Shown: piece after piece, positions 1 through 64,000 of the stretch
Layout: every line of letters begins with the position of its first letter
How positions within the stretch are numbered: position 1 is the first letter of the stretch
Made by a program: the position numbers and the translations under genes
The notes under the pieces: generated by a model
Told to the model about the DNA's origin: nothing
Databases searched by the model: none
The model's input: only the letters and a program-made list of their open reading frames with translations
DNA from: Niastella populi
GTDB lineage: Bacteria > Bacteroidota > Bacteroidia > Chitinophagales > Chitinophagaceae
Direction: 5' to 3'
NCBI RefSeq assembly: GCF_002078015.1
Contig: NZ_LWBP01000001.1
Location: 310,001-374,000, forward strand
Length of the DNA stretch: 64,000 nt

Positions 1-17
1 AAACCAAACGAACTGCC

Positions 18-1742
18 ATGCGATACAGATCGATACTGATAACAATACCGCTCATAGCGATTACTATCGGCGCCTGTAAAAAGGAATTCTTACAGATGCC
101 GATAACGAATGCCACAACCGTGGATTCCGTATTCACCACCACCGTAAAAGCACAGGGCGCTATCGCCAATGCCTACCGCAATATGCTGGGGCAGGGACTA
201 CCCTGGAAGAACTGGTGGAACGCCATGCTACAGGAGAACCTGACAGGCGGTATGAACTACGGGTTCAGCTGGACGATGGCCAAAGACATTGTACTGAACG
301 GCCTGAGCGCCGCCGGTGTAAATGAAGATATGGATGGGTATGTGAACAATTTTCCGCCTATTCGGCAGGCATACATAGTAAAGGAGAACATCGATAAGGT
401 TACCGATATGTCGGAAGGGGATAAGGCCATTGTAAAAGCGGAGATGATGGCACTTATTGCCTATCGTTATGAACAAATGTTCATCATGTACGGCGGGGTG
501 CCCATCATAAGCAGCAGTTTAAAAGCGTCCGACTCGCTGGCCATACCGCGCCACCCGCTGAAACAGGTGCTCGACTCCATTGTAGACTGGTGCAACAAGG
601 CCGCAGCCGTGCTGCCATCGAAATGGCCCGATAACTGGACCGGCAGAATGACAAAGGCTGCGGCATTATCCATAAAATCAAAAGCATTGTTACATGCAGC
701 GCGCCCGCTCTTCAACTCGGCAACTCCGTACCTCGATATGGGAGCGAACAATAACCTTATCTGCCTGGGAAATGCCGATGCTAACCGGTGGACGACAGCC
801 GCCAATGCAGCGGAAGCTGTGATCACAGAAGCGGAAGCAGGTGGCGGTGCTTATATCATCAATACCGGCAACCCGCTCGATGATTATTCAACCGCCACCT
901 CTGTACCCTCTAATCCTGAAGTGTTGCTGGCCTTCAAGTTCAAGAACGACGTGTTGTTCGATGGGGGCAATTGGAATAATTTACCCATGAACGCTTTTTA
1001 TAATTGCCGGGTATGGGAAGCCCAGGGCAATGTGCTTACCACCAACCTGCTCGAATATTATTATAAGGAAGACGGCGCCAATCAAACCTGGCCCGATGCA
1101 GGAACGACCGCAACGTTTGCCGATTATACCGCCAAAATGAACCAGATGGAAGGGCGCTTTAAATCGAGTTTTCAACCCTGGCAAATGGATGCCTGGAACA
1201 ATCCCGGCGACGCCAACTGGAGAAATAACAGCACGTTTGGTTCGGGCCCCGGTTTCGGATGCGCTCGGGTGGTTAAGTTCTATGCAAAGGCTGGCGGCCG
1301 CGCCTGGTTCGAGTTCCCCATCTTTCGCCTCGCAGCGGCATACCTCAGCGCCGCGGAAGCATGGAACGAAGCGGGACAAACGTCAAACGCGCTTGACCGC
1401 CTGAACAAGATCCATCAACGCGCAGGCTTACCTGCCATCACCGAAACAGACCAGGCAAAACTGCGCACCATTATACAACGTGAATGGGCGGTTGAGTTCT
1501 TTGACGAGAATTACCGCCTGCATGATGTAAAACACTGGCGCCTGCCGAACATCGGCAGTGTGCTGGGCGGGCCCATCAGGGCGATGGCATTTAATAACGG
1601 CGGCGGCGTGAAACTTACCGGTAATACCAATTATACCGATAAGGTGATCTATACGATGATCTGGTCGCCCAAACAATACCTGAACCCCTTTCCCCAAACG
1701 GAGATCAATAAGGGATACCTGGTGCAGAACCCCGGGTATTAA
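18..1742 (+). CDS. SusD/RagB-family nutrient-binding outer-membrane lipoprotein
   Basis: This 574-residue protein has a lipoprotein signal peptide with a lipobox ending GAC (Cys20), then the helical TPR-type body and the C-terminal 'WSPKQYLNPFPQTEINKG' region typical of SusD/RagB proteins. Members sit on the cell surface as a lid over a SusC TonB-dependent channel and hand oligosaccharides to it. It lies ahead of a second, complete SusC-SusD pair, so its own SusC partner is probably just upstream of the window. The ATG at 18 precedes the signal peptide directly. The family is secure; the ligand cannot be read from the sequence. Confidence 0.93.
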   Translation: MRYRSILITIPLIAITIGACKKEFLQMPITNATTVDSVFTTTVKAQGAIANAYRNMLGQGLPWKNWWNAMLQENLTGGMNYGFSWTMAKDIVLNGLSAAGVNEDMDGYVNNFPPIRQAYIVKENIDKVTDMSEGDKAIVKAEMMALIAYRYEQMFIMYGGVPIISSSLKASDSLAIPRHPLKQVLDSIVDWCNKAAAVLPSKWPDNWTGRMTKAAALSIKSKALLHAARPLFNSATPYLDMGANNNLICLGNADANRWTTAANAAEAVITEAEAGGGAYIINTGNPLDDYSTATSVPSNPEVLLAFKFKNDVLFDGGNWNNLPMNAFYNCRVWEAQGNVLTTNLLEYYYKEDGANQTWPDAGTTATFADYTAKMNQMEGRFKSSFQPWQMDAWNNPGDANWRNNSTFGSGPGFGCARVVKFYAKAGGRAWFEFPIFRLAAAYLSAAEAWNEAGQTSNALDRLNKIHQRAGLPAITETDQAKLRTIIQREWAVEFFDENYRLHDVKHWRLPNIGSVLGGPIRAMAFNNGGGVKLTGNTNYTDKVIYTMIWSPKQYLNPFPQTEINKGYLVQNPGY

Positions 1743-1970
1743 ATCAATGTGATAATGTGATAATATGCTAATGTGATAATGAAATACAGGAAGCAGGTTG
1801 AAAGGTTGATAGCGTTGATAAAGGAAGAAATTGAATAACGAATATCAAAATGTTAAGGTGTAAAACGCATGCTCGCCTTTTGGTTCCTGGCTTTTGGTTT
1901 TCCTCTATCAACTGTATCAACCCTATCAACTTATCAACTCATGTTTCACTATCTGTAAACAAGATATTAT
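1743..1970. other. spacer with GATAATGTGATAAT and GTTGATA word repeats
   Basis: There is no gene. The first 50 bases repeat GTGATAAT/GCTAATGTGATAAT words. They are followed by GTTGAAAGGTTGATAGCGTTGATA words and, about 100 bases later, partly complementary CTATCAAC/CTGTATCAACCC words, so the transcript could fold back on itself. A promoter for the downstream SusC gene is expected here but no clear TAnnTTTG element was seen. Confidence 0.5.
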
Positions 1971-4862
1971 ATGAAAATAATACATCAATATATACTCACT
2001 ACCTGCCTGACGACCTTCCTGTGGCATCCACTCAGCGCCCAGGAGGCAGCAGCCGTATCAAAAACAGATACGACAGTCGTCGATCTGTCGGTTTTAGCAT
2101 ATGAACCCGGTCCGTTTTTACAAATAAGAAAAGAAAGATCGGTAACGGCCACTTCATCAGTGGGTGGTAATATGCTGTACAGAACACCCGTACCCAACAT
2201 TACCAATACCCTGTATGGTTTACTGCCGGGCCTTACAGTAAAACAGGGCTCGGGCGAACCGGGTTACGATGAAGCGGATCTGTTTATCCGCGGCAGGGCT
2301 TCCTTCGATAATTCAGCACTGGTAATATACATCGACGGTTTTCAAACAACCGCCTCTTATTTCAATTACCTGCCGCCTTCGGAAATAGAAAGTATTTCGG
2401 TATTGAAAGATCCCGTAACCCTCGCCACTTTTGGCATGAAAGGCGCCAATGGCGTTTTGTGGGTAGTGACGAAAAGAGGATTTGCCGGTAAACGTAAAGT
2501 GCAGGTGCAGCTGGTGAGCGGCTTGCAGCAGCCCGTTCGCCTCACCAAACCCTATGGCGCTTATGATTATGCCCGCCTGTACAACCAGGCCGTCAGTAAC
2601 GACAATTACGCCCTGAACGGTTACCAGTTTCAATACACCCCGGCCTACACCGATGCGCAACTGGAAGATTATCGCAACGGCAACGGCACCAATGTCGACT
2701 GGTACGATCAGGTATTGCGGAAGAGCGGTTATTATTCCGATGCCAATATCCTGTTTTCAGGTGGCGGTAACGATACAAAATATGCGCTGTTGCTCGATTA
2801 CATGCGCCAGCGCGGATTGTACGATGTGCCAACCAATGCCACTACCTCCAATGCTCAAATACAACGTTTCAATGTGCGCACCAACCTCGACTTCAACTTC
2901 TTTAAGATCTTTGAAGCAAAAGTTGACCTCGGGGGAAGGATAGAAGACCGGCGTTATCCGAACTTCAACGGGCCTTCGCTCTGGAATAATATGGCAAGGT
3001 ACCCAGCCAATGTATACCCGGTAAAGGATCCGCAAACCGTTGGCTGGTCGGGCACTACTAACTTCCCGCATAACCCCGTGGCCAGTTTAAATGCACTGGG
3101 TTATACTTCAACCCACGACCGCACCCTGCAGGCGAATTTCAACCTGAAACAAAAGCTTGACTTCATTACACCCGGTTTGTATTTGAACGAAGCCGTGTCG
3201 TTCAATACCTGGACGAGAACTGCCGCCAGTAAAACGGCCACCTATGCCCGTTTTAACAATGGCGTACAAACCACCACCGATAAAGCCAGCGATATCATTG
3301 CCAACGGGGCTACATCGGTTGGACAATACGACTGGAAACAGATAAATATTACCGCAGGCTATAACCGTACGTTTGGTAAACATGCTTTTGCCGGCGCGTT
3401 GAATTTCCTGCAAAGCAATTATATGACCGATGCCGGTTCCAACAACCCGGGCAGCAACACGGGTAACAACATCTTCTATCATTTTCAAACGGTGAGCGGC
3501 CGCCTGCACTATACGAACAATGAACGCTACCTGGCTGAATTGTCGTTCGGCGCAACCGGCTCTGATAATTATGCCCCGCGCTCGCGCGGGGGTAACCGCT
3601 GGGGCTTTTACCCGGCGCTGGGATTAGGCTGGATCATTTCGAAAGAAGATTTTTTGGCCGATAACAATCTCGTGAATTACTTAAAACTGCGGGCAGGCGC
3701 GGGGCTTTCAGCCAACGATTTTTCTACCCGCGGCCGTTACCTGTACCAGCAATACTATGTAGGGAATGGAAGTTTCTATACCGGGAACAACAGCCTGACC
3801 GCTAATAACGGACTGATCCAATCCTACGCTGCCAATCCCGGCATTTTTGCGGAGAAAAGTATGAAATACAACGTTGGCGTTGATGCTACCTTGTTCAACA
3901 AATTGTCTGTCACCGTTGATGTATTCCGCGATAACCGCTCTGATATCGTAATACAGAACAACACCCTTATGGCGGTGTACGGTGGCATACTGCCTTATGT
4001 AAACGCCGGCAAGGTTACCAATAGCGGAATAGAAGCAAGCGCTTCATACAATGGTAAAGCCGGCGCTGTAACCTATACAGCGGGGGCCATGGTATCCTAT
4101 GCCAAAAACAAGATCAGGTACATGGGCGAAATACCCACGGTAAATGAGTTCAATAAAGCCACCGGCCGGCCAATTGGTTCCTTTATAGGTTTGATGGCCG
4201 ATGGGTTTTATGATGTTACCGATTTCAATGCCGACGGCACGCTGAAGAGTGGTATTCCCGTTCCCACATTTGGCGCGGTACAACCCGGTGACCTGAAATA
4301 CAAAGACCTCGATAACAATGGCCGGGTTGACCAGGCCGATAATACAAAGATCGGTAACCCCGAACTGCCCAGCCTTACATATGCGTTTAACCTCGGCGTT
4401 AGTTACAAAGGGTTCGATCTTACCGCCCTGTTCCAGGGTGTTTCAGGTAACTCCGTTAACCTGTTGAACGCGCAGTTGCAATCGGTGGCGTTTGTGAACA
4501 ATACGAATGTATTTCCCATGGCCGGTAATGCCTGGGCGTACTTCCCCGGCCAGGGCATCGATACACGGGCCGGCGCCGATTATCCGCGGCTTACCACGCG
4601 CGCCAATGACAATAATTACCGCACCTCCTCTTTCTGGATAAAAAAAGGCGCGTTCCTGCGGCTGCGCAATGCGGAACTGGGCTATAATTTACCTGCAGCC
4701 GTACTGAAAAACATACACCTTTATAAACTGCGATTGTACATCAGTGCGGTCAACGCCTTTAACTGGTCGTACGTTGGTAAAAACTATGACCTCGATCCTG
4801 AAACCCCGGTAGGTTACCCCGCCATGAAATCATTTAACGCCGGTATTACGCTCACCTTTTAA
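1971..4862 (+). CDS. SusC/RagA-family TonB-linked outer-membrane transporter
   Basis: This 963-residue protein starts with a signal peptide (cleavage near LSAQ, residue 24) and goes almost directly into the plug domain (LYGLLPGLTVKQ, then YIDGFQ and the SISVLKDPVTLATFGMKGANG segment). A long beta-barrel follows and ends in an aromatic, NAGITLTF. It imports oligosaccharide across the outer membrane with TonB energy. It lacks the N-terminal carboxypeptidase-D-like domain of most SusC proteins, so it is on the short side for the family. The next SusD starts 10 bases after its stop, so the two form a transporter pair. Confidence 0.95.
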   Translation: MKIIHQYILTTCLTTFLWHPLSAQEAAAVSKTDTTVVDLSVLAYEPGPFLQIRKERSVTATSSVGGNMLYRTPVPNITNTLYGLLPGLTVKQGSGEPGYDEADLFIRGRASFDNSALVIYIDGFQTTASYFNYLPPSEIESISVLKDPVTLATFGMKGANGVLWVVTKRGFAGKRKVQVQLVSGLQQPVRLTKPYGAYDYARLYNQAVSNDNYALNGYQFQYTPAYTDAQLEDYRNGNGTNVDWYDQVLRKSGYYSDANILFSGGGNDTKYALLLDYMRQRGLYDVPTNATTSNAQIQRFNVRTNLDFNFFKIFEAKVDLGGRIEDRRYPNFNGPSLWNNMARYPANVYPVKDPQTVGWSGTTNFPHNPVASLNALGYTSTHDRTLQANFNLKQKLDFITPGLYLNEAVSFNTWTRTAASKTATYARFNNGVQTTTDKASDIIANGATSVGQYDWKQINITAGYNRTFGKHAFAGALNFLQSNYMTDAGSNNPGSNTGNNIFYHFQTVSGRLHYTNNERYLAELSFGATGSDNYAPRSRGGNRWGFYPALGLGWIISKEDFLADNNLVNYLKLRAGAGLSANDFSTRGRYLYQQYYVGNGSFYTGNNSLTANNGLIQSYAANPGIFAEKSMKYNVGVDATLFNKLSVTVDVFRDNRSDIVIQNNTLMAVYGGILPYVNAGKVTNSGIEASASYNGKAGAVTYTAGAMVSYAKNKIRYMGEIPTVNEFNKATGRPIGSFIGLMADGFYDVTDFNADGTLKSGIPVPTFGAVQPGDLKYKDLDNNGRVDQADNTKIGNPELPSLTYAFNLGVSYKGFDLTALFQGVSGNSVNLLNAQLQSVAFVNNTNVFPMAGNAWAYFPGQGIDTRAGADYPRLTTRANDNNYRTSSFWIKKGAFLRLRNAELGYNLPAAVLKNIHLYKLRLYISAVNAFNWSYVGKNYDLDPETPVGYPAMKSFNAGITLTF

Positions 4863-4872
4863 AACGTGTTAC

Positions 4873-6561
4873 ATGAACTTACAAAGAATACATACCATAA
4901 TAAAGACAGTTCTGGTGGCAACCGTTTTAACAGGTTGTGAAAAGAACTTCCTCGACACGAAAGTAGATACGCAGATCACGCCGGAGATGATCGACGCCAA
5001 TTATAGTTCCCTTATAAACCTGGCCAACGCGCCTTACATTTATTTACGCAATGAATTCACGCTGCTCGACAGCAACCTGTTTGCGCCGGTGTCTGATGAA
5101 GCGGTACAAACCGCCCCCTCGGGCAACGTACGGCTTTTTAACAACGGGAGCTGGAGCCCTTATAATAATCCCGATTCATATTACGGGAATTACTATGCAG
5201 GTATACGGGCGGCTAATTACTTTATTGAACGTTCGGGTAATTACCGCTCTTTTCTTGCCCTTAACCGCGATACGGTTAGCGCATCGGGAAAGATCAACTA
5301 TACCAACGATACGCTGAACATGGGCTGGTATGTGGCCGAAGCGCATATCCTGCGCGCCTGGTATTATTTCGAGTTATCGAAACGTTATGGCGGGGTGCCG
5401 CTGGTAACCCAAACCCTGTCTGTAACCGATAATACCAATATACCGCGTGCATCCTATGATGAGATCATCAACTTTATAGTTAGTGAGGTTGACGCTTATA
5501 AGAACAGCCTGCAGCCAAACTGGAAAACATCTTCCTTCACCAGTAACGACGGCCGGCTGAACAGGGGAGCGGCCCTTGCCCTGAAAGCAAGAGCCTTGTT
5601 GTTTGCTGCCAGTCCGCTCCACAATGCCGGTAATGACGTAACCAAATGGCAAAAGGCCGCCGCTGCATTGAATGATGTAATCGTGTTTGGGCAGGGCGCC
5701 GGCGCGTACAATCTGCATGCCGACTACCGCAATTATTTTTTACAGAACAATACACTCACCAGCAGTGAAACCATCTGGGCTATCAGGTACACCGCAGGCA
5801 ACTGGCTCGAACGCAGCAATTATCCTATTGGTACAGCCGGCGGCGCCAGCGGTATAACGCCCAGCCATAACCTGGTGCAGGCCTATGAATACAAGGGCAC
5901 ACCCGACCCGGTCAATCCCTATGCCAACCTCGACCCCCGGATGGCTATGACCATTGTAACGAATAACAGTACCTGGAATGCCCGTACCATCGATGAAAGC
6001 CCCGGCGGCGTCGACGATATGAAGAAAACAAATACCAGCCGTACCGGCTATTATCTGAAAAAATTCCTGAACGACGGGTTGAATCTGGTGCAGGGGGGTA
6101 CGCAGGTGCATCACTGGCCGGTATTCCGTTATGGCGAAGTATTGCTTGAGTATGCAGAAGCCATGAATGAAGCGTATGGCCCTGATGATAACAATGGCTA
6201 TGCCTACACTGCACGCGAGGCATTGAATATGGTAAGGAACCGCACCGGCGTGGCCATGCCCGCTGTAACTACTGCCGATGTGCCGGGGTTCAGGCAGGCG
6301 GTGAAACAGGAGCGAAGGGTTGAACTGGCATTTGAGAATTACCGCTACTGGGACCTGCTGCGCTGGAAGGATGCCGCTGCCGCATTGAATCAACCCGTTA
6401 CTGGGGTAACGGTAACAAAGAATGGTTCAGGTCAGTTTGTGTATACGCCATTCAATGTGGAGAACAGGGTGTTCGACGCTTCCAAAATGTATTATTATCC
6501 CTTTCCGCAATCGGAAATAATAAAATCAAATGGTGTGCTTGATCAAAATACCGGTTGGTAA
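4873..6561 (+). CDS. SusD/RagB-family lipoprotein, partner of the preceding SusC
   Basis: The 562-residue protein has a lipoprotein signal with lipobox LTGC (Cys22). It carries SusD hallmarks: LRAWYYFELSKRYGGVPLV in the N-terminal half, RFEENYRYWDLLRW-type C-terminal text (here LAFENYRYWDLLRW), and the terminal YPFPQSEI. It starts 10 bases after the SusC stop and is presumably co-transcribed as the surface lid of that channel. It is not a close copy of the SusD at the window start, so the locus holds two different binding lids. Specificity is unknown. Confidence 0.95.
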   Translation: MNLQRIHTIIKTVLVATVLTGCEKNFLDTKVDTQITPEMIDANYSSLINLANAPYIYLRNEFTLLDSNLFAPVSDEAVQTAPSGNVRLFNNGSWSPYNNPDSYYGNYYAGIRAANYFIERSGNYRSFLALNRDTVSASGKINYTNDTLNMGWYVAEAHILRAWYYFELSKRYGGVPLVTQTLSVTDNTNIPRASYDEIINFIVSEVDAYKNSLQPNWKTSSFTSNDGRLNRGAALALKARALLFAASPLHNAGNDVTKWQKAAAALNDVIVFGQGAGAYNLHADYRNYFLQNNTLTSSETIWAIRYTAGNWLERSNYPIGTAGGASGITPSHNLVQAYEYKGTPDPVNPYANLDPRMAMTIVTNNSTWNARTIDESPGGVDDMKKTNTSRTGYYLKKFLNDGLNLVQGGTQVHHWPVFRYGEVLLEYAEAMNEAYGPDDNNGYAYTAREALNMVRNRTGVAMPAVTTADVPGFRQAVKQERRVELAFENYRYWDLLRWKDAAAALNQPVTGVTVTKNGSGQFVYTPFNVENRVFDASKMYYYPFPQSEIIKSNGVLDQNTGW

Positions 6562-6584
6562 CAGACTCACAAAAAAAACAAATT

Positions 6585-7688
6585 ATGAAACGCATCATAC
6601 AACTATTGCTTGCTGTAGTGATCACAGGAGTGGCAACCATCTCCTGCGAAAAAGCAGCCTCTGAAAAAGAATATGGCTTTCAAAAGATCTTTATGCCGCA
6701 GGCCATCTTTAAATCGGGCGGTACTTCCAACAATTATCCCGTTCCTTCGGGTACCGACTCTTCTACCTATAATTATACGGTAGATGCCAAGGAAAAGAAA
6801 CTGAACATCATCCTGGGGGCTGCGGTTTCAGGCACAGGCAATGAAAGCTTTAGGGTTGACATAAAAGTGAATAACGATACCATACAACAACTGTTATCAA
6901 CCAATGTGTTCGATGCCGCAGTATATAAATTGATGCCTGCTTCCATGTATTCGCTTCCTTCAAGTTTAGAAGTGGCAGAAGGGTCCTTGTCGGGTACTTT
7001 TAATTTATCGGTTGATATTGCCCAGCTAAAGCTCGATCAGTATGTTGGAAAGTTCCTGTTGCTGGCGGTACAACTGGCCAACCCGGACCGGTACGAACTG
7101 AATGGCGCACTAAGCACCACCATAGTTATCATAAATGTGGATGCACTGGTAATTGGCCCTGCTGTTAACATAACCAACACTTATATCCTAAACCCGGGCA
7201 GTCCGTTCATTGCATCGGCAATGAATGGCAGCCGCTGGGGCACGCTGAAAGACTGGAAAGCCAATCCGGCAGCGCTTAGCCATGGCGGTGTCGGCGGCTT
7301 TTCCTTAGATGGCGATGGGGCCACTATGGACCTGGAATCGGGCTGGGGCTCACCGCTTATTTCCAATGGAAAATTATATCAGACCATCAATCTGCCCGCA
7401 GGCACTTATGCTTTTGACCCTTCGGGCGGCGCCTGGAAATGGCAGGGCACAAAAGATGCCGCTTATGTAGTAGTGGCGCCCGGCCTCGATACCATACCCG
7501 ATTACAGCCAGATCGTTGGCAATACCACCGTCATGTATAAACAAATAGCACAACCGCAACCGTTAGTGTACTTTGAGTTAGGCGCGCCGGGCAAGGTTAC
7601 AGTAGGCGTTGTGGTAAACTATGTACAGGACCAGCAGGGTATCAAATCAACCAAGGTAACCCTGTTCAATTACCCGAAACATTTATAG
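6585..7688 (+). CDS. PUL surface lipoprotein, DUF1735-like with a C-terminal DUF5013-like domain
   Basis: The start is placed at the ATG at 6585, which gives MKRIIQLLLAVVITGVATISC, a standard lipoprotein signal with Cys21; a TTG 30 bases earlier overlaps the SusD stop. The 367-residue product has an N-terminal immunoglobulin-like DUF1735-type half and a C-terminal beta-sandwich half (around GSRWGTLKDW and LPAGTYAFDPSGG). Such proteins, placed straight after SusD, act as surface glycan-binding proteins that help SusC/SusD capture polysaccharide. The position agrees. Domain names are from memory and the two-domain assignment is moderately sure. Confidence 0.75.
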   Translation: MKRIIQLLLAVVITGVATISCEKAASEKEYGFQKIFMPQAIFKSGGTSNNYPVPSGTDSSTYNYTVDAKEKKLNIILGAAVSGTGNESFRVDIKVNNDTIQQLLSTNVFDAAVYKLMPASMYSLPSSLEVAEGSLSGTFNLSVDIAQLKLDQYVGKFLLLAVQLANPDRYELNGALSTTIVIINVDALVIGPAVNITNTYILNPGSPFIASAMNGSRWGTLKDWKANPAALSHGGVGGFSLDGDGATMDLESGWGSPLISNGKLYQTINLPAGTYAFDPSGGAWKWQGTKDAAYVVVAPGLDTIPDYSQIVGNTTVMYKQIAQPQPLVYFELGAPGKVTVGVVVNYVQDQQGIKSTKVTLFNYPKHL

Positions 7689-7703
7689 CACAAAAACAAA
7701 GCA

Positions 7704-9506
7704 ATGCACAAGAAAGGTTTTACAGTGAAGATCGTGTTTCAGTTTCTCCTGCTTCTCGTTGGCAGTTCTATTTGTTCGGGCCAAACGCAGGCAAACAAAA
7801 AGATTAAAAACCGGTACAACGCGTTCAACCCCGGCCAGCAATGGTACGACAACAGGGGAGAGCTCATCAATGCCCATGGCGGCGGTTTATTGTATAGCGG
7901 GAACACCTATTACTGGTTTGGAGAACGCCGTGGCCAACAGGGAACAAATGGGGTGAATGTGTATTCCTCCCAGGACCTGTATAACTGGAAGTACGAAGCG
8001 CTGGCCCTGGCAACCGATAGCAATAATGCCCAAAGTGATATTGTACCCGGTTGTGTAATGGAGCGGCCCAAGGTGATCTACAATGCGCGTACCCGCAAAT
8101 ATGTAATGTGGTTTCATCTTGAAATGAAAGGTAAAGGGTACAGCGCCGCCCGCGCCGGAGTAGCCGTGAGCGATAAGGTTACCGGCCCGTATAAGTTTAT
8201 CGGCAGCTTTCGCCCCAATGGAAATATGTCGCGCGATATGACGCTGTTTGTCGATGATGACGGTTCGGCCTGGCATATGTATTCTTCGCGCGAAAACTAT
8301 GATCTGCGCATAGCGCGGCTCACCGATGATTATTTGCAACCTACCACCGAAGACAAATTGCTGTTCAGTGCGCACCGCGAAGCGCCGGCATTATTCAAAT
8401 ATAACGGAAAGTATTATTTAATAACCAGCGGCTGCACCGGCTGGGCGCCCAATAAAGCAACCATACATACCGCAACATCATTAACAGGCCCCTGGACGCT
8501 GATGAACCATAACCCCATGGCCGGCTCCGGCGCCGATAGCACGTTCGGCGCCCAGTCGACCTACATTCAACCCATAGCCGGTAAAAAAGATGCCTTCATC
8601 TTTATGGCCGACAAATGGAATCCCCGCGATCTGCGCGATAGCCGTTACTTATGGTTACCGCTGCATATCAGGGACGAACAACCGGTGGTTGAATACCAGC
8701 ATAGCTGGGACCTGAACCTGTTTGCAAAAAGCAATCCTTATGAAAAGGAAGGTTACCAGCTGGTATGGGCCGATGAGTTCAACACAGCAGGCCGGCCCGA
8801 TTCAGGCCGCTGGCGGTATGAAGCCGGTTTTGTGCGCAATGAAGAATTGCAATGGTACCAGCCCGGGAATGCGGTTTGTAAAAATGGCCGGCTTGTAATA
8901 GAGGCACGCCGCGAAGAAAAAGCCAATCCCAATTATACTGCTGGTCATAAAGACTGGCGCAGGAACCGCCCTTCTATTAATTACACTTCTTCGTGTTTGT
9001 TAACGGAAGGCAAAGCTTCCTGGTTATACGGCCGTTTTGAATTGCGCGCGCGCATCGATATCCGCAACGGCATCTGGCCTGCGTGGTGGACGCTGGGTGT
9101 TGACAAACCCTGGCCCGGCAACGGTGAAATAGATATCATGGAATATTACCGCGGTAAGCTGCTGGCCAATATCGCCTGCCTTGGCAATAACCGGCGGCCC
9201 GAGTGGTTCAGCAATACCTTCTCAATAGATTCATTGGGCGGTGCGGCCTGGGCCGATCAATTTCATGTATGGCGTATGGACTGGACGAAGGAATACATTG
9301 CCCTGTATGTGGATGGCACCCTGTTGAACAAGGTGATGCTTGATGTACTGGCCAATAAAGACGGCAGCGGCTTTAACCCGTTCAAACAACCGCATTATAT
9401 GTTGCTGAACCTGGCCATTGGCGGGCAGAACGGCGGCGACCCGGCTGCCACCACTTTCCCTTCGTTGTTTGAGATTGATTATGTGCGGGTGTACCAGAAA
9501 AAATGA
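7704..9506 (+). CDS. secreted two-domain glycoside hydrolase: GH43 exo-beta-1,3-galactanase-like + GH16
   Basis: A signal peptide (about residues 1-26) precedes a five-bladed GH43 domain (about 40-340) that closely matches the exo-beta-1,3-galactanase type (subfamily 24): AHGGGLLY, MERPKVIYN, the acid-like Glu226 in HREAPALF, and Gln284 where that subfamily uses Gln as base. A GH16 domain follows (about 350-600) with NEELQWY and the catalytic GEIDIMEYY (nucleophile Glu475, acid/base Glu480). Both folds occur in enzymes that cut the beta-1,3-galactan backbone of arabinogalactan. It is the last gene of the locus, 15 bases after the lipoprotein, and a strong terminator follows. The substrate is inferred; GH16 also covers laminarin and other beta-glucans. 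Confidence 0.85.
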   Translation: MHKKGFTVKIVFQFLLLLVGSSICSGQTQANKKIKNRYNAFNPGQQWYDNRGELINAHGGGLLYSGNTYYWFGERRGQQGTNGVNVYSSQDLYNWKYEALALATDSNNAQSDIVPGCVMERPKVIYNARTRKYVMWFHLEMKGKGYSAARAGVAVSDKVTGPYKFIGSFRPNGNMSRDMTLFVDDDGSAWHMYSSRENYDLRIARLTDDYLQPTTEDKLLFSAHREAPALFKYNGKYYLITSGCTGWAPNKATIHTATSLTGPWTLMNHNPMAGSGADSTFGAQSTYIQPIAGKKDAFIFMADKWNPRDLRDSRYLWLPLHIRDEQPVVEYQHSWDLNLFAKSNPYEKEGYQLVWADEFNTAGRPDSGRWRYEAGFVRNEELQWYQPGNAVCKNGRLVIEARREEKANPNYTAGHKDWRRNRPSINYTSSCLLTEGKASWLYGRFELRARIDIRNGIWPAWWTLGVDKPWPGNGEIDIMEYYRGKLLANIACLGNNRRPEWFSNTFSIDSLGGAAWADQFHVWRMDWTKEYIALYVDGTLLNKVMLDVLANKDGSGFNPFKQPHYMLLNLAIGGQNGGDPAATTFPSLFEIDYVRVYQKK

Positions 9507-9535
9507 GCGTTACTATTATTATATATTAGCAGTAC

Positions 9536-9566
9536 GCCCTGTATTTTTATACGGGGCTTTTTTTTT
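9536..9566 (+). terminator. intrinsic terminator of the SusCD/GH locus
   Basis: A nine-base-pair stem (GCCCTGTAT paired with ATACGGGGC, one G-T wobble) around a short T-rich loop is followed by nine T residues. It lies 30 bases after the hydrolase stop. Confidence 0.9.
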
Positions 9567-9719
9567 GTCATGCCGGCACACATATGCATTTCAATTTGAG
9601 AATATTAGCATGTCCTGAAAAAGTACGGAACAAAAACAAAAAAGGATAGAGCGTAACTTTCTTCATACGCTTTGTACTATTCTGCTTTAGTATGAAACAA
9701 TATTATTTTCTTTGGTGAC

Positions 9720-10004
9720 ATGATCAAAGATAATCGCTATAATATTGCCCGTATTTTTATCGAGAAAGGAGAGATTACAACGATTGCCCAGATCTTCGAT
9801 TATATACCCAAGTCAGTAGTGAGTCATGAATTAAGGACCAACAACAACCGCTTTACCCGGCTTATAAACGACCCGCTTGAATTCAAGTTGATAGAACTGT
9901 CGAAGATAGCGCGGGCCATTGGCATAGAAACAAAAGTGCTGGTGAACATGGCCCTGCAGGATGAACACCGGCGTAACAGGAGTGGTAAGAAAGGAGCGCG
10001 GTAA
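9720..10004 (+). CDS. small HTH-like protein, paralogue 1
   Basis: The 94-residue protein contains ITTIAQIFDYIPKSVVS, then LRTNNNRFTRLINDPLEFKL and IELSKIARAIGIE. This pattern resembles the small lambda-repressor-like helix-turn-helix proteins common in Chitinophagaceae. The basic tail (RRNRSGKKGAR) fits nucleic-acid binding. It is paralogous to the next gene, and both are preceded by a shared AAAAAGTACGRAA element (9618-9630 and 10085-10097). The function is not known; a phage-repressor-type DNA-binding role is an inference. Confidence 0.65.
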   Translation: MIKDNRYNIARIFIEKGEITTIAQIFDYIPKSVVSHELRTNNNRFTRLINDPLEFKLIELSKIARAIGIETKVLVNMALQDEHRRNRSGKKGAR

Positions 10005-10143
10005 CATTTTCTGTAAGCGGCTTTACTAATTCAATCTAAACAAAAAAGATACAAAATGAACAATTATCTGTTCTCATGAAACAAAAAAAGTACGAAATGG
10101 TGTTTTTTGTGATTTAATCACTATTTCTTTTTTTCTTTGAAAA

Positions 10144-10413
10144 ATGAGTATGGATAAACGATATGAAAGTATCAAGTTCATGATCGAAACCGGACACATA
10201 ACCGAATTTAAGGAGATCTTCAATTACATTCCAAAGAGTTTATTAGGCAAACATCTTCATACCAATAATCCTCGAATGACCCGCCTGGTTACGGAAGTTG
10301 ATGATCTTACTGTGCAGGAGATCGTTAGTATCAGTTCGCTTTTTGATGTCGCTTATGATAAAATAACACACATCGTGTTTACACAATACCTGAAGGATAG
10401 AAAGATAAAGTGA
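10144..10413 (+). CDS. small HTH-like protein, paralogue 2
   Basis: This 89-residue paralogue of the preceding gene aligns along its whole length (ITEFKEIFNYIPKSLLG, LHTNNPRMTRLV, VQEIVSISSLFDV). The two are well diverged, so the duplication is old. Its leader is very A/T-rich, with a run of T just before the ATG. No enzyme motif is present. It probably binds DNA through a helix-turn-helix, but that rests only on the pattern of the predicted helices. Confidence 0.65.
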   Translation: MSMDKRYESIKFMIETGHITEFKEIFNYIPKSLLGKHLHTNNPRMTRLVTEVDDLTVQEIVSISSLFDVAYDKITHIVFTQYLKDRKIK

Positions 10414-11238
10414 CAGAGAGACTAACCGTGCCACGGCTTGTCAAAATGAAGCCGGGAGTTTCCGTGGCATCGCAAATGAACCGTGACACGGTTAACTTTT
10501 CTGCTTCAGCCCATGGGTTTTCCGGGAAGAGGGAACATTTCTGCCACTGGTTTGGGCCAGGCAGGATCCTGCGCTTCGAACCAGTTAACCCGGAGGGGAG
10601 TATGAGCCATCCTGTAATTACAGCGGTGGCTCTATTCTTTACCGCCCAACCCGTTAAAAGGGGGAGTAAAACCGCTGAAAGCCCAAAGCAATAGGATGCT
10701 TGCATTTGTTTATTAACCTTGAGGTTTTAGAATTTCACGATTCACGTTTGCCGTTTCACGTTTGCCAATTGCGTATGATCAACAACAAGCGCCCACTGTT
10801 AAGTCTGCGTTATATGCACCTGTAACAAAATAATCTATTGCTGATAAATAATATATTACTTACATTCGTTGCAGTTATTTAATACGAGCCCGGGATATAT
10901 CTCTATCAGCTTCTTTACAACTCACATTTGAACGGCCTGATTTAATAGCAGTTAATACCGGATCGATAAATCGAATTACTTACTGGATAACAGGCAGTCA
11001 CAAGCTTGTGCATAATTGGATCAATTCGTTGGCCGAGTGTAATTATTACTCTTACGGATTAATTTTTAGTCTTAAAGTTTTAGTATTTCACAGCCTGTAC
11101 CGAGTTATCGGGATTTCCCGTTTCACGATGCAAATACTGATCGTTGTCAGCAAACTAACTGACAGTACCTGTTATGGAAATCACTTAGCAGCACTCCATC
11201 ATCTTTTTCATTTTCAGAACCTTTAAAATTTCCTTTTT
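10414..11238. other. 825-bp spacer with CCGTGNCACGG palindromes and no convincing gene
   Basis: Open frames here have no family resemblance and I reject them. The first 80 bases hold CCGTGCCACGG (10426-10436), a CCGTGGCA half (10462-10469) and a perfect palindrome AACCGTG-A-CACGGTT (10479-10493). Further on are CACGTTTGCC word repeats near 10740-10770. The last 250 bases should carry the promoter of the subtilase gene. Confidence 0.5.
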
Positions 11239-13836
11239 ATGAGAAAAGAGAAACATCAGATGCCACTGGGCGCCATGTCTCCGCAACAGGAAGAGCATAG
11301 CATGGGCAAAATGCCTGGTGAAACTATTGAAAAGCAGCCAACCGGTAACATGGGCAGCGCTTCAGGTATGGGAGACACCGGCATTCGGCCAACTCCACAG
11401 GACGAAGCTTCATCCATGCCTATGGCGGATATGGCCGCTTCAGGCGAAAACAGTGAGGGGGAAATGAGGAATGTACTTATTGAAGTGCGCGTACCTTCTG
11501 CAAAGAACGCCTCTTTTGGTTTGCAGATGGGCGCCGGGTTAACGGCCTATGGGTTTCAGTTAGACTATAATTATGAGCCGGTACCGGTTAGCAGTAGTCC
11601 GAACCTTCAAAACGGATTAACTGAATCGGATGACCAGGTTGTACTGGTACGCGGTACAGTGCCTGTTGCCCGTATCGGCGAGCTGGAGCAGCAACCGAAT
11701 GTTATAAAAGTATGGAACGATACGAAAGTTGAACACTTTCAGTTCGATGCCGATATAATGGTTGAAGAAGAACAGAAAATAAAGATCACGCCCATGGAAG
11801 GCCTCGGCACCTGTCCCATTGGCACCTGCGACTGTGCGCCCGGAACGCCAAAAGGAACTATTGCCGACGTGGCCAATTACCTTGGCGTTAACCAGATGTG
11901 GGCATCGGGTTTCAAAGGCGATGGTATTGTGGTTGGGGTAGTGGATGGCGGTATTACCGCGCAGGGCCGCTCCATCAACTCGGGCGATACCAGCAATCCC
12001 GGCTGGCCTAACAAGTTAATACCCCGTGTTATCGGCGGCTGGCCTACTGCCAACTGGGGCACTACCGGCGCCAACTGGGGCTGGCATGGCAACATGTGCT
12101 CAACCGATGTGCTCGGTATGGCGCCCAATGCGCAGATCTATGATATCAGGATAGATGCGCCCAATATTGGCGCTACCATCTCAAACGCCATCGCCGGTTT
12201 TCAATGGGCCATCGATCAGCATAAAGCCAACGGAACCCCGCAAATACTAACCAACAGCTGGGGTATTTTCCAGGATAACTGGGACCCTGCTTATGCAACA
12301 GATCCCAATCACCCGTTCACCCGTAAAGTGGTGGATGCACTGAACGAAGGCATTATCGTTTTGTTTGCCGCCGGTAACTGCGGCGGCTCCTGTCCCGATG
12401 GCCGCTGCGGCACCGATAACGGTCCGGGTAAAAGCATCTGGGGCGCTAACGGCCACCCAAGGGTTATGACGGTAGGTGCGGTAAACAAGAATGAACAGTT
12501 TGTAGGCTATAGCAGCCAGGGGCCGGCCGCGCTTGACCCGCAAAAACCCGATTTCTGCTCTGTTACGCACTTTACAGGTTTCTTTACCAGCGATAGCGGA
12601 ACATCTGCCGCAACGCCAATTGCCGCCGGTTGTGTGGCCCTGTTGAAACAGGCCAAACCTTCATTGACGCAAGACCAGATAAAGAATGTTTTGAAGAATA
12701 CAGCAAAGGATATCGGTCCGGCCGGCTTCGACCAGCACTCCGGCGCCGGCATCATAAGGCCCAAACTGGCTCTCGAATCCATTGCCGCTGCACCATCGGC
12801 ATCGGGGCCGGTAGTATCATGGGGCCCCAACCGCCTCGATGTGTTTGTGGTGGGAACCGATTCAGCCCTGTATCATAAATGGTGGAATGGCGCCTCTTGG
12901 GGGCCATCACTCACCGGTTATGAAAATATGGGCGGCGTATGTATGAGCGCACCCGAAGTAGTATCGTGGGGACCGAACCGCCTCGATGTGTTTGTGGTAG
13001 GCGCCAACTCCGCATTATATCATAAATGGTGGAACGGCGCTTCATGGGGGCCGTCGCTCACCGGTTACGAAAATATGGGTGGAATAATTCAGGGCCAGCC
13101 CAAAATAGTGTCATGGGGTCCCAACCGCCTAGATGCATTCGTAATAGGCACCGATCGTTCATTGTATCATAAATGGTGGAATGGTTCGGCCTGGGGCCCT
13201 TCGCTCACCGGTTATGAGAACCTTGGTGGAAAGATCGTTGGCAATCCCGAAGTGGTTTGCTGGGGACCCAACCGCATCGACATCTTTGTGGTAGGTACCG
13301 ACAGCTCTTTATATCATAAATGGTGGAACGGTTCGGCGTGGGGACCATCGCTTACCGGTTGGGAAAACCTGGGCGGTACCATCCTTGGCCAGCCCAAAGT
13401 GGTATCATGGGAGCCCAACCGCCTCGATGTATTTGTGGTAGGCACCAATTCGGCGTTATACCATAAATGGTGGAACGGCTCGGCCTGGGGCCCGTCGCTT
13501 ACGGGTTATGAAAATATGGGCGGAACCATCGTTGGTTCACCTGAAGTGGTATCGTGGGGGGCCAACCGGCTCGATGTATTTGTGGTGGGCACCAATTCGG
13601 CACTGTACCATAAATGGTGGAACGGCTCGGCCTGGGGCCCATCGCTTACGGGTTATGAAAATATGGGCGGAACCATCGTTGGCCAGCCAAGGGTTGCCAG
13701 CTGGGGCAGCAACCGGTTAGATGTATTTGTGACCGGCACCAACTCGGCCCTCTTCCATAAATGGTGGAATGGTTCTTCATGGGGGCCATCACTCACCGGC
13801 TATGAGAATATGGGTGGCATCATCAACAAGTTCTAG
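11239..13836 (+). CDS. subtilisin-like (S8) peptidase with C-terminal seven-bladed PLL-type lectin propeller
   Basis: The 865-residue protein has a Met/Gly/Gln-rich N-terminus of about 75 residues with no recognisable signal peptide, then an S8 peptidase domain (about 205-515) with Asp236 (VVDGGI), His283 (GWHGN), Asn380 (AAGN) and Ser456 (GTSAATP). From residue 524 to the end are seven consecutive 49-residue repeats of the form [40 protein letters not shown]. These match the blades of PLL-like lectins (DUF346-type), so they should close a seven-bladed sugar-binding propeller. Cys-rich patches flank the catalytic core (TCPIGTCDC and [11 protein letters not shown]). A lectin-targeted protease is the inference; the export route is unclear. 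Confidence 0.88.
12808..13833 (+). repeat. seven in-frame 147-bp repeats encoding the propeller blades
   Basis: The last 342 codons of the subtilase consist of seven head-to-tail units of 147 bp. Units 5 and 6 are almost identical in DNA as well as protein, which points to recent duplication or gene conversion. Seven is the number needed to close one propeller. Confidence 0.92.
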
Positions 13837-13865
13837 TTGTAGTTAAACTCCATAGGCAAACCCAT

Positions 13866-13903
13866 AAGGTGGGTCCTTTTATGAGGGCCCACCTTTGTTT
13901 TTT
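13866..13903 (+). terminator. intrinsic terminator after the subtilase-lectin gene
   Basis: An eleven-pair stem (AAGGTGGGTCC with GGGCCCACCTT, one wobble) is followed by TTGTTTTTT, 30 bases after the stop codon. Confidence 0.88.
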
Positions 13904-13938
13904 ATGTGTGCCACGTTTCAAAAACGCGGCACATAAAG
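13901..13938. repeat. GTGTGCCAC-type hairpin, copy 1
   Basis: TTTATGTGTGCCACGTTT and AAACGCGGCACATAAA form a long imperfect stem. It is the most diverged of five such hairpins in the window and lies between the terminator and the ArsR promoter. Confidence 0.7.
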
Positions 13939-13961
13939 GAGCGGAAAAAAAAAATCCGAAA

Positions 13962-13985
13962 ATACATTGAAACATTTCGATGTAT
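13962..13985. promoter_or_regulatory. palindromic operator upstream of arsR-type gene
   Basis: This is a near-perfect 24-bp inverted repeat centred in GAAACATTTC: arms ATACAT-T-GAAA and TTTC-G-ATGTAT, 10 of 11 positions paired, spacer CA. It covers the presumed -33 region of the promoter whose -7 element is at 13991. The same core recurs before the MFS gene. Confidence 0.8.
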
Positions 13986-13990
13986 CTATT

Positions 13991-13998
13991 TATATTTG
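13991..13998 (+). promoter_or_regulatory. Bacteroidota -7 element (TATATTTG) of the ArsR gene
   Basis: TATATTTG matches the TAnnTTTG consensus, and a TTG lies 21 bases upstream inside the operator. It places transcription start at about 14004, so the ATG at 14023 is the start and the longer frame from 13906 is not used. Confidence 0.7.
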
Positions 13999-14022
13999 TA
14001 CCGGCAAAGCAAAATAGCCGGT

Positions 14023-14298
14023 ATGGACAGCAAAAAATTTGAAAAGATTTCCCGTGCGTTGAGTGATCCCAACAGGATCGTGATTTTGGAGAAGTTCAAA
14101 AAGACAAAAGACTGCCTGTACTGCGCCGAGATCCACGATAGCCTCGATCTGGCGCAACCATCTGTATCGCACCACCTGAAACAACTGGTAGACGCCGATC
14201 TGTTGCTGCCCGAAAAAGAAGGCCGCAACCTGAAATATACCCTGAATGAAACGGTTCTCGACGATTACATTGCCTTTCTGAAAGCCCTTAAAGGCTGA
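14023..14298 (+). CDS. ArsR-family winged-helix transcriptional repressor
   Basis: The 91-residue protein shows the ArsR winged helix: ALSDPNRIVILEKF, the recognition helix QPSVSHHLKQLVDADLL, and the wing EKEGRNLKYTLN. Its Cys pair (DCLYC) is a possible sensor but is not the classic metal motif. I chose the ATG at 14023 because a promoter -7 element lies just upstream. A palindrome over its own promoter recurs before the MFS exporter 290 bases downstream, so it probably represses itself and the exporter. The inducer is unknown. Confidence 0.88.
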   Translation: MDSKKFEKISRALSDPNRIVILEKFKKTKDCLYCAEIHDSLDLAQPSVSHHLKQLVDADLLLPEKEGRNLKYTLNETVLDDYIAFLKALKG

Positions 14299-14559
14299 AG
14301 GCTAAAAGCTGAAGGCTGAAGGCTGAAAGCTGAACGCCGAGCCTGAACGCGGAACGCAGCATGCTGAATACTAAAGGCGTAAGTATCAGGCAAAACAGAA
14401 ACTCCAAAGGTAAATCCTAAAACAGAACACTAAACACTGAAAGCAAAAGGCTTAAGGCCGGAATCAAATGCAGAACACTAAACGCTGAACGTGAGCTTCG
14501 AATTTGAGACACACGCGTTAAGCCTTCAGCGTTTAGCGTTAAGCTTCTTTTTGTCCAAT
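14299..14559. repeat. spacer of GCTGAAGGCTGAAAG words with complementary arm
   Basis: No gene is present. The left side repeats purine-rich words (GCTGAAAGCTGAACGC). The right side, just before the exporter operator, carries the complementary type (TTCAGCGTTTAGCGTTAAGC), so the spacer can fold into a long imperfect hairpin. Confidence 0.55.
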
Positions 14560-14579
14560 ATATCGAAACATTTCAATAT
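14560..14579. promoter_or_regulatory. palindromic operator upstream of the MFS gene
   Basis: A 20-bp inverted repeat, 9 of 10 positions paired, again centred in GAAACATTTC. It ends nine bases before the exporter ATG. The shared core with the ArsR operator is the sequence evidence for co-regulation. Confidence 0.78.
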
Positions 14580-14587
14580 TTAAATTT

Positions 14588-15799
14588 ATGAAGAAGTCGA
14601 TCTACATCATGGCGCTGGGGGCATTTGGCATTATCACTACTGAATTTGGCATTATCGGAATTATGCCCGCCATAGCCAAACATTTCAACGTATCGATCGA
14701 TACGGCCGGCTGGTTGCTGAGCGGGTTTGCATTGACCATTGCACTAACGGGACCATTCTCTGTGTTACTAACCTCTAAAATAAACCGAAAATGGATGATG
14801 TGCCTGGTGTTGCTGACGTTTGTGGCATCGAACATCCTTTCGGCCGTATCGCCCAATTTTACGGTATTGATGATAGCGCGTATTTTACCGGCATTCCTGC
14901 ACCCCGTATTCTGGGCGGTAGCAACGGTAGCGGCTTCCAAACAGGTTGAACCGAAGGATGCGCCTAAAGCGGTATCGGTTGTACTGGGTGGGTTAAGCGT
15001 AGCCACCGTATTGGGTGTGCCCATCACCACGTATATTTCAGAATTGATAAACTGGCAGGCTTCATTTTATGTATCGGGAGTGATCAACCTTATAGCGTTT
15101 GCCGCGCTGCTGGCCTTTGTGCCTTCGATGCCGGTAACGGAAAAACAATCGGTGAAAAGTCAGCTCGTAATTCTTAAAAAAGGGCAAATGTGGGTGAACC
15201 TGGTGGCCACCATGATCATGATCGCGGGGATCTTCGCCACTTACAGTTTTCTGGCAGAATACCTGGGAAAGATCAGCAGTATGGACGGAACACAGATCAG
15301 TATTATGCTGTTGCTGTTTGGCGCCACCGGTATTGCTGGTAACTGGGTTACCGGTATTGCACTTAGTAAAAACGTAATGCTTACCACCCGGTTCTTTTTA
15401 TTATCGCTGGTTGGTATTCACCTGCTCGCCTATACGTTTGGCGGTTTATTTATTCCCATGACGGCCATTGTGGGCATTTGGGGTTTTATACATACCGGCG
15501 GTTTTTTAATAGGGCAAACCCGTTCTACTTCCGAAGCGCCGGAAGCGCCAGAACTGGCAGCAAGTTTAATGGTATCGTTCGGAAATGCCGGGGTATCGCT
15601 GGGGACTTTCCTCGGTGGACTGGTTATAAAAAGTTTTGGCGTTCACCATGTAATCTGGATAAGCATTTTGTTATTGCTGGTAGCCCTCGCGCTCACATAC
15701 GTATATGTGGGCAGGCGATCGGCTGTAACCGAAAAAGAACGGGAACAGGAAGCTGACGAGCCGGTATTGGTGCCTGAAGAAGCAGTTTTGGAGCTGTAA
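14588..15799 (+). CDS. MFS drug/sugar efflux transporter (DHA1, AraJ/YdhP-like)
   Basis: The 403-residue protein has twelve hydrophobic segments and the DHA1 signature near the N-terminus (TEFGIIGIMPAIAKHF, then DTAGWLLSGFALTIALTGP). An acidic C-terminal tail follows the last helix. Proton-driven efflux of a small molecule across the inner membrane is the family role. The ATG lies nine bases after a palindrome shared with the ArsR gene, so it is likely the repressor's target, and the pair forms a small inducible efflux unit. The substrate is not predictable. Confidence 0.88.
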   Translation: MKKSIYIMALGAFGIITTEFGIIGIMPAIAKHFNVSIDTAGWLLSGFALTIALTGPFSVLLTSKINRKWMMCLVLLTFVASNILSAVSPNFTVLMIARILPAFLHPVFWAVATVAASKQVEPKDAPKAVSVVLGGLSVATVLGVPITTYISELINWQASFYVSGVINLIAFAALLAFVPSMPVTEKQSVKSQLVILKKGQMWVNLVATMIMIAGIFATYSFLAEYLGKISSMDGTQISIMLLLFGATGIAGNWVTGIALSKNVMLTTRFFLLSLVGIHLLAYTFGGLFIPMTAIVGIWGFIHTGGFLIGQTRSTSEAPEAPELAASLMVSFGNAGVSLGTFLGGLVIKSFGVHHVIWISILLLLVALALTYVYVGRRSAVTEKEREQEADEPVLVPEEAVLEL

Positions 15800-16038
15800 A
15801 GGTGTCTTACTACAACAGCCGCATCTTTGTATCGAGCCGTAATACAGCGTACCCCGGCAAGCGTCCGAAGCTGGTGGTAGTATATGAATAATTGATTACA
15901 ATAAAAGAACAAAGAACGGGTGGATCTGGTAAAACGGGTCTGCCCGTTTTCTTGAGAAATAAGCTCCGATAACTTATAGTTCTTGTATCGTATCGATTTA
16001 ATGCCGATAATTGTGATTTGTAAAAAACAGTAATCCGA

Positions 16039-16932
16039 ATGCAAAAGATCTATCTCAGTGATTCAGGCCCAAAAGTATCTCCGGCCATTTACGGATTTTA
16101 CAGATGGAATGAAGTGTCGGGGAATGCTGCCCAAACGATGGAAAGTATCGTTAGCCTTTGTCTTGAACTGGGCATCAATACCTTTGACCACGCCGATATT
16201 TACGGCGATTATCAGTGTGAAGAACTGTTTGGTAAACTCATCAGCAGCAAGTCGTTCAAACGCGAGGATATTGTATTGTTTTCCAAATGCGGACTGGTTA
16301 CGCCACACGAGAGCCTGCCCGATGTTCGCGTTAAACATTATAATACTTCAAAGGAGCATATCTTTAAAAGTGTTGAAAATTCCCTGCGGAAGCTGAGAAC
16401 CGATTATATCGATATTTTCCTGCTCAATAACCTCGATCCTTTATCGAATGTGGAAGAAACCGCGCTTGCCCTGCAGCGCCTGAAGGATTCGGGTAAAGTG
16501 AAGAACGTTGGGGTAGTTGGTTTCACCGTGTTTCAGCACCAGCTGCTGGCTTCTTTACTGAAAACGCCCATCGTTACCAATCATATTGAACTGAACCTGC
16601 TGAACACCTCGGCCCTTGACAATGGCCAGGTTGATTATATAAAACAACGCTATATGCGACCGCTGGCATCATCGCCGCTGGCCGCGGGCCGTATTGCCAA
16701 TGGCACCGATGCGCAGGTTGTAAAGGTTAGGGCGAAGCTCGAAGCGATTGGCAAAAAATACAATGCTGATATAGAATCCATTGCCGTTGCCTGGCTGGTG
16801 AAATTAGGGGCCCTGCCGCTGATAGGCACCATCAACCAGCAACGCATCCGCCATATCGCCAACGCATTCGCCATCGATCTCGATCACCAGGACTGGTATG
16901 AATTATATGCTGCTTCAAGGGGAGAGTTATAA
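16039..16932 (+). CDS. aldo/keto reductase, YdhF-like, catalytic His replaced
   Basis: The 297-residue (beta/alpha)8 protein has the AKR residues Asp50 and Tyr55 (FDHADIYGDY) and Lys83 (SKCG). The fourth tetrad residue, normally His in a LLLHRPDP motif, reads LLNNLDP, with Asn130 in the His position. The usual GVSNF motif is also altered (GVVGF). The NADPH site near the C-terminus (IGTINQQRI) is only roughly conserved. It may be a divergent reductase with low or changed activity. It is a single gene with word-repeat spacers on the downstream side. Confidence 0.85.
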   Translation: MQKIYLSDSGPKVSPAIYGFYRWNEVSGNAAQTMESIVSLCLELGINTFDHADIYGDYQCEELFGKLISSKSFKREDIVLFSKCGLVTPHESLPDVRVKHYNTSKEHIFKSVENSLRKLRTDYIDIFLLNNLDPLSNVEETALALQRLKDSGKVKNVGVVGFTVFQHQLLASLLKTPIVTNHIELNLLNTSALDNGQVDYIKQRYMRPLASSPLAAGRIANGTDAQVVKVRAKLEAIGKKYNADIESIAVAWLVKLGALPLIGTINQQRIRHIANAFAIDLDHQDWYELYAASRGEL

Positions 16933-16944
16933 CAATTTGGCAGC

Positions 16945-17075
16945 CCGCAACAGGCTGAACGCTTAAGACTTAACGCGGAAAGCTTGTGTTCGAATATCGA
17001 ACATGCTGAGTTTATTCGGTCAGCACTCATTACGGGAGCTTGCGTTAAGCATTCAGCGTTATGCGTTCAGCTTTC
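16945..17075. repeat. inverted word-repeat spacer (GCTGAACGC / GCGTTCAGC)
   Basis: GCTGAACGCTTAAGACTTAACGCGGAAAGC-type text on the left is answered by GCTTGCGTTAAGCATTCAGCG-type text on the right, with further AACGC/GCGTT pairs. There is no gene. It ends at the pcm promoter. Confidence 0.55.
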
Positions 17076-17100
17076 TCTTCGTTAAGCGTTCGGCATTTCA

Positions 17101-17108
17101 TATCTTTG
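17101..17108 (+). promoter_or_regulatory. -7 element (TATCTTTG) directly before pcm
   Basis: A perfect TAnnTTTG lies only six bases before the ATG at 17115, with TTCG 19 bases upstream as a weak -33. The mRNA would have almost no leader. Confidence 0.6.
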
Positions 17109-17114
17109 TGCCGA

Positions 17115-17771
17115 ATGAGAACGTTTGATGATACTTACCGGCATAAAGGTTTACGGAAACAACTGGTTGACTTATTAAAACAGAAAGGCATTACTGATGA
17201 GCGGGTACTGACCGCCATTTTACAGGTTCCGCGGCATTTCTTCCTCGATTCAGCATTAGACAGGGTTGCTTATGAAGACCGGGCTTTTCCTATTGCAGAA
17301 GGCCAAACCATTTCGCAACCGTATACCGTTGCTTATCAAACCCAGTTACTGGAGGTGAAACCTTACGAAAAGGTGCTGGAGATTGGTACGGGCAGCGGCT
17401 ATCAGGCAATTATTCTCGGCGAAATGAATGCGCAGGTATATACCATCGAACGGCAGAAAAAGCTGTTTGAAGAGCACCGTAAGTTCATTCTTCGCGGTAA
17501 ATATCCCAATATTAAATATTTTTATGGCGATGGCTATGAAGGGCTGCCTACCTACGGGCCATTCGATAAAGTGATTGTTACCGCAGCAGCGCCGTATATT
17601 CCACCTAAACTGATCGAGCAGTTGAAAACAGGCGGTAAAATGGTGATACCGGTAGGTGAGGGAAATGTGCAACGGATGTTGCGCCTTACCAAACAGGCCG
17701 ATGGCAGCGTTACAGAAGAATTGTTCGATAACTTTTCGTTTGTGCCAATGCTGGAAGGGAAGAACCAGTAA
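17115..17771 (+). CDS. pcm: protein-L-isoaspartate O-methyltransferase
   Basis: From the ATG at 17115 the product is 218 residues, the usual PIMT length. It opens with the family's HKGLRKQLVDLLKQKGI and VPRHFFLD. It has the substrate motif QTISQPYTVAYQ, the SAM-binding VLEIGTGSGYQ and the later GDGYEGLP. It repairs isoaspartyl residues in damaged proteins by SAM-dependent methylation in the cytoplasm. The in-frame ATG at 17061 would add 18 unrelated residues and lies upstream of the promoter, so it was rejected. Confidence 0.95.
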   Translation: MRTFDDTYRHKGLRKQLVDLLKQKGITDERVLTAILQVPRHFFLDSALDRVAYEDRAFPIAEGQTISQPYTVAYQTQLLEVKPYEKVLEIGTGSGYQAIILGEMNAQVYTIERQKKLFEEHRKFILRGKYPNIKYFYGDGYEGLPTYGPFDKVIVTAAAPYIPPKLIEQLKTGGKMVIPVGEGNVQRMLRLTKQADGSVTEELFDNFSFVPMLEGKNQ

Positions 17772-18008
17772 CCAATGTGATAATGTGCTAATTTGCTGAT
17801 GTGCTAATGAAAATACAACGAAGGTGAAATGTCCTGAATGATGAAAATGAAGTGAATAGATAAAGGGCAATAGACAGGGCGCCTGTTACCGGATACCGGT
17901 TTGTGAAGCGCCAGGTCAATGACAGTGCGATTGTTGGTGCCGGAGCACCGGGAACCGGTAACTGAAAGTTGTAACGGATTTCAGAACCAAGTATTCAACT
18001 AATAATCA

Positions 18009-18785
18009 TTGAGAGTAGTAATTATAGGAACAGGAAATGTTGCCACTATTTTAGGTAAAAGGTTTTTAGCCGCCGAACATGAAATAGTACAGGTTTGTGG
18101 AAGAAATGCATTGCATGCAGAAGACCTGGCCGATACATTGTCTGCCGTATCGACAACGGATCTAAAGCATATCGATCAGTCGGCCGACCTGTATGTACTG
18201 GCTGTTAGCGATAATGCTGTTGCGGCCGTAGCGGCTGAACTGCAGCTGAATAACAAACTCATTGTTCATACCGCCGGCGCCGTATCCAAGGATGTGCTCA
18301 GCGCCGCCAGCAAAAATTATGGGATCTTATACCCGCTGCAAAGCCTGCGCAGCGAACTGAACGAACTGCCCGAAATTCCTTTCCTCGTTGATGGTAATAC
18401 CGGGGATGATCTTGCGCTGATCACCGAATTTGCAAACACCATTTCGCACCAGGTAGAACAGGCCGGTGATGAACAACGGTTGAAACTGCATGTGGCCGCG
18501 GTAATGGTAAGCAATTTCACCAATCATTTATATACGCTGGCCAAAGCATATTGTTTGCATGAGAAAGTTGACTTCAATATGCTGCTGCCGCTGATAACGG
18601 CCGTTGCAGAAAGGTTGCACGATTATGAACCGGCTGCCATTCAAACGGGACCGGCCGTTCGAAACGATGAAGCCACCATTCAAAAACATCTCGCGCTGTT
18701 ACAGGACCATCCTTCATTGAAAGTAATGTATACCATGTTCACGGAGAGTATCAAAAAGATGTACGGCGCGCGAAGCGCGGGTTGA
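18009..18785 (+). CDS. Rossmann-fold protein with DUF2520 domain, UUG start
   Basis: The 258-residue protein begins with a Rossmann dinucleotide-binding motif (VVIIGTGNVATILGK) and continues into a helical DUF2520 domain with HTAGAVSK, GILYPLQSLR and HVAAVMVSNFTNHLY. It resembles the F420-dependent NADP oxidoreductase/ProC type of dehydrogenase; the substrate is not known. The start must be the TTG at 18009: an in-frame TAA lies at 18003 and the Rossmann strand begins at residue 2. Confidence 0.88.
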   Translation: MRVVIIGTGNVATILGKRFLAAEHEIVQVCGRNALHAEDLADTLSAVSTTDLKHIDQSADLYVLAVSDNAVAAVAAELQLNNKLIVHTAGAVSKDVLSAASKNYGILYPLQSLRSELNELPEIPFLVDGNTGDDLALITEFANTISHQVEQAGDEQRLKLHVAAVMVSNFTNHLYTLAKAYCLHEKVDFNMLLPLITAVAERLHDYEPAAIQTGPAVRNDEATIQKHLALLQDHPSLKVMYTMFTESIKKMYGARSAG

Positions 18786-18947
18786 AAAGTTGATGAGGTT
18801 GATAAAGTTAAAGCCATAAAAGACAGAAGCGGAAAGCCAAATTTGGTGAGGCATTGGGCCGCGGTTGTTTTCTACCTCATCATTCTACATTTGATATTCA
18901 ATATTCATCTGTTCTTTGCCTTTCCTTTATCAACTCTATCACCCTTA

Positions 18948-19550
18948 TCAACCTTTCAACTTCTTTTGCGACTTTTTCCTTTTCTTCTTTCTGATCACAG
19001 CGGCATTCTCCTTTATTTTCTCTTTTCCATTGTATTCTTCACCCAGGTATCTTTCACGTATAATGCGCATGTGATGCGCTACATGTCCGGCGCAAACAAA
19101 TGCCAGTCCGGCCACGCTGATGGTACTGTTATTGGCAGAACCGGTTTGCAGCAGCTGGTCATCATCGAGCGAATGCAGGAAAAGCTCATTGGCGGTGCGC
19201 AGGGCTTTGAACTCATCAACCAGTTCATTCCACTTGCGTTTGGGCGCCTTGGCGGTTATGGCCCAGTTGTTTTCATCAAAACCGGGGAGGGGAGCGGGGT
19301 CCATACGGGCAAATGTAAGCGCGCGGTAAATAAATACCCGTTCGGCATCGATTATGTGTTGCAGTAACTCCTTGATGGTCCATTTGCCTTCCGCATAGGC
19401 ATAGTTGATCTTTTTGTGCGGGATCTGTTTCAGCAGTTTTCTAAAGCGGCGGGTATTGTTGGCAAGGGCTTCCTGCAGGTTCTCTTCCTGCAGTGCATTG
19501 AGATAGGTTTTATAAAAATCAGGTACGGTAATGTCTTTTTTGCTGACCAT
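18948..19550 (-). CDS. DinB-family metal-binding protein
   Basis: The 200-residue protein has the DinB/YfiT four-helix pattern: KWTIKELLQHIIDAERVF with the first His ligand, and FVCAGHVAHHMRIIRERYL with the His pair near the end of the domain. A very basic Lys-rich tail follows (KKKRKKSQKKLKG). DinB-like proteins bind a divalent metal and include thiol-dependent transferases; the specific reaction is not readable. It is transcribed toward the DUF2520 gene, so the two converge. Confidence 0.85.
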   Translation of the reverse strand: MVSKKDITVPDFYKTYLNALQEENLQEALANNTRRFRKLLKQIPHKKINYAYAEGKWTIKELLQHIIDAERVFIYRALTFARMDPAPLPGFDENNWAITAKAPKRKWNELVDEFKALRTANELFLHSLDDDQLLQTGSANNSTISVAGLAFVCAGHVAHHMRIIRERYLGEEYNGKEKIKENAAVIRKKKRKKSQKKLKG

Positions 19551-19579
19551 ACATCATTTTTTCTAAAAGTACTTAAAAC

Positions 19580-19695
19580 TGGTCAATGGTCAATGGTGAA
19601 TCGTCAATGGTCAATGGGCTCACGAATTCTATGCATTCGAATTAGTTATTAGTCTCCCGCATCGGGTACTATTCACCATTGACCATTCACGACAT
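19580..19695. repeat. inverted GTCAATGGTCAATGG words
   Basis: GGTCAATGGTCAATGGTGAAT on the left is complementary in style to TTCACCATTGACCATTCAC on the right, around a loop of about 60 bases. It lies between the DinB start and the subtilase terminator. Confidence 0.6.
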
Positions 19696-19706
19696 AAAAT
19701 AACAAA

Positions 19707-19743
19707 GGGTACAAATAATCGCCTGTGCCAGTTATTTGTACCC
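19707..19743 (-). terminator. hairpin terminator of the secreted subtilase gene
   Basis: A perfect 12-bp stem (GGGTACAAATAA with TTATTTGTACCC) around a 13-base loop lies 21 bases past the minus-strand stop. The T-rich tail on the minus strand is moderate. Confidence 0.7.
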
Positions 19744-19763
19744 TGTATGTTTTATAAATAAAA

Positions 19764-21473
19764 CTATCCTCTCTTATTCTTCATTGTTGGTTTGGGCGAC
19801 GATTTTTTCGGCGCTTTTTTACCGGAAGGATCAAGCGTGGCGGCTATTTTAGCGGCCTCGAACGCGTTGATGATACCACCGCTTTCGCTCAATTCGTTCA
19901 GCGCAACCAGCTCATCGGTGCCAGGTTTTTTAACCTTGGTTTCAGGCGCCTGAGATGATTTCATTAAACAGTACTTCAGTTGCTGTGGTGTAAGGTAAGG
20001 GAAGTATTCAAGCAGGAAGGCTGCTGTACCGGCAACTACCGGGCAGGCCATACTGGTACCCTGTGCATTTCCGTAGGTATTGCCGCCGGGAATGCTTGAA
20101 TAGATCTTAACACCGGGCGCAAACACATCAACCTGGTTCTTTCCATAGTTTGAGAAAGATGCGGTGAAGCCGCCGGCTTTGGGATCGCCGCTGGCGCCAA
20201 CCGTGATCCAGTTAGATGCCTTTGTATTGCTGCCTTTGATCATTGCATTGGGGAAATTATCGGCCGTATCGATATTCTTGGCATCGTTACCAGCCGCATG
20301 TACCAGCAACACGCCTTTGCTTTCTGCATATTTAACCGCTTCATCTACCCATTTTTTCTGGGGCGAGAAGTCTTTACCAAAGCTCATGTTCACTACTTTG
20401 GCGCCGTTATCGGTTGCATAACGGATAGCCAGGGCAATATCTTTATCGTGCTCATCGCCATCGGGCACGGCACGGATCATCATAATGCGAACGTTATCGG
20501 CAACACCATCCATTCCCTTTCCATTACCACGAACTGCGCCGATGATACCGGCTACGTGTGTACCGTGGAAGGGGGTAGAAGCCATTACATCGGGGTTACC
20601 ATAGTCGCGGTCGTTGATATCGGCTTCATTGTCTTTCGTAATATCGCCGCGGTAGTTTTGAGGCGCTTTGTCTTTGGCTTCAGCTTTTCTTTCTTCACCG
20701 CTTACGAACTCTTCAAAACCTTCGAGGAACTCCTTGTTGGTGGTTTCCATCATCTGGTTGGCTTTGAACAGGTACAACAGGCTGGCTCTGGCGCCTTTTT
20801 CGGTTGTTGAAACCGCTGTAAAAGTATCTACGTCGTTACCGGTATACGTTTCTTTGTTCAGGAACTTACGCATGGCGCTGTCGCTTTTCTGGGCGCTCAT
20901 CAATGCTCTTTTCAGCATTACCAGGTCAACGCCTTCATCGCTGCCATCGCCTTCGATCTTCTTTTTCGACCTGACCCACATTTTGTACTCATCTTTTTCC
21001 TCGGCGCTCAGTTTGGTGGTGTCGATGTTCTTACCGGCAAATTTGTCTTTGTACATATGGTAAACGCGGGCTCCTTCATAAGAGTCCTGTTTAACGTTCC
21101 TGCCGTCTTTACCGCCAATAAAGTTCCAGCCATGGATATCGTCTGCATAGCCGTTGCCATCGTCATCGATACCATTGTTGGGAATTTCTTTGGGGTTTAC
21201 CCACAAGATCTCTTTCAGGTCTTCATGCAACGTGTCGATACCTGAATCGATCACCGCAACCACTACGGTTTTTCCTTTTAGGTTTTTTGTACGGATAAAT
21301 TCATAGGCTTTATCGATGCTGATACCACTGAATCCGTCCTTGGTTTTGTCGAGCAGGTGCCAACCCTTCGGCACATCTCCTGATTTTGTGCTTTTCTCCT
21401 GTTGCGCAAAGGAGGTATTCTCTGCAATCACAAAGGCAGTTACAAGTCCTGCTACTTTTACCAGTTTGTTCAT
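19764..21473 (-). CDS. secreted S8 subtilisin-like serine peptidase
   Basis: The 569-residue protein has a signal peptide (cleavage near SFAQ, residue 24) and a full catalytic triad: Asp76 (AVIDSGID), His303 (HGTHVAG) and Ser474 (GTSMACP), with Asn396 (AAGN) for the oxyanion hole. An unusually long insertion of about 180 residues, charged and helical, separates the Asp and His motifs. The C-terminus is Lys-rich (KKAPKKSSPKPTMKNKRG). It is unrelated in architecture to the lectin-bearing subtilase at 11.2 kb. The role is extracytoplasmic proteolysis. Confidence 0.93.
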   Translation of the reverse strand: MNKLVKVAGLVTAFVIAENTSFAQQEKSTKSGDVPKGWHLLDKTKDGFSGISIDKAYEFIRTKNLKGKTVVVAVIDSGIDTLHEDLKEILWVNPKEIPNNGIDDDGNGYADDIHGWNFIGGKDGRNVKQDSYEGARVYHMYKDKFAGKNIDTTKLSAEEKDEYKMWVRSKKKIEGDGSDEGVDLVMLKRALMSAQKSDSAMRKFLNKETYTGNDVDTFTAVSTTEKGARASLLYLFKANQMMETTNKEFLEGFEEFVSGEERKAEAKDKAPQNYRGDITKDNEADINDRDYGNPDVMASTPFHGTHVAGIIGAVRGNGKGMDGVADNVRIMMIRAVPDGDEHDKDIALAIRYATDNGAKVVNMSFGKDFSPQKKWVDEAVKYAESKGVLLVHAAGNDAKNIDTADNFPNAMIKGSNTKASNWITVGASGDPKAGGFTASFSNYGKNQVDVFAPGVKIYSSIPGGNTYGNAQGTSMACPVVAGTAAFLLEYFPYLTPQQLKYCLMKSSQAPETKVKKPGTDELVALNELSESGGIINAFEAAKIAATLDPSGKKAPKKSSPKPTMKNKRG

Positions 21474-21828
21474 TTACAAGTGTTTTTTGCTTTACTGATG
21501 TGTAACGTAATTTATTAATGGTAAATAAGGTCCAAATATCCTGTTTTTTACTAATTCTTAACAAATGATGAACCTGAAAACCATAGATCGGGGGAAGGCC
21601 GTTTGCAGGTGTACTTTATACATTCGCACTTTACAAACGTTCATTATTTCCCTCCACAAAATATAAAATTAAAAGCCACGCATGTATGTTATTACATGAG
21701 TGGCTGGTTATTTGTTCATAATTTATTGTCAAGATTTCAATAGTCAATTTACAACGGGCAGGGGTTGCCGGATTTTGGGTTTCCCCTTCGATCGCGGACT
21801 TCCGGTTTGCCTGTCAATTGCCTGTTGG
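21474..21828. other. intergenic region between the subtilase start and the OmpA stop
   Basis: It holds the subtilase promoter region (minus strand) and, on its left-coordinate half, unassigned sequence. The OmpA-gene terminator is at 21674-21705. No gene is recognised. Confidence 0.6.
21674..21705 (-). terminator. intrinsic terminator of the OmpA-family gene
   Basis: On the minus strand AGCCACTCATGTA pairs with TACATGCGTGGCT (one mismatch) around a six-base loop, followed by TTTAATTTT. Confidence 0.82.
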
Positions 21829-23337
21829 CTATTGTTGCGACAGCCTCAGTTCTACCCGGCGGTTGGCAGCCCTTCCTTCCGGTGTGCTATTGTCGGCAAC
21901 CGGGTTTTCCTGGCCATAACCTATGGCTTGTAACCTGTTGGCGTCAAGCCCTTTTTGCACCAGGTAGTTCTTCACCGCATCGGCACGTTTTTGCGACAAG
22001 GCCAGGTTCGAGGCCGGTTTACCAACATTATCGGTATGGCCCGATATAACCAGTTTCAGGGTGCTATCGGTACGTAATACCGCTACCACATTGTTCAGCG
22101 CGCTGTATGAGGCCGGCAGTATTTTATCGCTTCCTACCGCAAAGAATATCTTTTTAGCGGCATAGTTCACTTTTTCCACGATCTCTTTCTTAATGGGCGG
22201 ACAACCATGGTTTTCTGCAATACCCGCAACGGTGGGGCATTTGTCTTCTTTGTCATTCACTCCATCGCCATCGGTATCGGGCACAGGGCAGCCATTGAAG
22301 TCGGCCGGGCCCGGTTTATCTGGACACAGGTCTGTTTCATCGTCGATTCCGTCGCCATCGGTATCGGGTGGCGGGCAACCCTGGTATTTCAACAGGCCTG
22401 CCACATCGGGACATTTATCATCATCGTCAAGTACGGTATCGTGGTCGCGGTCGGGGATAGGGCAGCCTCTGTAACGGGCTTCACCGAATATATCGGGGCA
22501 TTTATCAACCGCGTCGGCCACGCCATCGCCATCATTATCAGGGCAACCGCCTGCTTTGAGTGAGCCGGGCACATCGGGACAGCCATCCTTTTTATCGGGC
22601 ACGCCGTCTTTATCCCTGTCGTTACTAAGCACTACTTTTTTATTCAGCCAGAAACCAAGGGAAGCTCCTATTACACGATGCCTGAACGTGGCATCGTATG
22701 GCACTTCATAAAAGTTCATCAGACCCTGGCTAAAGAAACCGGTAAGCATGATGTTACCAAATTCAAAACCAACACGGGCGTTTACACCCGCGTCGAAAGT
22801 GGTAACATTATACATGTTCTTACCAACCTGTATATCCGATTCTTCGGAACTGAACTTAACATCCGAATTATTGATGGCCACCCTTGTTTCGTTCGTTTGT
22901 TTTCCGTTAAAGAAGAAAGCGAAATAAGGGCCGGCGCTGATGAGGAAACTGCTTTTTTTACCCATGCGCAGTTTCAGCATTACGTTCAGCGGAACTTCAA
23001 TATAGTTGGTGTAAAATGTGTTGTTCTGGTATAAAGTATCGGTATTGACTACGGTAGTATCGTACAGACGGCTGAATTTTCTGCCCTTGCTCATATACAG
23101 CATCCCCGGATTAAAAAAGCATTTATTGGAATAGCCCAGCGGAATTTCGCCGGTTAACCCGAGGTGAATACCGCTTCTTTTTGAATAATATGGCTCGGTG
23201 GTATTGGCCCAGTTCGGAATATAATTTTTTTCAATTACTGAAGAAGAATGCGGACCACCCATGATTCCCAGCCGCATTTGGGAATTGGCAGCGTACATAA
23301 GGGTAGTAAAAAGCAGCAGCGTGTAAAATTTCTTCAT
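21829..23337 (-). CDS. OmpA-family outer-membrane protein with thrombospondin type-3 repeats
   Basis: The 502-residue protein has a signal peptide (residues 1-19) and a beta-barrel-type PorT/OMP domain to about 235. A run of calcium-binding type-3 repeats follows (DKDGVPDKKDGCPDVPG, DNDGDGVADAVDKCPD and three more, to about 365). The OmpA C-terminal peptidoglycan-binding domain has FFAVGSDKILP, SGHTDNVGKPASN and the terminal NRRVELRL. It anchors the outer membrane to peptidoglycan through the diaminopimelate-binding OmpA fold. Confidence 0.95.
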   Translation of the reverse strand: MKKFYTLLLFTTLMYAANSQMRLGIMGGPHSSSVIEKNYIPNWANTTEPYYSKRSGIHLGLTGEIPLGYSNKCFFNPGMLYMSKGRKFSRLYDTTVVNTDTLYQNNTFYTNYIEVPLNVMLKLRMGKKSSFLISAGPYFAFFFNGKQTNETRVAINNSDVKFSSEESDIQVGKNMYNVTTFDAGVNARVGFEFGNIMLTGFFSQGLMNFYEVPYDATFRHRVIGASLGFWLNKKVVLSNDRDKDGVPDKKDGCPDVPGSLKAGGCPDNDGDGVADAVDKCPDIFGEARYRGCPIPDRDHDTVLDDDDKCPDVAGLLKYQGCPPPDTDGDGIDDETDLCPDKPGPADFNGCPVPDTDGDGVNDKEDKCPTVAGIAENHGCPPIKKEIVEKVNYAAKKIFFAVGSDKILPASYSALNNVVAVLRTDSTLKLVISGHTDNVGKPASNLALSQKRADAVKNYLVQKGLDANRLQAIGYGQENPVADNSTPEGRAANRRVELRLSQQ

Positions 23338-23489
23338 ACCGGTTTTTCAGTCTGTCAGACAGGTTATAACGTTTTGAATGATTGTTATATTGTTCGGGGC
23401 GAGGTCTGCCGGCCGGATGAGGTTGAAGAAGCAGGATGTACGGGATTTTGCGATTTCTGGATTCAGGGATTTCGATATTCCGGGATTCA

Positions 23490-23541
23490 GGGATTTTGAG
23501 ATTTGTCATAAGGCAGCACCCAAATGAAATCTCAAAATCCC
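23490..23541. repeat. perfect 15-bp inverted repeat (GGGATTTTGAGATTT)
   Basis: GGGATTTTGAGATTT and AAATCTCAAAATCCC enclose a 22-base loop, with further GGGATTTCG words upstream. A related hairpin occurs at 40770-40836. It lies at the 3' end of the ALDH gene and the 5' side of the OmpA gene. Confidence 0.8.
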
Positions 23542-23567
23542 TATATCTCAAAATCAGAAATGTGCAT

Positions 23568-25079
23568 TTATACGTGAAACTTTATTCCCTGCGCTAAGGG
23601 TAATTGTGTAGAGTAATTGATCGTATTCGTCTGGCGTCGCATATACGCTTTCCAGGCGTCACTGCCGCTTTCGCGGCCGCCGCCGGTTTCTTTTTCACCG
23701 CCAAAGGCCCCGCCGATCTCGGCGCCCGAAGTACCGATGTTCACATTGGCAATACCGCAGTCGCTTCCATTGACAGAAAGGAACTGTTCCGCTTCGCGCA
23801 GGTTCAGCGTCATAATGCTGGAAGAAAGACCCTGCGGAACGCCGTTTTGAATGGCGATCGCTTCATCGAGACTGTTATACTTCATCAGATACAGGATGGG
23901 GGCGAAAGTTTCCTGCTCTACGATCTTGTAATGCGGTTCCACTTCAGCAATACATGGTTTTACGTAGCAGCCGCTTTCATAACCATCGCCATCGAGTACG
24001 CCGCCTTCGACAATGAATTTGCCGCCTTCTTTTTTGCAGGCCTCGAGGGCTTTGTTGTAAAGCATTACTGCATCTTTATCGATCAGTGGTCCCACATGAT
24101 TGTTCTCATCGAGCGGGTTGCCGATACGCAATTGCCTGTAGGCTGTGGTAAGTTTATTTTTAATGGAATCGTATACTTCTTCGTGTATGATCAGCCGCCG
24201 GGTGGTAGTGCAACGTTGTCCGGCAGTACCAACGGCGCCAAACACAGCCCCGCGAATAGCGATATCGGGGTCGGCGTGTTTTGAAATGATGATGGCGTTA
24301 TTTCCGCCCAGTTCGAGCAGGGCGCGGCCCAGGCGGGCGCCAACGGCTGCTCCTACGGCTTTGCCCATACGGGTACTACCGGTTGCAGAAACCAGCGGAA
24401 TGCGGGTATCGGCCGAAAGCCATTCACCCACTTCGCGGCCGCCGATAACCAGGCCGTTTATACCATCGGGAACGTTGTTGCGTTTCAGCACTTCTGCAAT
24501 GATATGATGGCAGGCCACTGCGCACAAAGGCGTTTTTTCGGAAGGTTTCCAAATGCAAACATTACCGCAGATCCACGCCAGCATGGAGTTCCAGCTCCAT
24601 ACGGCCACAGGGAAATTAAAGGCGGAGATAATACCCACAATACCTAACGGGTGCCATTGTTCGTACATGCGGTGCGCGGGGCGTTCGCTGTGCATGGATA
24701 ATCCGTACAGTTGACGCGAAAGACCAACCGCAAAATCACAGATGTCGATCATTTCCTGCACTTCGCCATATCCTTCCTGCAGGCTTTTTCCCATTTCGTA
24801 GGAAACCAGTTTACCCAGCGGTTCTTTATTGGCGCGCAATGCTTCGCCTATCTGCCTCACGACTTCACCGCGTTTGGGAGCGGGCCAGGTGCGCCATTCA
24901 GTAAAAGCAGCCTGTGCTTTGGCTATTACGGCTTCATAGTCACTTTTATCGGCGGCCTGCACGGCGGCAATGAGTTTGCCGTCAACGGGCGAAAACGATT
25001 CAATACGTTCGCCATGGGCCGTACCGGTTGACACGCCTGCATTCAGTTCCGCTATGTTTAACGGGGCAAGAAAATCCAT
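23568..25079 (-). CDS. aldehyde dehydrogenase, ALDH7-like (aminoadipate-semialdehyde/P6C dehydrogenase type)
   Basis: The start at 25079 gives 503 residues beginning MDFLAPLNIAELNAG; 17 extra codons upstream read as a non-homologous leader. The active site has ELGGNN with the general-base Glu and GQRCTTTRRL with the catalytic Cys. IISAFNFPVAVWSWN and KETGGGRESGSDAWKAYMRR are typical of the ALDH7 (AmaB/antiquitin) branch, which oxidises alpha-aminoadipate semialdehyde in lysine breakdown using NAD(P). The substrate is inferred from family resemblance; no other lysine genes are adjacent. Confidence 0.88.
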   Translation of the reverse strand: MDFLAPLNIAELNAGVSTGTAHGERIESFSPVDGKLIAAVQAADKSDYEAVIAKAQAAFTEWRTWPAPKRGEVVRQIGEALRANKEPLGKLVSYEMGKSLQEGYGEVQEMIDICDFAVGLSRQLYGLSMHSERPAHRMYEQWHPLGIVGIISAFNFPVAVWSWNSMLAWICGNVCIWKPSEKTPLCAVACHHIIAEVLKRNNVPDGINGLVIGGREVGEWLSADTRIPLVSATGSTRMGKAVGAAVGARLGRALLELGGNNAIIISKHADPDIAIRGAVFGAVGTAGQRCTTTRRLIIHEEVYDSIKNKLTTAYRQLRIGNPLDENNHVGPLIDKDAVMLYNKALEACKKEGGKFIVEGGVLDGDGYESGCYVKPCIAEVEPHYKIVEQETFAPILYLMKYNSLDEAIAIQNGVPQGLSSSIMTLNLREAEQFLSVNGSDCGIANVNIGTSGAEIGGAFGGEKETGGGRESGSDAWKAYMRRQTNTINYSTQLPLAQGIKFHV

Positions 25080-25584
25080 ATGGAAAGTTATTTTGCTAAC
25101 AAATGTAAGGAAAAGCAAGCTGCAAGCCACAAGCTGAAAGCCGCAAGCTCAAAGCCGAAAGAGTTCAGGGTTTTAACAGGCCAAACATAGGTTATATGTA
25201 AGTGAATATGCGGTAAAACATAGCAGGTACAGTATGCGACCTGTACAAAATCTGCAGTTTTTGCATGTAAGGTTGAATAGAGGTGCAGTAGGGTGCGTAG
25301 TTAGTATACAAGGCTTAGTATAGGCTATGAATACTATTTCGAGACGATTCCATGGCCATTCGCAGCGCATTAACGTCTCGTCAACGTCTCGTAAAGGTCT
25401 TGTGAAAGTCTCGTGAAAGTCCCGTAAGGGTCTCGTGAAGGTCTTGTACAGCATGCGGAATGCGCGCAGGAGATATAATTATAACCAACTGCAATATACT
25501 AAAAATATTGCGCATCGCCGGCAGAAGCCTGCAAACTAACAACTATGAACAGAGAACTGAGAACTGTGAACTGTGAACTGTGAA
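25080..25584. other. spacer with an 11-bp tandem array
   Basis: No gene is supported. It holds AAGCTGCAAGCC words near 25115-25160, the 11-bp array at 25375-25451 and GAACTGTGAACTGTG words at 25550-25590. The minus-strand frame across the array is a by-product of the repeat. Confidence 0.6.
25375..25451. repeat. seven-copy 11-bp tandem repeat (GTCTCGTRAAG)
   Basis: Seven successive 11-bp units begin GTCTCGT, GTCTCGT, GTCTTGT, GTCTCGT, GTCCCGT, GTCTCGT and GTCTTGT; positions 8-11 vary (CAAC, AAAG, GAAA and so on). The period is close to one helical turn. Confidence 0.9.
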
Positions 25585-26139
25585 CTAAGAACCAGTATTT
25601 GCCAGTTGTTTTCTGCAGTAGTCATTGAATTCGTCCTCATCCGCATCCTCGTCTTCATCGTCTTCCACTTCGCGTTGTAAAATGCGGTTATTGGTAAAGT
25701 CGAGGGTGATCAACCCATCACGCAGTACAATGTTGCTGAACTGTTTCCAGGTATATCTTTTTTTGAAGAGCGAATTGATCACGATTTCATTATCGGCAAA
25801 CCCGATCTCAACTGAATATTTTGCCTGGTACTCGAGCAGGGCGAGAATGATGAATAAAAACACCAGCCATTGCAGATAAGGCATTTTCATCCATACCAGT
25901 GCGGCTATCAGCAGGGCGCGGCTGTAATACACTTTGCGTTTCTTTGCCTGTTGGGCAAGGTTGTAGATAACAATACCCAACACCACCAGCGCACCAATAA
26001 GGTAAGCCACGCTTACATGGCGGCTGCCCATTAATTCGAGCGTAAAGGAAACAACGGAAAAAAGGCTGAGTATTAGCCCCAGTATATCAATATACCGGTT
26101 ATTCTGATTTTTAAGGGTAACAACATATTGGTATACCAT
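25585..26139 (-). CDS. membrane protein of unknown function with acidic C-terminal tail
   Basis: The 184-residue protein has about four transmembrane helices in the first 105 residues, then a soluble part resembling a bacterial PH-like fold (VEIGFADNEIVINSLFKKRYTWKQFSNIVLRDGLITLDF). It ends in a strongly acidic segment (EVEDDEDEDADEDEF). The combination of membrane anchor and a PH-like domain containing 'WKQFSNIVLRDGLITLDF' is common in Bacteroidota hypothetical proteins. I know no assigned function. Confidence 0.75.
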   Translation of the reverse strand: MVYQYVVTLKNQNNRYIDILGLILSLFSVVSFTLELMGSRHVSVAYLIGALVVLGIVIYNLAQQAKKRKVYYSRALLIAALVWMKMPYLQWLVFLFIILALLEYQAKYSVEIGFADNEIVINSLFKKRYTWKQFSNIVLRDGLITLDFTNNRILQREVEDDEDEDADEDEFNDYCRKQLANTGS

Positions 26140-26366
26140 GTTAGTTGACGGGTTAACGAGTTAACGAGTTAACGGGTTGACGAGTTAACGGGTTGACAAG
26201 GATTTCCTGTGTGCAGCAGCCTGGCTATTAGTTGAAATGTTGATAGAGGTGATAAAGTTGATAGAGGCACTCTAAGCAGCATCCCAGTTAATGGCTTACA
26301 GGTTGACCGGCGAGGCCAGGAACTTCGGAGACCGTTGCCGATTCACTATTGCCGATTGCCGTGATT
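26140..26366. repeat. GTTAACGAGTTAAC / GTTGATAAAG word spacer
   Basis: Seven or so copies of GAGTTAACG/GGTTGACGAG words lie at 26148-26198, followed by GTTGATAGAGGTGATAAAG words near 26235-26265. No gene and no terminator hairpin was found. Confidence 0.55.
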
Positions 26367-27413
26367 TTATTGGTTGCTGGCCACCAGCTTATTGGCTAAT
26401 CTCCACAAGATGTGCGCACCCACATTGGCATCCCACTCGTTGTTATCGCCAACGCCGATTTCCACCAGATCGAAACCTATGAACTGCCGGCCGCTTTGCA
26501 CGACCTTTTTGATCAGGTAAAAGATCTGTTCGGTTTCGAAGCCGCCCTGTACGGGTGTGCCTGTATTGGGGCACAATTTAGGATCGAGGCCGTCAACATC
26601 AAAACTTACCAGCACTTTTTGTGGTAATTTTTTTACGATCTCATCGGTGATCTGTTTCCAGGTTTCACCTTCGTACTGGCGTTCTTTTATATCCTTATCG
26701 AAATAGGTAGTAACCCTGTCTTTATTATCCTGAATATACAGCCATTCTTCCTGGCAGTAATCGCGGGCGCCTATTTGCACCAGATGGGTAAGCGAAGGGA
26801 TTTCTTTCAGCGCATTGTACATCACACTGGCATGGCTGTACGTAAACAGTTCGTACCCTTTTCGCAGATCGCAGTGGGCGTCTATCTGCAATACGCCAAA
26901 ATCGCCATGCTGTTCGGCCAGCGCTTTGAAATACCCCAGTACAATACTGTGGTCGCCGCCAAGGATGGCCACCAGTTTATTGCGGTTCAGTAACTGTTTG
27001 GTTTGTTCGTACACCCATTTGTTCAAATAATTGCCGCCTTCATTGATCTCGCGCAACGATTTGCACATGAAAAGGTTCTTCTCCAGTATTTCGCCATGTG
27101 AAATATAGTCGATGTACAGTTCGGCTTCTTTGCGCAGGTAATCGCTTTTCAGCAGGACCTTTTTATCGAGCGGGCGCATAAAAAAACCCTGTTTCCACGC
27201 TTCCTTGTGGTCAGGGTCAAAAAGATCGACATGCATACTTGCCTTGAAGATATGATCCGCCGCACGCGCGGTGCCGGCATTATAGCTTACTGTAACCTCC
27301 CAGGGCACGGGCAAAATGACCAAACGGGCATCTTCCTCCTTGAATGGCAATCCAAAAATATTGTTGTTGGGGTTACTTGCCGCGTTGGGATCAAAATGTG
27401 ATAGATCTGTCAT
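26367..27413 (-). CDS. ureohydrolase (arginase/formimidoylglutamase family)
   Basis: The 348-residue protein carries the three metal-binding motifs of the family: GGDHS, DAHCDLR and SFDVDGLDP, which hold the two Mn ions that activate water to hydrolyse a guanidino- or formimino-type C-N bond. The N-terminal AARAADHIFKASMHVDLFD-like region and overall length match the Bacteroidota formimidoylglutamase/arginase branch. The exact substrate (arginine, formiminoglutamate or other) cannot be decided from motifs alone. No histidine or arginine catabolic genes are adjacent. Confidence 0.88.
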   Translation of the reverse strand: MTDLSHFDPNAASNPNNNIFGLPFKEEDARLVILPVPWEVTVSYNAGTARAADHIFKASMHVDLFDPDHKEAWKQGFFMRPLDKKVLLKSDYLRKEAELYIDYISHGEILEKNLFMCKSLREINEGGNYLNKWVYEQTKQLLNRNKLVAILGGDHSIVLGYFKALAEQHGDFGVLQIDAHCDLRKGYELFTYSHASVMYNALKEIPSLTHLVQIGARDYCQEEWLYIQDNKDRVTTYFDKDIKERQYEGETWKQITDEIVKKLPQKVLVSFDVDGLDPKLCPNTGTPVQGGFETEQIFYLIKKVVQSGRQFIGFDLVEIGVGDNNEWDANVGAHILWRLANKLVASNQ

Positions 27414-27764
27414 ATATCATACGCTAAAAAAACGGGGATGCAAGGTAGCACCCGATTGCAAACCTGCAAAAAAATTGTATAAAACAAACTTACGCTTGTT
27501 AGCGGCCAACAGTTCTAAGTTCTTAGTTTTTAGTTCTTAGTTGGCGATATTTGGAATTCCCTGCATTGTAATCAGCATGCTGTTCCGCTTCGGGAAACAG
27601 GCAAAACCTTTAGGGGATGGCAGGCAAGCTACACTTAAAACATTCAACTTCCAACTTCGAACTTTTTTCCGGCTGCTTTGTTGCTGCTCCATCTATGTAT
27701 CTAATTACGAATATTTTAATGCCACATGATCAAAATCATTCCATACCTCAATACATTTTTGAAC

Positions 27765-27772
27765 TAACTTTG
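27765..27772 (+). promoter_or_regulatory. -7 element (TAACTTTG) before ccmE
   Basis: It is a perfect TAnnTTTG followed by C, as is usual in Bacteroidota. It predicts a leader of about 95 bases that would contain the hairpin at 27799. No good -33 was seen. Confidence 0.5.
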
Positions 27773-27798
27773 CGGTGCATGTAACAATTGTGCATTAA

Positions 27799-27849
27799 AA
27801 GGTGTGCCACATTTAGTTTTCTTCTTTGAATGCAAGTGTGGCACACCTG
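27799..27849. repeat. GTGTGCCAC-type hairpin, copy 2, in the ccmE leader
   Basis: AGGTGTGCCACA pairs with TGTGGCACACCT around a loop of 26 bases. It ends 22 bases before the ccmE ATG. Confidence 0.85.
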
Positions 27850-27871
27850 ACAGCTACAATAAAAATTTCAG

Positions 27872-28291
27872 ATGAAAAAGATCCATATTGTTATACTGGT
27901 AGGCATAGCTGTAGGTATTATGATCCTTTTGAGCTTTATGGCCGACCTGTCTACCTATGAAACCCTCGCCTCGGCCCGTCAGAAAGAAGGAAAAACCGTA
28001 ACGGTGATTGCCAAGCTCGATAAATCGGCAGCAATACCCATCGAGTACGATCCGGCCAAAAACCCCAACCTCACCAAATTTTATGTAGTTGATTCACTGG
28101 GGAACAGGGCGCAGGTGCGTTACTATTTCGAAAAGCCTTTCGATATGGAGAAGAGTGATCGTATTGTGCTGAAAGGGAAAATGCAAGGCGATATTTTTGA
28201 AATCACCAGTAAGGATGGTATCCTTATAAAATGTCCTTCCAAGTACAAAGACGATCCCAAAGCTGCGCAGAACAACCTGACTCAAAACTAA
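27872..28291 (+). CDS. ccmE: CcmE-type haem chaperone, CXXXY variant
   Basis: The 139-residue protein has one N-terminal membrane helix and a small periplasmic OB-fold. Where classical CcmE has a haem-binding His, this protein has Cys121-Pro-Ser-Lys-Tyr125. That agrees with the CXXXY variant described in some archaea and sulfate reducers, where the Cys binds haem covalently. It passes haem to the CcmF lyase, whose gene starts nine bases downstream, so the two make a cytochrome c maturation pair. A promoter and a hairpin leader lie upstream. Confidence 0.88.
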   Translation: MKKIHIVILVGIAVGIMILLSFMADLSTYETLASARQKEGKTVTVIAKLDKSAAIPIEYDPAKNPNLTKFYVVDSLGNRAQVRYYFEKPFDMEKSDRIVLKGKMQGDIFEITSKDGILIKCPSKYKDDPKAAQNNLTQN

Positions 28292-28300
28292 TAACCTGTA

Positions 28301-30724
28301 ATGAAGTATATCGGTGAACACCTGTTACCCGGTCAGTTGGGACATTTTTTGATAGTACTTTCCCTGGTAGCGTCATTGGTGGCAACTATTGCCTATTTCA
28401 AAGCTTCCAATGCTACCTCACCCCAGGACCACGATAGCTGGAAAAAGCTGGCCCGCTTTGCATTTTTTATCGATGCGGGTTCGGTACTCACCACTTTCGG
28501 CATTCTTTTCTTTATCATTTCGAACCATTATCACGAATATTATTATGCCTGGAACCATTCGGATGTTTCCCTGAACCCCAAATACCTGCTCAGCAGTATA
28601 TGGGAAGGGCAGGAGGGCGCATTCCTTTTATGGGCCTTCTGGCAGTCCATCCTGGGCATATTGCTAATAAAAACAGGCAGGAAATGGGAAGCGCCCGTAA
28701 TGACGGTGATGAGTTTCGCCCAGTTTTGCCTGGCCACCCTTATTATCGGCGTGTATGTTTTCGATCTGAAAATAGGCAGCAGTCCGTTTTTACTTACCCG
28801 GCACCAGTTTCAGGATGCACCGGTATTTTCGGCCGCCGATTACCTGAGCCAGCCAAAAATAGCCAATGGTAACGGGTTGAACCAGTTATTGCAGAACTAC
28901 TGGATGGTAATACACCCGCCGGTTTTGTTCCTGGGTTATGCCAGCACCATTGTGCCTTTTGCTTTTGCCATTGCCGGGTTGTGGAAGAAAGATTTCGGGG
29001 GCTGGACCAAACAGGCCCTTCCCTGGTCGCTTTTTTCAGGCGCAATTTTCGGCCTCGGTATTATGATGGGCGCCGCCTGGGCATACGAATCGCTCACTTT
29101 CGGCGGTTACTGGGCCTGGGACCCTGTTGAAAACGCTTCGCTGGTTCCCTGGCTTATTATGGTAGCCGGTATCCATACCCAGGTTATTTACAATTCAACC
29201 GGGCACTCGTTACGGGCTACGCACTTTTTCTTTATAATGAGCTTCCTGCTGGTATTGTACTCAACGTACCTTACCCGCAGCGGCGATCTGCAGGATACTT
29301 CGGTGCACGCGTTTGTTGATTCGGGTATGAACTGGCAAATGCGCATCTGGCTGTTCCTCATTATTGTGCCTTCGCTGGTGTTGTTTATTGCGCGGTATAA
29401 AAAGATCCCGCACATTGCCAAAGAAGAGGAGTTCAACAGCCGCGAGTTCTGGATGTTCATCGGTTCGCTGGTATTGTTCCTGTCGGCCATGGCCATTATT
29501 ATTCCAACTTCTTTCCCCATTATCAATAAGATCTTCGGCACCAGCCTGGTGATCGGGGAAGACAAAGAATTTCCCTATAACCGTATCCAGATCTTCGTAG
29601 CGGTGGTGATCGGGGTGCTTACTGCTATTGGGCAATACCTCAAATACAAGAACACCTCAAAGCAATATCTCGTTAAGAAGCTGTTGTGGGCTACGGTAGC
29701 TTCCGTACTGGTGTCTGCATCTATCAGTTACTTCGGACAGATCAATTACGACAAATACGGCATCGGGTTCCTGGCCGCCATTCACCTTGCATTATTTGCT
29801 GCGGTGTATGCGGTTATTGCCAATGCAGCATACATTTTTACCGGTTTGAACGGAAAATGGAAAGCGGCCGGTGCATCGGTAGCGCACTTTGGTTTTGCAC
29901 TGATGCTGGTTGGCATCCTCATCTCTTCTTCCAAAAAAGAAGTGGTGTCGGTAAACACGTTCAACCCGCTCAATTTTGGTCCCGACAGGCCAAAAGAGGG
30001 TTTTGAGAACCTGACCCTTTTCCGCGGTGTGAAAACCGACATGGGCAAGTACTGGGCAACGTATGTAAAGGATTCGGCCACCGCCAATGGCAAGATCACC
30101 TGGTTTCAGGTTGATATGGAGCGCAAGGATGGCAGGGATAAGTTCACTCTGTACCCCAACCTCATAAAGAATACCAAAGGGCAGGAGGGGATGTCGAACA
30201 ACCCCGATTCCCGGCATTACTGGCATAAGGATATTTTCAGTTATGTGAACCATTCCAGCTCAGTGCAGGAAGGTACCGATACGGCGCAGTTCAAAAATCA
30301 TGTGGTAAAAACGGGTGATACGCTGTTCTATTCAGAAGGGTACATGATCCTCGATAGCGTTACGGTTAACCCCAATAATGAAAAATATAAGTTCACCGGC
30401 AGGGATACGGCTATTATGGCCAACCTGAGCGTTTATACAAAGGAGCAGCAAAAGCTGACCGCCCAACCGGTGTTCTATGTTCGCAACAATGGGGCGCAGT
30501 ATATAATGGATACGCTCTATTCGCAGGGGCTGGCCGTTGGGCTTACCCGCATTGCCGACGACAAACATTTGGAGATCAGTGTGAAGGAATCATCGCGCCT
30601 GGCGCCGTTCCTGGCCCTGAAGGTGCTTCAGTTTCCCTTTATCAACCTGGTTTGGCTGGGAACCATCCTGATGATAGCAGGTTTTGTAATGAGTATTGTG
30701 CGCAGGGTGAAGATGATGAGGTGA
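28301..30724 (+). CDS. ccmF: CcmF/CcsA-family cytochrome c haem lyase subunit
   Basis: The 807-residue polytopic membrane protein contains the tryptophan-rich haem-handling motif GGYWAWDPVENASLVPWL at about residues 268-285. The periplasmic His positions of CcmF are nearby (WMVIHPPVLFLGY), with about 14 transmembrane helices and a large periplasmic domain near the C-terminus (about 545-770). It attaches haem to apocytochrome c CXXCH motifs at the inner membrane. It lies nine bases after ccmE; the other ccm genes are not in this window. Confidence 0.94.
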   Translation: MKYIGEHLLPGQLGHFLIVLSLVASLVATIAYFKASNATSPQDHDSWKKLARFAFFIDAGSVLTTFGILFFIISNHYHEYYYAWNHSDVSLNPKYLLSSIWEGQEGAFLLWAFWQSILGILLIKTGRKWEAPVMTVMSFAQFCLATLIIGVYVFDLKIGSSPFLLTRHQFQDAPVFSAADYLSQPKIANGNGLNQLLQNYWMVIHPPVLFLGYASTIVPFAFAIAGLWKKDFGGWTKQALPWSLFSGAIFGLGIMMGAAWAYESLTFGGYWAWDPVENASLVPWLIMVAGIHTQVIYNSTGHSLRATHFFFIMSFLLVLYSTYLTRSGDLQDTSVHAFVDSGMNWQMRIWLFLIIVPSLVLFIARYKKIPHIAKEEEFNSREFWMFIGSLVLFLSAMAIIIPTSFPIINKIFGTSLVIGEDKEFPYNRIQIFVAVVIGVLTAIGQYLKYKNTSKQYLVKKLLWATVASVLVSASISYFGQINYDKYGIGFLAAIHLALFAAVYAVIANAAYIFTGLNGKWKAAGASVAHFGFALMLVGILISSSKKEVVSVNTFNPLNFGPDRPKEGFENLTLFRGVKTDMGKYWATYVKDSATANGKITWFQVDMERKDGRDKFTLYPNLIKNTKGQEGMSNNPDSRHYWHKDIFSYVNHSSSVQEGTDTAQFKNHVVKTGDTLFYSEGYMILDSVTVNPNNEKYKFTGRDTAIMANLSVYTKEQQKLTAQPVFYVRNNGAQYIMDTLYSQGLAVGLTRIADDKHLEISVKESSRLAPFLALKVLQFPFINLVWLGTILMIAGFVMSIVRRVKMMR

Positions 30725-31316
30725 GTTGACGAGTTGACTTGTTGACGAGTTGACTGGTTGACTGGTTGACTGGTTGACGAGGGAAATGCAGGGTGGGAGT
30801 TGAAAAGTTGAAGGGGATATACAGGTTAAGAGTTGACTGGTTGATGAGTTGACAAGTTGACAAGGGAAATGCAGGGTGGGAGGTGAAAAGTTGGGAGGGT
30901 AACGGTTGACAGGGCAGTTACAGAAGATAAAAATCAGGAAATTAAAGTTTTTAAAATATAAGGAAAAGGCCCCGCGTTAGCGGGGTTTTTGATTTTCAGG
31001 AATTTCCGGTAGCCGGCCAGCCTGCCCGGGCGCTGGCGAATTCGCCAATCACCACTCACCATTTACCCCCTTTTTTCACAACGGTGCAGCCCGGTCAGAT
31101 GGTGCTTTTCATGAGAAAGAGCAATGCCCAATAAGGGATTCGCCTTATTTCATAAAACGATCATCAGCCAACTGTTTGCCCTGATTAATTCGTATTGTAA
31201 CTTTAGTACAGTTCTTAAGGTTTTTTTAAGAATTATTTTGCAACATCAGGGGTTACGTTGCGTGTCTTTTGGAATTATTATTACAAGGAAATTGTATTAT
31301 ATTGTAGCACTCGAAA
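30725..31316. other. 592-bp spacer: GTTGAC words, terminator, and a promoter-like end
   Basis: It begins with GAGTTGACTGGTTGACTGG words (30725-30780, repeated at 30830-30860) and contains the terminator at 30968-30990. Near 31212-31232 is a TTCTTAA/TTAAGAA hairpin just after a TAACTTTA sequence, possibly the promoter and leader of the next gene. No coding region is recognised. Confidence 0.55.
30968..30990 (+). terminator. intrinsic terminator downstream of ccmF
   Basis: CCCCGC-GTTA-GCGGGG followed by TTTTT. It lies about 245 bases after the ccmF stop. Confidence 0.82.
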
Positions 31317-31958
31317 ATGACTGCAGAAAGAAAAATATTCAGGTTTGTAGTGGCGGTTTTAGCGCTTGTGGCGGTGTCGGTTAGTCCGGCAACTGGACAA
31401 ACGGCGCCCGACTCCATTCCACTGCCGCAGTTAGGCCCAAATGATACCATTCCGGTACCTGCCGTGATCCACGATCATGAGTATGTGCCGCTTGAAACGC
31501 TCGAGTGGACCTGGGTTCAGGTTCCCTATCCCAAGCATTTATTAAAGAAAAAACAAGCGTGGACGCGTTTACGCAATGCCGTGTATGTAACCTATCCATA
31601 CGCCCGCAGGGCCGGGGCTATCATGAACGATATCAATGCGCGGATCGTACACATGAATGATTCGGATAAAAAGAAATACATCCATTCCCGCGAAAAGGAA
31701 CTGAAGAAACAGTTTGCCGAACCGCTCAGCGAACTATCTATTTACCAGGGAAAAGTATTGATGAAACTGATCAACCGGCAAACGGGGAATAACTGTTATA
31801 ACATCATCAAAGAATATAAAGGTGGTTTTACCGCCAGGGCCTGGCAAACCGTTGCCTTTGTATTTGGCAGCAACCTGAAACAGCCCTACAATGCCAATGG
31901 CGATGAGCGGGAAATAGAGATGATTGTGCAGGAAGTGGAGCGGATGCATAGGATGTGA
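31317..31958 (+). CDS. secreted DUF4294-family protein
   Basis: The 213-residue protein has a signal peptide (to about SPATGQ, residue 28), a short Pro-rich linker and the conserved body WTRLRNAVYVTYPYARRAG, IMNDINARI, LSIYQGKVLMKLINRQTGNNCYNIIKEYKGGFTA. This matches DUF4294, a periplasmic Bacteroidota family of unknown function. A GTCCCGC terminator follows at 32141. The gene is isolated, so the neighbourhood gives no hint. Confidence 0.85.
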   Translation: MTAERKIFRFVVAVLALVAVSVSPATGQTAPDSIPLPQLGPNDTIPVPAVIHDHEYVPLETLEWTWVQVPYPKHLLKKKQAWTRLRNAVYVTYPYARRAGAIMNDINARIVHMNDSDKKKYIHSREKELKKQFAEPLSELSIYQGKVLMKLINRQTGNNCYNIIKEYKGGFTARAWQTVAFVFGSNLKQPYNANGDEREIEMIVQEVERMHRM

Positions 31959-32140
31959 GTTGACGGGTTGACGGGGGAGTTGAAAAGTTGATAGAGTTGA
32001 TACAGGTGATAGGGGTAAGTTGACGCGTTGACGAGTTAACTTGTTGACCAGGACGTTGAAAAGTCGATACAGTTGATAAAGGTGTGGCACCAAGTAAGAG
32101 GGAAGAAGTAAGAAGCAAAAAAATCAAGATATTCTGAAAA
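31959..32140. repeat. GTTGACGGGTTGAC / GTTGATAGAGTTGATA word spacer
   Basis: Directly after the DUF4294 stop, whose TGA is the start of the first GTTGAC word, there are GTTGACG words at 31960-32045 mixed with GTTGATACAGGTGATA words. No gene is present. Confidence 0.55.
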
Positions 32141-32167
32141 AGTCCCGCTAACGCGGGACTTTTTTTA
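32141..32167 (+). terminator. intrinsic terminator after the DUF4294 gene
   Basis: AGTCCCGC-TAAC-GCGGGACT followed by TTTTTT; AAAAA on the left side makes it potentially bidirectional for the convergent rfaE2 gene. Confidence 0.9.
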
Positions 32168-32295
32168 TGAGTTGAGTGTAGCGTTTTATTAGCGTTTTTG
32201 TAGCTAAAGTTTCGGACTGCCGCCAACGATGATTAGTCTAAGGTATAAGACTTTCACGTTTGCCGTTTGCCGATTCACGTTTGCCGTTTGCCGAT

Positions 32296-32784
32296 TCACG
32301 ACTGCATTCTCTCAATGATCCCCGTCGTAGAAAACCCTTCCACAATAGGATTGATGATCACTTTTCCACCCGCTGCCATAACTTCTTGGGCGCCTACAAT
32401 TTGTTCAAGGGTGTAATCGCCGCCTTTCACCAGCACATCGGGTTGCAGGGTAGTGATGAGGTTCAGCGGTGTATCTTCTTCAAAAATGACCACCATATCG
32501 ACCATCAGCAGCGATGCCAGTACAAGCGCCCGCGACTGCTCATCGTTAACCGGGCGGCTGTCGCCTTTTAACCGTTTGGTGCTGGCGTCGGAGTTCAGTC
32601 CAACCACCAGGTAATCGGCTTCTGCCGCCGCCTGTGAAAGCGAAAAAATATGGCCACGGTGCAGTATATCGAACACTCCATTGGTAAATGAAACCTTTTT
32701 ACCGGTCACCCGCCATTGATTCACTCTATGAACAGCTTCATTCAACGTGCATACCCTGGTGGGAATGATATCAGCTTTTCTCAT
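32296..32784 (-). CDS. rfaE2: D-glycero-beta-D-manno-heptose 1-phosphate adenylyltransferase
   Basis: The 162-residue nucleotidyltransferase has FTNGVFDILHRGHIFSL (the HXGH nucleotide motif), VGLNSDASTKRLKGDSRPVND and VKGGDYTLEQIVG, and ends with the STTGIIERM signature. It corresponds to the C-terminal half of E. coli HldE as a separate protein. It activates heptose-1-phosphate with ATP for the lipopolysaccharide core. Its start overlaps the end of the membrane-protein gene upstream by 14 bases, so the two are co-transcribed. Confidence 0.93.
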   Translation of the reverse strand: MRKADIIPTRVCTLNEAVHRVNQWRVTGKKVSFTNGVFDILHRGHIFSLSQAAAEADYLVVGLNSDASTKRLKGDSRPVNDEQSRALVLASLLMVDMVVIFEEDTPLNLITTLQPDVLVKGGDYTLEQIVGAQEVMAAGGKVIINPIVEGFSTTGIIERMQS

Positions 32785-33793
32785 TAACTGTAATGCTTTT
32801 ATTGAAATAGGGTAATAAGGTCAGCGCGATAAAACCGCTGATCAGGGCAAAAAAGAACTGCACCGACCACATCAGTTGTCCGAACGCAAAACCAAGCGTT
32901 TCTTTTAATCCGTATGCCAGCATGGTATTCTGCACAAAAAGTGCGTATACGCCGAGGCCTGCCCCGGGCGCCGGAACGATCATGGCAAGGCTGCCCATGG
33001 TCAAAACCGATAAGGCTTGCGGAATGCTGTAAACGGCGGTCTCTTTCATGGCCCAGAAACCGATCTGAACGCTCAGGAGGTACATGGTCCAGATGAAAAG
33101 GGTATGAAAGATGAACCAGCCTTTGTTCTTCAGGTACCGAACGCTGGTTATGCCATGCCATATGCCTTGGAAAATGGTCTTTATCTTTTGAATGAACCTG
33201 CTGTGCGAGAATTTTTTGAAAACGATCACTACCGCTGTAACGGCCACCAGAAGTATGGCCAGCAGGATGAAAATGCGGGTAGTGGAGAACGCCCCGGCTT
33301 TGGTTTGAACGATCTTGTTCAGTTCTACGCTCAGGTAACCGCCAATAACATCGGCCTGGGTGGCAATGGTGATCACGATCACGAGTAACAGGCAAAGCAC
33401 ATCGAAAGCGCGCTCGGCCACAATAGTGCCCACCAGTTTATCGGCAGGTACTTTTTCGTAACGGGCCAGAATGGTGCATTTCAGCACTTCGCCCAGCCGC
33501 GGTATGGCCAGGTTGGCCATATAACCAATGAGCACCGCCATATAGGTATTAAAAACCCGCGGTTTATACCCCAGCGGCCCCATTAAGATCCTCCACCGCA
33601 ATGCCCGGCTGTAATGGCTTAACAACAGGGTGATCATAACGGGTATGATCAGCAGGTAGTTTGCATTGCGGAAGGCGTTTTTGATATCGTCCCAGCCTTT
33701 ATCACTAATATCCTTCACCGACCACCATACCAAAAAAATACTGAGCCCCAGAAACAGGATATACTGTAAAACGCTCAGAATTTTTTTATTCAT
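32771..33793 (-). CDS. flippase-like membrane protein (LPG synthase TM / UPF0104 family)
   Basis: The 340-residue protein has about eight transmembrane helices with the family's LLSHYSRALRWRILMGPLG, IGYMANLAIPRLGEVLKCTIL and MVVPAPGAGLGVYALF-like text (here MIVPAPGAGLGVY). These are the conserved features of the MprF N-terminal/AglD-type flippase domain. It probably moves a lipid-linked substrate across the inner membrane. The 14-base overlap with rfaE2 suggests a cell-envelope glycolipid role, which is an inference. Confidence 0.88.
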   Translation of the reverse strand: MNKKILSVLQYILFLGLSIFLVWWSVKDISDKGWDDIKNAFRNANYLLIIPVMITLLLSHYSRALRWRILMGPLGYKPRVFNTYMAVLIGYMANLAIPRLGEVLKCTILARYEKVPADKLVGTIVAERAFDVLCLLLVIVITIATQADVIGGYLSVELNKIVQTKAGAFSTTRIFILLAILLVAVTAVVIVFKKFSHSRFIQKIKTIFQGIWHGITSVRYLKNKGWFIFHTLFIWTMYLLSVQIGFWAMKETAVYSIPQALSVLTMGSLAMIVPAPGAGLGVYALFVQNTMLAYGLKETLGFAFGQLMWSVQFFFALISGFIALTLLPYFNKSITVNEKS

Positions 33794-33819
33794 ATGGGGG
33801 TTTATTTACTACAAAAATA

Positions 33820-33972
33820 GGTTAACCTGTTAACAAGTTAACAGGTTCATAAGTTAACAAGATAATAAGTTGATCAGTTGAAAAACTGACAGGGAAATTT
33901 TGCCAAAAAATTGATCAGGTCAATAAATTATATGAGTGCAGTTCCCCTAAATCAAGTTTCCAGGTTCGTCAA
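33820..33972. repeat. GTTAACAGGTTCATAAGTTAAC word spacer
   Basis: Words of the GTTAACAAG/GTTAACAGG type (33828-33860) lie between the panD stop and the flippase start. No gene or clear hairpin terminator is present. Confidence 0.45.
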
Positions 33973-34317
33973 CTATAATTTATTACCGGTTTGCGGGAAC
34001 ACCACCGAAGGTTTGAAAGATTTTGCTTTTTCAAAATCGATGGTAGCATAGGAAATTACGATCACGATATCGCCTACAGCGCCCTGGCGGGCGGCGGGTC
34101 CGTTCAAACAGCAAACGCCTGAACCGCGTTTGCCTTTAATTAAATAGGTTTCTATGCGGGTGCCGTTATTTACGTTTACGATCTGAACTTTTTCATATTC
34201 GATCATGTTGGCGGCATCCATCAGGTCTTCATCGAGCGTCAGACTGCCAACATAGTTAAGGTTTGCCTCTGTAATGGTTACGCGGTGTATTTTCGATTTC
34301 AGGATCTCTATCTCCAT
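33973..34317 (-). CDS. panD: aspartate 1-decarboxylase (pyruvoyl enzyme)
   Basis: Starting at the ATG at 34317 the product is 114 residues, beginning [16 protein letters not shown], as PanD should. Gly24-Ser25 is the self-cleavage site that forms the pyruvoyl cofactor; [21 protein letters not shown] is the conserved active-site region. It makes beta-alanine from aspartate for pantothenate. The frame extends 37 codons upstream but that part is unrelated. panC lies directly upstream in the same direction, 138 bases away, forming a pantothenate pair. Confidence 0.94.
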
Positions 34318-34455
34318 GATGATATACTTGTTTTTCGATTTTATAGACGGGCGCAAGCTAGTGAATAAAAGGGAACGAGGCAACTGGGCATCCAGGCAAC
34401 CGGTAAAAGGTATAAAGTTAATTTTCAATGCGATCTGTTCGTTGCCTTTTTGCCG

Positions 34456-35319
34456 TTATGCCTCGTTCAACAGCATATTGTCGATCAGCCGTACATCGCC
34501 TAAGAATGCGGCTACCAGGGCAACCCGTGGCCCCTGGTAAATGGTGGCCATCGTGGCGGTAGCGGGCTGCAGGGTATGGGCGTCGGCGAGTTCTACATAA
34601 TCGATGCTAAAACCGGCATCGGTAAGCATTTTTGTGGCTTTTTCCTTTACAACAGGCCAGGTGGTCCCCTGGTTGCTTTCCTGCTTAATTAACGTCAGGC
34701 ATTTATATATGGTTGTAGCTTTTTGCCGGTTTTCAGGCGAAAGACGCATGTTGCGGCTGCTCATGGCCAGTCCGTCAGCTTCGCGCAGGGTAGGGCAGGC
34801 AATCAGTTCGGCAGGGCTTTTCATCAGTTGCAACAACCGGCTTACTACCATACATTGCTGGTAATCTTTCTGTCCCATGAATAATTTATGGGGCAGAACC
34901 ATAGTCAGCAGCCGGTTCATAACCTGGCAAACCCCCTGAAAATGGCCGGGGCGGTATTTCCCTTCAAGCAAAGTTTCCAGGTAACCCAGGTCATATTGTT
35001 CAAGGTTACTGGTGCCCTGTGGATACATTTCAGCAATGGCCGGCAGGAAGAGGGCGTGGCAGCCGGCCGCTTCGAGCTTTACAATATCCGGTTCTATTGT
35101 TTTGGGGTATAACTGGTAATCGTTAGGATTATTGAATTGGGTGGGGTTTACAAATATGCTGCAAACCGTTACCGCGGTGGCTTTTTTCGACTGGTCGATA
35201 AGGGCAATGTGGCCACTGTGAAGGGCGCCCATGGTGGGCACAAAGCCGATTTGTTTACCGGCTGATTTTTGTTGTTGAATATACCGGGCAAGCTGGTCGG
35301 CATATTTGAAAATGATCAT
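34456..35319 (-). CDS. panC: pantothenate synthetase
   Basis: The 287-residue protein has VPTMGALHSGHIALI (HIGH-type motif), FVNPTQFNNPNDYQLYP, KLFMGQKDYQQCMVV and the SSRNMRLSPENR loop. It joins pantoate and beta-alanine with ATP in the cytoplasm, using the beta-alanine made by PanD next door. It is transcribed away from the GT5-like gene at 35602, an arrangement often seen in Bacteroidota. Confidence 0.96.
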   Translation of the reverse strand: MIIFKYADQLARYIQQQKSAGKQIGFVPTMGALHSGHIALIDQSKKATAVTVCSIFVNPTQFNNPNDYQLYPKTIEPDIVKLEAAGCHALFLPAIAEMYPQGTSNLEQYDLGYLETLLEGKYRPGHFQGVCQVMNRLLTMVLPHKLFMGQKDYQQCMVVSRLLQLMKSPAELIACPTLREADGLAMSSRNMRLSPENRQKATTIYKCLTLIKQESNQGTTWPVVKEKATKMLTDAGFSIDYVELADAHTLQPATATMATIYQGPRVALVAAFLGDVRLIDNMLLNEA

Positions 35320-35601
35320 TTAACGAAATTTTAAGTTATATGCGCGCTGTTAGTGTTTCTAGGGTGAAAGAAGGCTGAAAGCCGCAAGCTTCAAGCCGCA
35401 AGCTTCAAGCTGCAAGCAAATACAAATACAAATTACAAATACAGCCGAAAGCCAAAAACAAAAGCCTGGAAACCCGGGACACTGAACATCGATCTGCTGT
35501 CCGGGAATGCCTGACTTTATCGGGACTAGCTTACAACTAATAAAAAAACCTTAACTTTGCACCCTGATTTTTAAAAGTTAGCTCATCAACTATTATCTAT
35601 A
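35320..35601. other. panC / GT5 divergent region with GCTTCAAGCCGCAAGC words
   Basis: GAAGGCTGAAAGCCGCAAGC and GCTTCAAGCTGCAAGC words fill 35370-35450. A TAACTTTG promoter element lies at 35552-35559. No gene is present. Confidence 0.55.
35552..35559 (+). promoter_or_regulatory. -7 element (TAACTTTG) before the GT5-like gene
   Basis: A perfect TAnnTTTG followed by C, giving a leader of about 37 bases; no obvious -33. Confidence 0.5.
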
Positions 35602-36414
35602 ATGCTGACAAAGAAAAGAATTTTATTTATTGCTAACGAAATGTCCCCCTACCTGGAGTTAACAGAATTCTCTGAAACGGTTAACCGGTTGGCAATAAAG
35701 GCAAACGAAAATGGCTTTGAAGTACGTTGTATCATGCCCCGGTTTGGGGTTATCAACGAAAGACGTCATCGCCTGCATGAAGTGGTTCGGTTGTCGGGCA
35801 TTAATGTTTCTGTAGGTAATGATGATTATCCCCTGCAAATCAAAGTAGCCTCTTTACCCAACGCCCGGTTACAGGTTTACTTTCTGGATAATGAAGACCT
35901 GTTCAAACGCAAGTTCATCTTCCATGATGAAGGAGAGAAATGGTTTGACGACAATGACCTGCGCACCGCATTCTTCTGTAAAGGCGCCCTGGAAACGGTT
36001 AAGAAATTCGGCTGGCCCCCGGATATCATTCATTGCAGCGGCTGGATGACCGGTTTAATTCCCCTGTACCAAAAGACAGCCTACAAAAAAGAGCCGGTAT
36101 TCTCACACAGCAAGGTCATATATACCATCGGCAACAATACACACAAGGAGAAACTGGGTGATGATTTTCTGAAGATCGCTTCTATCAGCTCTGTCGTAAA
36201 AGAAAAAGACCTCGAGCCATTCAAAGAAGGTACTACCACGGCCATGATGCGTGGCGGCGCCACGTATGCCGATGCCATTACCTTTGGCGCCGATAAGGTT
36301 GACAAAAAGCTGGTTGAGGATTTTGGAAAGGTAAAAGGTAAGAAGGTGCTCACTTACAATGCCGAGTCGGACCTTACAGATTACCTGCAACTCTATCACG
36401 ATTTAACCAAGTAA
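35602..36414 (+). CDS. glycogen/starch synthase-like protein, GT5 N-terminal domain only
   Basis: The 270-residue protein matches the N-terminal Rossmann domain of GT5 starch synthases (ILFIANEMSPYLELTEFSETVNRLA, the DPWFDDNDLRTAFF-like WFDDNDLRTAFFCKG, and DIIHCSGWMTGLIPLY). The C-terminal GT-B domain and its nucleotide-sugar residues are absent, and full enzymes are about 480 residues. Short GT5-like proteins beside panC are usual in Bacteroidota, so this is a stable family rather than a broken gene. The role is unknown; ordinary glycogen synthesis is unlikely without the second domain. Confidence 0.85.
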   Translation: MLTKKRILFIANEMSPYLELTEFSETVNRLAIKANENGFEVRCIMPRFGVINERRHRLHEVVRLSGINVSVGNDDYPLQIKVASLPNARLQVYFLDNEDLFKRKFIFHDEGEKWFDDNDLRTAFFCKGALETVKKFGWPPDIIHCSGWMTGLIPLYQKTAYKKEPVFSHSKVIYTIGNNTHKEKLGDDFLKIASISSVVKEKDLEPFKEGTTTAMMRGGATYADAITFGADKVDKKLVEDFGKVKGKKVLTYNAESDLTDYLQLYHDLTK

Positions 36415-36449
36415 GTTGAAAGTTATAAAAAGTAGTAAGTTTTAAGTAA

Positions 36450-36529
36450 TAAGTTATAAGTGATTAGATGTTCACATGTAATTAACAATTACCTATTTCA
36501 TCAACATAATACTTAGAACTTATAACTTA
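36450..36529. repeat. 12-bp inverted repeat TAAGTTATAAGT / ACTTATAACTTA
   Basis: The arms lie at 36450-36461 and 36518-36529 and are perfectly complementary, with extra AAGTTATAA words outside. They occupy the GT5-metK spacer. No SAM riboswitch was recognised here. Confidence 0.7.
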
Positions 36530-36535
36530 TAACTA

Positions 36536-36543
36536 TATTTTTG
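36536..36543 (+). promoter_or_regulatory. -7 element (TATTTTTG) before metK
   Basis: It matches TAnnTTTG, followed by C, and lies 41 bases before the metK ATG. No -33 was seen; it partly abuts the inverted repeat. Confidence 0.5.
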
Positions 36544-36584
36544 CTCCCATTAATATTCTATACAATTCCAACAAACAAAGATTT

Positions 36585-37838
36585 ATGCCTTACTTATTTA
36601 CTTCTGAGAGTGTTTCGGAAGGCCATCCTGATAAAATAGCTGACCAGATCTCTGATGCCCTTATTGACAACTTCCTGGCATTTGACGCCCAATCGAAAGT
36701 AGCTTGTGAAACATTGGTTACAACCGGTCAGGTAGTGCTGGCGGGTGAAGTTAAATCGAAGGCATATCTCGATGTTCAGGAAATAGCCCGTGAGGTGATT
36801 CGCAAAATTGGTTATACCAAAAGCGAGTACATGTTCGAAGCCAGCTCATGCGGTGTATTATCAGCCATTCACGAGCAGTCGTCCGATATTAACCAGGGTG
36901 TTGACAGAACAAAGAAAGAAGATCAGGGCGCTGGTGACCAGGGTATGATGTTTGGTTACGCTACCAACGAAACCGAAGATTATATGCCACTGGCATTGGA
37001 CATTGCCCATAAATTATTGATAGAACTGGCCTCCCTGCGCCGCGAAGGAAAAAAGATCGAGTACCTACGTCCCGATGCCAAAAGCCAGGTTACCCTCGAA
37101 TACGATGATAACAACAAGCCTGTTCGTATCGATGCTATTGTTGTAAGCACCCAGCACGATGATTTTGATTCAGAATCAAAAATGGCTAAAAAGATCAGGG
37201 AAGATGTGATCAACATCCTGATCCCACGCGTTAAAGCAAAGTATAAAAAATACGCTCACCTGTTCAACGATAAGATCAAGTACCACGTAAACCCAACCGG
37301 TAAGTTCGTTATCGGCGGACCGCATGGCGATACTGGTTTAACCGGCCGTAAGATCATCGTTGATACCTACGGTGGTAAAGGCGCTCACGGTGGTGGCGCG
37401 TTCAGCGGAAAAGATCCTTCAAAGGTTGACCGTTCTGCTGCCTATGCTACCCGTCACATTGCGAAGAACCTGGTTGCTGCCGGTTTGTGCGATGAAGTAC
37501 TGGTACAGGTTTCATACGCTATTGGTGTTGCCCAGCCAATGGGTTTGTACATCAATACCTATGGCACTGCCAAAGTTGAGCTTACCGATGGTGAAATAGC
37601 CAAACGCGTTAGCCAGATCTTCGATATGCGTCCTTACTTCATTGAGCAACGTCTTAAACTGCGTAATCCTATTTACAGTGAAACTGCTGCATACGGACAC
37701 ATGGGCCGTCAGCCGGAAGTGGTTGAAAAAACCTTCACTGCACCCGATGGTAAAACCATTAAGAAAAAAGTGGAGCTGTTTACCTGGGAGAAGCTGGATT
37801 ATGTAAGGAAGATCAAGCAGGCTTTCGGGATCAGATAA
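36585..37838 (+). CDS. metK: S-adenosylmethionine synthetase
   Basis: The 417-residue enzyme opens [19 protein letters not shown], and carries [16 protein letters not shown] and the phosphate-binding [18 protein letters not shown]. It makes SAM from methionine and ATP. The length is slightly above the 384 of E. coli because of small insertions typical of Bacteroidota. Codon use is more strongly biased than the neighbours, as expected for a highly expressed gene. A terminator follows at 37866. Confidence 0.97.
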
Positions 37839-37865
37839 AAAATTGAACTCATGTAAGTACTTGAA

Positions 37866-37897
37866 TGCCATCCTGTTTTGCGGGATGGTATTTGTTT
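37866..37897 (+). terminator. probable terminator of metK
   Basis: CCATCC pairs with GGATGG around a nine-base loop, followed by TATTTGTTTG. The T tract is interrupted, so it is weaker than others in the window. Confidence 0.65.
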
Positions 37898-37922
37898 GTA
37901 TGAGATATTTTAGTTATATTTG
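37891..37922 (+). promoter_or_regulatory. full Bacteroidota promoter (TTTG-N20-TATATTTG)
   Basis: TTTG at 37891-37894 and TATATTTG at 37915-37922 are spaced by 20 bases, the standard arrangement. The start codon at 37939 follows 16 bases later. Confidence 0.75.
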
Positions 37923-37938
37923 TTGAAACCGTGAGAGA

Positions 37939-38225
37939 ATGGTGACAGCATCACAGGCGGTTAAAATGTACGAATTGTTGAATAAGCACTTCATGAATAA
38001 AGAAGATGCACAGGCGGTAGTTGCAAGTATTGAAGATATTGTTGATAATAAATTCAATACTGAAAAAGACCGGCTTGCCACAAAAGAAGATTTTTTTGCT
38101 TAAAAAGTGATATCAACAAGTTGGTAACCCGCATGGAGCAATGTTTCAAAGATCAATTGAAATGGATAATTGTGTTAATGATAGGTTGGTCTTCTTTGCT
38201 GGTGGCCGCAATTAAACTCTTATAA
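37939..38225 (+). pseudogene. small coiled-coil membrane protein with apparent -1 frameshift at a T7 run
   Basis: The first frame, MVTASQAVKMYELLNKHF to ATKEDFFA, stops at 38101-38103 after 54 codons. Reading one base back at the run of seven T (38091-38097) opens CLKSDINKLVTRMEQCF, then the membrane helix KWIIVLMIGWSSLLVAA, to a stop at 38223. Together these make a complete CCDC90/DUF1640-like coiled-coil protein with one C-terminal anchor. The gene has a good promoter and a strong terminator. It is either a frameshifted gene, a sequencing error in the homopolymer, or a programmed -1 shift on T-TTT-TTT. Confidence 0.75.
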
Positions 38226-38246
38226 AGACTTAGAAATAGATTATTC

Positions 38247-38278
38247 AGTCCTGACGGTACCGTCAGGACTTTTTTTTG
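38247..38278 (+). terminator. intrinsic terminator of the frameshifted coiled-coil gene
   Basis: AGTCCTGACGGT pairs perfectly with ACCGTCAGGACT without a loop beyond the centre, followed by eight T. Confidence 0.92.
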
Positions 38279-38290
38279 TAGCAGATGTTC

Positions 38291-38298
38291 TATTTTCG
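38291..38298 (+). promoter_or_regulatory. -7-like element (TATTTTCG) directly before the NUDIX gene
   Basis: It is one mismatch from TAnnTTTG and only four bases before the ATG at 38303. If used, the mRNA is leaderless or nearly so. Confidence 0.4.
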
Positions 38299-38302
38299 GG
38301 CC

Positions 38303-38863
38303 ATGAATGAACAGCTCAATCCATGGAAGGTAATAGATGAAAAAAAGATCTATGAAAATCCCTGGATACAACTCACCGAATTCGATGTGATCAATCCTTC
38401 AGGCGGCAAAGGCATCTATGGCAAAGTGCATTTTAAAGGCATTGCCACCGGCGCCCTGCCGCTCGATGACGAATTGAATACATATCTGGTTGGACAGTAC
38501 CGCTTCACGATCGATCGCTATAGCTGGGAAATACCTGAAGGCGGTGGCGCCTTCGGCATTGACCCTGTTGAATCGGCCAAACGCGAATTGCTCGAAGAAA
38601 CCGGGTTGGTGGCAGCCGAGTGGACGCATCTCGTTGAAATGCACCTGAGCAATTCCGTTACGGATGAATATGCGGTGGTTTACCTGGCAAGGAATTTAAG
38701 CCAGCATACCGCCTCGCCCGAAGAAACGGAACAATTGCAGGTAAAGAAACTGCCGTTTGAAGAAGCATACAAAATGGTAGAACGCGGCGAAATAACCGAT
38801 TCGATGTCGGTAGCAGCTATTTTAAAAGTAAAACTCATGTTGGCAGATGGACGGTTATCATAA
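38303..38863 (+). CDS. NUDIX hydrolase (ADP-ribose pyrophosphatase-like)
   Basis: From the ATG at 38303 the product is 186 residues beginning MNEQLNPWKVIDEKKIYENPW. The Nudix box reads GGGAFGIDPVESAKRELLEETGL: the REL.EE metal-binding core is intact but the first Glu of G-x5-E is Ile. The N-terminal beta-sheet and YRFTIDRYSWEIPEG are typical of ADP-ribose pyrophosphatases, which cut nucleotide-sugar diphosphates. It overlaps the rlmB start by 17 bases, so they are co-transcribed. Confidence 0.85.
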   Translation: MNEQLNPWKVIDEKKIYENPWIQLTEFDVINPSGGKGIYGKVHFKGIATGALPLDDELNTYLVGQYRFTIDRYSWEIPEGGGAFGIDPVESAKRELLEETGLVAAEWTHLVEMHLSNSVTDEYAVVYLARNLSQHTASPEETEQLQVKKLPFEEAYKMVERGEITDSMSVAAILKVKLMLADGRLS

Positions 38864-39611
38864 AAAGAAACCAGGTATAAACAAAGGATCGTTGATCATT
38901 GGCCGTCAGCCGGTAATTGAAGCCATTCAATCGGGCAGGCCTATCGATAAAATATTCTTTCAGCGAAATGTAAGCGGCGATTCCATTGGCACTATCAGGC
39001 AACTGGCACGGGATCAGAACATTCCCATACAACAGGTGCCACCCGAAAAACTGCAATCCTTTACAAAGGCCAATCACCAGGGCGTTATTGCCATTGCGGG
39101 CCTGGTACAGTATATGGACCTGCAACAGGTGATAGACCATGTTATGGGTAACGGTGAAACGCCTTTGTTTGTAATACTCGATGGTATAACCGATGTGCGT
39201 AATATCGGGGCTATTGCCCGCAGTGCGGTGTGTTGCGGCGCGCAGGCCATTATCATTCCCGACAAAGGCGTTGGCGCCCTGAATGAAGAGGCCATGAAAT
39301 CATCGGCCGGCGCCCTGGAAAAGATCAATATTTGCCGGGTGAACAGTTTAATGAAAGCGGTAGATACCCTGCACCTGAACGGGATAAAAGTACTTGCCAC
39401 TGAAATGACTGCCGAAAAGTTCCTGTATGAAGTTGATTATACAGCGCCCTGCTGCATTGTAATGGGAAATGAAGAGAACGGCGTATTCCCTGCGTTGATG
39501 AAAATATGCGATGAAAAAATAAAGATCCCGATGGCGGGAAATTTTGAATCGTTCAATGTGTCGGTTGCCACCGGAATCGTGCTGTATGAAGCAATGAAGA
39601 GTAGAATGTGA
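38847..39611 (+). CDS. rlmB: 23S rRNA (guanosine-2'-O-)-methyltransferase, TrmH/SPOUT family
   Basis: The 254-residue protein has an N-terminal substrate-binding domain (IIGRQPVIEAIQSGRPIDKIFF) and the SPOUT knot motifs: LDGITDVRNIGAIARSA, IVMGNEENGVFP and IPMAGNFESFNVSVATGIVLYE. These are the three TrmH signatures; the layout is that of RlmB, which methylates G2251 of 23S rRNA. RlmB versus another TrmH-type target is the residual doubt. It overlaps the NUDIX gene by 17 bases. Confidence 0.92.
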   Translation: MDGYHKKKPGINKGSLIIGRQPVIEAIQSGRPIDKIFFQRNVSGDSIGTIRQLARDQNIPIQQVPPEKLQSFTKANHQGVIAIAGLVQYMDLQQVIDHVMGNGETPLFVILDGITDVRNIGAIARSAVCCGAQAIIIPDKGVGALNEEAMKSSAGALEKINICRVNSLMKAVDTLHLNGIKVLATEMTAEKFLYEVDYTAPCCIVMGNEENGVFPALMKICDEKIKIPMAGNFESFNVSVATGIVLYEAMKSRM

Positions 39612-39841
39612 TAATGTGATAATTCGATAATCCCGCAGAGCGGGACAAGTTGTGATAATGGCCAATAAACCACTGTTACAGGTTACAGGTGAAATACAGG
39701 TTGTGGGTAATCTGGAAAAGAAAATGAGGCCGCAGGAACGGGCTGCCATTGCGTGAAGCCTGCATATATTTAGTTGTCACGAATGAAAGAACCACAAACC
39801 ACAAACAACAAACCACAAACAACAAACTATAAACTGTGGTT
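39612..39841. repeat. GATAATGTGATAAT words and one CAAACCACAAAC arm
   Basis: GTGATAATGTGATAATTCGATAAT starts right at the rlmB stop. From 39786 to 39838 runs ACCACAAACAACAAACCAC-type sequence, the same arm sequence as the 3'-end hairpins at 41972 and 44261, but without the conserved loop or the second arm. No gene is present. Confidence 0.6.
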
Positions 39842-40729
39842 ATGAATACCAGTGAACAAAGTACAACGGAGCCGATTCAACTGATCGAATGTCCCCGCGA
39901 CGCCATGCAGGGCTGGCCGGTTTTTATTCCAACCGAAAAAAAGATCGAATACCTGCATTCTTTGTTGCAGGTAGGCTTTCACACGCTTGATTTTGGCAGT
40001 TTTGTATCGGCCAAAGCCATTCCGCAACTCACCGATACGGCAACCGTTTTAAAGGGGCTGCAGCAACTGCCGGTAGATTCGCCAACGAAATTGCTGGCCA
40101 TCATTGCCAATGTGCGCGGAGCAGAAGAAGCGGCCGCATTTGATGCGATCAGCTACCTGGGTTTTCCATTTTCCGTAAGCGAAACCTTTCAACAACGCAA
40201 TACCAACAGCAGCATTGCGCAATCGCTGCAACGGGTAACTGACATACAACGTATTTGCGAACAAAGCCGTAAAGCGCTCGTCATTTATATCTCCATGGGT
40301 TTTGGCAACCCTTATGGCGATGCCTGGTCGCCGGAGATCGTGTTTGAATGGGTGAACAGGATCGCAGCCCTCGGCGTTCCCGTTATTTCGCTTGCCGACA
40401 CCGTGGGCCTCGCCACGCCTGAACAGGTATATTCCATGACCAGTTATGTGATCGAAAAACTTCCTCAACACCAGATCGGGGTGCACCTCCATAGCAGTGC
40501 CCACAACCGCGCCGCCAAGATAGAAGCCGCCCGCAAGGCAGGCTGCCGCCGGTTCGACTCAGCCATGAAAGGTATTGGCGGCTGCCCCATGGCCAATGAC
40601 GACCTCGTTGGCAACATCGATACCGAATGGCTCATATCATATTTAGAACAATATGATAATTTGCCCATGTTGAATAAAACAGCGCTAGCGAAAAGTGTTA
40701 ACTTAGCTAACGAAATATTTACCTTATGA
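39842..40729 (+). CDS. mvaB: hydroxymethylglutaryl-CoA lyase
   Basis: From the ATG at 39842 the product is 295 residues. It has IECPRDAMQGWP (the ...RDG-like active-site strand), YISMGFGNPYGDAWSPE, HLHSSAHNRAAK and the metal/catalytic loop GIGGCPMANDDLVGNIDTE with the essential Cys. It splits HMG-CoA into acetoacetate and acetyl-CoA, the last step of leucine breakdown. No other leucine-degradation gene is adjacent. Confidence 0.93.
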   Translation: MNTSEQSTTEPIQLIECPRDAMQGWPVFIPTEKKIEYLHSLLQVGFHTLDFGSFVSAKAIPQLTDTATVLKGLQQLPVDSPTKLLAIIANVRGAEEAAAFDAISYLGFPFSVSETFQQRNTNSSIAQSLQRVTDIQRICEQSRKALVIYISMGFGNPYGDAWSPEIVFEWVNRIAALGVPVISLADTVGLATPEQVYSMTSYVIEKLPQHQIGVHLHSSAHNRAAKIEAARKAGCRRFDSAMKGIGGCPMANDDLVGNIDTEWLISYLEQYDNLPMLNKTALAKSVNLANEIFTL

Positions 40730-40769
40730 AAAGCGCTATTAGTAAGAAATTTAGCGATTTCAGGATTTC

Positions 40770-40836
40770 GGGATTTTGAGATCTATCAGAGGGTAAAACC
40801 TGATGAAATCTCAAAGTTTCTAAATCTCAAAATCCG
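40770..40836. repeat. inverted repeat GGATTTTGAGAT, relative of the 23490 hairpin
   Basis: GGATTTTGAGAT (40771-40782) and ATCTCAAAATCC (40824-40835) are perfectly complementary. The inner sequence carries the same GATGAAATCTCAAA string found in the 23490 hairpin, so the two are members of one family. Confidence 0.75.
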
Positions 40837-40941
40837 AAATTGAACTTCATGCCTCTTCATTCCTCCTTCGTCCTTTGCATTCCTTATGACTGTTCAACTT
40901 TGAACCTTATCTCTTAATGTATAAACCTGATAAATGTGATT

Positions 40942-41946
40942 ATGGACCTACAGATACCGATTCAGATCTCCACTTTGTCGAATCCCATCAATTACCAGGA
41001 TAATATCATGTTAATGGGGTCGTGCTTTACCGAGCACATCGGCGAAAAGCTCGATGAGCTTAAGTTCAGTGTGCTGCAGAATCCCAATGGTATTTTGTTC
41101 GATCCGGCCAGTGTAGCAAGCAGTCTGGTTTCATATGTTCAGAACAAACAGTATCAAACCGAAGAGCTTTTTTATTATAACGAGGTTTGGCAAAGCTGGC
41201 AACACCATAGCCGGTTCTCAAAAACCGATCTGCAGGAATGCCTGCGCGGCATCAATGCCTCGCAACAGGAAGCGCATGCTTACCTGAAAACGGCCAACTG
41301 GCTTATCATTACTTTAGGCACTTCCTTTTCATACCGGTTGACCGAACAGGTACCTGTTTCATTTCGCCGGGGCGCAGTTCGCGGCGCCGTTGCCAATAAC
41401 CACCGCACGCCTGCAGGCTGGTTCAATAAACACCTGCTCACCATAGAGGAAACGACTACCATGCTCGACAACTGTTTGCACCAGTTGTTCCAGTTCAACC
41501 CCAACCTGAAAGTGATCTTTACGGTAAGCCCGGTGCGGCATATTCGCGATGGCGTTATCGATAATAACCGCAGCAAGGCGCGGCTGATAGAAGTTGTTCA
41601 TCACATGGTGAATAAATTCGACCGGCTGTATTATTTCCCGGCGTATGAGCTGGTGATAGATGTGTTGCGCGATTACCGGTTCTACGATATCGATATGGTG
41701 CATCCCAATTACCAGGCTACTTCTTTTGTGCTCGACAAATTCATGCGGCATTTTGTCGATGAGAAAGCGCAGCAACTTGCAGAAGAAATAAAAAAGATAG
41801 TGATAGCCCGTAAACACAAACCTTTTCAGCCTTCAACCGAAGCACATAAAAGATTTTTAAAAACCCATCTGGAGAAGGCGCAGGAACTGCAGCGAAAATA
41901 TCCGTTTTTGAATCTTGATGAGGATATAAGATACTTTTTGCAATAA
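40942..41946 (+). CDS. GSCFA-domain protein (SGNH-hydrolase-like)
   Basis: The 334-residue protein has the family's defining N-terminal MGSCFTEHIGEKL, then ITLGTSFSYR and the VSPVRHIRDG block that places the His/Asp pair of an SGNH-type esterase, followed by MVHPNYQAT. It probably acts on an acylated substrate, but none is known. I place the start at ATG 40942; a GTG six bases upstream is the alternative. The 3' end is followed by the hairpin at 41972. Confidence 0.88.
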   Translation: MDLQIPIQISTLSNPINYQDNIMLMGSCFTEHIGEKLDELKFSVLQNPNGILFDPASVASSLVSYVQNKQYQTEELFYYNEVWQSWQHHSRFSKTDLQECLRGINASQQEAHAYLKTANWLIITLGTSFSYRLTEQVPVSFRRGAVRGAVANNHRTPAGWFNKHLLTIEETTTMLDNCLHQLFQFNPNLKVIFTVSPVRHIRDGVIDNNRSKARLIEVVHHMVNKFDRLYYFPAYELVIDVLRDYRFYDIDMVHPNYQATSFVLDKFMRHFVDEKAQQLAEEIKKIVIARKHKPFQPSTEAHKRFLKTHLEKAQELQRKYPFLNLDEDIRYFLQ

Positions 41947-41971
41947 GAAACAGACTGGGAGATATGTATAA

Positions 41972-42104
41972 GTTTGTGGTTTGTTGTTTGTTGTTTGTTG
42001 TTTGTTGTTTTTTATACGCGAGTTCAAAATTAATAGTGAACCTCAAAGCGCGGCAGCAACCACAAACTACAAACCACAAACTACAAACCACAAACTACAA
42101 ACTA
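41972..42104. repeat. 3'-end word-repeat hairpin, copy A
   Basis: GTTTGTGGTTTGTTGTTTG arms and ACCACAAACTACAAACC arms enclose a loop whose minus-strand reading is GGTTGCTGCCGCGCTTTGAG then TTAATTTTGAACTCGCG. It lies between two convergent genes, and the arm supplies the TAG stop of the GH109-like gene. Confidence 0.88.
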
Positions 42105-43451
42105 ATATTCATCCCCAAAAGCAAACCTGTTTTTCCTATACATCCATTGCCCATTTGTAAAATCGGGGAACTCCACCGTTTCGTTGCCCAATGCTATGCT
42201 TTGCTCGCTCAATGGGGTAATGGCGCTCCACACGGCAGCATCATATACATCCATAGGCGTTCTGGTCTTACGTTTTACCGATTCAATGAATGCGTGCAAC
42301 ACAAAGAAATCCATTCCGCCATGACCGGCGCCTTCGGTAGATGCGCCCCAGCGTTTCCATAACGGGTGATCGTATTTATCTATGTAAGCCTTTGCATCTT
42401 CCCATTGATCATTGGTTTTGCTTACCCCTTCAATGTAGAGCGAATGATTTACGTCCATCCAGATGCCTTTGGTGCCCTGTACGCGAAAGCCAAGCGAGTA
42501 GGGGCGGGGCAGGTTGGTATCATGTTGCAGCAGTACGGTTTCACCGTTTGCACATTTGATCATGGTGGTAACTACATCGCCCAGTTTAAATTCCACTTTG
42601 GCATTGGGGTGTTGTTCGCCGCCGTTCTTTACAATATAGTCATGTAGTCCGCGCGCTTTGGTGGCAAAGCTGGAGAGTGATACAAAGCGATTGCCATAAT
42701 TGATATTGATCATTTCCGCAACCGGGCCAATACCATGGGTAGGATACAAATCACCGTTACGATGCACGGAATGCTCCGTACGCCAGCGCGCCTCTGAAAA
42801 TGCTTTCTCTCCAAATTCAACGCCGCCGCCATAGGGTTGTGTTCCATTATTGAATTTCACATGCCGCAGATCGTGCTGATAGCCGCCCTGCAGGTGAATA
42901 AGTTCACCAAACATGCCCTGCCGAACCATGTTCAATACGGCCATAACATCGCGGCGGTAACACACGTTCTCGAGCATCATCACATGGGCGTTGTGATGTT
43001 CGGCGGCTTTTACCACCTCCCAGTGGTCCTGCAGGGTGATGCCCAGCATTACTTCGGTGCCGATATATTTAATGCCGGCTTCGAGGCAACCGATGATCAT
43101 GGGTGCATGCCATTCCCAGGGCGTGGCAATGATCACCGCATCGAGCTCTTTCAGTTCAAGCATTTTCTTCCATGCGTTCACATCGTCTTTATACACTTTG
43201 GCCATGGGTTTGCCGGCTTTTTTAAACAGGCTGGCGCTCCGCTCCAGCATGCGCTCATCGATATCGCATATGGCTACCACATTAACATCTTTACGCCGAA
43301 GCGCATTTTCGAGGTGACCCTGGCCGCGCAGGCCAACGCCGATAAAACCCAGTTTAACGGCAGGCTCAGCCGCTGCGAAAATACCGGCGGCGGGTAATAA
43401 TAAACCCGCTGATGCCAGGCCGGTATTTTTGACAAATGATCTTCGGTTCAT
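42102..43451 (-). CDS. Gfo/Idh/MocA-type protein, GH109-like (alpha-N-acetylgalactosaminidase)
   Basis: The 449-residue protein has a Tat-type signal (NRRSFVKNTGLASAGLLL), a Rossmann NAD domain (LGFIGVGLRGQGHLENAL, VVAICDIDERML) and the GH109 core YGGGVEFGEKAFSEARWRT, HRNGDLYPTHGIGPVAEMI. GH109 enzymes use a bound NAD for a redox-assisted cleavage of alpha-GalNAc. The match to the GH109 core is close from memory. Function on a glycoprotein or mucin-type sugar is the inference. The promoter region holds the hairpin at 43471. Confidence 0.88.
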   Translation of the reverse strand: MNRRSFVKNTGLASAGLLLPAAGIFAAAEPAVKLGFIGVGLRGQGHLENALRRKDVNVVAICDIDERMLERSASLFKKAGKPMAKVYKDDVNAWKKMLELKELDAVIIATPWEWHAPMIIGCLEAGIKYIGTEVMLGITLQDHWEVVKAAEHHNAHVMMLENVCYRRDVMAVLNMVRQGMFGELIHLQGGYQHDLRHVKFNNGTQPYGGGVEFGEKAFSEARWRTEHSVHRNGDLYPTHGIGPVAEMININYGNRFVSLSSFATKARGLHDYIVKNGGEQHPNAKVEFKLGDVVTTMIKCANGETVLLQHDTNLPRPYSLGFRVQGTKGIWMDVNHSLYIEGVSKTNDQWEDAKAYIDKYDHPLWKRWGASTEGAGHGGMDFFVLHAFIESVKRKTRTPMDVYDAAVWSAITPLSEQSIALGNETVEFPDFTNGQWMYRKNRFAFGDEY

Positions 43452-43470
43452 AGCTTTAATTTTGTTTTAG

Positions 43471-43519
43471 AGGTGTGCCACACATCCTGAGCGAAGGCGA
43501 GGGAAAGTGTGGCACACCT
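43471..43519. repeat. GTGTGCCAC-type hairpin, copy 3, between divergent genes
   Basis: AGGTGTGCCACAC and GTGTGGCACACCT are fully complementary around a loop of about 23 bases. It ends 19 bases from the GH109-like ATG and 42 bases from the SMUG2 ATG. Confidence 0.9.
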
Positions 43520-43561
43520 GAAGCACCAATTTGGTGCTGCCAAAATACCAAATAAGCGAAC

Positions 43562-44260
43562 ATGAACACTGCCGCTCAAAAACTTACGCAATCGAATGCA
43601 ATTCTGAATTTCTGTAAAAACCTGTCGCCCCATATCAAATTACCGGCCGGTGTGTCCATTATGAACCCATTTGCCGATGCGGAGGCCTGGCAACTGGCCG
43701 AAACGTTCTATACCAGATTTTACAACGATCATCATCCGCGTACATTCATCTTCGGTATCAATCCCGGGCGTTTTGGCGGCGGCGTTACCGGTATTCCGTT
43801 CACCGATCCCATACGCCTGAAAGAAGTGTGCGGCATCGATAACGACCTGCCGAAAAAAGCGGAGTTATCGTCGCATTTTATATATGCAGTGGTAGAAGCG
43901 TATGGCGGTGCCAAAGCATTCTATTACGACTTTTATATTACAGCCATGTCGCCGCTGGGATTTACAAAGGATGGCGTTAACCTGAACTATTATGACGATA
44001 AGGAATTACTGAAAGACAGCGAGCCGTTCATTTTACAAAGCATCAACGAACAGCTGGATACCATTGCAACTACGCGTGAGCATTGTTTTTGTCTGGGGGA
44101 AGGCACCAATTACAAGATCTTTCAGAAGATCAATGCGAAGCACGGTTTCTTTAAGGAAATAATTCCGCTGCCGCATCCGCGGTGGGTGATGCAATACCGG
44201 AGGAAGAAGGTGGATGAGTATGTAAAAGTATATTTGGAGAAATTAAGAAGGAGTTTATAG
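43562..44260 (+). CDS. uracil-DNA-glycosylase-like protein of the SMUG2 (DUF4918) type
   Basis: The 232-residue protein has FIFGINPGRFGGGVTGIPFTDP, the active-site motif of SMUG-type glycosylases (GMNPGPFG in SMUG1), and LPHPRWVMQYRRK near the C-terminus where SMUG1 has its HPS loop. It would remove uracil or related bases from DNA. The TAG stop is formed by the first word of the downstream hairpin (TTTATAGTTTATAA). Confidence 0.85.
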   Translation: MNTAAQKLTQSNAILNFCKNLSPHIKLPAGVSIMNPFADAEAWQLAETFYTRFYNDHHPRTFIFGINPGRFGGGVTGIPFTDPIRLKEVCGIDNDLPKKAELSSHFIYAVVEAYGGAKAFYYDFYITAMSPLGFTKDGVNLNYYDDKELLKDSEPFILQSINEQLDTIATTREHCFCLGEGTNYKIFQKINAKHGFFKEIIPLPHPRWVMQYRRKKVDEYVKVYLEKLRRSL

Positions 44261-44379
44261 TTTATAATTTGTGGTTTGTTGTTTGTAGTTTGTTGTTGCT
44301 GCCGCGCTTTGAGAGTTAAAATTAATTTTTAACTCGTGTGTTTATGAACCACAAACCCTAAACCACAAACCACAAACTA
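44261..44379. repeat. 3'-end word-repeat hairpin, copy B
   Basis: GTGGTTTGTTGTTTGTAG arms and CCACAAACCACAAACTAG arms enclose GCTGCCGCGCTTTGAG followed by TTAATTTTTAACTCG. It fills the whole gap between the convergent SMUG2 and miaE genes and contributes the TAG stop to both. Confidence 0.9.
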
Positions 44380-44985
44380 GTGAATTCGATCTCCCCGCAC
44401 TTCTATTTTCTGCATCAACACGGCTTCATAAGCCAGCCATTCCTGCCAGCGTTTGCGTACAATTGATTTTTCTACATAGGTTTCGGCCAGCTCTATGAAT
44501 AAATGATAATGGCCGGCTTCGCTTTCCATAAAGCGGCGGTAAAAATTGCGCAGGTATTCATCGTCGAGACCTTCGCTCAGGCGTTTGAAGCGTTCGCAGC
44601 TGCGGGCTTCTATCAGGGCAAAGATCAACAGCTTATCGAGCAGCCTTTGTTCAGGGCTGCCGTCTTTCTTTTGAAATAACTGCAGCTGGTTTACATATTC
44701 ATCCTTTCGTTGTTTGCCCAGCTTCAGATTGCGTTTATGCAGTTCGGCCAGCACCAGGCGAAAGTGTCCCCATTCTTCGGTAACGATGGGGGCCAGCTCA
44801 GTCACCAGCTTTTCCAATTCGCTGTATCGCTGTATGAGCGAAATGCAACTGGTAGCTGCCTTTTGCTCGCAATACGCATGATCGGTTAGAATATACTCCA
44901 GCGACAATTCGGCCAGGTTCACCCAGCGCGGGTCTGTGGGCAGGTGCAGCCCGAGGATATTTTTTGTTTCGTTGGTAGTGCTCAT
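44377..44985 (-). CDS. miaE: tRNA-(ms2io6A)-hydroxylase
   Basis: From the ATG at 44985 the product is 202 residues. It has the ferritin-like di-iron ligands: EEWGHFRLVLAEL, EARSCERF and ESEAGHYHLFIELAE. MiaE hydroxylates the isopentenyl side chain at A37 of tRNA. A GTG nine bases upstream overlaps the promoter element at 44994-45001, so the ATG is preferred; the mRNA is then nearly leaderless. It diverges from the bioF-like gene with a hairpin between them. Confidence 0.93.
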   Translation of the reverse strand: MSTTNETKNILGLHLPTDPRWVNLAELSLEYILTDHAYCEQKAATSCISLIQRYSELEKLVTELAPIVTEEWGHFRLVLAELHKRNLKLGKQRKDEYVNQLQLFQKKDGSPEQRLLDKLLIFALIEARSCERFKRLSEGLDDEYLRNFYRRFMESEAGHYHLFIELAETYVEKSIVRKRWQEWLAYEAVLMQKIEVRGDRIH

Positions 44986-44993
44986 AAAGTGCA

Positions 44994-45001
44994 CAAAGTT
45001 A
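44994..45001 (-). promoter_or_regulatory. -7 element (TAACTTTG) directly before miaE
   Basis: On the minus strand TAACTTTG ends eight bases before the ATG at 44985, leaving room for at most a few bases of leader. Confidence 0.55.
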
Positions 45002-45027
45002 ATGGCTAAGTGCGATATTTGAGCCTT

Positions 45028-45060
45028 AAGTGTGCCACACCTTCAAGGTGCGGCACACTT
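45028..45060. repeat. GTGTGCCAC-type hairpin, copy 4, tight loop
   Basis: AAGTGTGCCACACCTT pairs with AAGGTGCGGCACACTT (one A-C mismatch) around a single C. It ends 11 bases before the bioF-like ATG and lies 43 bases from the miaE start. Confidence 0.92.
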
Positions 45061-45071
45061 CAATGCAAGTT

Positions 45072-46166
45072 ATGAACGACTCATTCTTACTGAAAAAACT
45101 CAACGAGCGGCAGCAGCAGAATGCTTTCCGCCGCCTGCAGTTGCCCAATGACAGAACCGATTTCTGTTCAAACGATTACCTCGGCATTGTGCACAACGGG
45201 CTGATAGAAAAAAAGCTGGGTGAAACCGCCCATACCTGGAAACATGGCAGTACCGGTTCGCGCCTGCTCGCCGGCAATTATAAACTGGTTGAAGAAACGG
45301 AGGAAATGCTGGCCGCCTTTCATGCGGCCGAAGCGGCGTTGCTATTCAATTCAGGTTATGATGCCAACCTGGGTTTGCTGAGTTGTGTTCCCCAGCGGGG
45401 CGATACCATTATTTACGATTACCTCAGCCATGCCTCCCTGCGCGATGGCATTCGGCTCAGTTTTGCCCAATCCTTTTCATTCAGGCACAATGACCTCGAA
45501 GACCTGGAAAAAAGGCTGCAGGCCGCCACCGGTGAAATATTCGTTGTTACGGAATCGGTGTTCTCGATGGATGGCGATAAGGCCCCATTGACCGCCATCA
45601 GCGCTTTGTGCGAACAGTACGGCGCGCATTTGATCGTTGACGAAGCCCATGCTACCGGGGTGGTAGGCGGGCAGGGGGAAGGACTGGTTCAGCAACTCAA
45701 CCTGCAGGCCGCCTGTTTTGCCCGTATACATACTTTTGGAAAAGCGGTAGGCTGCCATGGCGCTATTGTGCTTGGGAGCGGGCGGTTGCGCAATTATCTT
45801 ATCAATTTCTGCCGGTCGTTCATCTATAGCACGGCATTGCCCGAGGCCAGCGTGGCCGCTATACGTTGTGCATATGAGTTATTTCCGCAAATGCATGCCG
45901 AAAGGGCGCATTTGCAACAACTGATAAATACTTTTCAACAGGCGAACATCAATTGTAAAAAGCTGGTTTCCGATACGCCGGTGCAAATAGTTATTATACC
46001 GGGGAACGACCAGGTTAAGAAGGTAGCTGGCGATCTGCAAACCGCCGGGCTCGATGTACGCGCCATTTTATATCCTACGGTTCCGGCAGGGAAGGAGCGG
46101 TTGAGGATTGTGTTGCATGCTTTCAATACGTTGACGGAGCTTCAGGGGGTAATTAGCTGTTTATAG
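45072..46166 (+). CDS. bioF: 8-amino-7-oxononanoate synthase-like PLP aminotransferase (alpha-oxoamine synthase)
   Basis: The start ATG at 45072 gives 364 residues, MNDSFLLKKLNERQQQN. It has FCSNDYLGI, STGSRLLAGNY, IVDEAHATGVVGGQGEG and the PLP-lysine site HTFGKAVGCHGA. These are shared by BioF, KBL and SPT; the length and DYLG motif favour BioF, which condenses pimeloyl thioester with alanine in biotin synthesis. No other bio gene is adjacent, so the symbol is a best fit. Upstream frame extensions run through a hairpin and were rejected. Confidence 0.8.
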   Translation: MNDSFLLKKLNERQQQNAFRRLQLPNDRTDFCSNDYLGIVHNGLIEKKLGETAHTWKHGSTGSRLLAGNYKLVEETEEMLAAFHAAEAALLFNSGYDANLGLLSCVPQRGDTIIYDYLSHASLRDGIRLSFAQSFSFRHNDLEDLEKRLQAATGEIFVVTESVFSMDGDKAPLTAISALCEQYGAHLIVDEAHATGVVGGQGEGLVQQLNLQAACFARIHTFGKAVGCHGAIVLGSGRLRNYLINFCRSFIYSTALPEASVAAIRCAYELFPQMHAERAHLQQLINTFQQANINCKKLVSDTPVQIVIIPGNDQVKKVAGDLQTAGLDVRAILYPTVPAGKERLRIVLHAFNTLTELQGVISCL

Positions 46167-46271
46167 TTTATGGTTTATAGTTTTTGGTTGCTGCCGCGCT
46201 TTGAGGTTTAAAATTTAATTTTGAACTCGCGCAATAAAGAACAATAAACGATAAACAACAAACCATAAACC
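46160..46271. repeat. 3'-end word-repeat hairpin, copy C
   Basis: TTTATAGTTTATGGTTTATAG arms, GGTTGCTGCCGCGCTTTGAG, TTTAATTTTGAACTCGCG, then ACAATAAACGATAAACAAC arms. It lies between convergent genes; the TAG stop of the bioF-like gene is inside the first word and the stop of the cupin gene abuts the last. Confidence 0.9.
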
Positions 46272-46757
46272 TTACTTTTTCCTTATTTCATTCTCCGGCA
46301 AATAATAGGTCTCATTCGGGCCAATTCCCGATACCTGCATGGTGCATTCCTCGGTGAACCATTCGTAGTGCGGCTGATCGGCTTTTATAACCACATAACT
46401 TCCCGGGCCATAAGCCATGGCGGCAATAGTAGTATCGAATATTTTATCCATAACAATATGGGCTGAACCGCTGAGAATGGTAACATAGAGGTCGGAATTA
46501 TGCACATGCGGCATTCCTTTATAACCGGGCGGGAAAACGTAACGCTCAATAAAGAATCCGGGTTGGTTGCGGTGCCCGGCCAGATACATGTTCTTTCTGC
46601 CGCTTTGCAGCACGGTATCCCGTACGGGCGGAAGTATCATTTTTGCTTTTTCACCTTTATCCATCGGGGGACTTGCAATGTTCTGCACCGGGTTGTTGGT
46701 ACAGGACAGCCATGGAACCAGCAGCATTGCCATGGCAGAATAGGCTGTCTTTTTCAT
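46272..46757 (-). CDS. cupin-fold lipoprotein
   Basis: From the ATG at 46757 the product is 161 residues with lipobox LSC (MLLVPWLSCTNN). A single cupin follows: PPGYKGMPHVHNSDLYVTILSGSAHIVM, with the H.H...Y metal region, then YGPGSYVVIKADQPHYEWF. It probably binds a metal on the periplasmic or outer face; the reaction is unknown. A frame extension to 46931 runs through the hairpin at 46861 and lacks a signal peptide. Confidence 0.8.
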   Translation of the reverse strand: MKKTAYSAMAMLLVPWLSCTNNPVQNIASPPMDKGEKAKMILPPVRDTVLQSGRKNMYLAGHRNQPGFFIERYVFPPGYKGMPHVHNSDLYVTILSGSAHIVMDKIFDTTIAAMAYGPGSYVVIKADQPHYEWFTEECTMQVSGIGPNETYYLPENEIRKK

Positions 46758-46860
46758 AGCAAAACAATATTTAGGTGACGAATAATTAAAAGAACTGATG
46801 GGTAAGTTACTAAAATTTGACCAATTATGTATTAGATTATGCCAACGGTCGCCGGCAATG

Positions 46861-46910
46861 AAGGTGTGCCACACTTTCCTGGCGGCGGAAAAGTAAGTGT
46901 GGCACACCTT
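46861..46910. repeat. GTGTGCCAC-type hairpin, copy 5
   Basis: AAGGTGTGCCACACTT and AAGTGTGGCACACCTT are fully complementary (16 bp) around an 18-base loop. It lies 103 bases upstream of the cupin ATG. Confidence 0.92.
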
Positions 46911-46931
46911 AAACTTTACATGAATGGCCAT

Positions 46932-46958
46932 AAAAAAGCCCCGACGAAACGTCGGGGC
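46932..46958 (-). terminator. strong minus-strand intrinsic terminator with no annotated gene before it
   Basis: GCCCCGACG-TTT-CGTCGGGGC on the minus strand followed by TTTTTTA. The only candidate transcript upstream is the short frame at 47045-47128 or an unannotated small RNA. Confidence 0.88.
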
Positions 46959-47044
46959 GGTACCACGGACTGTAACCTCTAAGGTTGATGAACTAAACGA
47001 TTGCTGATGACTACTGAACTGCGAACAACTTCAATGTATAATTG

Positions 47045-47128
47045 CTATACGAAAAATATTATTAATAAAAGCGCCACAAACAACAAGGCAAGCATTCTCT
47101 TCTTTCGCTGATATATCCGGGCTTCCAT
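47045..47128 (-). CDS. possible 27-residue single-helix membrane peptide
   Basis: The frame is MEARIYQRKKRM followed by LALLFVALLLIIFFV and TAG. A short, basic, cytoplasm-facing N-terminus and a 15-residue hydrophobic helix are typical of small membrane proteins. It lies 90 bases upstream of a strong terminator in the same direction, which suggests that some transcript ends there. No family is recognised and no good promoter or ribosome-binding site was found, so this is a candidate only. Confidence 0.4.
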   Translation of the reverse strand: MEARIYQRKKRMLALLFVALLLIIFFV

Positions 47129-47443
47129 GTCACTACATTTTTATACCAGGCATCCATCGCACTGATTGCACTACAAAAGTCCGTATTAGCAGGGTTCCTC
47201 ACAATACAACTTTGTGGTAGTTTTCGCTGATAGATTTAAGAATATTTAAATAAATGCCGCTGCTAATAGCTTTCAGCTATGGTTTTCAGAAGCCACCTCC
47301 CTGAAGCTGAAAGCCCAAAGTCTAACGTAAAAACAACCGAATTTGCTTTCGGCTTTCAGCTTTCGGCTTTCAGCTTTGTTTTCCGTATTAAAAAATGCAC
47401 TACTTTTAAAAAATCCTTCTAACCCCTGATGTGAATTAGCAAT
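47129..47443. other. 315-bp spacer with GCTTTCAGC/GCTGAAAGC inverted words
   Basis: CTGAAGCTGAAAGCCCAAAG (about 47300-47320) faces CTTTCGGCTTTCAGCTTTCG (about 47347-47380), able to form a long hairpin. The penicillin acylase promoter should lie here. No gene is recognised. Confidence 0.5.
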
Positions 47444-49903
47444 ATGCGCATTATTCCACTTATTGTTACCGTAGTAGTAACCATCGGTTTGATCATTACC
47501 CTGAGCATGCCCATAGGAAGCATTCCGCCGCTGGGTAGTTTTCTCAGTCCGCAAACCGGGTTCTGGCAAAATGCCGAGCCTGTTGATGCCCATGCCGATC
47601 TCAATTTGTATTTACCCCAGCTAAAAGAAAAAGTGCAGGTGTATGTCGACGACAGAATGGTGCCGCACGTATTTGCACAGAACGATGAAGACCTGTATCT
47701 CGTACAGGGTTACCTGCACGCAAAGTACCGCCTCTGGCAAATGGAGTTTCAAACCCATGCTGCCGCAGGCCGTTTATCGGAAGTACTGGGCGCCGGTCCC
47801 AACAATGCCTATTTGAATTACGACCGCAATATGCGCAGGGTAGGTATGAAACTGGGCGCCAGCCGTTCGCTCGACAGTATGGAGAACGACCCCAACACCA
47901 AAAGTATGCTCGATGCATACACTGCCGGTGTAAATGCTTATATAGATCATTTGCCTGCCAATGAATTGCCACTCGAATACCGCCTGCTGAACTATGTGCC
48001 CGAGCACTGGAACAATTTCAAGACGGCGCTTTTCCTGAAGTATATGAGCTATGACCTTACAGGTTCTGAAAATGATTTCGAATATACCAATGTACGTAAC
48101 GTTTTAAGCCAGGAAGACTTTGAACTGCTGTACCCGGTAATGCAGGATTCGCTCGACCCCATTGTGCCCAGGGGCACAACATTCAATGCTCCCGCGGCCA
48201 GGCCGCTGATGCCGGTTACTACCGACTCGCTGTATTTTAAATGGAACACGTTTGCCGACATAGCGCCCACACCGGTTGATAAACCCGATAAAGACAATGG
48301 CAGTAATAACTGGGCGGTTGATGGAACCAAAACAAAAAGCGGCCGCCCTATTTTATGTAACGATCCGCACCTGGGGCTGAACCTGCCATCCCTTTGGTTC
48401 GAAATGCAGTTGCATACCCCGCAATACAATGTGTATGGGGTTACTTTTCCCGGTTCGCCAGCAGTGATCATTGGCTTCAACGACAGCTGCTCATGGGGCG
48501 TTACCAATGCCGGCCGCGATGTAAAAGATTATTTCGTCGTTCACTTCAAAGACCAGACCAGGGAACAATACGAGTTCAATGGCGCCTGGAAACAAAGCGA
48601 ACTGCATGTTGATACATTCAAAATAAAAGGGCGGGCGCCATTTTACGATACGGTTGCCTATACCATTTTTGGGCCGGTGCAGTATGATAATTCATTCACC
48701 GGAAGCAACAGGGCATCGGCCTATACCAATTATGCCGTTCGGTGGAAAGCGCATGACGGTTCCAACGAACTGAAAACCTTTTATCTGCTCAACCGCATGA
48801 AAAGCAAATCAGATTATGAGGATGCCATTAAGTATTTCTATTGTCCGGGCCAGAATTTCGTTTTTGCTTCAAAAAGCGGTGATATCGCCATCTGGCAACA
48901 GGGAAAATTTCCGGCCAAATGGCGCCGCCAGGGCGATTTTATTATGCCCGGAACCGATACCGCTTACCTGTGGCAGGGATACATTGACCAAAAAGACAAT
49001 CCCCATAACGATAACGAAATTGATTCAGCCCGTGGTTTTGTAAGCAGCGCCAACCAGGCGGCCACCGATACAACCTATCCGTTCTACCTTGGCGGCAGTT
49101 ATCCCATTTACCGCGGCATCATCATTAACCGATACCTGCGGCAGTTGAATGGCATTACCATCGATGATATGAAGAAAATGCAAACCGACAACTTCAATGT
49201 GTTTGCAGAAACGGCATTACCCATTATGATGGCCAATATTGATGAAAACACGTTAAGTACCGAGGAGAACAAATACCTCGATATCCTGCGCGGCTGGAAT
49301 TTGCGGTATGATGCCATGGAAAAGGCGCCTGCCATATTTCAGCTCTGGATAGAAAACCTTGAAAAAGAAGTCTGGAACGACGAACTCGATGTTGCCAACA
49401 AACCGGTCATTATGCCCGAGAAGGCAACGCTGGTTAAATGTCTTTCCTTCGCCAATTTTAAATTTGCCGACAATATCAATACCCAAACCGTAGAGAGCGT
49501 AAAAGACGTGGTAACCGCAGCATTTAAAAAAGTGGTGCCGGTTGTTTCAAAGGCCGATGCGGAAGGCGAACTGAACTGGGGTAAATACAAAGACGCCGGC
49601 ATACGGCATTTGCTGCGCCTGGCGCCATTGAGCCGGTATCATATGGAAACGGGCGGGGGCGAGAACGTCATCAACGCCACCAAACAATTTCATGGGCCAA
49701 GCTGGCGCATGATCGTTGAAATGACTGATAAGACCGATGCCTGGGGCATTTATCCGGGCGGACAAAGCGGCAACCCCGGCAGCAGGTACTACGATAATTT
49801 TGTGTACGACTGGGCAGCGGGGAGATACAATCAGTTGTGGGTAATGGACGAGAAGGATGTTAAGGATAAAAGGATATTGTTTACCATAAACTTTAATAAT
49901 TAG
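47444..49903 (+). CDS. penicillin acylase-family (Ntn-hydrolase) amidohydrolase
   Basis: The 819-residue precursor has one N-terminal hydrophobic helix (anchor or signal) and an alpha-chain region containing VYVDDRMVPHVFAQNDEDL and QMEFQTHAAAGRLSE. The self-processing site is GSNNWAVDG, where Ser287 becomes the N-terminal nucleophile of the beta chain. VGFNDSC-type and SWGVTNAGRD text follow. Members hydrolyse N-acyl bonds such as beta-lactam side chains or acyl-homoserine lactones. It is periplasmic; the substrate is not inferable. A small membrane-protein gene follows 38 bases later. Confidence 0.93.
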   Translation: MRIIPLIVTVVVTIGLIITLSMPIGSIPPLGSFLSPQTGFWQNAEPVDAHADLNLYLPQLKEKVQVYVDDRMVPHVFAQNDEDLYLVQGYLHAKYRLWQMEFQTHAAAGRLSEVLGAGPNNAYLNYDRNMRRVGMKLGASRSLDSMENDPNTKSMLDAYTAGVNAYIDHLPANELPLEYRLLNYVPEHWNNFKTALFLKYMSYDLTGSENDFEYTNVRNVLSQEDFELLYPVMQDSLDPIVPRGTTFNAPAARPLMPVTTDSLYFKWNTFADIAPTPVDKPDKDNGSNNWAVDGTKTKSGRPILCNDPHLGLNLPSLWFEMQLHTPQYNVYGVTFPGSPAVIIGFNDSCSWGVTNAGRDVKDYFVVHFKDQTREQYEFNGAWKQSELHVDTFKIKGRAPFYDTVAYTIFGPVQYDNSFTGSNRASAYTNYAVRWKAHDGSNELKTFYLLNRMKSKSDYEDAIKYFYCPGQNFVFASKSGDIAIWQQGKFPAKWRRQGDFIMPGTDTAYLWQGYIDQKDNPHNDNEIDSARGFVSSANQAATDTTYPFYLGGSYPIYRGIIINRYLRQLNGITIDDMKKMQTDNFNVFAETALPIMMANIDENTLSTEENKYLDILRGWNLRYDAMEKAPAIFQLWIENLEKEVWNDELDVANKPVIMPEKATLVKCLSFANFKFADNINTQTVESVKDVVTAAFKKVVPVVSKADAEGELNWGKYKDAGIRHLLRLAPLSRYHMETGGGENVINATKQFHGPSWRMIVEMTDKTDAWGIYPGGQSGNPGSRYYDNFVYDWAAGRYNQLWVMDEKDVKDKRILFTINFNN

Positions 49904-49940
49904 CACATTCACCATTGCTACTTTTAAATTACAAAGCAGG

Positions 49941-50330
49941 ATGAAATTCGGGATCTCAATAGCATTAACAGTCATCGTCAGCTTCGCCGCCGGTTTGTAT
50001 CTTCCTTTCTGGAGCGCCGGACTGGTAGCATTCCTGGTGTCGGTGTTTATTTATCAGAAACCGGGCATGGCGTACTTAATGGGTTTTACCAGCATATTTT
50101 TATTATGGGGCGCGCTGGTGTTGTGGATCGACGCGCAAAACGACAGCATTTTGTCGCAGCGCATGGCCAGCCTTTTCCCATTGGGGGGCTCATCGGCCCT
50201 GATCATTCTGATAACAGCGATTGTTGGCGCAATTGTCGGTGGCCTTTCCGCCTTATCGGGAAGTTTTTTACGCAGGTATTATGATGAATGGAAGGAACTC
50301 GAAGAACAAAGGTATACCAGTGGGTATTAG
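49941..50330 (+). CDS. small membrane protein of unknown function
   Basis: The 129-residue protein has four hydrophobic segments (about 5-22, 24-38, 46-63 and 82-105) and a polar C-terminal tail (RYYDEWKELEEQRYTSGY). It starts 38 bases after the penicillin acylase stop, so it may share the transcript. I recognise no motif that gives a function. Confidence 0.75.
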   Translation: MKFGISIALTVIVSFAAGLYLPFWSAGLVAFLVSVFIYQKPGMAYLMGFTSIFLLWGALVLWIDAQNDSILSQRMASLFPLGGSSALIILITAIVGAIVGGLSALSGSFLRRYYDEWKELEEQRYTSGY

Positions 50331-50505
50331 TTGAAACCCGTTACAGAGCCTGCCCGCTCTGCGGGGTTGCAGGGAATTTAATCTGGAACCGCTTTTTCTC
50401 CTTTTCGCATGCGGAATTGACCCGTTGAGCCCGCTGCAGGGGTGTTTTAACTAATTTAGTGAGCAGCTAATCAACAATTGGCCTTATTTTCGCGTTCGTC
50501 GCGAT

Positions 50506-52971
50506 ATGAGATTATTGACCTTTATTACCCTCTTTATTGTTTGCCAGTCAACCACTGAGGCTGCACGGATCAGCGGCAGGGTCACCGACGAAAAGGGTCA
50601 GATATTGGTTTATGCATCCATCCTCATAAAAGGTTCTACACAGGGCACCACCGCCAATAAAGCCGGCGATTATTTTCTGCAGCTCGATGCCGGTACATAC
50701 ACTATAGTTGCGCAGTATGTAGGTTACAACCGGCAGGAAAAAACCATTACCGTAGGAACAGAGGATATCACGCTCAATTTTCAACTCTCCTTACAACAGC
50801 TAAGTTTAAAGGAAGTAGTGGTGCGGCCCGGCGCCCAGGATCCCGCCTATGAGATCATTCGCAATGCCATTAAAAAAAGACCATACTACCTGAACCAGCT
50901 TAAAACTTTTCAAAGCGAAGTATATATAAAGGGACAACTGCAGTTACGCGCCTATCCCAAAAAGTTCCTCGGTGAAAAAATTGAATTTGAAGACGGAGAT
51001 ACCAGCAAGATCAAAATGCTTTTTCTGTCGGAGACTATTGCGCGGTACTCGGTTGAAAATGGAAAGAGAAGCAAGATCGAGGTGCTTTCAACGCGTGTAA
51101 GCGGCAGAAGCGATGAGTTTGGGTTAAGCACGCCGCAGATCGTTTCATTTTACGAGAACAATATTCAGGTGGGGCGAGGATTGAACCCGCGCGGTTTTAT
51201 TTCTCCCATAGCATCCAGTGCGCTGAATTTTTACCGCTATCATTATGAAGGCAGTTTTGTGGAAGACGGCCGCGAGATCAACCGTATAAAAGTAACGCCC
51301 AAAAGGCGGTATGAACCGTTGTTCAGCGGGTATATCAATATTACCGAAGGCGACTGGCGCATACATAGTTTGCAGTTACAGCTAACGAAAGCATCGCAAA
51401 TGGAAATCATCGATTCGCTGAAGATAGAGCAACTGTATGTGCCTTACAACAACGATGTATGGGTGATTAAAACCCAGGTGTTGTACCCGGCGGTGAAGCT
51501 GTTTGGTTTCGATGCATACGGCAGTTTTGTAAATGTGTATTCCAAATTCGATATAAACCCCACATTCGAACGTAAGTTCTTTAATAATACCTATCTGAAG
51601 ATCTACGAGGGTAGCAATAAAAAGCCTGCCGCCTTCTGGGATTCCATCAGGCCCCTGCCTTTGCAGCTGGAAGAAATAACCGATTACCGAAAAAAAGACA
51701 GCCTGGAGAAAGCGCACAAAGACCCGCGTTACCTCGATTCCATCGACCGCAGGCGGAACAAACTGCATTTGTTTCCGCTGGTGGCTACCGGACAAAATTT
51801 TTACAGGGAGAAAAAACGGGAAACCTATAGCTTTTACCCGTTGCTGCAAACGGTAGCTTACAATACAGTGGAGGGGTGGCTGGTGAATTTGGGTGGAAGA
51901 TATACCAAACGCCTCGATACCGTTCCTGCTTCCCGCCGGGCCTTAGGTATAGAACCGGCGGTGCGGTATGGGTTCAGTAACCGTCATTTCAATTCAGCAG
52001 CAACCGTTACCTACACACATGGCCGCAAATATTTTTCATCGTTTTCGATAAGCGGTGGAAAATGGGTGAACCAGATAAATAATAACAACCCCATCAGTCA
52101 GCTCAGTAATACCATTCGCAGCTGGTTGTTCGAACGTAATTATGCCAAATTCTACGAAGCATGGTATGGACGGTTCAACTTTTCAAAAGACGTAGGGAAT
52201 GGACTTACCTTTTTCGGCGGTATGAAATATGAAGATCGCATACCGCTGGAGAATACCAGCAATTACTCTTTCGGCGATCGTAAGGACATAGCGTTTACCC
52301 CGAACTTTCCCATTGAGGTGATGACCGAAAATTTCCAACGCCACCAGGCGTTGATCGGTACCATTGGGGTAAGCTGGTTGCCCGGAACCAAATACATCGA
52401 GTATCCCGAAAGGATCGTGAATATCGGTTCCCGGTATCCAACCTTTACGTTTTCTTATTCAAAGGGTATCCACAACTGGCTGGGCAGCGACATCGATTAT
52501 GCCAAATGGCGGTTCGATGTAAGCGAGAGCATCGATCTGAACCTTGGCGGTAATTTCCGGTATAAGGCGGTGATCGGCGGGTTTATGAACCGCGACAGCG
52601 TAGCCGTGATCGATTACACGCATTTCAACGGTAACCAGATCCTGGCGTCGGTTGAATACCTCAATGGCTTTCAATTACTGCCATACTATAAATACAGCAA
52701 TATGAACCGCCTGTATGCGGAGGGGCATATAGAACATCACTTCAATGGATTGCTCACCAACAAGATCCCTGCCTTTCGTAATCTCAACTTGTACCTCGTA
52801 ATGGGCGCAAACGCCTTATACGCCGATAGCGACAAGGAATATGTGGAAGTGTTCGCCGGTTTTGAGAACCTGCTTAAAATTGCGCGGTTCGATTTTGTAT
52901 GGGGATTCGAAAAAGGCCGGGTGGCTGCGTTTGGGGTACGATTGGGAATAAGAGGGTTTGGAAAACTGTAA
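50506..52971 (+). CDS. DUF5686 outer-membrane protein with carboxypeptidase-like regulatory domain
   Basis: The 821-residue protein has a signal peptide, an N-terminal carboxypeptidase-D-like beta-sandwich (ISGRVTDEKGQILVYASILIKGS to about residue 105), a DUF5686 region starting with AYEIIRNAIKKRPYYLNQL, and a long beta-barrel-type C-terminus ending in an alternating pattern. It is a Bacteroidota outer-membrane family of unknown function, perhaps linked to TonB or surface assembly. The 3' end leads into a diverged word-repeat hairpin. Confidence 0.9.
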   Translation: MRLLTFITLFIVCQSTTEAARISGRVTDEKGQILVYASILIKGSTQGTTANKAGDYFLQLDAGTYTIVAQYVGYNRQEKTITVGTEDITLNFQLSLQQLSLKEVVVRPGAQDPAYEIIRNAIKKRPYYLNQLKTFQSEVYIKGQLQLRAYPKKFLGEKIEFEDGDTSKIKMLFLSETIARYSVENGKRSKIEVLSTRVSGRSDEFGLSTPQIVSFYENNIQVGRGLNPRGFISPIASSALNFYRYHYEGSFVEDGREINRIKVTPKRRYEPLFSGYINITEGDWRIHSLQLQLTKASQMEIIDSLKIEQLYVPYNNDVWVIKTQVLYPAVKLFGFDAYGSFVNVYSKFDINPTFERKFFNNTYLKIYEGSNKKPAAFWDSIRPLPLQLEEITDYRKKDSLEKAHKDPRYLDSIDRRRNKLHLFPLVATGQNFYREKKRETYSFYPLLQTVAYNTVEGWLVNLGGRYTKRLDTVPASRRALGIEPAVRYGFSNRHFNSAATVTYTHGRKYFSSFSISGGKWVNQINNNNPISQLSNTIRSWLFERNYAKFYEAWYGRFNFSKDVGNGLTFFGGMKYEDRIPLENTSNYSFGDRKDIAFTPNFPIEVMTENFQRHQALIGTIGVSWLPGTKYIEYPERIVNIGSRYPTFTFSYSKGIHNWLGSDIDYAKWRFDVSESIDLNLGGNFRYKAVIGGFMNRDSVAVIDYTHFNGNQILASVEYLNGFQLLPYYKYSNMNRLYAEGHIEHHFNGLLTNKIPAFRNLNLYLVMGANALYADSDKEYVEVFAGFENLLKIARFDFVWGFEKGRVAAFGVRLGIRGFGKL

Positions 52972-53130
52972 TGGTTTATTGTTTATGGTTTTCTGTTTAT
53001 GGTTCTTTTATCCGGGATCTCCGATTACTTTTCAACTTCCTGGTTTCTGAGCCTTGCAACATGTTGAAAAAAATGAGGTAATCTCAAAGTGCGGTAGCAA
53101 CCATAAACCACAAACCACAAACCATAAACT
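52972..53130. repeat. 3'-end word-repeat hairpin, copy D (diverged)
   Basis: GGTTTATTGTTTATGGTTT on the left and CCATAAACCACAAACC on the right form arms. The right inner edge reads (minus strand) GGTTGCTACCGCACTTTGAG, matching the loop of copies A-C with two substitutions. The central 80 bases are unrelated. It lies between two genes in the same direction. Confidence 0.72.
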
Positions 53131-53179
53131 GTTTCTTATTGGTACAAAACCCTATTTAAGTACATACACCAATTCTTCA

Positions 53180-53187
53180 TATATTTG
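53180..53187 (+). promoter_or_regulatory. -7 element (TATATTTG) before trhO
   Basis: A perfect TAnnTTTG followed by C, 52 bases before the ATG at 53240. It supports the shorter start, since the longer frame begins upstream of it. Confidence 0.6.
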
Positions 53188-53239
53188 CCCCGTTTTATTA
53201 ATTTTTGACTGCCCTGCAAGCGGTCGCAAAAATTCAAAT

Positions 53240-54280
53240 ATGGCTATCTTACACAACCGCGTCTCCCAGAAGGAGTTGAAAGAGCTTTTGTACCAGGAAA
53301 CAGAACCCCGTACTACCATTTCTTTCTATCAGTATTTCCCCATTGCCGAGCCGGAACAATTCCGCAACGAACTTTACAAAAACTTAGCCGCCTTAAAAGT
53401 GTTTGGCCGCATTTATGTGGCGCATGAAGGCATCAATGCCCAGATCAGTGTGCCGCAAAGCAATTTCGAGGCCTTTAAAACGTATATGTATACCATTGAA
53501 CCGTTGAACGGCATACGGTTGAACATTGCTGTAGACGATGACGGCAAATCGTTTTGGGTGCTGAAGATAAAAGTGCGTGAAAAGATCGTGGCCGATGGCA
53601 TTACCGATGAAACGTTCAATATGAGCAACAAAGGCAGATATGTGAATGCCGAACAAATGAATACGTTGCTGAACGATCCGCAAACCATTGTGGTTGACAT
53701 GCGCAACCATTACGAATACGAGGTAGGCCATTTTGTAAAAGCGCTGGAAGTGCCCAGCGATACCTTCCGCGAACAGTTACCTATGGCGGTAGATATGCTG
53801 AAGGACCAGAAAGACAAGAACATCATCATGTATTGCACCGGCGGTATCCGTTGCGAGAAGGCCAGCGCCTACATGCTGCATCATGGGTTTAAAAATGTAT
53901 TTCACCTCGAAGGCGGTATCATCAATTACGCCAAACAAATAAAAGAACAGGGGCTCGACAGCAGGTTCATTGGTAAGAACTTTGTGTTCGACAACCGGCT
54001 GGGCGAGCGCATTACGCCCGAAATAATTTCCAAATGCCACCAATGCGGTAAACCTGCCGATACGCATGTGAACTGTGCGAATGACGGCTGCCACCTGTTA
54101 TTTATCCAGTGCGAAGCATGTGCCGCCAAACATGAAGGCTGCTGCAGTAAGGAATGCCAGGATTTTATTCATTTGCCCGAAGAAGAAAGAAAGGAACTGC
54201 GCAAGGGCATCGACAAAGGCCGGAATATCTTCAATAAATCGCGTCACAGGCTGAGACCGAGGCTGGGGGAGGATCAATAG
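53240..54280 (+). CDS. trhO: tRNA uridine(34) hydroxylase, rhodanese family
   Basis: From the ATG at 53240 the product is 346 residues. It has the N-terminal acylphosphatase-like domain ([15 protein letters not shown]), a rhodanese domain with [15 protein letters not shown] and the active site [15 protein letters not shown], and a C-terminal Cys-rich part ([14 protein letters not shown]). This is the TrhO/YceA architecture, which forms 5-hydroxyuridine at the tRNA wobble base. The 62-codon upstream extension lies before the promoter and overlaps a repeat. Confidence 0.93.
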
Positions 54281-54326
54281 GCAATTGGCAAAAGTGCTGC
54301 CCACATCGATATAATTTATCTTTCAG

Positions 54327-54785
54327 GAACTAATGTTGGCCTGAAAGACCCATGATCAGCCTGTTTTGTGGGTAGTTCGACGTATAATGATGCCATTTTA
54401 ACCGGCGACGGACTAATGCTAACCTGAAATGGCCCGCAGTTGGATTGTTTTTAACTGATGTTGACTTGTTTTAATGGCATATAGGCTTGCGACGGACTAA
54501 TGCTAACCTGAAATGGCCCGCAGTTGGATTGTTTTTAACTGATGTTGACTTGTTTTAATGGCATGTAGGCTTGCGACGGACTGATGTTAGCCTTAAATGA
54601 CCCGCAGTTGGGTTGTTTTTAACTGATGTTGACTTGTTTTAATGGCATGTAGGCTTGCGACGGACTAATGTTAGCCTTAAATGACCGGCAGTTGGGTTGT
54701 TTTTAACTGATGTTGATTTGTTTTAATGGCATGTAGGCTTGCGACGGACTGATGTTAGCCTGAAATTCACTTATGTTGTGTTGAA
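54327..54785. repeat. 84-bp tandem array, four near-identical units plus diverged ends
   Basis: Units start at 54407, 54491, 54575 and 54659 (GACGGACTRATGYTARCC...), each 84 bp, with a partial fifth from 54743 and a diverged unit before the first. Each unit splits into two related 42-bp halves: GACTAATGCTAACCTG... and AACTGATGTTGACTTG.... Confidence 0.95.
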
Positions 54786-54833
54786 ATGGGCCTTAGTAGC
54801 GCTGCAACAATCAACTTCTGCCAACTTTTCTGA

Positions 54834-55053
54834 TTTCCTGAAAGCTTTTCGGCTTTCCTGTAGGGAAATGGCATTTCCCGAAGGGATTTACGTTTTCCCG
54901 AAGTATTTTACAATTTCCTGGAGGTAAATGGCGATTCCCGCTATCTTTTACAATTTCCCGAAAGTTTTTCCCTTCTCCTGAAAGATTTTGAGTTTTCCTA
55001 AAGGCTTTTTAGGTTACCCGAAGGGATTCAGAGATTTCCTGAAAAAATTGCCT
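54834..55053. repeat. degenerate 20-bp tandem array, about eleven units
   Basis: Units start every 20 bases from 54834 to 55014 (TTTCCTG, TTTCCTG, TTTCCCG, TTTCCCG, TTTCCTG, ATTCCCG, TTTCCCG, TCTCCTG, TTTCCTA, TTACCCG), with an eleventh shifted by one base. The consensus is TTTCCYGAAGG.TTTT plus four free bases. Confidence 0.9.
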
Positions 55054-55117
55054 TTTATCCTTAAAACGGCAGCATTAACGCTGAAATAAAGCACGAATTT
55101 TTGAAGTAAAACAACAG

Positions 55118-56230
55118 CTACTTATCTTTCGCCCACTTCAAACACACGGGGTTACCCACTTTGATGCTTTTGCCGGTATCGGTGAGCTTACCGGATTTTT
55201 TATCGCGTTTGAAGATCACCACATTATCGGTTTCCTGGTTGGCCACCAGCAAAAAATTACCCGTTGGGTCAATAGTGAAATTGCGCGGTACTTCGCCTTT
55301 GGTTGATTCATGCCCAATGGCTGTGAGCTTGCCGCTTTTATCGATGGAGAAAATGGCAATGGTGTTCGATGGAGTGCGGTTGGTAGCATACAGGAATTTA
55401 CCATCGGGTGAAACATGAATATCGGCCGACCATTTTTTACCGGTAAAACCGGCCGGATAGGTTGAAATATGTTGGATCAGCGTGAGCTTTCCATCCTTAT
55501 ACTTATATGCCGAAACGGCGCCGCCCATTTCTTCAACCAGGTAGGCCAGTTTCCCATTGGGATGAAAGGTGAAATGCCGCGGTCCACTCCCGGCCGGTGT
55601 GGCCGCAAATGGCACTGATGCCGGTTCGGGTTTCCCGCTGCCTGGATTGAAGGAATAGATCATTACCTTATCGATGCCGAGGTCGGGCACAAAAATATAT
55701 TTATCATCGGGCGAAAAAACGGTGGAATGCACATGCGGTTTTTCCTGCCGTTCCTTATCAACGCTGCTGCCTGTATGCTGAACCGTGGTAGGGTTGCCCA
55801 GCGTTCCATTGGCCATAATGGGTAATGTGGAGAAACTGCCGCCACTATAATTGGCCACAGCCACCCATTTACCGGTTTTGTTAACGGCCACATAACAGGG
55901 ATGGTCGCCGCCGCTGGTTTGTTTATCGATATATTTTAAAGTGCCATTGCTTTTATCGAAAGAGAACACCGAAACGCTGCCCTTGTCATTGGCGTCTTCA
56001 TTTACGGCGTATACAAATTTTTCATCGGGCGAAAGCGCCAGATAGGAGGGGTTGGCCGCCTTTGCATTACTAACGGCCGCCACTTCGCCTGTTTGCGTGT
56101 TCATTTTATAAACATACAGGCCTTCGCTTTTTCCCCGGGTATAGGTACCCACCAACAGATAGTAGTTCATTTGACAATTACCGGTTATATGTAAGGCAAA
56201 CAATAAAATAATGTGCCATAGGTGTTTCAT
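55118..56230 (-). CDS. lactonase-family seven-bladed propeller protein (6-phosphogluconolactonase/Pgl-like), secreted
   Basis: The 370-residue protein has a signal peptide and the YkgB-type propeller: YLLVGTYTRGKSEGLYVYKM, LSPDEKFVYAVNE, VHSTVFSPDDKYIFVPDLGIDKV, HVSPDGKFLYATNR and IDPTGNFLLVANQETDNV. Cytoplasmic members hydrolyse 6-phosphogluconolactone; the signal peptide makes another lactone or ester more likely here. It converges on trhO across the repeat arrays. Confidence 0.88.
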   Translation of the reverse strand: MKHLWHIILLFALHITGNCQMNYYLLVGTYTRGKSEGLYVYKMNTQTGEVAAVSNAKAANPSYLALSPDEKFVYAVNEDANDKGSVSVFSFDKSNGTLKYIDKQTSGGDHPCYVAVNKTGKWVAVANYSGGSFSTLPIMANGTLGNPTTVQHTGSSVDKERQEKPHVHSTVFSPDDKYIFVPDLGIDKVMIYSFNPGSGKPEPASVPFAATPAGSGPRHFTFHPNGKLAYLVEEMGGAVSAYKYKDGKLTLIQHISTYPAGFTGKKWSADIHVSPDGKFLYATNRTPSNTIAIFSIDKSGKLTAIGHESTKGEVPRNFTIDPTGNFLLVANQETDNVVIFKRDKKSGKLTDTGKSIKVGNPVCLKWAKDK

Positions 56231-56647
56231 ACATGGAAGATAGTTAAATAGTTGACAAGTTAACGGGTTAACAAGTTAACATCCTGCCATTGCGTTATAA
56301 GGTGTTGAAAAAATGCTGCGACCCGGATCCGGCTGCCATCAATTTTAAAAACCACAAGTCCCGCTGCTCATTAAACACCGGGTTAATATTTTTTTGTTAA
56401 CTCATTAACTTACTCCACTTTAAGATCTGAGTAATTTTTTGTAATCTTGAAACCCGGGTAACGTTATCGTATAAGGCCAGGTTTAATTAGTTGCAGGTGT
56501 GACTGAGAAGGCGAAGCCATGTTTATTAGTTACATACCGTGATTGAAAATACGAACGAATCGACCGGCCGGCGGCTAGCTGACAAAGGGCTTGAATTCGA
56601 GCGGCAGCAGTTGTATGTTATGCCATAACCAACCTCTCGGGTTCTAT
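56231..56647. other. 417-bp spacer at the edge of the accessory island
   Basis: GTTGACAAGTTAACGGGTTAACAAG words occupy 56240-56280. The next 360 bases have no recognisable gene or terminator. Base composition turns AT-rich from about 56.6 kb. Confidence 0.5.
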
Positions 56648-57094
56648 ATGATATTGAAAAGTACTTTTCTTCAATTTATCGTTATTGTGCAGGTATTCTT
56701 TTCGATTTCCGGGTGCAACACGACAAGAAATATCTATAAAAGTTCATCATCAAAAAAAGACTATGTAACAATTAACGCTGTGACACTTTCTCATTGTGGC
56801 TGTACTGAGATTTATGCAGAAAGGTTTAAGAATGGCAAAAGGGAATTTCAGATACTTTATAATGACAGTTTAGTTCGTAAGACGTTTTTTAGTTACAATC
56901 AAAATAGAAAGACGCCATCCTTGACAACGCTTTTAGCAACACCAAGTGATAATTTTACGACACCTTTTGATGAAACTGACTTAAAAATATTTACAATAAT
57001 TGACTCCGCTATTGCAAATAAACAAGGGATAATTTATCCAATTCGCAGGACCATGTATAAAGGTTACATAAAGGACACATTAATTAACCATTGA
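56648..57094 (+). CDS. small lipoprotein of unknown function
   Basis: From the ATG at 56648 the product is 148 residues with a lipoprotein signal (MILKSTFLQFIVIVQVFF, lipobox SISGC, Cys23). The rest is polar, with a CGC triplet region (LSHCGCTEIYAERFKNGKREF) and a C-terminal IYPIRRTMYKGYIKD. It is AT-rich compared with the core genes. I recognise no family. A 19-codon upstream extension lacks a signal and was dropped. Confidence 0.7.
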   Translation: MILKSTFLQFIVIVQVFFSISGCNTTRNIYKSSSSKKDYVTINAVTLSHCGCTEIYAERFKNGKREFQILYNDSLVRKTFFSYNQNRKTPSLTTLLATPSDNFTTPFDETDLKIFTIIDSAIANKQGIIYPIRRTMYKGYIKDTLINH

Positions 57095-57207
57095 CAAAAT
57101 CGGCAGGGCGAGGCACAAATATGCAACATTGGGTTGTAAGCAAATTGGGCTTGAAATTTTAGCATCAGCTAAATGCAAATTTCAGCTTCAGTTCCTGCTG
57201 ACGAATT

Positions 57208-57265
57208 ACAATCAGCTTTTGTACATAACTTCAATAATATATTTTCAATCGGCAGCGGTTATCGG
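57208..57265 (+). repeat. duplicated promoter-like module, copy 1
   Basis: The 58-bp sequence with core TTTTGTACATAACTTCAATA contains a TTTG and, 18 bases later, a TATTTTC element, an imperfect Bacteroidota promoter. It recurs at 59348-59405 before an unrelated gene. Confidence 0.75.
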
Positions 57266-57273
57266 CAAAAGCT

Positions 57274-57555
57274 TTGTCTGACTTCAATAGTGTCATTGAA
57301 AAAGGTACAGATTATCCTGCAGTGGCCTATTTCAACAAGGCCGAGTCTTTGCGAGAATTAAATAGATTTGAAGAAGCTATAAAATATTACGACAATGTTA
57401 TTTCGGTTGACAATAAAGATTCAAGAGCTTATTTCAAAAAGGGAATGACATTTTCAAAACTTGGGAAAAAAGATAGTGCTTGCATTTCTCTTAAAATCGC
57501 CAAAGACCTGGGTGATCCTGAAGCTGAAAAAGAAATCGGGACACTTTGTAACTAA
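57274..57555 (+). CDS. short TPR-repeat protein, probably N-terminally truncated
   Basis: The 93-residue frame has tetratricopeptide text: YPAVAYFNKAESLRELNRFEEAIKYYDNVISVDNKDSRAYFKKGMTFSKLG. The only start in the open frame near the promoter-like module is the TTG at 57274. The frame stays open and TPR-like for several codons upstream (AKALSDFNSV), with no ATG. This suggests the 5' end of a longer TPR gene was lost when the module was joined on. It may or may not be expressed. Confidence 0.6.
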   Translation: MSDFNSVIEKGTDYPAVAYFNKAESLRELNRFEEAIKYYDNVISVDNKDSRAYFKKGMTFSKLGKKDSACISLKIAKDLGDPEAEKEIGTLCN

Positions 57556-57803
57556 ACGCTTGCACACAACAACTAATAAAGCTTAGAAGCGGAATAAACA
57601 ATGAGTTTTTTTAACTTCTACACCCTACAATGCCTGGACAAAACGTTTATTTCGTCAGGTGGCGAAACGGCTGGAATGGAGTTAAACAGGAAACCAGTCA
57701 TAAGTTTGAATTTGACTGTTCGGCTAGGTGACTAAATGGGGCTTGGTTTTGCAATCGGCTTAAGTTCAGGGTTACTAACCCACCCGAACGCAAAGCCCCG
57801 AAC
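57556..57803. other. cassette-like spacer
   Basis: It starts with CGCTTGCACACAACAAC just after the TPR stop and ends with CGCAAAGCCCCGAACGTTGGCAG. GGGGCTT (57741-57747 region) and AAGCCCC near the right end can pair. No gene is recognised. Confidence 0.45.
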
Positions 57804-57820
57804 GTTGGCAGAAATACAAA

Positions 57821-59293
57821 ATGAAACATCTCGCTACCATAATCATTGTGGCTTTAACCTTTAACTGTTTTGGACAACAGTTTCAGTTTGACAAGACAAA
57901 AATTTCCAGTCAGACAAAGGCGATTGTTACGAAAATTGAAAAGGAAAATAGGCTGATGGGCAGTATAGTTGGAAACGGTGGCATTCGACCAAAACAATTT
58001 GACAACTTTACAGAATTACAAAAGGTTGCGACAAATGGTGAACTCCAGGAGCTAACGAATCATCCAAACGGTGTAGTTCGTTGCTATTCTTTTTGGGCAT
58101 TGACCTATGACACTTCTGTCAATCTGCTTCCAATAATTATCAAACATATTCCCGACGATGAAAAGGTAAGTACAATGTTTGGGTGTATTGTAAGTAGTGA
58201 AAAAGTAGGAGATTTTTTTATTAGCCTTGCTACTCCTCAGTATGTTGACTTAGACTCGAAAAAACTTACACCTAACGAATTCAACTATTTAGACAGTCTT
58301 CTTATTTATACTCCAAATAAATTATATGCAAAAGAGAATGCAATAAACCGAGCCAGGTTAAGCGAAGCATCCTACGAAAGAGTTAGAGAACTCGTATTGA
58401 AAGAAAACAATCAGTCGGCGTTAGTAACACTAGCTAAATTCAAACGTAAACAAGATATTCAGTTAATCCTAAATAATGAAATGACTGGTGAACGTTATGG
58501 CAAACTTTTCTTTACTTACAAAGCAATTAGTGAGTTTCCTGACAACGCTTTTCTGCCTTTACTGGAAAGGTCTTTGTATGAAGCAATTGACAAAGGAGCC
58601 TCGAGTACGGATTGGAGAGAATTATATAAAGCTATTGCCAGTTTTAAAAATGACGCAGCACTTCAGCTTTTAAAAGTACCATTCACACAGACGAAACACG
58701 AAAACATAAGGCAATATCACATAGACTTTATCTTCGCAGCAGTTCATGACTTCTACGCTCCTGTTTATGATGAACTCCTTTGGGCAATGTGGGAAAGCGA
58801 AAAGAAGATAAATACAAAAGTCTTCAAGCTGCTTTACCCAAAAAATCCAGACAAGGCATTTCTGCTAACAAAAAAGACGATACAAAATGCGGATGATTTT
58901 TATTACTTCAACACAGGAAGTTACAGCGAAGATGAAGAAAAACCCGTAAACCTTTTAGCTGTTATGCTTGACACAGTTTTAGTTAGGGACAGACCATACG
59001 CCATTGAGCAAATCAACAAAAATATAAGAGAGATCAATGTTCATCAGTTTCCAACATTCGCAGACAAAGCATTAAAATTAGGCGACACTTCTTTTGTATC
59101 AGCCCTGTTTGACCGACTTAAAACGGAAGATAACGCACATATTTATTTGAAAGCAACTGAAGTGCTGATTGCATTAAAAGACAAAGAAATTAATAAGCGT
59201 ATAGTAGAAGTAGCCAAGATAAACCCAGCATTGAGAAAGGATTGGGGAGGTAAAGAGTTTGCGAAATTATTAAAGGACAACGGCATCGAGTGA
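57821..59293 (+). CDS. secreted protein of unknown function, helical-repeat-like
   Basis: The 490-residue protein has a signal peptide (cleavage after CFGQ, about residue 19). The rest is predicted mostly alpha-helical, with HEAT-like units (LQELTNHPNGVVRCYSFWAL, LVTLAKFKRKQDIQLILN, ATEVLIALKDKEINKRIVEVA). No catalytic motif is visible. Perfect 10-bp inverted repeats flank it: GTTGGCAGAA (57804-57813) and TTCTGCCAAC (59302-59311). It is AT-rich and looks acquired; the function is unknown. Confidence 0.7.
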   Translation: MKHLATIIIVALTFNCFGQQFQFDKTKISSQTKAIVTKIEKENRLMGSIVGNGGIRPKQFDNFTELQKVATNGELQELTNHPNGVVRCYSFWALTYDTSVNLLPIIIKHIPDDEKVSTMFGCIVSSEKVGDFFISLATPQYVDLDSKKLTPNEFNYLDSLLIYTPNKLYAKENAINRARLSEASYERVRELVLKENNQSALVTLAKFKRKQDIQLILNNEMTGERYGKLFFTYKAISEFPDNAFLPLLERSLYEAIDKGASSTDWRELYKAIASFKNDAALQLLKVPFTQTKHENIRQYHIDFIFAAVHDFYAPVYDELLWAMWESEKKINTKVFKLLYPKNPDKAFLLTKKTIQNADDFYYFNTGSYSEDEEKPVNLLAVMLDTVLVRDRPYAIEQINKNIREINVHQFPTFADKALKLGDTSFVSALFDRLKTEDNAHIYLKATEVLIALKDKEINKRIVEVAKINPALRKDWGGKEFAKLLKDNGIE

Positions 59294-59347
59294 CGATGTA
59301 CTTCTGCCAACAAGAATCATGATGACGGCGGCAAAACAAAAAATCAG

Positions 59348-59405
59348 ACAATCAGTTTTTGTACATAACTTCAATAATATATTTCAATTAAACAGCGGTT
59401 ACCGA
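59348..59405 (+). repeat. duplicated promoter-like module, copy 2
   Basis: It matches 57208-57265 with a few substitutions and compensating indels (core TTTTTGTACATAACTTCAAT). It lies 31 bases before the PhyH-like gene and would act as its promoter. Confidence 0.75.
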
Positions 59406-59436
59406 TCCGTTGCGTCAGCTTAAAGAGAGATTCTAC

Positions 59437-60147
59437 ATGAAACAAACAGATAGCTTTTTATCGAATGGTTTTGTGATTTTTGACGAGATCTATACCATGG
59501 ACGAAGTAGAAAATGTATTGCGACAAATCAACCTGGCAAACTCAGACAAAGACACATTCAGGAAATCAGAAGACCTCTTTGCTATTAGACAATTTTTAAA
59601 GGAAGTACCATCAGCGATCGACGCAGTCTTCAATGATAATCTCAAAGCAATTTTAAGCCAAATTTTAGGTGACAAATATTTTGTTGTAAAAAGCATTTAT
59701 TTTGATAAACCACAAACATCAAACTGGTATGTTTCATATCATCAGGACCTGACAATCTCTGTTGATAAGAAAGTTTCTTTGAATGGGTTTGACCTTTGGA
59801 CAACAAAACAGAATCAGTTTGCAGTTCAGCCACCGTTGAACATTTTACAAAATGTCGTGACTGTTCGTATTCATCTTGACGATACCGATGAAAACAACGG
59901 CGCATTAAGAGTTATACCTAAGTCTCATTTAAAAGGCGTTTATAGACCAGAAACTATTGATTGGACTTTTGAGAAGGAAGTAAGTTGCAATGTATCAAAA
60001 GGCGGAATTATGCTTATGAAACCGTTACTATTACATAGTTCAGGCAGAACAACCAACAATAGGCAACGGCGAGTGATTCACATTGAGTTTTCAAATCAGG
60101 AACTACCAACAGAACTTAATTGGGCAGAACGAATAAATTTATGTTGA
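59437..60147 (+). CDS. phytanoyl-CoA dioxygenase (PhyH)-like Fe(II)/2-oxoglutarate oxygenase
   Basis: From the ATG at 59437 the product is 236 residues. It has the iron-binding facial triad His102-x-Asp104 (SYHQDLTI) and the distal His200 (LLLHSSGRTTNN), with basic residues after it (RQRRVIHIEF) to hold 2-oxoglutarate. HLDDTDENNGALRVIPKSH is the conserved PhyH strand. It should hydroxylate a small molecule; the substrate is unknown. The upstream module at 59348 also occurs before the TPR fragment. Confidence 0.85.
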   Translation: MKQTDSFLSNGFVIFDEIYTMDEVENVLRQINLANSDKDTFRKSEDLFAIRQFLKEVPSAIDAVFNDNLKAILSQILGDKYFVVKSIYFDKPQTSNWYVSYHQDLTISVDKKVSLNGFDLWTTKQNQFAVQPPLNILQNVVTVRIHLDDTDENNGALRVIPKSHLKGVYRPETIDWTFEKEVSCNVSKGGIMLMKPLLLHSSGRTTNNRQRRVIHIEFSNQELPTELNWAERINLC

Positions 60148-60413
60148 TAAGCCGGGCGCACAACATGGGTTTTGTGTTAAGGCGGCTGAAAGCAAAACCT
60201 GCTCGGTAATAATTTTATTTAACTTAATGCCTGGGCTGGACTACTGAACAGCAATACCGCCACGAATTACAAGATCCCGACATTTCAAATTTAATTGCAG
60301 ACTTATCTAAACACCTACATATACAGCAAAGATAATCCATCGGCTGCAGATTCGGGCTTGACGTTTCCGATGGCCCGGCCGAACTCAATGCCATAGCCAT
60401 TAAACGCCATTAT
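60148..60413. other. cassette-like spacer with complementary ends
   Basis: GCCGGGC near the left end (about 60152) and GCCCGGC near the right end (about 60373) are complementary. CACAAC-ATGGGT-TTTGTG lies next to the left one. No gene is recognised. Confidence 0.45.
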
Positions 60414-61175
60414 ATGAAAACTCTGATAGCCATAATTTTCTTGTTGATTGCAGATAAAGCATTGTCGCAGGACGACAGCAATTATGTTTCTTCCTGTAAC
60501 TATTTTAAGGAAAATAAACTTGCGCTCAACGTGATAGAGCCTCCTGATGGGTACAATCTTTTTTACAATTGTGATTCAATGCTCTTCGTTCGTGGAAATT
60601 TTTCAGACACGATCAAAATCTGGACACCTGGAGTCGAATGGGCTCATACCCTTGATCAATTCAAAGACGTTGTGAGTAAACCAAATTATGGCAAGACAAT
60701 TTTTGCGAAATCAATAATGTCAGACGGCCGCATACTTGTTGTAAATTGCATGGAAACTGTATTCATTTTTCGAAACGATTCATTGTACGAAGTAGAGGAC
60801 ACAGTTTCGAAGCCGAAGGAATACTTTTCTATGTTGGTCGACCATGTGTCAGGAAAAATGGACGAAACAACCTACCGGCATAAAAAAGATAGTATTGATT
60901 TGTTGTATAAAGATCGGCACGCTTATGTTCCGAAATTGATTTTTGCAAAGAACATGTTCCATCGGGGAAAAAAGAAGGTAACGCTATCCCGGAAAGTTAA
61001 CTATGAGAAAGATGAGATCGAACTGGAACGGGAATGGGTGGAGAATGGCAAAAAATGTTATGTAGTTAGAATTAATAATAAATTCGAAAATGAGAAGACA
61101 ACCTATGCTTACGCCATAAATGAAGATATTAAGTTTATTTGGTGGGAAGGTTGTGGCAACAGAACTCAAAAGTAG
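60414..61175 (+). CDS. secreted protein of unknown function
   Basis: The 253-residue protein has a clear signal peptide (MKTLIAIIFLLIADKALSQ) and a polar, Lys/Asp-rich body with SCNYFKENKLALNV, FHRGKKKVTLSRKVNYEKDEIELEREWVENGKKCYVV and a C-terminal WWEGCGNRTQK. No domain is recognised. It lies in the AT-rich island between a spacer and an ATP-grasp remnant, so acquisition by transfer is likely. Confidence 0.7.
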   Translation: MKTLIAIIFLLIADKALSQDDSNYVSSCNYFKENKLALNVIEPPDGYNLFYNCDSMLFVRGNFSDTIKIWTPGVEWAHTLDQFKDVVSKPNYGKTIFAKSIMSDGRILVVNCMETVFIFRNDSLYEVEDTVSKPKEYFSMLVDHVSGKMDETTYRHKKDSIDLLYKDRHAYVPKLIFAKNMFHRGKKKVTLSRKVNYEKDEIELEREWVENGKKCYVVRINNKFENEKTTYAYAINEDIKFIWWEGCGNRTQK

Positions 61176-61179
61176 TTGA

Positions 61180-61461
61180 CGATATTCAGGCGGAGCAAGA
61201 TGTTTTGTGAGGGACGGAGTAGTAAAGGATATTGCGTTATATGAAGGTTCGGCTGATTTGACAAGCGGAAGAAAATTTGTATCGGATTTTATCTGCGTTA
61301 ACAAAAACGAGTTGCCCAAAGTTGTAGTTATTGATATTGCATTTAGTGGAAAAACAGGTTGGTTTGTTCTCGAATTTAATGCATGCTGGGGCGCAGGACT
61401 TAACGGTTGTAAAGCAGTGAACGTAATTGACTGCATCATAGATGCAACGATTAATAAATGA
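61180..61461 (+). pseudogene. N-terminally truncated ATP-grasp domain protein
   Basis: The open frame after the TGA at 61177 reads RCFVRDGVVKDIALYEG and continues to VVVIDIAFSGKTGWFVLEFNACWGAGLNG and a stop. That is the C-terminal third of ATP-grasp proteins of unknown substrate (VIDIG...G.WVVVEFN..WGAGLNG). No N-terminal ATP-binding part precedes it, so it is a gene remnant. A GTG at 61207 could start an 84-residue peptide, but that would not be a working enzyme. Confidence 0.75.
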
Positions 61462-61624
61462 GTGGTAATGCATGTTCATTTTTCCAATGTTGACGAAACT
61501 TTGATCCGATAGTAAAATTACGACCCAGGCAATGTTTTTGAAATCGCTCACAAATTAAATAAGGTCGACAAATTGCTCTGCCAACCTTTTTAAAATATAT
61601 TTTTTCGCCTTTATTTCGGGGGCT

Positions 61625-61687
61625 GTATTCCCTCGTCAACCCGGTAACTCGTCAACCCGTTAACCAGTTAACCCGTTAACTCATCAA
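61625..61687. repeat. GTTAACCAGTTAACCCGTTAAC words
   Basis: CTCGTCAACCCGGTAACTCG, then GTTAACCAGTTAACCCG words, up to the purC stop. It is the same word type as at 26148 and 30725, in the opposite orientation. No hairpin terminator was found for purC. Confidence 0.55.
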
Positions 61688-62617
61688 CTATCCCTTCACT
61701 TTCTCCAACTCTTTCACTATCCGGCTAACCGTTTCTTCTTCCGAAAGGTGCTGCGGCTGAAATGTTGAGCCAATCACTTTTTCATACAGTTCAATATATC
61801 TTTTCGAAATAGTATTGATCCACTCATCGCTCATTTCAGGAACTGTTTGTCCTTCCTTGCCCATAAAATTGTTGGCGATAAGCCATTCGCGTACGAATTC
61901 CTTGCTCAGCTGTTGCTGGCGTTCGCCGGTCTTTTGTCTTTCCCCGAACCCGTCGGCATAAAAGTAGCGGCTGCTGTCGGGCGTATGAATTTCATCCATC
62001 AGGTAAATGGTATCGCCGATTTTGCCGAATTCATATTTTGTATCAACTAAGATCAAACCCTGTTTGGCGGCGATTTCTTTACCGCGCGCGAATAACTTCA
62101 GGGTATAATCTTCCAGAACGGCCCAATCTTCAGCTGTGGCGAGCCCGGTAGCAATTATTTGTTCTTTTGAAATATCTTCATCGTGGCCCGCTTCGGCTTT
62201 AGTGCTTGGCGTTATGATGGGGGTTGGAAAAAAATCATTTTCTTTCATGCCTTCAGGTAGGGGTACACCGCATAATTCGCGTTTTCCACTGGCATAGGTT
62301 CGCCATGCATGACCTGTTAAATTACCACGCACTACCATTTCGATCTTAAAAGGCACACATTTTTTACCAATAGACACATTGGGTGCAGGTACCGATACTA
62401 ACCAGTTGGCACAAATGTCGCGCGTAGCCTGCAGCATGTAAGCAGCAATCTGGTTCAATACTTGTCCTTTATAAGGGATGGGGCGGGGTAAGATCACATC
62501 AAATGCAGAGATGCGGTCACTGGCAATCATTACTAGCCACTGATCTTCAATAGTATATACATCTCTTACTTTGCCTCGGTAAAAGTTTGTCTGCTGAGGA
62601 AATTGTAATGATTTCAT
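61688..62617 (-). CDS. purC: phosphoribosylaminoimidazole-succinocarboxamide synthase
   Basis: The 309-residue protein has [54 protein letters not shown] and [12 protein letters not shown], the SAICAR synthetase motifs. It joins aspartate to CAIR with ATP in purine biosynthesis. The length is that of the longer (about 300-residue) bacterial and yeast-like type. It diverges from the TonB-dependent receptor at 62763. Confidence 0.96.
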
Positions 62618-62762
62618 GGGCCGAAGATACCAGCGATGTTGAATATGATGAAAAAAAAGAATTCCCGAAATATCAACAAAATCAAGAAGATGTGATTAAA
62701 TAAAATTTTCTGTTGAAAATTACAATCCGTATTTTGCTCTATAACCATAAAAACTCCATGCC

Positions 62763-64000
62763 ATGAGTAAATACTCTCGTTGCCTGGCAGCTTTATCCTT
62801 GCTCTTTTTTTTTACGATTGCTGCCAGGGCTCAAACTACAACTATTTCCGGAACCGTAAGAAATAGTACCAACAAAGAACCCGTTCCCTTCGTTACGGTT
62901 GTTATTAAAGGAACAGGTTCAGGGACCTATACAGATGAAAAAGGTAATTTTAAACTGACCACTTCCCGCGCCTTCCCCCTAACGCTAGAATTTACGTCCA
63001 TTGGCTTTACTGCCAAAGAAGTAGCTGTATCCGGTGGCGGAACACCTGTTGAAGTAGACCTTGTACCCGGTTCCGATCTGGGTACCGAGGTAGTTATTTC
63101 GGCAAGCCGCGTTCCGGAACGAATACTGGAATCGCCTGTGTCGATCGAACGTATGAATATAGGCGCCATTCGCGCCGCTGCTGCACCTAATTATTATGAT
63201 GGCGTGGCTAACCTGAAAGGGGTTGACCTCACAACATCAAGTTTGACTTTCCGTACTATCAGTACCCGTGGTTTTAATGGCAGTGGTAACCTGCGGTTCA
63301 ATCAGCTCGTTGATGGAATGGATAACCAGGCGCCCGGTCTGAACTTCAGCGTGGGCAATATAATTGGGCTTACCGAACTGGATGTTGACAACGTGGAACT
63401 GTTACAGGGCGCTTCTTCTGCCTTATACGGTTCAGGTGGAATGAACGGTACCCTGCTTATGAACAGTAAGAACCCGTTCAAATACCAGGGGTTGAGCTTC
63501 CAGGTAAAACATGGGTACATGCACTTCGACGATCCGGCGCAGGACAATGCAACGCCTTACTACGACTGGTCGCTTCGTTATGCAAAAAAGATCAGTGAAA
63601 AATTCGCTTTCCGGTTGTCGGGTCAATTCATAAAGGCCGATGACTGGCAGGCTACCGATTACCGCAACCTGCAACGGAACAACGTGTTCAGCTCACTCAA
63701 AGATGGTAATCGTAATACGGATCCCAATTATGATGGCGTGAACGTGTTTGGCGATGAGGCAAGTGCGAGCCTCTCTGCACTGGCACAGGCAGGTATTTTC
63801 GGACCAAACAATCCTACGCTTCCCGGGGTGATCACCAATTTAAGTACTTCCCTGGGCCGGGCGCCGACGCAGCAGGAAATCGTTGGGCATTATGCTACTA
63901 CCACTGCCTATGCCGGCAATCCCCAAACGCTGCCATTATATTTAATGGCCAATGGTTTGGCAAGAGGGTATTATGGTTCACAAAATGTAAGCCGTACGGG
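62763..64000 (+). CDS. TonB-dependent receptor, 5' part (runs off the window)
   Basis: The frame from the ATG at 62763 stays open to the end of the window (over 410 codons) and continues beyond it. It has a signal peptide (MSKYSRCLAALSLLFFF, cleavage near RAQ), a carboxypeptidase-D-like domain (ISGTVRNSTNKEPVPFVTVVIKG to about 105) and a plug domain (VVISASRVPERILESPVS, RFNQLVDGMDNQAPG, DVDNVELLQGASSALYGSGGMNG). It is of the general TBDT type rather than SusC. The ligand is not readable from this part. Confidence 0.92.
   Translation, partial: MSKYSRCLAALSLLFFFTIAARAQTTTISGTVRNSTNKEPVPFVTVVIKGTGSGTYTDEKGNFKLTTSRAFPLTLEFTSIGFTAKEVAVSGGGTPVEVDLVPGSDLGTEVVISASRVPERILESPVSIERMNIGAIRAAAAPNYYDGVANLKGVDLTTSSLTFRTISTRGFNGSGNLRFNQLVDGMDNQAPGLNFSVGNIIGLTELDVDNVELLQGASSALYGSGGMNGTLLMNSKNPFKYQGLSFQVKHGYMHFDDPAQDNATPYYDWSLRYAKKISEKFAFRLSGQFIKADDWQATDYRNLQRNNVFSSLKDGNRNTDPNYDGVNVFGDEASASLSALAQAGIFGPNNPTLPGVITNLSTSLGRAPTQQEIVGHYATTTAYAGNPQTLPLYLMANGLARGYYGSQNVSRT

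Follow-up and report, generated by a model that had tools for sequence, protein, structure and literature searches.

This Chitinophagaceae genome has at least 109 copies of a family of hairpins, five of which lie in the window (the whole stretch of 64,000 nucleotides that was analyzed). The family probably represents non-autonomous mobile elements of the REP type that belong to a clade of REP-associated tyrosine transposases from Bacteroidota (RAYT/TnpA_REP, HUH-Y1 fold). A REP-like element had been one of the readings offered in the original prediction, and it is borne out by copies that are dispersed, extragenic and palindromic and by hairpins that bracket RAYT genes in other genomes.

Hairpins in the window

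The window contains the following hairpins.

Copy 1, 13904..13936, unstranded: short class with a 3-nt loop and an imperfect stem; tandem genes, 67 nt past a stop codon and 86 nt ahead of the next called start.
Copy 2, 27800..27848, unstranded: long class; divergent genes, plus-side start 23 nt away; missing in 9 of 9 congeners.
Copy 3, 43471..43519, unstranded: long class; divergent genes, two starts 19 and 42 nt away; missing in 9 of 9 congeners.
Copy 4, 45028..45060, unstranded: short class; divergent genes, two called starts 42 and 11 nt away; missing in 9 of 9 congeners.
Copy 5, 46861..46910, unstranded: long class; divergent genes, nearest called starts 104 and 534 nt away; missing in all 8 congeners recovered (G008 is not among them).

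All five were real and lay where they had been predicted, with folding z scores of −4.6 to −8.4 and none of 200 shuffles folding as well for any copy. The predicted common stem was present but looser than claimed, copy 1 reading ATGTGTGCCACGTTT and copy 4 AAGTGTGCCACACCTT, with at least one imperfect pair in each. Loops that had been described as freely varying instead fell into two discrete length classes. A single 9-mer of the stem had 18 matches in the window with at most one mismatch, against 12.7 expected, and 12 of 100 shuffles were equally high; every exact 9-mer in the window was part of some hairpin. It is the pairing of the arms, and not the 9-mer by itself, that exceeds chance. The window gave no match to Rfam 15 at gathering score. 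The neighboring genes are presumably ArsR, ccmE and so on, labels that come from the earlier sequence reading.

Build and covariation of the family

Genome-wide, a stem of about 15 bp is closed by a loop of either 3 or about 20 nt. The gap measured 11 to 12 nt in 48 of the 109 copies and 24 to 28 nt in the other 61, and the two classes are about 33 and 50 nt long overall. A paired-arm pattern had 74 forward and 73 reverse matches in its own genome, while the reversed control pattern had none in either direction. Covariation between the arms of 47 short copies was evident at position −1, with 19 double changes versus 8.6 in shuffles, and at position 10, with 12 versus 2.8. No conserved GTAG or CGTC foot was detected, positions −3 to −7 carrying at most 0.31 bits across 94 short-class and 122 long-class arms. 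Target duplication, the mark of an IS or MITE, was found among the 109 copies only as sporadic exact cases at any offset or length. R1, a model derived from the form that the hairpin takes in this genome, matched between at least 1 and at least 126 times per genome of the genus with both strands counted, all R1 counts being lower bounds from up to 150 scored candidates per genome.

RAYT-like genes beside hairpins in other genomes

A check for a RAYT gene, which the original prediction had proposed, had a divided outcome: no hairpin-bracketed RAYT was found in this genome, but such RAYTs exist in others. Near-identical hairpin sequence was found in other genera and other Bacteroidota, and in 3 of the 30 stretches examined (L231, L236 and L243, from three different MAGs) a RAYT-like gene was flanked by a hairpin on either side. 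The L231-type protein matched NF047646 (REP_Tyr_transpos) over its full length at 59.5 bits (E 3.4e-16) against a curated cut-off of 80, and RAYT matches as a whole scored below the Pfam and NCBIfam cut-offs. In the PDB, its AlphaFold model (pLDDT 86) was closest to 4er8, the structure of a RAYT in complex with a REP hairpin (E 3.7e-7); the protein's motifs are NHFH, IQ or FQ, and YIHQNP.

The association extended to relatives of this RAYT. Among 30 such loci, a hairpin lay within 350 bp of the gene on both sides in 12, on one side in 9 and on neither in 9; the hairpins at these 21 loci were similar in build and usually different in sequence. Hairpin density was about 30 times higher near the genes (45 in 20.8 kb) than beyond 700 bp (3 in 45.3 kb). 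RAYT and hairpin similarity go together: of the 30 loci, 27 were usable, and 18 combined a usable frame with a hairpin. Across these 18, all of them selected by RAYT, identity between the RAYTs correlated with hairpin-arm similarity at a rho of 0.39, as high in only 2 of 5,000 permutations. This correlation may partly reflect the shared ancestry of the genomes.

These observations suggest a model in which the mobile unit would be a stem of about 15 bp, nearly perfect in its pairing, that carries a 3-nt loop and no GTAG or CGTC foot, the long-loop form seen in this genus being a derivative. The RAYT would recognize the hairpin on single-stranded DNA, presumably of the lagging strand, nick beside it and join it elsewhere by a putative strand transfer. 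Copies would survive mainly just past stop codons, where they would do least harm, and old copies would be kept paired through compensatory change, which fits a scenario in which they are used, or tolerated, as 3′-end RNA hairpins. The model would leave the long-loop class unaccounted for.

No matching RAYT found in this genome

An L231-type RAYT was found neither in the window's genome nor in the congener G007, and the only RAYTs of the window's genome are a distant pair. This pair, conserved in the genus with proteins of 204 and 175 aa, was present in all 9 genus genomes with a completeness of at least 90%, this one included, whatever their hairpin count, and no GTGTGCCAC hairpin was found within 1 kb of it in any of the 9 genus genomes. 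We therefore rejected this pair as a flanked mobilizer. A short inverted repeat upstream of the pair, CACCGTAAARCTAT, occurred among 215 loci only in those of that region. Two congeners, G004 and G009, have a closer RAYT with no such hairpin adjoining, and few hairpins by the lower-bound R1 counts. For 10 pairs of closely spaced hairpins in this genome, none of the enclosed genes appeared transposase-like by eye.

With no close relative of the L231-type RAYT found here, the hairpins of this genome are probably orphaned, which suggests that a cognate RAYT has been lost. A more tentative proposal, which we consider possible but doubtful, is that after this loss the orphan REPs became a sequence-specific RNA element of 3′ ends with the core GTG.CAC, which compensatory evolution maintains and which sister species replace, at corresponding gene ends, by terminator-like or other hairpins; or else that the genus RAYT pair acts on the hairpins in trans.

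Position relative to genes

The 109 copies comprise 106 intergenic ones, 2 inside called ORFs and 1 at a locus edge. Intergenic copies were tandem in 65 cases, convergent in 21 and divergent in 20, and 60 of the 106 had a stop codon within 20 nt. Tandem copies lay within 20 nt of the upstream stop in 40 of 65 cases versus 16.7 expected, and within 20 nt of the downstream start in 6 of 65 versus 16.8 expected. Among convergent copies, 20 of 21 were within 20 nt of a stop, and among divergent copies, 3 of 20 were within 20 nt of a start. The same preference was seen in G007, where, of 21 hairpins, 14 had a stop and 1 had a start within 20 nt.

This closeness to stop codons would also be expected of a host-selected element of RNA 3′ ends, a bidirectional terminator or a block to 3′ exonucleases, that is not a mobile repeat. 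All 9 genus genomes recovered, this one included, had a hairpin or a terminator-like inverted repeat of some kind at one convergent gene end, which lies downstream of the genus RAYT pair. In 5 of the 9 the hairpin belonged to this family; 97.3% of cells were paired there, and double changes affected 8 of the 15 pairs. At four sites common to this genome and G007, among them the convergent one, the arms were kept while loops and flanks diverged. A T-tract (5 T in 8) followed 46 of 218 stem ends, compared with 26 at 40 nt further out, so a minority of the hairpins may terminate transcription. However, the tract was missing at the other 172 stem ends, and a terminator was therefore rejected as the whole answer; the terminator scan accepted loops of 3 to 8 only, which places the long class outside its reach. 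In addition, 20 of the 106 intergenic copies lie between divergent genes, and neither near-identical sequence in other genera nor the bracketing of RAYTs is expected of a terminator. A host-selected element in place of a mobile one is thus unlikely, although a 3′-end RNA role could hold alongside the REP-type explanation.

Frequent double changes could also arise by quasi-palindrome correction, in which template switching keeps the arms alike and rare illegitimate events spread the hairpin without a transposase. Two observations fit this account: a new GCACC/GGTGC inverted repeat adjoins copy 3, and most congeners have TGTGCCACG or a close variant of it at site 2. It leaves unexplained, however, both the same core in other genera and the hairpins that bracket RAYTs, and we regard it as highly improbable.

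The original prediction had placed all five hairpins on the 5′ side of genes and proposed a regulatory role there, in leaders or promoters, controlling the next gene. Within the window the placement is correct (four divergent, one tandem), and three copies lie 11 to 42 nt from a called start; genome-wide, however, it is not a property of the family, which is biased to 3′ ends here and in G007. Sites 2, 3 and 4 had no such hairpin in 9 of 9 congeners, nor had site 5 in the 8 recovered, which points to gain in this genome rather than loss in each congener. Together with R1 matches that range from at least 1 to at least 126 between genus genomes, by a model made from this genome's version, position and orthologous sites make a 5′ regulator barely credible, and it was rejected. 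The least credible account, in which the near-palindrome GTGTG-C-CACAC in each arm is the site of a DNA-binding protein, can draw on GTG and CAC being nearly invariant within the core at an orthologous site, but double changes restore pairing between the arms, symmetry within an arm is not above chance (for example, 157 of 218 versus 182.6 in shuffles), the difference between the two spacings, about 15 nt, is not a helical repeat, and no exact 9-mer in the window stands outside a hairpin.

Comparison with known systems

Literature searches on REPs and RAYTs, on this family, and on REPs at termination codons and tmRNA gave no description of the GTGTGCCAC hairpin; among the matches listed for the letters themselves, none was on the subject by title, and a term search of the available portion of PMC2817692 gave no mention of Bacteroidetes names. 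The comparisons below draw on the available portions of Di Nocera 2013 (PMC3733652) and Quentin 2018 (PMC6006769).

By the descriptive definition of a REP (a palindrome of 20 to 40 bp, in many copies, extragenic and mainly 3′ of genes), the short class fits and the long class, at about 50 nt, exceeds the size range. Like canonical GTAG and CGTC REPs, the hairpins are high-copy extragenic palindromes between tandem or convergent genes, with some inside ORFs, and most conv-REPs lie within 20 bp of 3′ ends (Di Nocera 2013, PMC3733652). Unlike them, they have no GTAG or CGTC foot, a stem of about 15 bp rather than 6 to 13 bp (GTAG) or 8 to 9 bp (CGTC), and two loop classes, one of about 20 nt. In TIRtrons, or TIR-flanked RAYTs (PMC3733652), the tyrosine transposase gene is similarly enclosed by a non-GTAG repeat that also occurs dispersed, one copy on each side, but in the present system every flanking repeat forms a complete hairpin by itself. 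Rickettsia palindromic elements (cited in PMC3733652) share a palindrome that can be read in frame, a case seen once in this family, as units of 33 bp within the linker of a histidine kinase; only 2 of 109 copies, however, lie inside called ORFs.

The REPtron arrangement was seen in other genomes (the 3 of 30 stretches above) and not in the window's genome. TnpA_Y1 subclass 2.6, equivalent to RAYT group 5, consists mainly of Bacteroidetes REPtrons with the motifs NH[LIV]H, WQ and YIH[QN]NP (Quentin 2018, PMC6006769). These resemble the present system in being Bacteroidota RAYTs with YIHQNP, with "atypical secondary structures" on their flanks that lack GT[AG]G and have further copies in the genome. 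They differ in that those structures are called weaker, whereas the stems here are near-perfect, and in that the element in this genome was not seen next to such a RAYT. The L231-type RAYT has NHFH and FQ or IQ instead of NH[LIV]H and WQ, and because only YIHQNP agrees we did not place it in subclass 2.6 or group 5.

With more than a hundred hairpins and no RAYT found to match them, this genome provides a setting for asking why such hairpins persist, and the matched RAYT-hairpin pairs of other genomes provide material for asking how footless REPs are recognized. Collectively, these data point to a broad Bacteroidota RAYT group with one recurrent putative substrate build, a stem of about 15 bp with mostly a 3-nt loop, in many sequence versions. 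Where described REP/RAYT systems, in the available portions of PMC3733652 and PMC6006769, lean on a GTAG guide, the build of the version studied here is footless.

RESULTS

The five hairpins of the original prediction were verified at the positions named, with z-scores of -4.6 to -8.4 when folded as RNA.

Hairpin copies in the window
13904..13936, copy 1, short class
27800..27848, copy 2, long class
43471..43519, copy 3, long class
45028..45060, copy 4, short class
46861..46910, copy 5, long class

A two-arm pattern with a gap of 3-33 nt produced 74 forward and 73 reverse matches in the 8.6-Mb Niastella populi genome, while a reversed control pattern matched nowhere in the same genome. Scanning of the window and of 80 further stretches of this genome, fetched around model and pattern matches, recovered 110 hairpins. 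This family count is a lower bound, since it covers the fetched copies; for the short pattern, 50 of 58 genomic places were listed. One tandem array was dropped (gap 59), leaving 109 copies for use.

The gap from GTGTGCCAC to GTGGCACAC was 11-12 nt in 48 hairpins, 24-28 nt in 61 and 59 nt in one (n=110). Thus, loop lengths do differ as predicted, but rather than varying freely they form two classes: a short form with a ~15-bp stem and a 3-nt loop, and a long form with a loop of ~20 nt. Long-form loops were alike once oriented (mean alignment score 2.0 versus -1.6 in opposite orientation), a contrast that is partly built in because orientation was picked to raise it. The arms covary: among 47 short copies, double changes numbered 19, 10, 12 and 19 at positions -1, 9, 10 and 11, compared with shuffled expectations of 8.6, 2.4, 2.8 and 9.8, and symmetry inside a single arm showed no comparable excess. 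The family has no conserved foot beside the stem, and no clear target duplication was found at the copies. A T-tract followed 46/218 stem ends, versus 26 at 40 nt further out.

Several other repeats were observed. On contig C196 and elsewhere in this genome and its congeners there are dozens of relatives, some in tandem (as on C196), of a ~111-bp repeat that is separate from the hairpin family and lies at 44268-44378, 46159-46270 and about 41967-42088 of the window, the copies at 44268 and 46159 being in opposite orientation. A short A/T-rich repeat of AGTTCTTAGTT type (27508-27546) has many congener matches, most of those listed falling in G002. On contig C194 (locus L067, 5463-5605), 33-bp arm-plus-loop units are repeated in frame within one gene, by eye a histidine-kinase/response-regulator hybrid, in which they extend a linker by 11-aa repeats.

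Placement was determined with ORFs from our own codon-usage gene caller, so that starts are approximate and stops exact. Nearly all of the 109 copies were intergenic (106, with 2 inside called ORFs and 1 at a locus edge). Among tandem copies (n=65), 40 lay no more than 20 nt from the upstream stop, compared with 16.7 expected from uniform placement in the same gaps (0/5000 as high), and 6 were that close to the downstream start (16.8 expected). A stop was within 20 nt of 20/21 convergent copies, and a start within 20 nt of 3/20 divergent copies. The same bias was seen in the congener G007 (14/21 within 20 nt of a stop, 1/21 of a start, 1 divergent). The predicted 5' placement was therefore not upheld genome-wide; it was misleading because four of the five window copies are divergent.

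Comparison of a strict short-form pattern with GTDB contigs yielded 30 stretches. Their titles place all of them in Bacteroidota; Taibaiella, Flavipsychrobacter and Lewinella records are among them, as are seven of Longitalea luteola. In three (L231, L236 and L243) a gene resembling a REP-associated tyrosine transposase (RAYT) lies between two hairpins, its product being 197 aa in L231 and L243; a profile search for RAYT in the remaining 27 found none. The L231-type protein scored below cut-off against NF047646 (59.5 bits; cut-off 80) and Y1_Tnp, and the nearest structure to its AlphaFold model (pLDDT 86) was 4er8, in which a RAYT is complexed with a REP hairpin (E 3.7e-7).

Relatives of this protein occur in 83/147 Chitinophagaceae genomes (E up to 0.001; many weak or partial). 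At the 30 best loci, which were fetched, hairpins lay within 350 bp of the RAYT on both sides in 12, on one side in 9 and on neither in 9, with a density of 2.16 per kb near the gene versus 0.07 beyond 700 bp. The loop was 3 nt in 23/33 best hairpins. Hairpin sequence varies from RAYT to RAYT, and RAYT identity correlates with hairpin similarity (rho 0.39, 18 loci, 2/5000 permutations); the hairpins of the two most similar RAYTs (69% and 58% identity) are closely related to the N. populi family. A loose core pattern matched 5/147 Chitinophagaceae genomes. A decayed RAYT-like copy lies 180 bp from a hairpin in G014, and a RAYT fragment <60 bp from one in G097. Other Chitinophagaceae RAYTs (L262-L274) are flanked by differing hairpins, such as AAACCTGTGAGGTTT, AACTTCCCGAAAGTT and AGACCTATAAGGTTT, candidate REP families of their own.

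The RAYT link raised by the original prediction was thus borne out in other genomes, but not in N. populi, where no hairpins lie near the two Y1 genes found by Pfam or the 175-aa sister of one. Neither N. populi nor G007 has an L231-type relative (E up to 0.001). A profile of such RAYTs matched only the distant RAYT of a tandem pair in N. populi (E 8e-10) and one closer RAYT each in G004 (E 4e-23) and G009 (E 6e-23), with no such hairpins around either. Since the only RAYT detected by profile in N. populi is distant and lacks hairpins nearby, the N. populi hairpins are probably orphans. The apparent RAYT absence may instead reflect an incomplete assembly (263 contigs), or the hairpins may have come by transfer from another host.

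The RAYT pair (204 and 175 aa; L189-L206, L215) occupies one locus in all 9 genus genomes at least 90% complete, with 89-92% identity of the 204-aa member across the genus, and looks as if domesticated. A 151-aa Y1 transposase-like gene of N. populi (L017, 1447-1902) has neighbors resembling, by eye, DAHP synthase and 3-dehydroquinate synthase genes; a Y1 match of similar strength occurs in 10/10 genus genomes, the neighbors having been inspected in N. populi only.

Across the genus, a model of the N. populi hairpin matched 1 to 126 times per genome (both strands counted). The hairpins at sites 2, 3 and 4 were absent in 9/9 congeners and that at site 5 in 8/8 recovered; rescanning of these loci turned up nothing beyond a single weak inverted repeat in G008, which is unrelated and lies away from the sites. 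We infer the direction of change at sites 2-5 (gain here versus loss elsewhere) from the count of genomes without the hairpin. At site 2 (27799-27849), most hairpin-less congeners have TGTGCCACG or a near-match at exactly that place, so the pre-insertion target may already have resembled a hairpin arm. A small inverted repeat, GCACC..GGTGC, of the kind that template switching would leave, lies beside copy 3 (43520-43540) and in none of the other genomes compared. At the place of copy 4, G004 (L124) has a 15-nt palindrome, AACCGTGGCACGGTT, resembling a single arm of another hairpin version.

Of 20 hairpin-bearing stretches of G007, four align over kilobases with fetched N. populi stretches. In all four, a hairpin sits at the corresponding position in both genomes, its arms conserved and its loop and flanking sequence diverged. 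A fifth gives only an ambiguous alignment, of 100 bp, and the remaining 15 had no match among the fetched stretches. Nine genus genomes, N. populi included, yielded a convergent site that lies ~4.3 kb downstream of the pair of RAYT genes. By eye, five carry a family hairpin, in five versions, and four a different hairpin or terminator-like inverted repeat. In the five family hairpins 97.3% of cells pair, falling to 27-45% when partners are slid, with double changes in 8/15 pairs.

DISCUSSION

In their build, in where they sit and how widely they have spread, and in bracketing RAYT genes in other genomes, these hairpins work like REPs. PMC3733652 describes REPs as likewise clustering close to stop codons. 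However, the defining foot of GTAG/CGTC REPs is absent from the hairpins, and the L231-type RAYT departs from the motif set of TnpA_Y1 subclass 2.6; the hairpins are therefore assigned to neither. The principle is not new, since PMC6006769 already noted atypical structures without GT[AG]G flanking Bacteroidetes RAYTs. To the extent of our literature searches, three things are new: a build that keeps recurring, with a ~15-bp stem closed by a 3-nt loop; a class with long loops; and the probable orphan state of a family whose old copies show compensatory changes.
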